From an uncultured Bacteroidales bacterium (GTDB taxonomy: Bacteria; Bacteroidota; Bacteroidia; Bacteroidales; Paludibacteraceae): a stretch of DNA of 33,211 bases. The DNA is taken from the NCBI GenBank assembly GCA_903927945.1, contig CAIYOZ010000108.1, positions 1 through 33,211 on the forward strand, written 5' to 3'. The first letter of the stretch is position 1, and each line of letters begins with the position of its first letter. The translations under genes were made by a program, and so were the position numbers. Positions 1 through 33,211 of the stretch are shown here, in pieces. Under the pieces are notes generated by a model. The model ran no database searches. It was not told the origin of the DNA and saw only the letters and a list, made by a program, of their open reading frames with translations.

Positions 1-124
1 CTGATTATCAGTGATTTTACCAAACAAATATGCTGTTCTTTTGTTGTATATCAATCAATTATATTACTTGCGAAAGTTCAGCTAATTACAATAAACTTAA
101 AAACTCAATTAAACAAATACATAC

Positions 125-205
125 TAACCAATCAACTCAGTCAGCCCCACCAACCCAATCAACTTATTTAACTTATTTAACTTAATCAACTTAATCAACC
201 AATCC
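125..205. repeat. Nonamer tandem array (9 units) abutting a stop codon
   Basis: Nine consecutive 9-bp units lie in perfect register. They include AACTTATTT twice, AACTTAATC twice, AACCCAATC and AACCAATCC. The last unit ends at the base before the aminotransferase stop codon (206-208 on the minus strand), so in the transcript the array starts directly after the stop. Bases 1-124 are AT-rich and show nothing recognisable. Function unknown. Confidence 0.8.
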
Positions 206-1405
206 CTAAATCGTCTTTCCCGGATATACTTCCAGTGCTTTCCCAAGTATGATCAGTGCATGTTTCAGTTCTTCCTTATCGAGCACATACGCAATACGGA
301 CTTCATCCTTGCCAAGGCCATCCACGGTATAAAAGCCTGATGCAGGAGCCATCATGATGGTATACCCTTCATATTCAAAGTCAGAAAGAAGCCACGCACA
401 AAACTTATCGGCATCATCTACAGGCAAGCGTGCCACGGTATAAAATGCACCCATGGGTATCGGTGAATAAACGCCCGGTAAGCGGTTCAGACCATCAATC
501 AGAAACTTACGACGCTCCACATATTCGTTATACATCTCTAGCATGTACTCAGGTGGAGTATTCATGGCAGCTTCCGAAGCAATCTGACCCAATAATGGAG
601 GACTCAGTCGCGCCTGACAGAATTTGATAACGTTTTTGCGTACTTCCTTATTCTTAGTCACCAAGGCTCCAATTCGAACACCGGTCATGCTGTATCTTTT
701 TGAAACAGAATCAATCAACACCACATTTTCCTCAATACCATCCAAATGGAAAGCAGAGATATAGGGTGCACCTGTATAGCAGAACTCACGGTATACTTCG
801 TCTGAGAAGAGATACAGGTCATACTTCTTTACCAGATCACGTATTTTGTTCATCTCGGAGCGGGTGTATAAATATCCGGTGGGATTATTTGGATTGCATA
901 TGAGGATACCCTTTGTTTTAGAAGTAATCAATTCCTCAAATCTTTCTACGGATGGCAATGCAAAACCTTCTTCAATGGACGAAACCACAGGACGTACCAC
1001 TGCACCGGCTGCTATGGCAAAAGCGGTATAGTTGGCATAGGCAGGTTCGGGAACGATAATCTCATCACCCGGATCAAGGCAGCTCATGAAGGCAAAGTTC
1101 ACTGCTTCGGAACCGCCGGTAGTGATAATAATATCATCTTCGGTCACATCGATATTGAAGGTATGATAGTAAGCCGCCAGTTTTGTCCTCAGGCTTTTGA
1201 TGCCATCACTGGGGCTGTATTCAAGCACAGTACGGTCGATATTCCTGATCGCATCCAGCGCTACCTGAGGTGTTTTCAAATCGGGCTGTCCGATATTGAG
1301 ATGATACACTTTGATACCGCGAGCTTTAGCTTTATCAGATAGGGGAACCAATTTACGTATTGGTGATTCGGGCATTGCCTGCCCTCGAAGAGAGGTGTGT
1401 GGCAT
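206..1405 (-). CDS. PLP-dependent class I/II aminotransferase
   Basis: This is a fold-type I aminotransferase of the aspartate/aromatic group, transferring an amino group from an amino acid to a 2-oxoacid in the cytoplasm. Visible landmarks are NPNNPTG at 171-177, SDEVY at 201-205 (Asp202 and Tyr205 contact the cofactor), the PLP-binding Lys236 in SVSKRYSMTG, and a late Arg370 in VRIAYVL for the substrate carboxylate. At 399 residues it has the usual length. The first ATG is used here; Met11 (MPESPIRKL) is an equally good start because homology begins about there. A TAATTTTG -7 word lies upstream, so its 5' leader would contain the heptamer array at 1412-1453. Substrate cannot be told from sequence; aspartate is a reasonable guess. 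Confidence 0.93.
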   Translation of the reverse strand: MPHTSLRGQAMPESPIRKLVPLSDKAKARGIKVYHLNIGQPDLKTPQVALDAIRNIDRTVLEYSPSDGIKSLRTKLAAYYHTFNIDVTEDDIIITTGGSEAVNFAFMSCLDPGDEIIVPEPAYANYTAFAIAAGAVVRPVVSSIEEGFALPSVERFEELITSKTKGILICNPNNPTGYLYTRSEMNKIRDLVKKYDLYLFSDEVYREFCYTGAPYISAFHLDGIEENVVLIDSVSKRYSMTGVRIGALVTKNKEVRKNVIKFCQARLSPPLLGQIASEAAMNTPPEYMLEMYNEYVERRKFLIDGLNRLPGVYSPIPMGAFYTVARLPVDDADKFCAWLLSDFEYEGYTIMMAPASGFYTVDGLGKDEVRIAYVLDKEELKHALIILGKALEVYPGKTI

Positions 1406-1411
1406 TTTGGT

Positions 1412-1453
1412 CAGTTATCGGTTATCAGTCATCAGGGAACAGTTATCAGTTAA
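1412..1453. repeat. Heptamer tandem array (CAGTTAT type)
   Basis: Six 7-bp units lie in register: CAGTTAT, CGGTTAT, CAGTCAT, CAGGGAA, CAGTTAT, CAGTTAA. The array ends six bases from the annotated aminotransferase start codon and lies downstream of a likely promoter, so it should be transcribed in the 5' leader. Confidence 0.75.
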
Positions 1454-1503
1454 CTATTTCAGGTTGATTTAATGGCTGAAATTCATATTATTAATTATCG
1501 CTG

Positions 1504-1511
1504 CAAAATTA
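1504..1511 (-). promoter_or_regulatory. Bacteroidetes -7 promoter word for the aminotransferase
   Basis: On the minus strand this reads TAATTTTG, matching the Bacteroidetes consensus TAnnTTTG. It lies about 100 bases before the aminotransferase start. No convincing -33 TTTG is seen, so confidence is moderate. Confidence 0.45.
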
Positions 1512-1540
1512 GTGAAATTAACCCGATTAAAAAAGGATTA

Positions 1541-1624
1541 GTAAGTAGTATGTAGTCGGTAGTCGGTAGTTAATAGTAAGTAGTCGGTAGTAGGAAGTCG
1601 GTAGTAAGTAGTGGATAGTATGAA
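1541..1624. repeat. Heptamer tandem array (GTCGGTA type, 12 units)
   Basis: Twelve 7-bp units run without a phase slip. All begin with GT; GTCGGTA occurs four times and GTAAGTA three times. It is in inverted orientation relative to the array at 1740-1802, leaving about 115 bp of unremarkable AT-rich DNA between them. Confidence 0.85.
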
Positions 1625-1739
1625 TTAAGTTCTTGATTCAGTCAGGTTTATATTATTGTAAGTTAACTCCAATAATGCTTAATCTATACGTTTATATCTA
1701 TTCAAATTACCGTTTAAAATTTAATTCAATTCAATAAAC

Positions 1740-1802
1740 TACTGACTACAAAACTTCTACCCACTACTGACTACTGACTTCCTACTACCGACTTCCTACT
1801 AT
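1740..1802. repeat. Heptamer tandem array (TGACTAC / CTACTAC type) overlapping a stop codon
   Basis: Nine 7-bp units in register, including TGACTAC, TGACTTC, CTACTAC and CGACTTC. Their reverse complements (GTAGTCA, GAAGTCG, GTAGTAG) resemble the units at 1541-1624. The last unit overlaps the stop codon of the TonB-dependent receptor (1799-1801). Confidence 0.8.
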
Positions 1803-4276
1803 TTCAAGTCTACCATTACCTTCAGGTTTAGCTGGCGGCCTGTGAGAAAATTTGGTACCGCCAGTTTATGATTGGACACATCGGTTACCCAATAGTATGA
1901 ATTGACATTTTGAAAATCAAGCAGATTAAAGACTTCCACGTTCAGCCAGATATTCTTTACGTGTTTTAGCCACGATTTGTTCATCAGTTGATCGGTTCCA
2001 TTCACCAGCACCCGGGAAGCACCTATGTCGACCCGTCGATAGGGAGGATTCCGAAAAGCAGTACGATATTCGATATTATTAGGCGGACCGAAAGGAAGCC
2101 CGTCGGACCATACAAACTTCAATTGCATTTTATACTTCGGATTGTTCGGCAGATAGTCCTGAAACAAGGTGGAAAATGTATAGCGTTGTTCACTTGGGCT
2201 GGATACCCATCCCGGATAAATACGTGGCCCAGTCACTACATTTCCATTTGCATCCAGGCTGTGGCTGATATATGAATCCCCGATAATGTTTTGTTTCGAA
2301 TTCATCAATGAAAGGTTGATCCATGATTCAGCACCCGGAACCAATTCACCATTCAGTTTAAAATCCACCCCTGCAGTATAGGCTTTTGCATCATTTTTTC
2401 CTGAATACACTATTTGTACATTATCCACGCTATAGGAAATCACCCTGTCAGCTAATTTCAAATAAGCTTCGCTGGTAAATTTAAAAGGGCGACCACCCGC
2501 CCTGAAATAATAGTCACCCCCTAATACAAAATGGAGGGATCGCTCAGCTTTGATATGATTGTTGAGTTGAACCCTCACATTTCCTTGTGCGTCGGTCAAT
2601 GTATCCCGGATTTCCTTATAGAATGGCGCCTGGTAATATACACCGGTGGCAAAACGGAAACTGAAATCACGTTTCCAATGGGGAAGATAAGAGACTGCAA
2701 AACGGGGACTGATCAACAATTCCCGATTGAAAGTCCAGTAACTGGCCCGCAACCCTCCGGTTACTGAAAATGCACCAGCCTCTGTATTCCATTTGTAAGT
2801 ATCCTGGAAGAAAGCTGCCGACCGCCACGAGGATAATGTCGTGTCCGATTTTAAATTGTAGTATAGATTAACCAGCTTATTGGTCAGTGGAAGTGAATAT
2901 CCTGCTGAGTCACGCATTTCCCACTCCCCTTTCTTATCTGATATTTGTTCATTCTGGATACTGACACCCCATTTCATTTTATGACCGTCCACATCATATT
3001 CCCCGAGGTGGCCTATATTGCTTACATACGCATTCAACATGTTACGCGCATGTTGTTGATACCTGCCTACCCCCAGCGAAGCACCGGTTTGTTTCGTGGG
3101 GTCAGGATCCACCTTTACTTCACTGAGCACATAATCGCCCAGGATATCATAGGTTTCACTCTCGTTAGTGTAAAATGAAGATCCAAGCAGGCTCAGTTTC
3201 ATACCTTTCACCGGTTTGTAATTCAGGGTCAATGCACCAAAAGATGTACGGAATAAATCCTGCTCCTGCCCTTCGAAAAACACGGTAAGCTTACGTCCAT
3301 CGGTATAGGTACCAAAAGTTGTTTCACGGGTTTGGGGGACAAACTGATAGGAATTCTGGGAAAAGTTTCCTAAGAAAGTCAATTCTAATTTCTTATTCAG
3401 TTGATAGGTCATGTAGGTTTGATAGTCGAAGAAAGCTGGAGTGTATTCAGCCTTGGTATCCAGCGTTCCGAGCAGGTATGCCGAGGTCTTGTACCGAAAT
3501 CCGTGCATCATAGTAAACTTGTCATTGGCTGTACCCACATAGGCAGACGCGCCCAATAAACTGACCGAACCCGTAGCCTCAAACTCCGTGGGTTTCTTAT
3601 ACTGAATATCGAGTACGGATGACATCTTGTCTCCGTATTTGGCATCATAACCCCCTGCCGAGAAAGCCACATTCTGAACCATATCCGGGTTGATAAAGCT
3701 CAATCCTTCCTGTTGGCCCGAACGGATCAACAACGGACGGTATACTTCAATCCCATTGACATATACGGCGTTCTCATCAAAATTTCCACCCCGTACGTTG
3801 TATTGCGAACTTAGTTCATTGCTCGAACTGACTCCGGCGAAGGTGATCAACAGTGATTCAATTCCACCGGCAGCATTCGGCATGATCCTGAATTTTCCTG
3901 GATCAAGCATATCCAATGTGGACGTTTGACGGCGTTGGCCTAAAATATTCACTTCCCCTATTTCTTTGGATAAGGCTGGCAGAACCACCGATATCTGGAC
4001 AACCTGTTGGTGGGGATGAATAGTATGTTTAATGGTTTGGTATCCAAGCATGGAATAGACCAGGGTAGCTGAGTCCTTTACGTTCATGGTCAACTCGTAA
4101 TACCCGTTTTGATTGGTATTGGTTCCTACGGCAGTGTTTGCAAAAAATACGCTGGCAAATTCAATACCCCGGTTATTGGAATCGATCACATACCCGTATA
4201 CCCGTACCTTGGATTGTGCCGACATACCCACTGAAAAAAGGAATATACTAAATAGAATGATGATTTTGTTCTTCAT
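1799..4276 (-). CDS. TonB-dependent outer-membrane receptor with CarboxypepD_reg-like domain
   Basis: An outer-membrane active transporter powered by TonB/ExbBD. Residues 1-20 are a signal peptide ending at MSAQ. About 24-105 form a carboxypeptidase-regulatory-like beta-sandwich (VRVYGYV to ISVVLP). About 118-230 form the plug domain, with the typical RGGNFDENAVYVNGIEVY stretch near 162-179. The rest is a beta-barrel. Length of 825 residues fits a non-SusC receptor, and no susD gene is adjacent. The substrate is not visible; the importer genes at 7.3-10.8 kb are about 3 kb away and need not be linked. A strong promoter (4374-4405) gives a leader of about 90 bases containing a small AGGGTT/AACCCT inverted repeat at 4304-4318. 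The stop codon lies inside a heptamer array. Confidence 0.93.
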   Translation of the reverse strand: MKNKIIILFSIFLFSVGMSAQSKVRVYGYVIDSNNRGIEFASVFFANTAVGTNTNQNGYYELTMNVKDSATLVYSMLGYQTIKHTIHPHQQVVQISVVLPALSKEIGEVNILGQRRQTSTLDMLDPGKFRIMPNAAGGIESLLITFAGVSSSNELSSQYNVRGGNFDENAVYVNGIEVYRPLLIRSGQQEGLSFINPDMVQNVAFSAGGYDAKYGDKMSSVLDIQYKKPTEFEATGSVSLLGASAYVGTANDKFTMMHGFRYKTSAYLLGTLDTKAEYTPAFFDYQTYMTYQLNKKLELTFLGNFSQNSYQFVPQTRETTFGTYTDGRKLTVFFEGQEQDLFRTSFGALTLNYKPVKGMKLSLLGSSFYTNESETYDILGDYVLSEVKVDPDPTKQTGASLGVGRYQQHARNMLNAYVSNIGHLGEYDVDGHKMKWGVSIQNEQISDKKGEWEMRDSAGYSLPLTNKLVNLYYNLKSDTTLSSWRSAAFFQDTYKWNTEAGAFSVTGGLRASYWTFNRELLISPRFAVSYLPHWKRDFSFRFATGVYYQAPFYKEIRDTLTDAQGNVRVQLNNHIKAERSLHFVLGGDYYFRAGGRPFKFTSEAYLKLADRVISYSVDNVQIVYSGKNDAKAYTAGVDFKLNGELVPGAESWINLSLMNSKQNIIGDSYISHSLDANGNVVTGPRIYPGWVSSPSEQRYTFSTLFQDYLPNNPKYKMQLKFVWSDGLPFGPPNNIEYRTAFRNPPYRRVDIGASRVLVNGTDQLMNKSWLKHVKNIWLNVEVFNLLDFQNVNSYYWVTDVSNHKLAVPNFLTGRQLNLKVMVDLK

Positions 4277-4373
4277 GCAAAGTGGATGTCGCTTCTGGAA
4301 ATAAGGGTTAAAAACCCTATTTTAACGGAAAAAACGGGGGTTTATTTTATACATTAAAACTTCTAATGAAATA

Positions 4374-4405
4374 CAAAGATACACTTTCTGTAAAAGTCTG
4401 GCAAA
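4374..4405 (-). promoter_or_regulatory. Bacteroidetes -33/-7 promoter of the TonB-dependent receptor
   Basis: On the minus strand TTTG (4405-4402) is followed after 20 bases by TATCTTTG (4381-4374). This matches the Bacteroidetes consensus TTTG-N19-21-TAnnTTTG and is the best complete promoter in the window. Transcription would start about 90 bases before the start codon. Confidence 0.7.
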
Positions 4406-4534
4406 TTGGAATTCATGCTGACTAAAATTAATCAATTCTAAAACATAATAATCCGTTGCTCACCGCTTAAATTCTTTGACTTAAACAATAAGCAGCCTCT
4501 CCATGCAGTACCTCTTGCCTTCCTCCGGAATAAT

Positions 4535-4660
4535 TCATGGACGGTCTTTAGATATCACATACATATTACATACATATCAGATATTTAAATCGGTATGTAA
4601 TATGTATGCATGTATTAAGTATGTCATGAGTATTTATTTAGTATTTTTTTCATAAAGCCC
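4535..4660. repeat. Palindromic intergenic element, copy 1
   Basis: The core is a perfect 16-bp inverted repeat (CATACATATTACATAC at 4558-4573, its complement at 4593-4608) around a 19-base loop. The core and flanks resemble the element at 12744-12922: shared GGTCTTTAGA on the left, a centre of the form ATATYTAAATNGGTATGTAAYAT, and TTTCAT...AAAG on the right. The outer arms are degenerate compared with copy 2. The remaining bases of the 4277-4755 spacer show only the receptor promoter. Confidence 0.65.
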
Positions 4661-4755
4661 CTCCAGGAAGAAGGTAGGACGATTCCACTATGCAGACTGG
4701 AGAAGAGGTGTCTTTTGTGGATTATCATTAACAGCCCGGTTCCCTGTATCGTTCT

Positions 4756-6753
4756 TTATTTCTTTATAAGTTTCTTCACCAAAATGCCCTCGACTGTGGT
4801 TATTTTCACAACATACTGTCCTTGAGGTAACCTAGCCATATTCACATAACTCCTGGCTGAAACTTGCTTGGATAGAAGCAGCACACCCGTTGAGTTGTAG
4901 ACTGACACTGTGACAGGTTTATCTACTGCATCAATATAGAAGCCTTCTGTTGCGGGATTAGGATATAAAATAAAATGGTCCTTGTCTGACAATTCGTTTA
5001 TCCCAGTTGGAGCCATTTCCACAATATGAGGAAAATCCTGCCATTGATTGGCTGCCTGGTAAAGAGCTTTAGAACCATAAGGGACATAAAGAGTTGAAAT
5101 TTGGGCTTCAAAAAACACACCATATGGATCCTGTGCGTGGACTGGATCTAAATATATGGGAATAGGTGAATATACATACACTGTGGGCAAATTCGTTCTG
5201 TAAAAAGCACCCCCTTTAATTGTAATAACAGAATTGGGAATTATTATGCTTGTTATACTGCTTTCTCCAAATGCTCCCCCTATCGATGTAACAGAATTCG
5301 GAATGACTACCTGGCCACTCAATCTGCTTCTATAAAAAGCCCAATCACCTATTGACGTAACCGAATTTGGAATCACAAATTTACCTGTCAATTCCAGACT
5401 AAAAAACCGACTGCTTTCAAAAGCACCAACATTTATCATGTTAAGGGAATTTGAAAGAGTTACGTCACTTAAATGATCGCAATACATAAAGGCATACTTT
5501 CCCATGGTTGTGACAGAATTTGGAAGAATAACACCCGGTAATCTTCTACAGAATGTAAATGCTGAGTCACCTATCGAAATAAGAGAATCCGGAAGATGAA
5601 TGTTTGATAATCTAGGACAATCATAAAATGCTGAATTACCTATCGATTGAAGAGAATTGGGTAATGTTATGGCCGTTAATCCAGTCCAATTTTCAAATGC
5701 GTAATCACCTATGGCAGTAATTGAGAGTGGCAAATAGACTGAAATTAATTTATTATCATAATAATATTCATGAAAGAATGCTTTTTGAGGAATAGCATTT
5801 GCCGGGTAGTAAACATTATCAGGGCCTGCTGTACCATGGGTACCGGTATAGGGGGAAATTGTTACATTTTTCAAATCGATCAGGTCCAGGGAAGGCATAC
5901 TATCACGCATGGTTTTAAAATCACGGGCATCCATGGTCCCGGTAAGTGTGAGTGAGTTTGTAACATTTTTATCAGCACTCGTGATAAGCTGTGCCAGCGT
6001 GCCGGCCGATAGTTGAATTGTTTTACCAACTATATTAAATCGACTATGGAATGCTATTTCAGCATTCGTTCGTTGAATCTTTGAAATATGAAGTTCATCC
6101 ATGTTTAAATAATCATTCATAAAAGCATCGATCATTGTATTATAATCATTATCAGTGGCGGGGAAATAAATAAATGTCTGTGATGGGGGAATCTGTGGTC
6201 TGAACGATTGTGCAGAAACCATATCCAACTGACCGTTCAGGTAAATTTTCGTTGAATCACCCCAACTAACGGCAATATGGGTCCAGGCATTTAACATCAC
6301 ACCGGAATTGCTCTTAAAATCATTACCCGGACTACCAACGTCAGTCATTACAATTTTTCCGATTGAATCCAGTCGTAGTTGGAAAACACCCCCTATATTG
6401 ATTAATCCTTTGCTATAAATATTGGGGAAAATCCACATTTCAATGGTTCCCCTCTTTCCCAAATCATAGGTTCCCTGATAAAGAATATAATTACCTTTTC
6501 CTTGAAAATTAACACACGTAGACAGACCCTCAGCACTTATGCTGTAACGAACATCTCCAATAACCTGACCTGAAGTAATTGAATCAAAATGATCCAACAA
6601 TACGGTATTGCTGTCCGGCGTTATCGGATTGACTGGAAATAGCAAATCGGCTTTTGAGTTCATGAGTCCTACTGAAAGGATAATGAAGCTCATATAGAGT
6701 TTTTTCCTATTGAAAAGATGATAAAGAAGAAGGATAGTTTTTTTCATAATCAT
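4756..6753 (-). CDS. LamG-like / BspA-type leucine-rich-repeat protein with T9SS sorting domain
   Basis: A predicted surface or secreted protein. After a long, Lys-rich leader (Met21 is another possible start giving a tighter signal peptide), residues of about 45-235 resemble a LamG/concanavalin-like lectin fold (DHFDS, then GTIEMWIFPN and AWTHIAVSWGD). About 330-565 hold BspA-type LRR_5 repeats of roughly 23 residues with the core LPNSLxSIGxxAF. The last 75 residues are a type A T9SS domain (ILYPNPATEGF ... YVVKITTVEG ... KKLIKK) that would direct export through the Por secretion system and be cleaved. Family knowledge suggests adhesion or glycan binding; no catalytic motif is visible. Confidence 0.85.
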   Translation of the reverse strand: MIMKKTILLLYHLFNRKKLYMSFIILSVGLMNSKADLLFPVNPITPDSNTVLLDHFDSITSGQVIGDVRYSISAEGLSTCVNFQGKGNYILYQGTYDLGKRGTIEMWIFPNIYSKGLINIGGVFQLRLDSIGKIVMTDVGSPGNDFKSNSGVMLNAWTHIAVSWGDSTKIYLNGQLDMVSAQSFRPQIPPSQTFIYFPATDNDYNTMIDAFMNDYLNMDELHISKIQRTNAEIAFHSRFNIVGKTIQLSAGTLAQLITSADKNVTNSLTLTGTMDARDFKTMRDSMPSLDLIDLKNVTISPYTGTHGTAGPDNVYYPANAIPQKAFFHEYYYDNKLISVYLPLSITAIGDYAFENWTGLTAITLPNSLQSIGNSAFYDCPRLSNIHLPDSLISIGDSAFTFCRRLPGVILPNSVTTMGKYAFMYCDHLSDVTLSNSLNMINVGAFESSRFFSLELTGKFVIPNSVTSIGDWAFYRSRLSGQVVIPNSVTSIGGAFGESSITSIIIPNSVITIKGGAFYRTNLPTVYVYSPIPIYLDPVHAQDPYGVFFEAQISTLYVPYGSKALYQAANQWQDFPHIVEMAPTGINELSDKDHFILYPNPATEGFYIDAVDKPVTVSVYNSTGVLLLSKQVSARSYVNMARLPQGQYVVKITTVEGILVKKLIKK

Positions 6754-7307
6754 ACAGTTTAGGAGAAGGTTAATAGAATCATTTTTTTATCTATTCTAAA
6801 TCAATGAAAGACTTGTATACTTCCTAAATTAATGACACTAAAGGATAAACGTGCTTCTATTTCAGGTTACGACTATCCCGAATGGTAGCATGCCCATTAA
6901 AAGTAGAGTACATGGAGGAATGGATTGGAACTTGGTTTTTGATATTAGTTTCTCAAAACAAAAGATGATCACATGAACCCGGGTGGTTAATGTGATTGAT
7001 TTCACAAACGAAACTATTAGTCGGTCATCGGTGAAATATCTGCTATTTTGAATTCGGTTGGACACAGTTCCAATAGCAATAAACATTGAATAAGAACCTA
7101 TAACCTTTGCTAAACAAGTAACAATCGTTTAAGTTTAGTATTTCACCAATATTCATTCTTAGTCCAGAAAGGTTTCATAGAAGTGTACCCTTGTGAATTT
7201 CTCTCAATCCTGAACAAATGATAGTGAAGAGATGAATGTATGTCAAAAAGAGTACAAGAGGAAGAGATGAAAATAAATAGTGAAGAAGTTGATTACATTG
7301 AATATGT
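6754..7307. other. 554-bp spacer without a convincing gene
   Basis: A 74-codon minus-strand frame at 6862-7086 lacks any recognisable motif or promoter and is probably spurious. Bases 7223-7285 show a faint heptad register: AGTGAAG recurs 56 bp apart and AGATGAA 42 bp apart, both multiples of 7. This may be a decayed relative of the other arrays. Nothing else is seen. Confidence 0.4.
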
Positions 7308-8285
7308 TCACTCAAACTGCTGTCCCAGTTCGTGGAGTAATTCCTCCACAGTGAAGATATCTTTATTGTTCATTGACCATCCCTGTTCAGTAACCAGTAT
7401 CTGAACCTCAGCATCCTGAACCACGACATAGCCTGCACGTGCCAATGCCCGAAGAGTCCAATACATGCGGGTTTTATCACCCGATACCCACACCTTGTTG
7501 GTCATGGGGTAATTCATGGAGAAATTGCCGTTGGAAGCATTGAAAAAGAAGGAATTGCTTTGGAACACCCGGTTGAAACTGCCGTTAAAGACCAGGTCTT
7601 CCGGCACACCACATTCAACGCCATGCTCGGAACTGATCAACCAGATACGGTCGGCAGCCTGGAGCGCCAGGTCGAGTTCGTGAGTAGAGAGCAGGATAGC
7701 CTTTTGGGTTTTATGGGCAAGTTTGTGCAGCAAAAGCATTATTTCCACGCGGTTTGGCAAGTCGAGATGAGCGGTTGGTTCGTCGAGCATGATAATGGGC
7801 GTATCTTGTGCCAGCGCCTTAGCTATCATAGCCCGCTGCCTTTCACCATCGGAGAGCTCGTTGATATTCTGATGCATTTTATGATCCATATGTACCATTT
7901 CAATGGCTTCACGAATAATGGCATCTTCTTCCTGCGTGATATTTCCCCACCAGTTGCTATGCGGATGACGGCCCAGGGACACCAGGTTGTAGACTGTAGT
8001 ATTCTCAACATCTACCCGTTCGGTAAGTACCAACGCGATCATCAATGCTTTCTGATGTTGCTTTAATTTTGTAATTTCTTTCCCATCAATCATTGATGTA
8101 CCTGCCAGAGATTTTTGAAGCCCCGTGAGCGTACGTAAAAGCGTAGACTTGCCACTCCCGTTCGGTCCAATCAAGCATACCAACTCCCCGGCCCGTAACT
8201 CCAGATCGAGACCTGACTGGATGACATCAGTCTTTCCTTTTTTGGAATAACCGATGGAGAGGTGTTGGGTGGTGAGGATTGACAT
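7308..8285 (-). CDS. ABC transporter ATP-binding protein, FecE/BtuD type, with C-terminal extension
   Basis: The ATPase subunit of an iron-chelate, haem or cobalamin importer, acting on the inner face of the membrane with the FecD-like permease encoded upstream. It shows Walker A GPNGSGKST (40-48), the ABC signature LSDGERQ (144-150), Walker B IIMLDEP (164-170) and the H-loop His202. At 325 residues it exceeds the usual 250-260: after about residue 240 there is an extra domain of about 85 residues (TRMYWTLRALARAGY, FTVEELLHEL) with no motif I recognise. Transcribed after btuF-like and fecD-like genes; a composite 9-mer/7-mer array lies just before its start. Confidence 0.9.
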   Translation of the reverse strand: MSILTTQHLSIGYSKKGKTDVIQSGLDLELRAGELVCLIGPNGSGKSTLLRTLTGLQKSLAGTSMIDGKEITKLKQHQKALMIALVLTERVDVENTTVYNLVSLGRHPHSNWWGNITQEEDAIIREAIEMVHMDHKMHQNINELSDGERQRAMIAKALAQDTPIIMLDEPTAHLDLPNRVEIMLLLHKLAHKTQKAILLSTHELDLALQAADRIWLISSEHGVECGVPEDLVFNGSFNRVFQSNSFFFNASNGNFSMNYPMTNKVWVSGDKTRMYWTLRALARAGYVVVQDAEVQILVTEQGWSMNNKDIFTVEELLHELGQQFE

Positions 8286-8292
8286 TTTCTTA

Positions 8293-8349
8293 AAAGTTTG
8301 AAAGGTTTGAAGAGTTTAAGAGTTCCGTGTTCTGCGTTCCGTGTTCGAC
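8293..8349. repeat. Composite nonamer-then-heptamer array
   Basis: Units of 8-9 bp (GTTTGAAAG, GTTTGAAGA, GTTTAAGA) pass directly into 7-bp units (GTTCCGT, GTTCTGC, GTTCCGT, GTTCGAC). The array ends seven bases from the fecE-like start codon. The same composite, starting with the identical GTTTGAAAG, stands before the symporter at 15212-15280. Confidence 0.8.
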
Positions 8350-8407
8350 GTTAAAGAGTATTGAAATTTAGCTGATTCCCAACTATTTATTATTTACCAG
8401 ATTAATT

Positions 8408-8484
8408 ACCACTATCAACCAGCTACTATCAGTACAGCTTGCACTTCCGACTACCAACTATAAACTACTAACTATAAACTAATT
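8408..8484. repeat. Heptamer tandem array (ACTATAA type) running into a stop codon
   Basis: Eleven 7-bp units in register, including ACTATAA twice, ACTACTA, ACTACCA and GCTACTA. The final unit overlaps the TAA stop of the fecD-like gene (8483-8485). Together with 8293-8349 it occupies most of the 197-bp spacer between permease and ATPase genes. Confidence 0.75.
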
Positions 8485-9478
8485 ATCTTTTCTTCAACAA
8501 TATCCATATGATAATCGGTGCCCCAAACAAGGCACTGACAGTATTAATCGGTAATGTATACGTTGGAATCTGAGTAATAATATCGCAAACAAGGAGCAAT
8601 GATGCGCCACAAAGTATGGTTGCAGGTAACAGTATTTTATGGCTCGACGTACGGAACAATCCACGTGCAATATGTGGAATAGCTACCCCTACAAAGGCAA
8701 TGGGACCGGTGAATGCCGTAATACCACCTGCCAGTAGCCCTGTTGCTACAACAATGAGCAACCGGGTACGGACAATTGATATACCCAACCCACGGGCATA
8801 ATTCTCACCCAGAAGCAATCCGTCCAACCGTTTTTGAAGGAAAAATGCAATGCCCAGTCCAATAAGAACGACCGGTAATAACACCTGCATATAATTCCAG
8901 GTAACAGCACTCAGGCTGCCAAAAGTCCACATAACGAATAGCTTGATGGCATCGGGATTACTGAAATTCTGCAATACACTCACCAACGACCCGGCAATGG
9001 TACCAAACATCAACCCGACAATCAACAACGATACGGCATTGTGTACTTTGAATGATACCCCTACCACCAGCACCAGCACAACCGAAGCACCGATTGTGGC
9101 CGCCACAATTAATGCCCAGCCGCTGCTGACAAATGCAACAGGAAGAAACGTAGCAGCCATCATGACCAATGCTACACCCAAACTGGCACCCGAACTTACA
9201 CCCAGTATATACGGATCCGCCAATGAATTGCGAAACAACGTCTGCATCATTAATCCTGCCACGGATAGTGAAGCGCCGGCCAGTATCGCTGTAATGGCTT
9301 TTGGCAAACGGAAGTTCAATAATATCTCTGAATTGATTCCATTCGACCCTTTGCCGATAAATACTGATAATATTTCATTCAAGGATATATGAATGCTACC
9401 CCATGCCAGATCGGCCAGGAATAGACCCAGGGTAAAGAGGGAAAGGGCGAGGAATAATATGAGGGAGCGATTATGCAA
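8483..9478 (-). CDS. FecCD-family ABC transporter permease
   Basis: The membrane subunit (about ten helices) of the iron-chelate/cobalamin importer. Family signatures include LNFRLPKAITAILAGASLSVAG, NSLADPYILGVSSGASLG, GENYARGLGI and the C-terminal GPIAFVGVAIPHIAR. The frame is open up to a TTG at 9526, but that codon overlaps a TATCTTTG promoter word. I therefore choose the next TTG at 9478, which gives MHNRSLILFLAL and 331 residues, the family norm. No ATG or GTG alternative exists near the N-terminus. It follows the btuF-like gene by a spacer carrying an interleaved inverted repeat. Confidence 0.85.
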   Translation of the reverse strand: MHNRSLILFLALSLFTLGLFLADLAWGSIHISLNEILSVFIGKGSNGINSEILLNFRLPKAITAILAGASLSVAGLMMQTLFRNSLADPYILGVSSGASLGVALVMMAATFLPVAFVSSGWALIVAATIGASVVLVLVVGVSFKVHNAVSLLIVGLMFGTIAGSLVSVLQNFSNPDAIKLFVMWTFGSLSAVTWNYMQVLLPVVLIGLGIAFFLQKRLDGLLLGENYARGLGISIVRTRLLIVVATGLLAGGITAFTGPIAFVGVAIPHIARGLFRTSSHKILLPATILCGASLLLVCDIITQIPTYTLPINTVSALFGAPIIIWILLKKR

Positions 9479-9523
9479 TTGATTGTTTTTTATCAGTCCT
9501 ATTATAGGAATGATTTTCGGGCA

Positions 9524-9531
9524 CAAAGATA
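9524..9531 (-). promoter_or_regulatory. Candidate -7 promoter word before the permease gene
   Basis: The minus strand reads TATCTTTG, a full match to TAnnTTTG, about 45 bases before the preferred TTG start. A clear -33 TTTG is missing. If active, the permease and ATPase genes can be transcribed separately from the binding-protein gene. Confidence 0.45.
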
Positions 9532-9565
9532 CAAAATTATCTTAATTTGACAGGGTTTTTAAAAA

Positions 9566-9637
9566 ACGCTGACAGGTCTAAAGACGCTGTCAGGTTTGTG
9601 ATGATGACCTGTCAGCGTGCTTGCACCTGACAGCGTC
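9566..9637. repeat. Two interleaved 13-bp inverted repeats (A-B-A'-B')
   Basis: A (ACGCTGACAGGTC, 9566-9578) is the exact reverse complement of A' (9606-9618). B (GACGCTGTCAGGT, 9583-9595) is the exact reverse complement of B' (9625-9637). The order A-B-A'-B' permits a pseudoknot-like pairing. Because the ten-base cores of A and B differ at one central base, A/B' and B/A' pairing is nearly as good. Further partial copies of TGACAGG and CAGCGTCA occur at 9549-9555 and just before the btuF-like stop codon (9652-9654). Confidence 0.8.
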
Positions 9638-9651
9638 AAATAGCCACAGCG

Positions 9652-10779
9652 TCAATCACCAAGCTTTTGGGCATACACCAGTTGATATCCGGGTAACACG
9701 TCGGGATGCAGGATAGCAATCACATCCGATAGCAACAGATCGGGTCGTGCAACGCCACTTTCCCAGTAATCATTGGCTCCTGAGGGAAGTTTGCGTTTAT
9801 TGAAATTATAGACCTGTTTCAACACCACGGGACGGAAAAGGGCATGTTTACTATCGGCTTTCACCAGGTCATGGAGGGTAGAGAAACTACAATTGAGCCA
9901 CACATCCGATTGACCGAAGTTCTTAAGCACCGTTTCCACATTCAGCGGCAGACTGCCGGAAGTGGTGTCGGTCGAAAAATAATAGGTGCCACCGGCATCC
10001 GCAAAAAGGCGTCCCATAAAACTATGTCCGGCAGGCATATACCACGTTCCCCGAAAGTTGGAACCTGCCATGATAGACGGTTTTGACTTCACCCTGGCAG
10101 CCTTTACCTTAATCTCATTGTAGCGTTTATCAACTTCAGAAAAGATACTGTCGGCCTGCTTTTCCTTATTGAAAAAGACTCCCACAAACTTAATCCATTC
10201 GGCACGTGCCAGCAGGGATGTTTCCATCCATTCATTATCGAAAATCACAGGGATGCCGGCTTCCGAAACGCGCTTGGCATACGGATCATTTTGATTGTAC
10301 CCGCTCATCAGTACGGCTCCCGGGTTCAGTTTGAGGGTCCGTTCCACATTGATACTAAAGGCATCACCCAGATCGGCAATCTTCTTCTCTCCCACTCTTT
10401 TAAGTATTGCAGGATTATAAATGATGCCGGGAGAACAAACACCCGTAACAGTTGTAATTTCATGCAACAAACTCAGGAATTCAAGATGAGTGACAGATGT
10501 GGAAGCGAGTGATTGTAAGGGAATCTTCACTTTCACACCGTCGACAGGAACCTTTATTTCCGGATTGGTAACAAGGTAATACCGGGCATATTCAGTGCCT
10601 TTTACCCAGGGACTATACACAATGACTTCCTTGTAATTTTTGAAATAACGAATGGTGAATCCTTCTGCATATTTCAGTGTAAGCGTATGAGTGGATACAG
10701 CATTTTCCTTATTCGCTGATTTATATCCACATGAAAAAAGGAAAGATACGATAACTAAAATTAGTACAGATTTTTTCAT
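9652..10779 (-). CDS. BtuF/FecB-type substrate-binding lipoprotein
   Basis: The binding component of the importer, periplasmic and lipid-anchored. The start chosen is the internal ATG giving MKKSVLILVIVSFLFSCGYKS, with a lipobox LFSC and lipidated Cys17. The longer frame (to 10809) would add ten residues that run through a hairpin. The body has the two-lobed periplasmic-binding pattern typical of this family (VEFLSLL-type lobe, then INVERTLKLNPGAVLMSGYN and IPVIFDNEWMETSLLARAEWIKFVG). Ligand could be cobalamin, haem or a siderophore. No cobalamin riboswitch is visible upstream, which weakens a B12 call. Confidence 0.85.
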   Translation of the reverse strand: MKKSVLILVIVSFLFSCGYKSANKENAVSTHTLTLKYAEGFTIRYFKNYKEVIVYSPWVKGTEYARYYLVTNPEIKVPVDGVKVKIPLQSLASTSVTHLEFLSLLHEITTVTGVCSPGIIYNPAILKRVGEKKIADLGDAFSINVERTLKLNPGAVLMSGYNQNDPYAKRVSEAGIPVIFDNEWMETSLLARAEWIKFVGVFFNKEKQADSIFSEVDKRYNEIKVKAARVKSKPSIMAGSNFRGTWYMPAGHSFMGRLFADAGGTYYFSTDTTSGSLPLNVETVLKNFGQSDVWLNCSFSTLHDLVKADSKHALFRPVVLKQVYNFNKRKLPSGANDYWESGVARPDLLLSDVIAILHPDVLPGYQLVYAQKLGD

Positions 10780-10798
10780 TCTTGTAGGTGTAAAAAGG

Positions 10799-10828
10799 AA
10801 GAACCGCAAGAGTTTATCCGCGGTTCTT
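10799..10828 (-). terminator. Hairpin followed by T-run: terminator or attenuator before the binding-protein gene
   Basis: On the minus strand AAGAACCGC pairs perfectly with GCGGTTCTT (9 bp, 12-base loop), followed shortly by CCTTTTT. It sits 20 bases before the chosen start codon, between the MFS gene and the btuF-like gene. It could end the MFS transcript or act as an attenuator. Confidence 0.6.
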
Positions 10829-10868
10829 ATATAACATGGCGGTAATTTTTTATTTCCGCAAAGATAAC

Positions 10869-10956
10869 AGTAAATTATAAATGATAAATGAATAAAACGT
10901 AAATTCTTTTATCGTAAATATTTAAATCGTAAATAGTAAATGATTAAATCGTAAAT
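10869..10956. repeat. 7/8-bp tandem array (CGTAAAT type)
   Basis: CGTAAAT recurs four times, with AGTAAAT, GATAAAT, TATAAAT and 8-bp variants (GATTAAAT, ATTTAAAT) between them. It stops four bases short of the MFS stop codon. The register slips between 7 and 8 bp, unlike the stricter arrays. Confidence 0.65.
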
Positions 10957-10960
10957 TCCT

Positions 10961-12466
10961 TTAATGTCCTTTCGAAGGTATATTTTGTTTAACGTTCGAG
11001 GACTCTGGTTCATTGATAAACATCCAGAAAATCACGGAGCAGGTCACCAGACAACCACAGAAGATATAGAGTAACTGATGATTTCCTGTTTCCTTGATGA
11101 TGTTGGCAACGCCGTTACTCATCATTTGAGGCAACACGACTGCCAGGTTGAATACACCCATAAACAAGCCCATCTTGGCCGGATTCACCCGTTCGCTCAT
11201 AATGGCAAAGACGATCGAAATAACAGCCGACCAACCGATACCTACCAGGAACATGCCAATGTAGAAATCGATTTCCACATGACTGAAATAGGCCACATAG
11301 AAGTACCCGATCGCCGAAAATGACAAGGCTGCTATGTAGGTTCTCACCCGACCGATGTGTTTGGCAATGGACTGGAGTATCAGGGGGAAAATGGCACCTA
11401 CCAGATTCAGGATGAAAAAACCAAGCGAAACTATGTTTCCAATGGAAGCTGCCGAGGTTTGGGTATTACCGGTCAGCTTTTGGGCAAACCAGTTAGCGGT
11501 GATGGTGGACACATTCAAATTAGGCATAATCTGATGTTCAATGAAGAAGCCCGACATGATAAACATGCTCTGGAAAGCCACCCAGGTAAAGGAATGTGCC
11601 AGCATGATTTTCTGGAACTCATTCTTATTGGAGGGATGTTTGATCCCCTGAATAATATTGACAATGCCAATCAATACTGAATATGCCAGGGCACCAATTA
11701 AAACCGGATTATGCCAGGCGGCCAATGCATCCTTATAGAAATGAAAGAATAAACTGAAGACACCAAAAGTGAGGAAGCCATAGAGCGGGTAAATTTCTTT
11801 GAATACCTCCCACACACCAAACACCGACTTATCATTTGACTGTAGTTCAGATAATTCCTTCTTCTCCTGTATAAATAGAATAGGGAATACAGCTGTCAGG
11901 AAAACAATACCGGCGGCAATGTACAATAACAATACGTTCCCGAACAACATGGAAAGGAAATAGGCAAACACCCCAAAGAAGCCTGACATGATCTGCATCC
12001 AAACAAACCCGGAAGTACGTATTTTACCCTCCGGAGTCAGGTCGGCAATGATGGAACGGGCAGGATTGAAGGTAACGTTAATGGACAGATCCAGGAATAA
12101 AGCGATAACTGAAGCAATCAGAATGATATCGGCAATACCGGTAATCTTTGAAATCCCGTTGATGTGAGGCAATGCCAGGAAAGCAAAGGTGCTCACCATC
12201 CCGCCTATCATGATGAACGGTCGACGACGGCCTCCCATAAACCAGACTTTATCACTTATCAACCCGACGATCACCTGACCGAATATCCCGGCAATGGGAC
12301 CCGCCAGCCATACGAAAGCCACATCGTGTATGTCCAGTCCATACTTGTTCGACAATATCCAACTTAAAGCCGCAATTTGAGTGGAAAGGGCAAATCCAAC
12401 CGCTGTGGCTGGTAAACCCAGCAATGCCAGAAAAGGATTGCTCATTTTCTTTTGAATGTTCAGCAT
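10961..12466 (-). CDS. MFS transporter, SLC45/GPH-like (probable sugar transporter)
   Basis: A 12-helix inner-membrane secondary transporter of 501 residues. The N-terminal PFLALLGLPATAVGFAL helix, the loop 2-3 motif GLISDKVWFMGGRRRPF, and a long cytoplasmic loop after helix 6 resemble sucrose/maltose transporters of the SLC45/GPH group. A perfect LacI-family operator (12586-12597) 120 bases upstream supports a carbohydrate role. On the minus strand a near-consensus TAACTTTA word (12484-12491) lies 18 bases before the start. Sugar specificity cannot be told from sequence. Confidence 0.85.
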   Translation of the reverse strand: MLNIQKKMSNPFLALLGLPATAVGFALSTQIAALSWILSNKYGLDIHDVAFVWLAGPIAGIFGQVIVGLISDKVWFMGGRRRPFIMIGGMVSTFAFLALPHINGISKITGIADIILIASVIALFLDLSINVTFNPARSIIADLTPEGKIRTSGFVWMQIMSGFFGVFAYFLSMLFGNVLLLYIAAGIVFLTAVFPILFIQEKKELSELQSNDKSVFGVWEVFKEIYPLYGFLTFGVFSLFFHFYKDALAAWHNPVLIGALAYSVLIGIVNIIQGIKHPSNKNEFQKIMLAHSFTWVAFQSMFIMSGFFIEHQIMPNLNVSTITANWFAQKLTGNTQTSAASIGNIVSLGFFILNLVGAIFPLILQSIAKHIGRVRTYIAALSFSAIGYFYVAYFSHVEIDFYIGMFLVGIGWSAVISIVFAIMSERVNPAKMGLFMGVFNLAVVLPQMMSNGVANIIKETGNHQLLYIFCGCLVTCSVIFWMFINEPESSNVKQNIPSKGH

Positions 12467-12585
12467 AGTATTAAAATAAGTTGTAAAGTTAACAATTATT
12501 TCCCACCTGAGAAATAATCGTACAAGTTTATTAATTTTCTTTGAATTAGATAAATTAAACTAAAACAAACTGCTTATTTAAAATT

Positions 12586-12597
12586 GCAAACGTTTGC
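12586..12597. promoter_or_regulatory. LacI-family operator palindrome
   Basis: GCAAACGTTTGC is a perfect 12-bp palindrome with the central CG typical of LacI/CcpA-family operators. It lies 120 bp upstream of the MFS gene and is the only copy in the window. No lacI-type gene is present here, so the regulator would be encoded elsewhere. Confidence 0.65.
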
Positions 12598-12743
12598 TGA
12601 AAGATAAAAATGAACTTCGAGAGAATCGCATTCGGATAAGGTATTTCTGAAATGTCAGCTAAAAATTCAACTCCAAACTATAAAGCCACCGGAAAGTAAA
12701 TATTCACCACCTAAAGCTATATCCTCGGACCGCCTTTGCTCCG

Positions 12744-12922
12744 GCCTTTGAAATACCATGGTCTTTAGACGTTACATACATGTTACATACATGTTACATA
12801 CATGTTACATATACATTACATATACATCACATATCTAAATAGGTATGTAACATCTATGTAACATGTATTTAATTGGAATGTAATGCGAATTTCATTTATA
12901 AAGACCATGGTATTTCAAAGGC
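12744..12922. repeat. Palindromic intergenic element, copy 2, with 24-bp perfect terminal inverted repeats
   Basis: Bases 12744-12767 (beginning GCCTTTGAAATACCATGG) are the exact reverse complement of 12899-12922. Between them, GTTACATACAT repeats three times (12771-12803), followed by related units and a near-palindromic centre, TCTAAATAGGTATGTAAC. The whole can fold into one long imperfect hairpin. It contains no reading frame and resembles copy 1 at about 4535-4660. It could be a MITE-like element or a REP-type repeat. Nothing else is evident in the 12467-13066 spacer apart from the operator and the terminator. Confidence 0.75.
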
Positions 12923-12971
12923 AGGAGTATCGGTAGAGGTAGGGTAGGCGTTATACATTATAAAGCATGCA

Positions 12972-13028
12972 AATCTAAAAGCCCATAAAAGCAGATTTTT
13001 AAGTTCTGTTTTTATGGGCTTTTAGATT
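12972..13028 (-). terminator. Perfect 19-bp stem, probable terminator of engB
   Basis: AATCTAAAAGCCCATAAAA (12972-12990) pairs without mismatch with 13010-13028 around a 19-base loop that can itself pair further (CAGA/TCTG). It lies 38 bases after the engB stop codon and would work on either strand. Confidence 0.7.
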
Positions 13029-13066
13029 AAAATTACAGGGAGGTATTTCTTGTTTTCTACTAGAAA

Positions 13067-13663
13067 TTACAAACTTTTATTGATGCTTTCGATATATCCC
13101 AGCACTTCATCCCTACCCGTTCGTTTTTCGGAAGAAGTAACGAAAATGGTGGGCAATTCTTCCCATTGTTCAAGAAGTTTGTCTTTGTATTTCTGAACAT
13201 TTGATTTGCCGATGGCATGGCTCAGCTTATCGAGTTTGGTAAAAACGATGGAGAAGGGCACTCCATTTTCACCTAGCCACTCAACAAATTCCAGGTCAAT
13301 CTTTTGGGGCTCCAGCCGGCTGTCGATGAGCAAGAAAAGACAGGTCAGCTGTTCACGGTTCAGAATATAGCTTTCAATAATGTCCTGCAACTGATCGCGC
13401 ATTTTCTTACCGGCTGTGGCATAACCATACCCGGGCAAATCGACCAGGTGCCAGTTGTGATTGATCAAAAAGTGATTGATCAACAAGGTCTTGCCAGGCT
13501 TTGAAGAGGTCATGGCCAAATCCTTTCGATTACAGAGCATGTTGATCAGCGATGACTTTCCTACATTCGACCTTCCGATAAAGGCATATTCGGGCAAACG
13601 GCTTTCAGGACATTTGAGATAATCGGTATTACTGATAATGAATTCGGCAGATTTAATTTCCAT
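13067..13663 (-). CDS. engB: Ribosome-biogenesis GTP-binding protein EngB/YsxC/YihA
   Basis: An essential small GTPase that helps assemble the 50S ribosomal subunit. G1 GRSNVGKSS at 30-38, G3 DLPGYG at 75-80, G4 TKLDK at 142-146 and a late TSS (G5) are all present. The length of 198 residues is normal for the family. It lies 69 bp downstream of the symporter gene on the same strand; that spacer is almost entirely a heptamer array. A strong stem-loop follows. Confidence 0.97.
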
Positions 13664-13676
13664 TCTATAGTTAATC

Positions 13677-13738
13677 GTTATTTACTTCGTGTTATTTATT
13701 TTGTTACTTATTTTCATGTTATTTACTTCGTGTTATTG
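13677..13738. repeat. Heptamer-based array (GTTATTT/ACTTCGT) filling the symporter-engB spacer
   Basis: The 14-bp pair GTTATTT+ACTTCGT occurs twice, with diverged copies (ATTTTGT, TACTTAT) between them and one 6-base slip. The last unit contains the TAA stop of the symporter gene (13733-13735), and the array begins 14 bases from the engB start codon. Confidence 0.7.
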
Positions 13739-15196
13739 CTTCAATTCAACGGTTCCACGATTCAATGATAATAGAAACATGCCGGCAAAGGTAATCAATC
13801 CATTTATCATCAGCAATTCGTAACCTAATGGATATTTGAAAAGGCTGGTAGTTAGAGCATTAATGGCATAACAAATAAATGGTGAAGCTACTGCAATAAT
13901 AGGCACCATTTTATCACGCACCTGTCGTTTTGTGAAAAGGCCAAAGGCAAACATTCCCAATAAGGGTCCGTAGGTATAGGAAGCAATGGTATAGACTGCA
14001 TCAATAATACTCTTATTATTCAACAGTTTGAATACAAGCATGATGATTACAAATACGATGGACATCCCGATATGGGTATACTTTCTTTTTCGCTCTGCCA
14101 TCTTCGGTTCCATATGTTGTACTCCCAGAATATCCACTGCAAATGAAGTTGTCAGGGCTGCTAATGCAGAATCGGAACTGGCAAAGGCAGCTGCAATGAT
14201 TCCAATGACAAATAAAAATGTGACAACAGGTCCTAAGAGTTTAGTGGCAAACAAAGGCAATATATCGTCGGATAAAAGCGGCAACTGGATATTGTTTTTG
14301 GAAGCGAGCATCAGTAACATGGCTCCCAGGGTAAGAAACAGCAAATTGAGGGGTACAAATGCAATCCCATACCAGTACATATTTTTCTTCGCATCGTGAA
14401 GATTCTTACAGGTCAGGTTTTTCTGCATCATGTCCTGATCAAGACCCGTCATGACAATGGCAATAAAGATTCCACTAAAGAATTGTTTGAAAAAGTTTTG
14501 CTTTGAATACCAGTCATCGAACACAAATATCTTAGAATGTGAATAATGAATCATGGAACTTGCAAAATCAGCAGGACTGAAATTTAATTGTTTAGCCACC
14601 TGAGTAACCATCAATACCAACGCTGAGATCAAACAAATGGTCTGAAGTGTATCGGTCCAAACGATGGTTTTAATGCCGCTACGATGGGTATAAAGCCATA
14701 TAAAGAAAATCGTTCCTGATGCAGTAACGACAAAAGGAATATGCCAGGCATCGAAAACTACGAGCTGCAGGATCAGCGTTACCAGGTATAAACGAACTCC
14801 GGAACCAATCGTTCGGGATAACAGGAAGAATGAAGCACCGGTTTTATAAGTATACTTCCCGAACCTTTGTTCCAGATACGTATAAATGCTGGTCAGGTTC
14901 AATTTATAATAGAGCGGAAGCAGCACATTGGCAATCACCAGATACCCCACGAAGAAACCAAAAACAGTTTGCATGTAGGTAAAATCCAGTCCCCGCACCA
15001 TACCCGGGACGGAGATAAAACTTACCCCGGAAATAGATGAGCCTATCATTCCGATAGCGACCACCCACCAGGGAGTCTTTTTGTTAGCCAGGAAAAAAGC
15101 GTTATTATCGGTACTCTTCCTTCCAACCAGAAAGGAAACTACGAGTAGAATAGAAAAATAGACGACGATAACCAGTAGAATAGAGAGTCCGGACAT
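13733..15196 (-). CDS. Sodium:solute symporter (SSS/SGLT family)
   Basis: An inner-membrane Na+-coupled transporter of 487 residues with about 13 helices. Family features include the N-terminal GRKSTDNNAFFLANKKTPWWVVAIGM region and SISGVSFISVPG in helix 2, and a conserved DQDMMQKNLTCKNLHDAKK loop. The AAAFASSDSALAALTTSF stretch matches the sodium-site helix of the fold. The solute (sugar, sialic acid, proline or other) cannot be told. It is divergently oriented from recR; its 5' leader appears to consist of a composite 9-mer/7-mer array immediately after a TATTTTTG promoter word. Confidence 0.92.
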   Translation of the reverse strand: MSGLSILLVIVVYFSILLVVSFLVGRKSTDNNAFFLANKKTPWWVVAIGMIGSSISGVSFISVPGMVRGLDFTYMQTVFGFFVGYLVIANVLLPLYYKLNLTSIYTYLEQRFGKYTYKTGASFFLLSRTIGSGVRLYLVTLILQLVVFDAWHIPFVVTASGTIFFIWLYTHRSGIKTIVWTDTLQTICLISALVLMVTQVAKQLNFSPADFASSMIHYSHSKIFVFDDWYSKQNFFKQFFSGIFIAIVMTGLDQDMMQKNLTCKNLHDAKKNMYWYGIAFVPLNLLFLTLGAMLLMLASKNNIQLPLLSDDILPLFATKLLGPVVTFLFVIGIIAAAFASSDSALAALTTSFAVDILGVQHMEPKMAERKRKYTHIGMSIVFVIIMLVFKLLNNKSIIDAVYTIASYTYGPLLGMFAFGLFTKRQVRDKMVPIIAVASPFICYAINALTTSLFKYPLGYELLMINGLITFAGMFLLSLNRGTVELKQ

Positions 15197-15211
15197 GGGG
15201 GAATGTTATTT

Positions 15212-15280
15212 GTTTGAAAGGGTTAGAAGGTTCGAAGAGTTCAGTGTTCAGTGTTCAGTGTTCAGTGTTCCGTGTTTCGT
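15212..15280. repeat. Composite nonamer-then-heptamer array (GTTCAGT type)
   Basis: Three 9-bp units (GTTTGAAAG, GGTTAGAAG, GTTCGAAGA) pass without a gap into six 7-bp units (GTTCAGT four times, GTTCCGT, GTTTCGT). It has the same design and orientation as 8293-8349 and lies 15 bases before the symporter start codon. Confidence 0.85.
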
Positions 15281-15281
15281 A

Positions 15282-15289
15282 CAAAAATA
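15282..15289 (-). promoter_or_regulatory. Candidate -7 promoter word for the symporter
   Basis: The minus strand reads TATTTTTG (TAnnTTTG). It directly abuts the array at 15212-15280, so transcription would start inside the array. The -33 region is not convincing. Confidence 0.4.
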
Positions 15290-15349
15290 GCAAAAAATGG
15301 CTGATAGGAAATGGTTTGAACAAAAATAGTTTTAAATCGTTTTTTTTCA

Positions 15350-15357
15350 TAAATTTG
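15350..15357 (+). promoter_or_regulatory. Candidate -7 promoter word for recR
   Basis: TAAATTTG matches TAnnTTTG and lies 22 bases before the GTG start of recR, implying a very short leader. The -33 match is weak. Confidence 0.45.
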
Positions 15358-15379
15358 CACCACCATTTAAAAACTGACT

Positions 15380-16003
15380 GTGAGCAACCAACAATATTCT
15401 TCATCCTTACTTGAAAACGCTGTGAATGAGTTTGCCAAGTTACCCGGAATAGGTCGTAAAACGGCTCTGAGGCTGGTATTGCACTTGCTGAAACGGCCTG
15501 AACAAGAAGTGGAAGCCTTTGGGAATGCATTTATTCAATTGCGCAAGGAAATCATTTATTGCAAGGTGTGCCATAACATTTCCGATACAGAAGTTTGCCG
15601 GATTTGCGGGAATCCTTCACGAGATCATGAAACGGTATGCGTGGTTGAAAACATCAAAGACGTCATGTCGGTTGAGAATACACAACAATTCCGGGGGCTG
15701 TATCATGTATTGGGGGGCATCATATCACCCATGGATGGCATAGGACCGAAAGACCTTGAAATTGAAAGTCTGATTCAACGGGTAGCTGAAGAACACATAA
15801 AGGAAGTTGTATTGGCATTGAGCACCACCATGGAAGGGGATACCACGAATTTCTATATCTTCAGGAAACTGGGACCCTTGAATATTAAAGTAACCACCAT
15901 TGCACGTGGAGTGGCCATCGGTGATGAATTGGAATATGCAGACGAAGTGACGTTGGGACGATCCATATTAAACAGGGTTGACTTCACCAATTCATTTAAA
16001 TAA
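15380..16003 (+). CDS. recR: Recombination mediator protein RecR
   Basis: Works with RecF/RecO in loading RecA at gapped DNA. The GTG start gives [15 protein letters not shown]. The helix-hairpin-helix [12 protein letters not shown] is at 21-32, the four-cysteine zinc finger at Cys61, Cys64, Cys73 and Cys76, and the Toprim domain at about 83-180 ([41 protein letters not shown]). Length of 207 residues is slightly above the usual 200. It begins a plus-strand run with a membrane protein, a HAD protein and a GNAT acetyltransferase. Confidence 0.97.
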
Positions 16004-16062
16004 AACAAAATCAAACAGTCGGCATTCAATACGTTGACATAACATAAAACAAAAAAAACAAC

Positions 16063-16533
16063 ATGGAAAGAATTGTAAAGAAAATCAACCTTAGTTATTA
16101 CATGATTTACACGCTTACTATCTTAGCAACAATAGTGGGGTATCTGGTCACCCAGAGCCGTGAAACAAGTGTGGATGTGAAAAGTCCGTTGAGTATTACT
16201 TTATCATCCATTGTCATCATTTACATCATCATTTCCATTCCGGCTGCTTTGTCCATATTCAACCGCAACATTAAGAAATGGGTAACCATTGAAGATCATT
16301 ATAAAAAAATGGAAAAATATGCTTTCGGAGCCTCATTGCGAATTCTTGCCGTGGGTTTTGGGTTAGTATTGAGTGTGGTTACATTCTATATTATTCGTAC
16401 TGAATCGATGATATTATGTGCCGGAATTACTGCCATTGCCTTGCTGATTTGCAAACCTACTGCCGGTAAAATCAAATCCGACATGAGACTGGATGAGCAG
16501 AATGAAGAAGAAGAAAACGACATACAGCCTTGA
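16063..16533 (+). CDS. Hypothetical four-helix membrane protein
   Basis: I do not recognise a named family. The 156-residue protein has four hydrophobic segments, at about 13-29, 43-66, 90-110 and 114-130, and a charged acidic tail (DEQNEEEENDIQP). It lies 59 bp after recR on the same strand and probably shares its transcript. A membrane protein of this type next to recR may be a conserved Bacteroidales arrangement, but this is from memory only. Confidence 0.75.
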   Translation: MERIVKKINLSYYMIYTLTILATIVGYLVTQSRETSVDVKSPLSITLSSIVIIYIIISIPAALSIFNRNIKKWVTIEDHYKKMEKYAFGASLRILAVGFGLVLSVVTFYIIRTESMILCAGITAIALLICKPTAGKIKSDMRLDEQNEEEENDIQP

Positions 16534-16587
16534 GCACCAAGGATCTTTAGTTCTATATTTATTTAGATTAATTTATAAACTTACCTT

Positions 16588-17013
16588 ATGCAAATTGCTG
16601 TAGATTTTGACGGTACCATTGTTACCCACGAATATCCAAAAATCGGGAAAGAAATCCCTTTCGCGATAGATACCTTAAAACGATTACAACAACGACCTGA
16701 ATACCAACTGATTTTGTGGACGGTACGCGAAGGTGTTTTATTGGAAGAAGCCATTGAATATTGCCGGAATCGGGGCCTGGTGTTTTATGCAGTGAATTCG
16801 AATTATCCGGAAGAATCTCCTGAACATTTGGAACCCCGTAAATTGCAGGTTGATGTTTTCATTGACGATAGAAACCTGGGTGGTTTACCCGATTGGGGAA
16901 TTATTTATAGAATGATTACTTCCGGAAAATACCTGGAACCAATTACATCGGATATCGAAAGAGAATATCAGTTGCCTAAAAAAGGATTCTTTGATACCCT
17001 GTTTGGGAAGTAA
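16588..17013 (+). CDS. Small HAD-superfamily hydrolase (BT0820-like)
   Basis: A minimal HAD-fold phosphatase-like protein of 141 residues. Motif I DFDGT is at 6-10 (Asp6 nucleophile, Asp8 acid/base), motif II Thr45 in LWTVREG, motif III probably Lys85, and motif IV FIDDRN with Asp93 and Asp94. It closely recalls the structurally characterised Bacteroides protein BT0820 in overall pattern (AVDFDGTIV, WGIIYRMI). The substrate is unknown. It is followed directly by a 14-unit heptamer array. Confidence 0.85.
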   Translation: MQIAVDFDGTIVTHEYPKIGKEIPFAIDTLKRLQQRPEYQLILWTVREGVLLEEAIEYCRNRGLVFYAVNSNYPEESPEHLEPRKLQVDVFIDDRNLGGLPDWGIIYRMITSGKYLEPITSDIEREYQLPKKGFFDTLFGK

Positions 17014-17021
17014 TTAGCTTC

Positions 17022-17127
17022 GAGGAATGAGGAATGAGTAAAAAGACGCAAGAGGTAAGAGGTAAGGAATGAGGAATGTATCGAGAATTGAGAAGTAAAT
17101 AGTAAATAGTAAATAATTAAATAGTAA
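17022..17127. repeat. Long heptamer array filling the HAD-GNAT spacer, changing unit type along its length
   Basis: Fourteen 7-bp units run in one register (17022-17119) plus a final 8-bp unit. The first group is GAGGAAT-like, then AAGAGGT twice, then GAGGAAT again, then ATAGTAA-like. It begins nine bases after the HAD stop codon and ends ten bases before the GTG start of the acetyltransferase. Confidence 0.85.
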
Positions 17128-17137
17128 ATTCTTTTTT

Positions 17138-17677
17138 GTGTTACTGGAAAACGAAAACATGCGACTTCGAGCTGTCGAACCGGGTGACCTGGATCGGTTG
17201 TATGCGTGGGAAAATAACACGCTATTGTGGGATGCAGGCAATACACGCAATCCATATTCCCGCTTTATTCTCAAACAGTATATCATCAATTCCGATAAGG
17301 ATATCTATGAGAACAAACAACTCCGGCTGATGATGGTTGATAAGAAAACCAATGATACTGTCGGTACCGTTGATCTGTTTGATTATGACATTCATAACAG
17401 TCGTGTTGCATTGGGTCTTTTTGTTGATACACCTTTCCAGGGGAAAGGATATGCCCGGGAAAGTCTGGGATTAATTGAAGAATACGTTTTTAAGTTTCTG
17501 AAGATCAACCAGCTTTATTGTCATATCTCTGAGAATAACACTGCCAGTAAGCATTTGTTTGAACAGGAACATTATGAGAAAACCGGGCTGCTCAAAGATT
17601 GGATCAGAACTATTAACGGTTTCGAAAACATCGTTCTTTTTCAACAATTGAGATCTACCTACCTGAAGCGGGATTGA
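17138..17677 (+). CDS. GNAT-family N-acetyltransferase
   Basis: A 179-residue acetyl-CoA-dependent acetyltransferase of the RimJ/SpeG-like group. The acetyl-CoA pyrophosphate loop QGKGYA is at 101-106, after the strand ALGLFVD. The N-terminal LLENENMRLRAVEPGDLDRLYAWEN matches the usual start of this group, which favours the GTG start at 17138 over the ATG at 17159. The acceptor (protein N-terminus, polyamine or other) cannot be inferred. Confidence 0.9.
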   Translation: MLLENENMRLRAVEPGDLDRLYAWENNTLLWDAGNTRNPYSRFILKQYIINSDKDIYENKQLRLMMVDKKTNDTVGTVDLFDYDIHNSRVALGLFVDTPFQGKGYARESLGLIEEYVFKFLKINQLYCHISENNTASKHLFEQEHYEKTGLLKDWIRTINGFENIVLFQQLRSTYLKRD

Positions 17678-17722
17678 CACTAAAATTCAATTATCTTTAC
17701 GACTTCAAAACTTTCTTTCTTT

Positions 17723-17745
17723 AAGACTAATAATATTAGCGTCTT
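17723..17745. promoter_or_regulatory. Inverted repeat upstream of the hut promoter
   Basis: AAGAC and TAA pair with TTA and GTCTT (GC bulge) around TAATA. It lies about 45 bp after the acetyltransferase stop and about 28 bp before the candidate hut -7 word. It could be a weak terminator for the former or an operator for the latter. Confidence 0.35.
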
Positions 17746-17772
17746 GTCCTTCCAAATGTGAAAAACAATATC

Positions 17773-17780
17773 TACATTTG
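17773..17780 (+). promoter_or_regulatory. Candidate -7 promoter word for the hut operon
   Basis: TACATTTG matches TAnnTTTG about 120 bases before hutH. A TTG at 17744-17746 is 26 bases upstream, longer than the ideal 19-21, so the promoter may be weak or activator-dependent. Confidence 0.45.
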
Positions 17781-17898
17781 CATTAAATTCGAATGAATAT
17801 TCCAAATTGAACAGTAAATAGTGCTGGCTGTTTATGGAATTACGCTCATTTACCCAAATTCACTGATTGTAGAATATTAATTCATCTCAGAATATATC

Positions 17899-19485
17899 AT
17901 GCAAAAAGAGATTTCACTCCTTGAATTCCACTATGGTGAAGATACAATGACTATAGGGAGGGCCTTGAATTTAGCGCGGGGAATTGAAAAAGGAATCATC
18001 ACTGATTCAGTCCGTGTAAAAGTTCAAAAGAACCGCGAAGTGGTGGAGGCCATCGTGCATAAACAAAAGAGAGTATATGGCATTAACACCGGTTTTGGTC
18101 CGCTATGTACCACATTAATCGGAGAAGAAGACACTAAGAAACTGCAATACAACCTCCTGATGAGCCATAGTGTGGGGGTTGGAAATTCGATTGACAAGGA
18201 AATAGCCTGCCTGATGATGATCCTGAAAGTTCATGCCTTGTGCAAAGGATATTCAGGCATTGCTGTTGAAACTGTTGAACGGATACTGTGGCATATCGAA
18301 AACAATGTTATCCCATGCGTTCCTGAACAAGGTTCTGTGGGTGCTTCAGGAGATCTGGCACCCCTCGCCCATTTGTTCCTTCCTCTCATCGGCATGGGAA
18401 AAGTATGGCACCAGGGACAGATCAAGCCTATGTCCGAAGTGTTACAGATTCTCGATATGCAACCTGTCGATTTAGGTCCCAAAGAAGGACTGGCATTGAT
18501 AAACGGAACGCAGTTTATGAGTGCCCATGCAGTGATTCTGTTGGAGAAGTTGCAGAACTGCCTGGATCATGCCGACATCATTGCTGCCATGAACCATGAA
18601 GCCATGATGGGGTCGGTGAAATGCTTCGATGAAGAACTTCATAACCTGAGACCTTACTCCGGAAGCATCTATGTGGCACAACGAATGCGGAAGCTACTGA
18701 ACCACTCCGAGATTGTCACCTCCCATAAAAACTGCCTGAGAGTTCAGGATCCCTACTCCTTACGTTGTATTCCACAGGTACATGGTGCATCCCGCAATGC
18801 CTGGCTGCACTTGAAAGAAACAATACTGATAGAAATCAATTCCGTCACTGATAATCCGATTATCTTTTCAGAGGATAAAACCATCAGTGGTGGTCTTTTT
18901 CATGGTCAACCCATTGCTATGCCTATCGACTATGCCGGATTGGCAGCTGCTGAACTGGGAAATATCTCCGACCGCCGTATTTATCTCTCCATGATGGAAA
19001 GTGTCCCTGGATTACCCAAATTACTCATGAAACATACCGGGCTTAATTCAGGGTTTATGATACTTCAATATACCACAGCTGCTTTGGTAAGTGAAAATAA
19101 AACCCTTTGTTTCCCGGCCAGTGCGGATAGCATTCCCACCTCCCTTGGCCAGGAAGACCACGTCAGCATGGGATCTATCGGTGTCCGCAAAAGCCTGGTG
19201 ATTGTCAACAACCTGGAAAAAATACTGGCTATTGAATTATTGACAGCTGCCCAGGGATTTGATTTCAGGAAACCTCTGAAGTCAGGAATCCTGTTGGAAG
19301 AAACCCACCACTTGATACGTGAGCATATAACGTTTGCAGAGACTGACAGGGTGTTTTCGGATGATATTGAACAAGCCATAGCCCTGGTTCAATCAAAAGT
19401 AATCATCAAACATCTTCACCATATAGCCAAGAAACATCGCATAGACTTTAAAAACGAAGAGCATGAATTATTCGGAATTTATTGA
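17899..19485 (+). CDS. hutH: Histidine ammonia-lyase HutH
   Basis: Deaminates histidine to trans-urocanate, the first step of histidine degradation. The Ala149-Ser150-Gly151 triad in [14 protein letters not shown] forms the MIO electrophile. [10 protein letters not shown] near 60-69 holds the catalytic Tyr, and NGTQFMSAH and TDNPIIF follow in the usual places. The length of 528 residues is slightly above the 500-510 norm. Its 3' end overlaps hutU by 23 bp, indicating translational coupling. Confidence 0.97.
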
Positions 19486-21133
19486 AACTTACGCGCCACA
19501 TCCTCATTATAAAGCACCCAGAGGGAATCAGTTGCATGCCCGTTCCTGGCAAACAGAGGCTCCTTTACGCATGTTATTGAACAACCTGGATGCTGAAGTA
19601 GCTGAAGATCCTGCCAACCTGATTGTATACGGTGGTACCGGACAAGCTGCCCGAAATCCCGAAGCGGTGAAGGAAATCATTCGAATCCTGTTGGATATGG
19701 ACGAGTATCATTCCTTGTTGATACAATCGGGAAAACCCATTGGACTGGTTCGCTCCCACCCGCAGGCACCAAGGGTATATATTGCAAACAGCAACCTGGT
19801 ACCTGCCTGGGCAACCTGGGAACATTTTGAAGAACTGAAATCCAGAGGATTGATGATGTACGGTCAAATGACCGCCGGCAGCTGGATTTACATCGGAACG
19901 CAGGGTATTCTGCAGGGCACTTTTGAAACCTTTGTGGAGTGCGGACGAAAATACTTTAGTAATGATTTGACAAATAAGCTCATTGTATCTGGAGGAATCG
20001 GTGGTATGAGCGGTGCTCAGCCTTTGGCTGCCACCATGGCCGGTGCTACTTTCCTGGGAGTAGATGTTGATCCGCTACGGATAAAAAAAAGACTGGAGAC
20101 CCGTTATCTGGACAAAATGACGGATAACTACGAAGAAGCAAAACAATGGATACTTAAGGCTAAAAAAGAAGGAAATGCACTTTCTGTTGGGTTGGTGGGT
20201 AATATTGGTGATGTTCTTAAAAAGCTATTGAATGATAACATCATTCCAGATATATTGACTGATCAAACTTCAGCACATGACCCTCTAAATGGTTATGTTC
20301 CGAACGGATTAACGTTGGAAAAAGCATTTGCACTAAGAAAGAGCGATCCTGTCGATTACAAAGAACGATCATTGAAAAGCATGGCACGCCATGTGGGTTT
20401 TATGCTTGAAATGCAGAAACGGGGAAGCATAACCTTCGATTATGGAAACAACCTGCGTGAGTTTGCACGCCAAGGTGGTGAAGAACATGCCTTTGATTAC
20501 AATGGCTTTGTACCTGAATTTATCCGCCCGCTCTTCTGTGATGGAAAAGGCCCCTTCCGTTGGGTAGCACTTTCAGGTGATCCTGAAGATATATTCACAA
20601 CCGATAGGGCTTTAATGGAATTATTCCCTAAAAACCAGCATATGATCAAATGGCTGGTTGAAGCACAGGAAAAGGTAGCTTTCCAAGGTCTTCCGAGCCG
20701 GATATGCTGGTTGGGCATGGGTGAAAGAGAAAAAGCAGGCCTTTTATTCAATCAACTGGTAAAAGAAGGCAAGGTGAAAGCACCCATAGTGATTGGCCGT
20801 GATCATCTTGATTGCGGTTCAGTAGCATCGCCCAACAGGGAAACCGAAGGAATGCTTGATGGTACGGATGCTGTATCCGACTGGCCCTTGTTAAATTTAA
20901 TGGCCAATACAGGTGGTGGTGCTACCTGGGTATCATTCCATCACGGCGGTGGTGTGGGAATAGGCTATTCACAACATGCAGGAATGGTAGTTGTAGCCGA
21001 TGGCACCGAACATGCCGCAGAATGCCTTAAAAGAGTACTATACAACGATCCTGCCCTGGGAATATACCGTCATGCTGATGCGGGTTATGAAACAGCTATC
21101 GAAAACAGGAAACGTTTTGATATGAATTTCTAA
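19463..21133 (+). CDS. hutU: Urocanate hydratase HutU
   Basis: Hydrates urocanate to 4-imidazolone-5-propionate using tightly bound NAD+. Landmarks are [10 protein letters not shown] (56-65), the NAD-binding [13 protein letters not shown] (177-189), [10 protein letters not shown] (326-335) and the catalytic Cys415 in [11 protein letters not shown]. Length of 556 residues is standard. The start overlaps the end of hutH. The spacer after it contains four nonamer units. Confidence 0.97.
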
Positions 21134-21139
21134 ACGAAC

Positions 21140-21175
21140 CACAATAGACAAATAGAACACAATAGATCAACAATA
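21140..21175. repeat. Short nonamer array between hutU and hutI
   Basis: Four 9-bp units in register: CACAATAGA, CAAATAGAA, CACAATAGA, TCAACAATA. The array begins six bases after the hutU stop codon. Confidence 0.55.
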
Positions 21176-21212
21176 AAAGTGTTCAATGTTTTTAATATTC
21201 TATGAATGCTGT

Positions 21213-22439
21213 ATGACGCTAACCGGACCTTTCAAGCAATTACTTACCATGGACAATATACCCGAAAAAGGTGCATTGTCTGATGATCAACTTGAAATCA
21301 TTTCAGATGGAGGTATACTGCATCGTGATGGAAAGATAATTGAGACTGGAAATTTTCAAGAATTAAAAGAAAAATACGATACCACAAAAATTGAATGGGT
21401 GGAAGGAGATTATGTGGTTTTACCCGGAATGATTGATGTTCATACCCATATCTGTTGGGCAGGTTCCCGTGCTGAAGATTACGCCCTGCGTCTGTCGGGG
21501 AAAAGTTATCTGGAGATCGCTGAATTGGGAGGTGGAATTTGGGATACAGTAGAGAAAACCCGTAAAGCTTCAGTTGAAGAACTAGCTGATTTGACAGAGC
21601 AACGGGCTAACAGATTGCTAAAAATGGGTGTAACCACCATTGAAGTGAAAAGTGGTTATGGGTTATCGGTTAAACAGGAGCTGAAAATACTCAAAGCAAT
21701 TTCATTGGTGAATAAAAGAATTATGGTAGATATCATTCCAACCTGCCTGGCTGCACATATCCTACCAAAAGACTTCAAAGGCACTGAATTGGAATATCTT
21801 GATCTCATTGTTGAAAAACTATTACCTGAAGTAATGAGCCAGAATTTATCATCAAGAGTTGATATATTCATAGATAAAGGTGCTTTTTCTTTTATTGCTG
21901 CAAAAAGCTACCTGACAAAAGTAAAAGAGCTGGGGTTTGATATTGTTATCCATGGCGATCAGTTTAATTCGGGCACTGCAACACTTGCTAACGAAGTGCA
22001 GGCCCTTAGTCTCGACCATCTTGAAGCGGCTGACGAACAGGAAATAGCTTTACTGGCTGCAGGAAATGTCATTCCGGTTGTGCTACCCGGTGCCTCATTA
22101 GGCTTGGGTGAACCCTTTGCTCCTGCCCGATTGCTACTTGATGCAGGAACTTCGTTGGTTATAGCTTCCGACTGGAATCCCGGTACAGCCCCCATGGGTA
22201 ATTTGCTGACCGAAGCTTCTATATTGGGAGCCTACGAGAAATTGACCATGGCTGAAGTCTGGGCTGCGATAACATGCCGGGCAGCAATAGCATTAAAATT
22301 ATCTGATAGGGGAATCTTGAGAAAGGGAAATTTGGCTGATTTCAATGCATTCAAAACTGATGATTATAAGGAGATATTGTATCAGCAAGGTCAGTTGAAA
22401 GCAGGAATGGTATGGAAAAATGGAGAAATTGTAATATAA
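21213..22439 (+). CDS. hutI: Imidazolonepropionase HutI
   Basis: Opens imidazolone propionate to N-formimino-glutamate; a metal-dependent amidohydrolase. The ATG at 21213 (MTLTGPFKQLLTMDN) fits the family N-terminus better than the frame's first ATG at 21186, which adds nine unrelated residues. Counting from 21213, the metal ligands are His77 and His79 (DVHTHICW), His247 (HGDQFN) and Asp320 (ASDWNPG). At 409 residues it has normal length. It lies 80 bp after hutU and 13 bp before ftcD. Confidence 0.95.
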   Translation: MTLTGPFKQLLTMDNIPEKGALSDDQLEIISDGGILHRDGKIIETGNFQELKEKYDTTKIEWVEGDYVVLPGMIDVHTHICWAGSRAEDYALRLSGKSYLEIAELGGGIWDTVEKTRKASVEELADLTEQRANRLLKMGVTTIEVKSGYGLSVKQELKILKAISLVNKRIMVDIIPTCLAAHILPKDFKGTELEYLDLIVEKLLPEVMSQNLSSRVDIFIDKGAFSFIAAKSYLTKVKELGFDIVIHGDQFNSGTATLANEVQALSLDHLEAADEQEIALLAAGNVIPVVLPGASLGLGEPFAPARLLLDAGTSLVIASDWNPGTAPMGNLLTEASILGAYEKLTMAEVWAAITCRAAIALKLSDRGILRKGNLADFNAFKTDDYKEILYQQGQLKAGMVWKNGEIVI

Positions 22440-22452
22440 ACAAGGAACAGAT

Positions 22453-24150
22453 ATGGATAGGATAATTGAATGCGTGCCCAATTTTAGTGAAGGAAACAAC
22501 ATGGATATCATTAACAGGATTGTTCATGAAATCAATTCGGTAGATGGTATAAAGGTAATTGATATTGATCCGGGTAAAGCCACCAACCGGACAGTAGTAA
22601 CATTCCTGGGTTCACCTGAACAAGTTTGCGAAGCGGCCTTTCGTGCCGTAAAAAAGGCCTCCGAACTCATTGACATGAGCAAACACAAGGGTGAACATCC
22701 ACGTTTCGGGGCCACCGATGTACTTCCTCTGATTCCCGTAAAAGGAGTTACAATGGAAGAAACAATGGAATATGCACATAAGTTGGGAAAACGTATCGGG
22801 GAAGAATTAGGCATTCCTATCTATTTCTATGAGTTTGCTGCTACTGAAGAAAAAAGGCGTAACCTGGCAAATTGCCGTGCCGGAGAATATGAAGGTTTAG
22901 TACAAAAGCTGATAGATCCGGCATGGAAACCTGACTTTGGACCTGCAGCATTTACTGAACAGGTTCGCAAATCGGGAGCGATAGCCTTGAGTGCCCGCAA
23001 TTTTCTGATTGCCTACAATGTAAACCTGAATACTACTTCTACCCGCCTGGCAAATTCCATTGCCTTTGATATCCGTGAAAAAGGGAGGGTAAAAAGGGAA
23101 GGCAATCCATTGACCGGTAAAATCATCAAAGATGAACAGGGGAATAAAGTATACACCCCGGGTATCCTGAAAGGAGTCAAAGGAATCGGGTGGTATATTG
23201 AAGAATATGGCATTGCCCAGTTATCGTTCAATATTACAGACATCACTCTTGTCTCTATGCACCAGGTATTCGAACTGGCTTGTGAACGAGCTGCCCTTCG
23301 TGGAATCCGGGTAACCGGATCGGAACTGGTAGGGGTCATTCCGTTAAAGGCGATGGTGGAAGCAGGAAAGTACTTCTTACGGAAACAACATCGATCTACC
23401 GGGATATCCGATGATGAGATACTTAAAATTGCCGTCAAATCCTTAGGACTTGATGATCTGGTTCCATTTGATCCGAAAAAGAAAATTATTGAATACCTCA
23501 TGGAAGACAAGTCCCAAAAGAAGTTGATAGATTTATCTGTTCAAAAATTCACACACGAGACAGCATCCGAATCAGCTGCACCCGGTGGTGGTTCAATTGC
23601 CGCCTGCATGGGTGCCATGGGTGCAGCGCTTGGTTGTATGGTTGCCAACCTTTCAGCCCATAAGAAAGGTTGGGAAGATCGTTGGGAAGAGTTTTCCAAC
23701 TGGGCCGATAAAGGTAAAACCTACCAGGATGAGTTGCTCAGGTTGATTGATGAAGATACAAATGCATTCAATGGTGTCATGAGTGCCATGAGTCTGCCGA
23801 AAAAAAATGAAGAGGACATAGAAAAACGTTCGCAAGCTATTCAGATTGCAACCCGCCATGCCATGGAAACACCTTTCAAGGTAATGCAATTAAGTTACGA
23901 ATCAATGGAGGTCATGATGGCTATGGCTCAAACCGGAAATCCTAACTCAGTGTCTGATGCTGGTGTCGGTGCATTGGCTGCTCGATCAGCGGTACTTGGT
24001 GCAGCACTGAACGTTAGAATCAATGCAAGTGGATTAGCTGATAAAGAATTCGTGGTACAACTGCTCAAACAGGTAGATGAAATGGAACTTAAAGCTATTG
24101 AGATGGAAGCAACTATATTGGAGATAGTTAAGCAAAAGATTGTAATTTAG
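22453..24150 (+). CDS. ftcD: Glutamate formimidoyltransferase / formimidoyl-THF cyclodeaminase FtcD
   Basis: The last step of histidine degradation: it transfers the formimino group of formiminoglutamate to tetrahydrofolate, releasing glutamate, and cyclises the product to methenyl-THF plus ammonia. Residues 1 to about 330 are the transferase, with the catalytic His82 in GEHPRFGATDV. About 350-565 are the cyclodeaminase (SAAPGGGSIAACMGAMGAALG, then DEDTNAFNGVM and GNPNSVSDAGVGALAARSA). The two-domain fusion of 565 residues matches mammalian FTCD in layout. Because both activities are fused, no separate fchA or hutG is needed in this operon. Confidence 0.96.
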   Translation: MDRIIECVPNFSEGNNMDIINRIVHEINSVDGIKVIDIDPGKATNRTVVTFLGSPEQVCEAAFRAVKKASELIDMSKHKGEHPRFGATDVLPLIPVKGVTMEETMEYAHKLGKRIGEELGIPIYFYEFAATEEKRRNLANCRAGEYEGLVQKLIDPAWKPDFGPAAFTEQVRKSGAIALSARNFLIAYNVNLNTTSTRLANSIAFDIREKGRVKREGNPLTGKIIKDEQGNKVYTPGILKGVKGIGWYIEEYGIAQLSFNITDITLVSMHQVFELACERAALRGIRVTGSELVGVIPLKAMVEAGKYFLRKQHRSTGISDDEILKIAVKSLGLDDLVPFDPKKKIIEYLMEDKSQKKLIDLSVQKFTHETASESAAPGGGSIAACMGAMGAALGCMVANLSAHKKGWEDRWEEFSNWADKGKTYQDELLRLIDEDTNAFNGVMSAMSLPKKNEEDIEKRSQAIQIATRHAMETPFKVMQLSYESMEVMMAMAQTGNPNSVSDAGVGALAARSAVLGAALNVRINASGLADKEFVVQLLKQVDEMELKAIEMEATILEIVKQKIVI

Positions 24151-24171
24151 TTTTAAAAAACAAACTAAATT
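24144..24171 (+). terminator. Weak stem-loop at the ftcD stop codon
   Basis: AATTTAGTTT pairs with AAACTAAATT (10 bp, 8-base loop) and includes the TAG stop codon. It is all A/T except one pair and has no T-run, so it may or may not end the hut transcript. Confidence 0.35.
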
Positions 24172-24207
24172 AAATCGCAAAAATCACAATACTTAAATGT
24201 TATTACG

Positions 24208-24215
24208 TATATTTG
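24208..24215 (+). promoter_or_regulatory. Candidate -7 promoter word for the propeller gene
   Basis: TATATTTG matches TAnnTTTG 48 bases before the ATG at 24264. The upstream in-frame TTG at 24213 lies inside this word and is therefore not a plausible start. Confidence 0.45.
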
Positions 24216-24263
24216 CATAAAATATTAAAAATAAATAATCAGAAACAAAATAAGACAAATAAC

Positions 24264-25490
24264 ATGAAGACAAAATTACTCCTTACTCTAACTTTATTAA
24301 TTGGATTTACAATTGTAAAAGCACAAACTAACTGGACAGTCTACAACACTTCAAATTCCTTAATCTCTAGCAATAGTGTTTTTGGAGTAGTTATTGACTC
24401 AATAAATAATATATGGATAGGAACTTCAACAACTAAAAATTTAGATAAGTTTGTAGGTAGCGAATGTACCAATTATTCAAATAATCAAATAGTAGGAGTA
24501 CAAGGTGGAAATCTTGTTATTGATTTAAAAGGGAACAAGTGGGTTGCAGGGGATGGATTGGTTGTATTTACAGGTTTAAAATTTACAAATTATGACGGCT
24601 CAATTTCAGGAATACCTAACAACTCAATTTATTCTATCGCAATTGATAAAAAAAACAATAAATGGATTGGAACAAGAGATCAAGGTATTGTTAAATTCAA
24701 TGATACCATTTGGACAAAATATACTACTTCTAATTCGGGAATACCAGATAATCATATCTATAGTATAGCTATAAATAAAAATGGAGATATTTGGATGGGA
24801 ACTTATGGATCAGGAGTCGTGAAATTTGATGGAAAGACTTGGACAACCTATAGTGCTTATAATACTGTATTACCATCAAACACAGTATGGGATGTAAAGT
24901 TTGATCCAAATGGAAATCTATGGTGTGGAACTAGTAATGGTGTTGCCAAGTTTGATGGCATTAATTGGACTGTTTATAATTCATATAAAACAGGGTTATC
25001 AGGTGTCAATGTTAATTGTTTTGAATTTTCAAAAAATGGTGATACTTGGATAGGCACTGATGGTTATGGTCTAGTAAAATTTGATGGAACAAATTGGTCT
25101 GTTTATAACACTTCCAATTCGGGATTACCAAATAATAAAATTTGGTCATTGGCATTCGATAAAAATCAGCAAAAACTCTGCATTGCAACTTTGGGTGGAG
25201 GATTGGCCCTTTTAAATTTTAGTAACCCTACAGCATATAACGAAATAAATTCAACGGACAACATTTCATTTTATCCGAATCCTGCTACTGATAAAATTAC
25301 CATTAATTCTAGCGTAACAAACTATAGTGATGTTACATTAAATTTTTATGATCTTACTTCCAGATTAATCAGTTCAAAACATCTTCTTAATAAATTTACG
25401 AATATTGATGATTTAAATAATGGAGTTTATCTTGTTGAAATTAAAACAAAAGAATGGAGTAAAACTCAAAGATTAATAATTCGTAGATAA
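24264..25490 (+). CDS. Secreted two-component-regulator-type beta-propeller protein with T9SS sorting domain
   Basis: A 408-residue exported protein. MKTKLLLTLTLLIGFTIVKAQ is a clear signal peptide and fixes the start at 24264. The body is made of about seven repeats of roughly 44 residues with the pattern WTxYNTSNSGLPxN, then IWSIAIDKNGNxWIGT, GxxKFDG, as in the sensor propellers of hybrid two-component systems, but no kinase follows. The last 75 residues form a T9SS domain (ISFYPNPATDKI ... NGVYLVEIKT ... QRLIIRR). G+C is near 31 per cent in sampled stretches, below the hut genes, suggesting transfer. Function unknown; ligand binding at the cell surface is a guess. Confidence 0.88.
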   Translation: MKTKLLLTLTLLIGFTIVKAQTNWTVYNTSNSLISSNSVFGVVIDSINNIWIGTSTTKNLDKFVGSECTNYSNNQIVGVQGGNLVIDLKGNKWVAGDGLVVFTGLKFTNYDGSISGIPNNSIYSIAIDKKNNKWIGTRDQGIVKFNDTIWTKYTTSNSGIPDNHIYSIAINKNGDIWMGTYGSGVVKFDGKTWTTYSAYNTVLPSNTVWDVKFDPNGNLWCGTSNGVAKFDGINWTVYNSYKTGLSGVNVNCFEFSKNGDTWIGTDGYGLVKFDGTNWSVYNTSNSGLPNNKIWSLAFDKNQQKLCIATLGGGLALLNFSNPTAYNEINSTDNISFYPNPATDKITINSSVTNYSDVTLNFYDLTSRLISSKHLLNKFTNIDDLNNGVYLVEIKTKEWSKTQRLIIRR

Positions 25491-25540
25491 AAGTAACAGT
25501 TAGATAATTTCACTTCCAATTCCAGATTATTTTGCACAAC

Positions 25541-25580
25541 AAAAAACAGCAAACCATCACCGGTTTGCTGTTTTTTTTAT
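25541..25580. terminator. Bidirectional terminator between convergent genes
   Basis: AAAAAACAGCAAACC (25541-25555) pairs with GGTTTGCTGTTTTTT (25562-25576), with a 6-base loop and a T-run on both strands. It serves the propeller gene (plus) and manA (minus). Confidence 0.9.
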
Positions 25581-25596
25581 TCATGGTTTGGAAAAA

Positions 25597-26568
25597 TCAG
25601 GGTACGTATACTTCCAATAAAGTTACCTTATTCTCCGGAGTTAGTATCAGTTCATCAATGCTCGCTGGAATAAGCACTGTATCCCCTTTAGTAACCATTG
25701 TCTTCTCTCCCTCAAATTCGATCACAAAATCACCTTCCAGACACATATAAGCTACAAAAGAATCAATTCTCGCATAGTTTCGTTCAATGCGTTTATCGAA
25801 ACGAAGCATATTGGTAGTGAAATAATCACAGGTTACTAATGGTGTTGTTGCATTTAATAACGGAGTGTAATTCGTTTTAGGTTGTTTGGAAGCTTCAAAA
25901 TTAATTACATCCAATGCCTGTTCCGTATGCAGTTCTCGTTCATTACCATGATCATCTTTACGTTTGTAATCGTAGATTCGATATGTAATGTCGCTACTTT
26001 GCTGTATCTCAGCCACGACGACTCCCTTACCAATGGCGTGTACCCGTCCGGCAGGAATAAAGAATACATCACCTTTAGTAACGGGAACCTTTTGCAACAA
26101 GTCTTCCACTTTATCTTCAGCCATAGCTTCCAGATAAGTTTCACGTGAGCAATCATCCGAGAAACCAATGATCAATTCTGATCCTGGGTCTGCATCCACC
26201 ACATACCACATTTCGGTTTTTCCATACGAATTATGTCGTTCGGCAGCTACTTCATCGCCTGGATGTACCTGAATGGAAAGGTTTTCGTTCGCATCAATCA
26301 ACTTGAACAGCAAGGGGAACGACAATCCGTATTCATCATAGATTGTATCACCCACCAGTTCACCCATATAGATCTCGATCAGTTCCACCAGGTTATTTCC
26401 GGCCAGGAATCCATTGGTCACTACCGATTCATCACCTTCATAACCGGATAGTTCCCAGCTTTCACCTAGTTTATCACTTTCGGCCGGTTTATTAAATAGA
26501 CTTTTAAGTTTCGTTCCACCCCAGATTTTATCTTTGAGTATCGGACTGAATTTTAATGGATAGAGCAT
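25597..26568 (-). CDS. manA: Class I mannose-6-phosphate isomerase
   Basis: Interconverts mannose 6-phosphate and fructose 6-phosphate; a zinc-dependent cupin enzyme. Zinc ligands are visible as Gln100 and His102 (SIQVHPGDE), Glu119 (KTEMW) and a later His (IPAGRVHAIG, His177). The start at 26568 (MLYPLKFSPILKDKIWGG) matches the family. The frame continues 18 codons upstream, but those codons are a heptamer array plus low-complexity sequence and are not credible protein. Length of 323 residues is typical of the short Bacteroidetes/Firmicutes form. Confidence 0.95.
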   Translation of the reverse strand: MLYPLKFSPILKDKIWGGTKLKSLFNKPAESDKLGESWELSGYEGDESVVTNGFLAGNNLVELIEIYMGELVGDTIYDEYGLSFPLLFKLIDANENLSIQVHPGDEVAAERHNSYGKTEMWYVVDADPGSELIIGFSDDCSRETYLEAMAEDKVEDLLQKVPVTKGDVFFIPAGRVHAIGKGVVVAEIQQSSDITYRIYDYKRKDDHGNERELHTEQALDVINFEASKQPKTNYTPLLNATTPLVTCDYFTTNMLRFDKRIERNYARIDSFVAYMCLEGDFVIEFEGEKTMVTKGDTVLIPASIDELILTPENKVTLLEVYVP

Positions 26569-26569
26569 A

Positions 26570-26597
26570 GTAGTCGGTAGTTTGTAGTTGGCAGTTA
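26570..26597. repeat. Heptamer array (GTAGTCG type) abutting the manA start codon
   Basis: Four 7-bp units: GTAGTCG, GTAGTTT, GTAGTTG, GCAGTTA. It begins one base from the manA start codon. The first unit is a rotation of the GTCGGTA repeats at 1541-1624, about 25 kb away. Confidence 0.65.
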
Positions 26598-26666
26598 AAC
26601 CCTGAAGCGGTCGAAGACCCAATCAGTGGTTTAAGAGACTATCAACGGTTTAAGATTAGTAAAACA

Positions 26667-26715
26667 AATGAACAATTAATACTCTTCTGAAATAAAGAAT
26701 TATTAATTGTTCATT
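26667..26715 (-). terminator. Perfect 15-bp inverted repeat after galE
   Basis: AATGAACAATTAATA (26667-26681) pairs exactly with 26701-26715 around a 19-base loop, starting 26 bases after the galE stop codon. AT-rich, with no long T-run; it may end the galE transcript or stabilise its 3' end. Confidence 0.55.
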
Positions 26716-26740
26716 ATGATTTCAAATTATAAGCTATGAA

Positions 26741-27781
26741 TCAATCCTGTTCGGCATTGACCCTTTGTGCATAGTTCAATTCCCAGGCCCAGGCACTGCG
26801 AAGGGTTTCTTCCAGTGTTTCAGTGGCTGTCCACCCTAATTCATTGTTCGCATAACTGGGGTCTGCCCAAACCTTTTCAATATCACCTTCACGCCGGGCT
26901 ACAATTTTATAAGGTACTTCCACATTGTTTACCTGTTCGAAAGTCTTAATGATTTCCAAAACAGACAAGCCTCTTCCGGTACCCAGGTTAAATGTTTCCA
27001 CTTCGCTTTTGGTTTTGTTATTCAGCATGCGTTGAACTGCAATCACATGAGCTTTGGCCAAATCCACTACATGAATGTAATCGCGAATACACGATCCATC
27101 GGGTGTATTATAATCATCACCAAACACCATCAGTTGTTTGCGTAGTCCCAAAGCTGTTTGGGTCACAAACGGAAGTAAATTGTTTGGTATCCCATTGGGA
27201 AGCTCTCCTATCTCTGAAGAGGGATGTGCACCGATTGGATTGAAATACCTCAGGATGATGCTTTGATAGCAACGGTTGGCGTAAATTGTATCCCGAATGA
27301 TCTCTTCCCCGATTTGTTTTGTATTTCCATAAGGCGATAAAGCCACTTTTATGGGAGCATTCTCGGTTACCGGCAAAATATCAGGTTGACCGTATACCGT
27401 ACACGATGAAGAAAATACAATATTTTTCACTTTATGAATGGGCATCAACTGCAACAAATTGATAAGTGAAACCAGGTTGTTCCGGTAATACATCAAAGGT
27501 TTGTCCACCGACTCACCGACCGCCTTACTGGCTGCAAAATGTATAATTGCCTCAATGTCATGGTATTTTTCGAACATCCGATCCATGCTGACATAATCAA
27601 CACAATCTACATTCTCAAACGAAGGGCGGATTCCTGTAATTTTCTCTATTCCCGACAATACATCAATATTCGAATTGGAAAGATTATCAACAATGACTAC
27701 ATCAAACCCAACTTTCTGTAATTCAACAACAGTATGCGAACCGATATACCCTGTTCCACCCGTTACTAAAATTTTAGCCAT
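26741..27781 (-). CDS. galE: UDP-glucose 4-epimerase
   Basis: Interconverts UDP-glucose and UDP-galactose; an extended short-chain dehydrogenase/reductase. The NAD-binding TGGTGYIG is at 7-14, the catalytic pair is Tyr151 and Lys155 in SPYGNTK, and SSSCTVYG precedes it. The C-terminal AREGDIEKVWADPSYANNELGW is typical of GalE. Length of 346 residues is normal. It follows the nucleotidyltransferase gene by 16 bp and is probably cotranscribed. Confidence 0.95.
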   Translation of the reverse strand: MAKILVTGGTGYIGSHTVVELQKVGFDVVIVDNLSNSNIDVLSGIEKITGIRPSFENVDCVDYVSMDRMFEKYHDIEAIIHFAASKAVGESVDKPLMYYRNNLVSLINLLQLMPIHKVKNIVFSSSCTVYGQPDILPVTENAPIKVALSPYGNTKQIGEEIIRDTIYANRCYQSIILRYFNPIGAHPSSEIGELPNGIPNNLLPFVTQTALGLRKQLMVFGDDYNTPDGSCIRDYIHVVDLAKAHVIAVQRMLNNKTKSEVETFNLGTGRGLSVLEIIKTFEQVNNVEVPYKIVARREGDIEKVWADPSYANNELGWTATETLEETLRSAWAWELNYAQRVNAEQD

Positions 27782-27797
27782 AAACTATGTTTGTTTC

Positions 27798-28703
27798 TTA
27801 TTTAAATAACTTTTCAGGATAAACACCCTTCCGAATTAATTCATTTATTTTTAATACTACTTGCGGACGATCTTCGGCATAGGTTACTCCAAACCATTTC
27901 GAAGGAGTATCTAACACCTTGCAAGTGGCTTTCTTTTCTACAATTAAATTATTTACTGCCAAAGGAATATAAAATTCCGATTTCAACTTCTGACCATTTT
28001 CTACCAGGAATTCTTTAAAGTATTCCATCGAATAATCAAAATAGTCCGGTGTAAAGCCCCACATATTCATCGAGACCGGAGTATTGGCCGGTATTGAAAC
28101 CTCTTCATTCTTTTCATTCAGGTAATTGATCGTGCCACCTTTTTCTTCAATATGAGTCCGTTCAACCACGTTTTGCAACAGGCCGTTTTCATTTACCACA
28201 CACACACCCCGGCTTACAGCACCACTTTCAGACAATGTATTGCCTACATGATATCCTACCATGCAGTATTTGTTTTTCTTTCCTTCCACTCCTCGTAGAA
28301 AATCAGCCAGTATGCCAAAAGATTCCTGTCCGTAAAAATCATCGGCATTTATCACTGCAAATGGTTCATGGATAGCGTTTTTTCCCATCAAAACCGCATG
28401 ATTGGTACCCCATGGTTTTTCACGTTCAGGGATATAAACCGAACCCTCGGGCACATCACTTATTTCCTGAAAAACTATATCTGTATCGATTAAATCTTTA
28501 AACTTATTGATAACAACAGTCTTAAAGTCTTTTTCAAAGCTGGCACGAATTACAAAGACAATTTTTCCAAACCCTGCTTTCATGGCATCATAAATCGAAT
28601 AATCCATGATCGTTTCACCATTCGGCCCCAGTCCATCTAATTGTTTCAAACCTCCATAACGACTACCCATCCCTGCAGCCAATACAAATAAAGTTGGTTT
28701 CAT
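27798..28703 (-). CDS. Sugar-phosphate nucleotidyltransferase (NTP_transferase family)
   Basis: A GT-A fold nucleotidyltransferase that likely makes an NDP-sugar from a hexose 1-phosphate. The signature FVLAAGMGSRYGGLKQLD covers 6-23 and a metal-binding INADDFYG lies at 118-125 (Asp121, Asp122). ATG 28703 (MKPTLFVLAAG) is preferred; an in-frame ATG three codons upstream (28712) is possible. At about 300 residues it resembles UDP-glucose pyrophosphorylase-like proteins of Bacteroides, and its position before galE fits that, but the sugar is not provable here. Confidence 0.88.
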   Translation of the reverse strand: MKPTLFVLAAGMGSRYGGLKQLDGLGPNGETIMDYSIYDAMKAGFGKIVFVIRASFEKDFKTVVINKFKDLIDTDIVFQEISDVPEGSVYIPEREKPWGTNHAVLMGKNAIHEPFAVINADDFYGQESFGILADFLRGVEGKKNKYCMVGYHVGNTLSESGAVSRGVCVVNENGLLQNVVERTHIEEKGGTINYLNEKNEEVSIPANTPVSMNMWGFTPDYFDYSMEYFKEFLVENGQKLKSEFYIPLAVNNLIVEKKATCKVLDTPSKWFGVTYAEDRPQVVLKINELIRKGVYPEKLFK

Positions 28704-28728
28704 ATTTATCATTTTAATTTATGAGGCG

Positions 28729-28736
28729 CAAAGTTA
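28729..28736 (-). promoter_or_regulatory. Candidate -7 word for the nucleotidyltransferase-galE transcript
   Basis: The minus strand reads TAACTTTG (TAnnTTTG), 25 bases before the preferred start. The -33 match is poor. Confidence 0.4.
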
Positions 28737-28860
28737 ATTATTAGTTTTGATTTGAAGAATTATTCCTTCATCATTTTATGAACAATTATCTATCAATAAA
28801 TTCTAATTTTACGAAATGACAGGTTTTATATAAATGTTGATAAGTTAACTTATTTTTATC

Positions 28861-28890
28861 TTGGTGTTCTTTGTCATTTTGCTATCTTTG
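28861..28890 (+). promoter_or_regulatory. Bacteroidetes promoter of the DUF5715-like gene
   Basis: TTG at 28861-28863 is followed after 19 bases by TATCTTTG (28883-28890), matching the -33/-7 consensus. It lies 17 bases before the ATG, implying a very short leader. Confidence 0.6.
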
Positions 28891-28907
28891 CACAAAGGAT
28901 TTCAGCT

Positions 28908-29690
28908 ATGCTACGCAAAAGACAAAAACAAAATAAAAAATCGCTCAAGTTTATATTTATTCTGACCGGTACCATACTGGTAATCCTCCTTGGGGTTACT
29001 TACTTCCATTTTGAATATACCAAAATTTCAAAAGCAAAAGATTTTTCTGAATGTAATCATGTGATGTATGCTGATGCCTCCATCCGCCCGAGTGATAAAT
29101 TGAATGACCCCAATGAGGTTCAGCTTCCAATTGCCGAGAAAAACGGACTGCGAAAACCATTTAACACCACCGAAGAATTCGAAGCTAAGATCGACAGCCT
29201 GAAACGGGCTTCGGTCCTGATTGAAGTCACTGATAATAAATTTTATCAACTAAAGACGCTCTCCCATTCAAAACCCTACCTGATCCCCGAGGCAGTCGAT
29301 ATGCTCAACGAAATCGGATTTAGGTTTCAAAAGAAACTTCATGAAAAAAAATATAATAATTACCGCTTCCGGTTAACCTCCATGCTTCGAACCGAGGAAA
29401 CACAAAGCAAACTGACCCATTGTAACCGCAACGCAACCCAGCATTCCGCCCATCTGTACGGCACCACAGTCGATATTTCCTATAAAAACTTCTATAACAC
29501 CAAGAAAGATACAGTGGAGAGCAGCTATGAAGCCGTTCAAACTCTGACAAAAGTGCTGGTTGAAATGCGTCAGGAATGTAAATTTCTGGCGGTTCGCGAA
29601 CGTCATCAATCCTGTTTTCATATCACCGTCGCAGTGTGCCAACCCATCTCAAACAAATATTCTGAACATTTTTCACGGAAAATGCCTTAA
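28908..29690 (+). CDS. DUF5715-like membrane-anchored protein related to M15/VanY peptidases
   Basis: A 260-residue protein with a basic N-terminus and one transmembrane helix (about 13-35), placing the rest in the periplasm. The C-terminal half carries an M15-like metal signature: SMLRTEETQ (158-166), HSAHLYGTTVDI (179-190, with His182 and Asp189) and RHQSCFHITV (232-241, with His238). In M15 peptidases the SxHxxGxxxD and HxH-type motifs bind zinc and cleave peptidoglycan stem peptides. All three ligand positions look present, so a cell-wall role is plausible. It has its own promoter and precedes tRNA-Lys. Confidence 0.82.
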   Translation: MLRKRQKQNKKSLKFIFILTGTILVILLGVTYFHFEYTKISKAKDFSECNHVMYADASIRPSDKLNDPNEVQLPIAEKNGLRKPFNTTEEFEAKIDSLKRASVLIEVTDNKFYQLKTLSHSKPYLIPEAVDMLNEIGFRFQKKLHEKKYNNYRFRLTSMLRTEETQSKLTHCNRNATQHSAHLYGTTVDISYKNFYNTKKDTVESSYEAVQTLTKVLVEMRQECKFLAVRERHQSCFHITVAVCQPISNKYSEHFSRKMP

Positions 29691-29706
29691 AACTGAATTT
29701 TTGGAT

Positions 29707-29714
29707 TAACTTTG
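29707..29714 (+). promoter_or_regulatory. Candidate -7 word for tRNA-Lys
   Basis: TAACTTTG matches TAnnTTTG 39 bases before the mature tRNA 5' end. The -33 element is not clear. Confidence 0.4.
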
Positions 29715-29753
29715 CAGCCGTTTTGAACGACAATTGATCTCTCAATTATTAAT

Positions 29754-29826
29754 GACTTCGTAGCTCAGCTGGTAGAGCAATAGACTCTTAATCTGTGGGT
29801 CGTGGGTTCGAGCCCCACCGGGGTCA
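29754..29826 (+). tRNA. tRNA-Lys (anticodon CTT)
   Basis: Cloverleaf of 73 bases without an encoded CCA. Acceptor GACTTCG pairs with CGGGGTC (two G-U pairs), discriminator A. D stem GCTC/GAGC, anticodon stem ATAGA/TCTGT with loop CTCTTAA (anticodon CTT, reading AAG), and T arm GTGGG-TTCGAGC-CCCAC. Confidence 0.95.
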
Positions 29827-29838
29827 CTTACTGATTAT

Positions 29839-29874
29839 AAAGCACTTACAATTAATTTTGTAGGTGCTTTTTTT
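29839..29874 (+). terminator. Rho-independent terminator of tRNA-Lys
   Basis: A 13-bp stem with one mismatch (AAAGCACTTACAA at 29839-29851 against 29858-29870), a 6-base loop and a following T-run. Starts 13 bases after the tRNA. Confidence 0.9.
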
Positions 29875-30012
29875 ATTCAGGAACATACAAATCACATACA
29901 ACTACTGGCAAACTCATTATTTCCCACAAAAAAAACCGCTTCAAAATTAATTGCTGCGGTCTGATCCGGGAAAACTTTTTGATCTTTTGTATAAACAAAA
30001 AGGGACATTAAT

Positions 30013-30407
30013 TTGAATCTGGCCTGTGCTTTAGGCAGGCAAGCCTGTAACCTTGGGTACAAAGTCATTTACCTAGGTATGATGCGATTTTTGGAAATGA
30101 TTAATCAGTCACACATCGAAGGAACCTTTATCAAACAAATAAATAAGATAGAAAAAATAGATCTGTTGATACTATACGATTTTGGCCTGCAAGCAATTAA
30201 TGCCAGACAAAGAATTGCAATTTTACATGCGTTGGAAGATGTTATGCAAGCAAATCTACTATCATTACCTCCCAGTTACCGGTTGCCAATTGGCATACTT
30301 TTATTAACGAATCAACCATAGCAGATGCAATTATGGACAGATTGACAGCTAATGCACAACGGTTGGAGCTAAAAGGCGAATCTATGCGAAAAAAAAATAA
30401 AAATTAG
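30013..30407 (+). pseudogene. istB: Truncated, frameshifted istB remnant (IS21 family)
   Basis: The ATPase helper of IS21-family transposition, here a fragment. The first frame reads LACALGRQACNLGYKV ... IDLLILYDFGLQAIN. Near 30257 the homology moves by one base to the frame TIITSQLPVANWHTFINE, then STIADAIMDRLTANAQRLELKGESMRKK and the stop at 30405-30407. The N-terminal DNA-binding part and the Walker A loop are missing, Walker B has Tyr in place of the usual Asp (LILYDFG), and no istA is present. Therefore non-functional. It lies about 140 bp after the tRNA-Lys terminator. Confidence 0.88.
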
Positions 30408-30439
30408 TACATTTACCATCATAATTTCACCCTCCAAAG

Positions 30440-30482
30440 TTGTACACTTTCGTCCAGAATGATTGTACACCTTCATCAGAAT
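30440..30482. mobile_element. IS21-type terminal direct repeats (right end of the istB remnant)
   Basis: Two similar 20-21 bp units, TTGTACACTTTCGTCCAGAAT and TTGTACACCTTCATCAGAAT, follow the istB remnant by about 33 bases. Multiple terminal repeats of this TGTACAC type are characteristic of IS21-family ends. The following 240 bp up to 30723 hold no gene I can recognise. Confidence 0.65.
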
Positions 30483-30723
30483 ACTCATACAGTCCATCTA
30501 AGCACATAACTTCTTGTTTTGAGCCCATACTCTGTTATGTCCTTTTAAATGCCTGTAGCCTTCAAGAAAGCACTCATTATGCTATATTTCCTAGCTATGA
30601 GTACAGAATGATCATTACCCGGCTACATATGTATCCGTGTAGGGTGAAATTTGCAGATAATACATTCTAATCACTTCGTCCGAAGAGTAAATGCACTCGA
30701 ATGCAGTTGCACCCATAGGTATT

Positions 30724-33090
30724 CTATAAGAAACCAATTTGACCTGTACTTGCCTCTTGTTGCGGATTCTTTGGCAACAAAGCAATTAATCCCCAATTTA
30801 CCTCTCTCAATCTGTCATAATTCTTGTTTGTAATAGCAATACTTCCAGCTTCTGAAAGAATTTTTGCTTGTTCTTGGTCATTAAACAATTGTGGTTTAGC
30901 AATAAGTGTTTTAAACTTAAATTCAAGAAATGAAGGTGTACGCCATAGTATACTTACGCCAAGGTTAATTAACTCTTCAATTGCTTCGGTTATTTTTACA
31001 GGTGTCATAGAATTGAGAAATGTAATTTCTCGTGCAGCAATATCACTAAAAATCTTTCTGTCATGGTCATTTCCATTTTCGTCAACTAATTTTTTACACC
31101 AATCTTTATCTTCATTGTATTTAATTCTCAACAATGTAATGCGTTTGTCTTTTGTCGCTGTGTCAATATCTTGTGCGATTTTTCTTTTGCTATCTTCAAA
31201 TTGAAATTTTTTATCGGTTACATCATCATCTGTTAATTGATTGGAATTAACGACAAGTTCATCAACTTTCTTTTTTATTTGGTTTAGTTCATCTGCCGTT
31301 TCATAATCTTCTCTTTCGACTGCTTCGGCTATTTCCGTTTCTAATTTCTTGCTCAAAAAAAGAACTTCATCTTTTAATTTCGGAATTGGAACGTCTCTTT
31401 TTGAAACGCAAAAAACTTTAGTAAATTGTTGATCTGACATTGGTATGTAAACTGTAGCTTTAATATCTCTACTTTCTGACATTTCAAGAGTGATTTCAAT
31501 TTCTGCACCCTTTACAATGTCACGACTTACTTTATTTCCCGAAATTTCCAAATAACCTATTATTTGATTTGAAGCTGGTAGATTGTATTTGGGACCCTCT
31601 AAAACATTGAGAATTATTTTATCAAAACTGTCTTTAATGATAGATTTATTCAATGTAAATATTTTCATTTTCTTATCAGGTAAAATAGTATTTTTTTGAA
31701 AATAAGCAAAGAGTTTAGTTTCGCCTAAATCGAAATCCAAATCAGAATCTATTTCAATACAAATATCATTTGCAATTGGTTGTCCACTTATATGAACTTT
31801 CCCTTGTGCAACTCCTATTAATTCAGTACCTGTTTCAATAATATTGTTATGACCATCATAAACTGTAAATTTAAAGAAATTATAAGAATCTTTTACAAGT
31901 GGAATATCTTCCGAAATTCTTGAAGTCACCTTCTTTAGACCACTATCAAACCCTTTGTCTTCACGAGTAATTCTATAAAATAGACCATCTATATTTCCTT
32001 CAATCCTGACAGAAAGTGTTTCTTCATCAAATTTAGAAGCAGGTGGGCAATACGCTCTAACGGAAATCCCAGTTGTATTTATATCAGCTTTTTCTTGTAA
32101 AAAGGTTTTTTCTTTAGTCCCCGCATAGTAAGAAGCACCAATCGCTATGGCTGTAGTAGGCTCAATGTCACAATTAATAGATATTTGTAAAATCTCTTCA
32201 ACTCTTTTTCTTACATAAGGAGAATAAGTTGAACCGCCTACCATTAGAGTAAATTGAATATCGGATGATTTCAATGAATTACGAACAAGAATTTTTTTTA
32301 TCATCTCTATCGTTTTATCAACTGAATCTTTTATTATGTTCTCAAACTCAGAACGTGTTATTTCAAGACTCATGTCAATTTCCTCATCATTATCATCTGA
32401 GAAATCGCACAATTCGATTTCAGCTGATGTTTTTGCCGAAAGAATGATTTTTGCATCTTCGGCTTTTTGAATTAATTTGTAATAAAGAGAATTTCTTTTA
32501 CCTGAAGAACTTTTCAATTCATTCTCCAAATTATTAAATTTGTATTTGTCATTAAGAAACGGAATAATTATCTTTTCAACAATTAAATTATCAAAATCAG
32601 CTCCTCCCAAAAAATTATCACCTTCGTGGTCAAGAACTTTCATTTCCCCATCTTTAATTTTTATTAATGCAACATCAAAAGTACCACCACCTAAATCGTA
32701 AACCAGCCACTGCCCGTTTCCTAATTCTTTTTCTTTCCTTTTATTGGCATAAGCCAAACTTGCTGCAATCGGTTCTTGTAAAAGAATGACTTGTTTAAAA
32801 CCAGCCAAAAGACCGGCTTCTTTTGTTGCGTTGGATTGTATCACATCGAAAGATGCAGGTATTGTTATCACCGCTGCATCAACGTGTTCGCCACTATGAA
32901 CAAATCCTTTTAATTCTTTCAATATCTCAGCCGAAAGTTCAATAGGTGTTTTTATTTGGTCAAGGTTCTTCACTTTGAAACTTTCAGTTGTTCCCATTTT
33001 TCTTTTAAAAGTACTAAAAACATTCTTGGGATCTTTAGGTAAGTAAGTTTTTGCACTAGTACCAATAATTATTCTGTCTTTTTTACATAT
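30724..33090 (-). pseudogene. 5'-truncated Hsp70-family protein gene
   Basis: An Hsp70/DnaK-superfamily ATPase lacking its beginning. The ATG at 32997 is internal: in-frame homology continues upstream as RIIIGTSAKTYLPKDPKN then VFSTFKRK, as expected before MGTTESF. Counting from that ATG, phosphate-2 VYDLGGGTFDVA is at 99-110, GGADFDN at 131-137, and the adenosine motif LMVGGSTYSPYVRKRVEEIL is present. The phosphate-1 DLGTTNS segment and the first 40 or so residues are missing. Homology ends near 33090, exactly where an IS-like repeat begins. The long C-terminal half (coiled-coil LETEIAEAVEREDYETADE) is unlike DnaK. AT-rich compared with the core genes. Without phosphate-1, ATPase activity is unlikely. 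Confidence 0.82.
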
Positions 33091-33135
33091 TCCGGTGTAT
33101 ACCCGTTCACGTTTTCCGGTGATGTCCGTTCACTG
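33090..33135. mobile_element. IS-like terminal direct repeats at the broken end of the Hsp70 gene
   Basis: Two 22-bp units begin TTCCGGTG and contain CGTTCAC: 33090-33111 and 33114-33135, spaced 24 bp apart. The layout resembles IS21-family multiple terminal repeats but the sequence differs from those at 30440-30482, so a different element is implied. Bases 33136-33211 show nothing further. Confidence 0.5.
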
Positions 33136-33211
33136 TTTGTTCAAAAACGATTAGGCAGATGTAAAATTAATACTTTTTCCTTAGACTTTCTCCTTTTAAT
33201 TGAAAACGCAC

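Follow-up and report, generated by a model that had tools for sequence, protein, structure and literature searches.

Tandem arrays of shared short words lie against gene ends and point into the spacers of a Paludibacteraceae genome

Here we report that intergenic spacers of an uncultured Bacteroidales bacterium (Paludibacteraceae; a relative of Paludibacter) carry tandem arrays of preferred period, composed from a common lexicon of words, anchored at gene ends and mirrored in orientation, with a defined internal order in arrays of TAGT words. The orientation of an array tracks the edge of the spacer, not transcription. A minority of the arrays have inverted partners, and arrays are gained, lost or have their words swapped between species. 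The window, that is, the whole stretch of DNA analyzed, comprises 33,211 nt of contig CAIYOZ010000108.1 (GCA_903927945.1). Its own genome, a MAG, is designated G000 and was sampled over 713 kb on contigs chosen partly for hits; G001, G005, G007, G014, G015, G016 and G222 denote other genomes compared. Among 30 relatives, identity to G000 reaches about 84% at most.

An earlier note on this DNA had listed twelve arrays in the window as strictly 7- or 9-bp periodic. We applied to each an ungapped test at lags 4-12, with 400 dinucleotide-shuffled versions of the spacer in question as the control; an ungapped period of 7-9 was upheld at nine of the twelve sites (0-2 of 400 shuffles reach the score). 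Three sites failed this test, namely 10869-10956 (34/400), 13677-13738 (39/400) and 21140-21175 (127/400), but they beat 300 shuffles once indels were allowed in Tandem Repeats Finder (TRF), at periods of 10-22. Dismissal of these three on the ungapped test alone was thereby overturned: they are repeats at other periods. Repetition beyond shuffles is present at all twelve sites, and strictness of period fails at some. The arrays are as follows.

125-205, minus strand: 9-mer array AACTTAATC/AACTTATTT; the aminotransferase gene 206-1405(-) has its stop 6 bp away; TRF score 58, lag 9 score 32 at 129-199 (0/400).
1411-1452, minus strand: leader array of 7-mers with the sense unit TAACTGA, lying 5 bp upstream of the ATG of the same gene 206-1405(-); TRF and ungapped test.
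1539-1620, plus strand: mid-spacer array of the 7-mers GTAGTCG/GTAGTAA, forming an inverted pair with the next; TRF and ungapped test.
1757-1801, minus strand: 7-mer array, sense TAGTCGG/TAGTAGG type, 2 bp past the stop of gene 1799-4276(-); TRF and ungapped test.
8293-8349, plus strand: 8/9-mer GTTTGAAAG then 7-mer GTTCCGT, running inward from the start of gene 7308-8285(-); ungapped test, 0/400 (score 12 for lag 8 and 10 for lags 7 and 9).
8443-8481, minus strand: 7-mer array, sense TAGTTTA..TAGTCGG, 1 bp past the stop of gene 8483-9526(-); the only part of the listed 8408-8484 that passes the ungapped test.
10869-10956, minus strand: TTTACGA/ATTTACT repeats, imperfect and interrupted by indels, at the stop end of gene 10961-12466(-); TRF periods 22 and 15, top score 72 (0/300).
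13677-13738, minus strand: imperfect 14-nt repeats with indels between GTPase and SSF genes; TRF period 14, score 71 (0/300).
15212-15280, plus strand: GTTTGAAAG-like 9-mers then 7-mer GTTCAGT/GTTCCGT, running inward from the start of gene 13733-15196(-); the 7-mer part 15236-15280 passes the ungapped test (lag 7 score 32, 0/400).
17022-17078, plus strand: 7-mer array GAGGAAT/AAGAGGT following the stop of gene 16588-17013(+); ungapped test (passed by the listed 17022-17127).
17094-17129, plus strand: 7-mer array AGTAAAT preceding the GNAT gene 17138-17677(+); TRF score 56.
21140-21175, plus strand: weak 10/9-nt repeat with indels between urocanase and amidohydrolase genes; TRF scores 42 (period 10) and 38 (period 9), top score 1/300.
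26570-26597, minus strand: short 7-mer array, sense AACTACC, preceding the start, as called, of gene 25597-26568(-); ungapped test, 2/400.

Autocorrelation across all spacers of the window shows an excess at 4, 7, 11, 14, 18 and 22 and none at 9. Because raw spacer autocorrelation gives a similar short-lag excess in array-poor genomes, we based the period spectrum on counts of segments with lag controls. In the 713 kb of G000, lags 7, 8, 9 and 11 yield 90, 44, 13 and 57 segments with a score of at least 12, versus 0, 0 and 5 at lags 5, 6 and 10; shuffles give 0-2 per lag. Period-specific arrays in many spacers are borne out, and both periods originally claimed stand in excess over shuffles, 9 being minor in G000; 8 and 11 had been overlooked. 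Period 7 dominates in G000 with 8, 9 and 11 enriched too, and in the sampled part of G005 period 9 matches 7 in frequency, lags 5, 6 and 10 being low; 20 lag-9 segments of G005 lie in regions not chosen by array hits. Twenty arbitrarily chosen contigs (109 kb) hold 8 lag-7 segments, compared with 0.2 in shuffles. In G000 there are 54 lag-7 segments in 66 kb of spacer against 5 in 377 kb of coding sequence. No lag-7 array was found in 100 kb of G001. TAGT recurs at period 7 in 70 of 247 genomes of the order and at period 6 in 12 of 247, but the control pattern TGATNNN x3 is likewise common in this order-wide count, so that TAGT is no special core.

The arrays lie against gene ends. Within 10 bp of a gene end are 83 of 128 arrays in G000 (29.6 under random placement), 66 of 200 in G005 (23.2) and 11 of 14 in G015 (3.2). 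Read inward from the gene into the spacer, words keep a single orientation whether the end is a start or a stop. Among arrays at most 15 bp from an end, this mirror rule is followed by 482 pairs and broken by 24 of 3897 in G000, and by 418 versus 21 of 2913 in G005; counted by array, 93 conform and 10 do not of 108 in G000, and 69 versus 6 of 81 in G005. It weakens when partnerless stop and start arrays are compared irrespective of distance (160 versus 43; G005, 454 versus 256), and little or nothing of it is left at distances above 40 bp (7 versus 7; G005, 291 versus 219). The count in G015 is 2 versus 0, with 9 of 11 arrays lacking any common word. Word orientation was used here in place of a simple G-over-C strand rule, which gave 9 versus 9 for 7-mers at start ends. 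Among distant single loci at most 30 bp from exactly one gene end, TAGT words ran inward at three and outward at one, and AAYY words fitted the inward rule in two of two; the remaining distant loci are far from an end, span the spacer or lie inside an ORF. A TAG stop codon is found at 26 of 61 stop-end arrays in G000 compared with 99 of 517 genes (Fisher p 6e-6), and in G005 at 14 of 47 compared with 73 of 521 (p 0.003).

The words themselves are shared. TAGTNNN, AACTGAT, AATTGGTT and GTTCCGT recur across spacers and species, and the spacer 1405-1800 alone has 54 matching rows in its genome, itself included, contrary to the notion that each array has its own unit. Among 5750 pairs of G000 arrays located in different spacers, 585 have an exact 12-mer in common when both are read inward, versus 29 in the opposite orientation and 161 in a reversed control; the figures for G005 are 889, 76 and 248 of 5956. 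Between genomes, 89 of 108 G000 arrays share a 12-mer with G005 in the same orientation (58 opposite, 34 reversed), and 28 do so with G015 (2 opposite, 12 reversed). TAGTTTA precedes TAGTCGG within TAGT arrays (23 G000 arrays, permutation p 0.0002), and the order GTTTGAAAG then GTTCCGT at 8293-8349 recurs, by eye, at 15212-15280 and in G005. The commonest words, AGTTTAT, AGGTAGT, AATTGGTT, ATTGGTTG and AGTTGATTG, contain no GGG; TAGTGGG is a minor unit. A shared lexicon, words polarized by gene ends and ordered TAGT arrays speak against the earlier view that a period and not a sequence is maintained, but its companion statement, that this is not one element copied whole, was correct.

An inverted copy within the same spacer accompanies 26 of 128 arrays in G000 (3.7 expected) and 39 of 200 in G005 (9.1 expected), leaving 102 of 128 and 161 of 200 partnerless. 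The RNA of the AMT spacer, which includes the inverted arrays 1539-1620 and 1757-1801, folds at -98.1 kcal/mol (z -6.6). The left and right arrays within a spacer resemble each other scarcely more than arrays from different spacers do (10 of 30 versus 6.0 expected in G000; 12 of 41 versus 10.2 in G005). Since, in addition, most arrays are partnerless, fold-back templating cannot wholly cause the mirror rule, and we rejected hairpin pairing of both spacer ends as its sole cause. Two hairpins of 11-nt period form a class separate from the gene-end arrays; the 11-bp arrays 4549-4650 and 12766-12895 were absent from the earlier list. An Rfam search of the window matched a tRNA only.

4549-4650, no strand: 11-mer inverted arrays ATATCACATAC/GTATGTAATAT, a mid-spacer hairpin; lag 11 score 16 (0/400), fold -28.0 kcal/mol, z -3.5.
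12716-12930, no strand: giant hairpin with 11-nt-periodic arms, a dispersed family with 37 matching rows in its own genome, itself included, in many cases one palindrome matched on both strands; at 12766-12834 lag 11 scores 46; the fold of 12700-12960 has -103.6 kcal/mol, with z -6.4 for the inner 141 nt.

Orthologous spacers retain, lose or exchange words between species. A DNA search over eight relatives served only to locate orthologs, as these were mixed with paralogous arrays among the matches listed. In 6 of 19 genomes, G000 included, the AMT leader slot (1411-1452) is occupied by AACTGAT arrays; G005 has 9- and 8-mers there (by eye), and 12 of 19 have no lag-7 segment. Words of 17022-17078 also occur in G005 and G007, and the orthologous spacers of G014 and G015, 19 and 34 bp long, are without arrays. 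Sequence like 10869-10956 is present in the orthologous spacers of G007, G014 and G016. The array on the GNAT side has three units of AAATAGT in G000 and three of AAATTGT in G005 (by eye), which amounts to concerted change. Period 7 is retained while words vary between species at one spacer. Three closer pairs of relatives (91-94%) have no array within the aligned stretch and thus offer none for unit indels.

We consider, with moderate confidence, that unit duplication or slippage, fold-back templating and copying between spacers together best explain the arrays. In this reading, a genus-shared lexicon of 7-, 8- and 9-nt words is set against gene ends, each word on the same strand 5' to 3' into the spacer. 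Short words would arise and then lengthen by unit duplication or replication slippage; nascent strands may fold back or switch template, yielding inverted partner copies and homogenized arrays (that imperfect palindromes can be perfected by template switching is an established notion, which PMC4060949 cites). Template switching, or recombination where words are shared, could carry arrays or words from one spacer to another, which would result in one lexicon for the whole genome. Selection would clear arrays from genes, so that they reach no further than the start and stop codons and in many cases provide the stop codon themselves. Slippage, template switching and spread between spacers are steps that we infer. 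The mirror rule goes beyond what the proposed steps alone explain.

It is possible, though considerably less probable, that the arrays are selected cis elements, with trailer hairpins terminating transcription or protecting mRNA ends and leaders acting as putative G-poor, unstructured protein sites; binding of S1 or cold-shock protein at TAACTGA leaders was proposed in PMC4679880. Arrays adjoin start and stop codons, eight inverted TAGT pairs from four distant families have folds of -22 to -119 kcal/mol, opposite-strand neighbor pairs run plus then minus in 10 of 10 among the matches listed, and the fold z of -6.6 in the AMT spacer and the AACTGAT leader array in six species fit such a role. 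However, orientation is tied to the spacer edge rather than to transcription, 102 of 128 arrays lack an inverted partner, and 12 of 19 genomes have no such array ahead of the same gene, where G005 has other words. Replication slippage alone, acting separately at every locus and favoring steps of 7 nt, is unlikely. Heptamer excess is widespread and slippage is the literature's proposal for it (PMC4679880, PMC4692102, as far as the available text goes), and the 70 versus 12 of 247 genomes with TAGT at periods 7 and 6 agree with a 7-nt step, but it predicts unrelated units without orientation and is thus contradicted by the shared lexicon, mirror rule and word order; nor does it account for periods 8, 9 and 11 and the gap at 10.

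Movement by a Y1 (RAYT) or other transposase of REP/BIME- or MITE-like palindromes with tandem-repeat arms seems quite improbable. G000 has six Y1_Tnp matches, a minority of arrays have inverted arms, and TAGT arrays stand 74 bp apart at three places in G222. Yet G001 also has six Y1_Tnp matches and no lag-7 array in 100 kb, no constant hairpin core was seen, one-armed arrays prevail, and the G005 array after h16063 is one-armed and located at a stop codon. Y1_Tnp occurs in 15 of 17 genus genomes and does not follow array content in G001, and we did not retain it as a likely driver. Very improbable, in our estimate, is a gene-end-anchored process in which an unrecognized enzyme writes short words 3'-ward into spacers from a lineage-specific lexicon, by templated or fold-back-primed extension at DNA ends; that the inward mirror orientation common to Bacteroidales, Xanthomonas and Nostoc, despite unrelated words, is its signature is a conjecture of the same very low probability. 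Templated 3'-end extension by a hypothetical telomerase-like reverse transcriptase or polymerase, adding words at spacer breaks whose ends are then joined, is the most far-fetched possibility. It predicts the mirror rule, a small lexicon, words ordered gene-inward and one- or two-armed arrays, and many words are G/T-rich on the inward strand; however, words like ATTTACT are not G-rich, and several lexicons per genome would require several templates.

Heptamer arrays of bacterial spacers had been reported earlier without a known cause. The genus studied here has many words and several periods under a single strand rule that does not depend on transcription, a rule matching that published for one word in Xanthomonas and Nostoc (PMC4692102, available text). 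That words unrelated to one another follow one rule in three phyla points to a shared process at gene ends, mutational or selected, testable in close strains or in the cultivable P. propionicigenes WB4. Bacteroidales intergenic sequence used for promoter or small-RNA prediction may be array filler.

In conclusion, jointly with the proposed duplication, fold-back and copying mechanism and at the same moderate confidence, we regard the arrays as a multi-word form of the intergenic heptamer-type repeats known from Xanthomonas, Nostoc and Beggiatoaceae; they are 7-nt tandem units in spacers and seldom in genes. Cyanobacterial STRRs are intergenic heptanucleotide arrays of several unit types, and by that general description, sequences aside, the present arrays are similar. 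REP/BIME palindromes are dispersed extragenic inverted repeats, a general description that also applies here, but with tandem arms, mostly one-armed and with no fixed stem seen; instead of a conserved short palindrome in many copies, 102 of 128 arrays are partnerless and words and lengths vary. According to the available text of Rehm et al. (2015, PMC4692102), the G-rich heptamers of Xanthomonas and Nostoc are imperfect tandem 7-nt units in spacers, without known function, in convergent pairs in Xanthomonas, with one G-quadruplex-capable word type per genome (GGGAATC; GGGGAYT) on the strand that leads away from the ORF, whichever end of it the word adjoins. Imperfect 7-nt tandem units in spacers and, in G000 and G005, the same strand rule are found here, but with many words, mostly without GGG and lacking G-tracts of at least 3 per unit, and with periods of 7, 8 and 9. 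TAACTGA direct repeats are described from Beggiatoaceae, Cyanobacteria and five Bacteroidetes, including two sets in Paludibacter propionicigenes (MacGregor 2015, PMC4679880, available text), so that a Bacteroidetes counterpart, which the earlier note did not know of, had been published; some sets are mixed with other heptamers, and two Cyanothece strains differ by 7-nt indels. The array at 1411-1452(-) has the identical unit, forward and just ahead of the start codon. Unlike in that study, which followed one word, TAACTGA is one of many here, this placement being known from the one slot while most arrays are built of other words, and stop-end arrays and other periods are common. Mrazek et al. 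(2007), as cited in the available text of PMC4679880 and PMC4692102, proposed polymerase slippage for long SSRs and heptanucleotide excess; a lexicon, an orientation rule and word swapping are, by comparison, features of the arrays reported here.

Nine of the 12 tandem arrays that an earlier note had read by eye exceeded shuffles at lags 7-9 (0-2 of 400), according to an ungapped lag score (lag being the offset of a self-match) judged against 400 shuffles of each array's own spacer. The other three failed this ungapped comparison: the score was reached by 34, 39, and 127 of 400 shuffles for 10869-10956, 13677-13738, and 21140-21175, respectively. Tandem Repeats Finder was also run on the window, which is contig C108 of a 4.47-Mb MAG of 450 contigs (hereafter the own genome, G000). 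The TonB-receptor gene of this contig is most similar to genes of MAGs labelled Bacteroidota, Paludibacter, or Bacteroidales. With indels allowed, all three arrays beat their shuffles, at periods of 22/15 (0/300), 14 (0/300), and 10/9 (1/300). The succession "9 then 7", seen twice by the earlier reader, is by eye GTTTGAAAG followed by GTTCCGT, and by eye this order recurs in an own-genome spacer (region L036, 1258-1473) and in the relative G005.

Periods of 7 and 9 had been claimed. Autocorrelation in the window spacers (5.25 kb) is in excess at 4, 7, 11, 14, 18, and 22, and not at 9. Array segments, defined by a self-match score of at least 12 and counted per lag, numbered 90, 44, 13, 57, and 19 at lags 7, 8, 9, 11, and 4 in 713 kb of the own genome, a sample biased in that most contigs were included because they match spacer 1405-1800 or the 11-nt hairpin. 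There were none at lags 5 and 6, five at lag 10, and 0-2 per lag in shuffles. A 7/8/9 array was present in 97 of the 475 spacers of this sample. In 20 arbitrarily picked own contigs (109 kb) we counted eight lag-7 segments vs 0.2 in shuffles. Own-genome coding DNA has few lag-7 segments (five in 377 kb). G005 (662 kb) had 80, 55, 85, and 49 segments at lags 7, 8, 9, and 11, including a second batch of regions picked at matches to the 9-mer; the first batch, independent of array matches, had 24, 15, 20, and 23. Among other relatives, G015 had 11 lag-7 segments in 360 kb, and G001 had none in the 100 kb examined.

The arrays do not each have their own unit, as had been proposed; words are common to many spacers. 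Spacer 1405-1800 has 54 matching rows within the own genome, itself counted. We compared arrays lying no more than 40 bp from a gene end, in pairs from different spacers, for exact common 12-mers, reading inward from the gene end into the spacer and using reversed sequence as a control for composition and period. Such a 12-mer was shared in the same orientation by 585 of 5750 own-genome pairs (opposite, 29; reversed control, 161) and by 889 of 5956 pairs in G005 (76 and 248). Between the genomes, the numbers of own arrays (n = 108) with a 12-mer also present in any G005 array are 89 for the same orientation, 58 for the opposite, and 34 for the reversed control. With 8-mers, the near-symmetry of AAYY words raised the reversed control (149 vs 269). 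Among the words of the lexicon are TAGTNNN, AACTGAT, AATTGGTT, AAGTTAATT/AGTTGATTG, GTTTGAAAG, GTTCCGT, GAGCATT, GAGGAAT, and GTAAATA. Mixed 4/8-nt AAYY/TTRR arrays in two sampled regions (L044, 11618-11755; L035, 14764-14837) have a purine-purine-pyrimidine-pyrimidine rhythm and no strict unit.

Arrays lie at gene ends, as called by a simple longest-ORF caller: 83 of 128 are within 10 bp in the own genome (29.6 expected from random placement), and 66 of 200 in G005 (23.2 expected). Read inward, word orientation is constant at start ends and stop ends, and therefore the spacer edge, not transcription, sets this mirror rule. For arrays at most 15 bp from an end, word orientation matches in 482 own-genome pairs and conflicts in 24 (n = 3897); in G005 the counts are 418 and 21 (n = 2913). 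The rule is weaker with no distance limit (698 vs 113, n = 8073; 2059 vs 778, n = 19717) and absent or slight beyond 40 bp (7 vs 7; 291 vs 219). Counted by array, 93 of 108 in the own genome follow the majority, with 10 against, one tie, and four lacking a common word (stop ends, 60 vs 6; start ends, 33 vs 4); the corresponding counts are 69 vs 6 in G005 (n = 81) and 2 vs 0 in G015, where nine of 11 arrays lack a common word. The arrays on the two sides of a spacer have words in common only slightly more often than those of swapped spacers (10 vs 6.0, n = 30; G005, 12 vs 10.2, n = 41), and 26 of 128 own arrays have an inverted copy inside their own spacer (3.7 expected).

TAG stops are enriched before stop-end arrays in the own genome (26/61 vs 99/517 genes; Fisher p 6e-6) and in G005 (14/47 vs 73/521; p 0.003). 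The own-genome lag match falls from 0.77 over the first 15 bp of spacer to 0.53 across the stop codon and 0.28-0.33 in the gene end, and thus the periodicity partly includes the stop codon. Within 23 own TAGT arrays, TTA units lie closer to the gene than CGG units, by 0.30 of array length (permutation p 0.0002).

TAGTNNN in three copies occurs in 70 of 247 genomes of the order, with NNN sets that vary among the genomes listed (e.g. AAT/CAT in G054, GGT/TGT in G087). A period-6 form occurs in 12 of 247, many of the matches listed being trinucleotide runs, and AAYY runs in 36 of 247, some being perfect tetramer runs. The reversed control TGATNNN is likewise common, and TAGT is therefore not privileged. 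In distant families, opposite-strand TAGT arrays within 300 bp of each other were ordered plus then minus in 10 of 10 cases among 89 clusters taken from the matches listed. Eight such pairs were retrieved: three occupy the whole interval between two called ORFs, four adjoin a called ORF on one side, and one is separated from its neighbours by 36 and 43 bp. Single distant TAGT loci within 30 bp of one gene end were mixed (three inward, one outward). Genome G222 has three pairs of TAGT arrays with a spacing of exactly 74 bp (C1 358992/359066, C1 436462/436536, and C3 30062/30136), which suggests copied composites.

The same slot holds different words in relatives. In the spacer that separates the TonB and aminotransferase genes, the words after the stop are of TAGTCGG type in the own genome, G015, and G016, CAGTTAT in G007, and of TTTACCG type in G014. 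Six of 19 genomes have an AACTGAT array, 29-44 nt long, in the aminotransferase leader, and G005 has 9- and 8-mers there; 12 of the 19 have no lag-7 segment at this position, among them G008 with one AACTGAT. The spacer between genes 16588-17013(+) and 17138-17677(+, GNAT) has GAGGAATG arrays in the own genome, G005, and G007, GTTTCGT words in G013, and no arrays in G014 (19 bp) and G015 (34 bp). By eye, AAATAGT of the own genome is AAATTGT in G005 in each of three units of this spacer, a concerted change. In the aminotransferase gene, identity to the nearest of 30 relatives is ~84%; no array falls within the stretch that aligns in L016/L017, L019/L021, or L070/L071, pairs that are 91-94% identical.

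Hairpins with 11-nt periodicity, which the earlier note did not list, form a separate class, mid-position in long spacers (own-genome median about 610-630 bp). Giant dispersed hairpins with 11-nt-periodic arms, whose arm words vary from copy to copy, are as follows.

12716-12930, window
4549-4650, window
4500-4760, region L036
15440-15860, region L042
11900-12060, region L044
1080-1230, region L048

Seventeen copies of one family (20 loci minus three repeating a site) have predicted stems of 47-92 pairs and dG of -59 to -126 kcal/mol. Identity at lag 11 is 0.53-0.80 in left arms and 0.47-0.70 in right arms; left arms have 0.13-0.29 at lags 10 and 12. Eleven nucleotides make one turn of A-form RNA. 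The inner words GTTACATACAT are common to copies, and the outer arms are dissimilar (best ungapped identity has a median of 46% over 136 pairs). Of the outer 45 nt, a fraction of 0.62-0.96 is paired in 13 copies and of 0.33-0.49 in the remaining four. No Rfam family matched the hairpins in the window. Elsewhere in the window, REP-like palindromes CTGTCAGG...CCTGACAG were seen by eye at 9527-9651, and 9565-9644 recurs at several places in G007 among the matches listed. In G014 (C128 ~16689-17523, L188), an insertion in an ABC-FecCD spacer is flanked by palindromes, and by eye its ORF resembles a Y1 (RAYT-type) transposase with an HFHVV motif. The window also has a histidine degradation cluster at 17899-24150 (aromatic amino acid lyase, urocanase, amidohydrolase, formiminotransferase-cyclodeaminase) and a tRNA gene (Rfam RF00005) at 29754-29826 within a 1 kb spacer.

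Slippage acting at independent loci would leave the lexicon and the polarity unexplained. Selection at the transcript level does not account for an orientation that is independent of transcription, and a mobile palindrome does not account for one-armed arrays. We favour, with about even confidence, duplication and slippage combined with fold-back templating and with copying from one spacer to another, a set of steps that does not by itself explain the mirror rule. Words would arise and lengthen through duplication and slippage, fold-back templating would act on the arrays, and arrays or words would be copied from spacer to spacer. Template switching is cited as an origin of inverted repeats in PMC4060949.

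Among the matches listed from the open-access literature, there was neither a multi-word version nor a Bacteroidales survey. PMC4679880 describes TAACTGA direct repeats directly upstream of start codons in a Beggiatoaceae genome, the same repeats in five Bacteroidetes including P. propionicigenes with two sets, other heptamers close to some Bacteroidetes sets, and 7-nt indels between two Cyanothece strains. Heptamer arrays and a strand rule being already published, the arrays reported here are ordinary in kind and unusual in richness: the Xanthomonas and Nostoc heptamers, for which the authors found no function, follow the same mirror rule, but with one word (PMC4692102).
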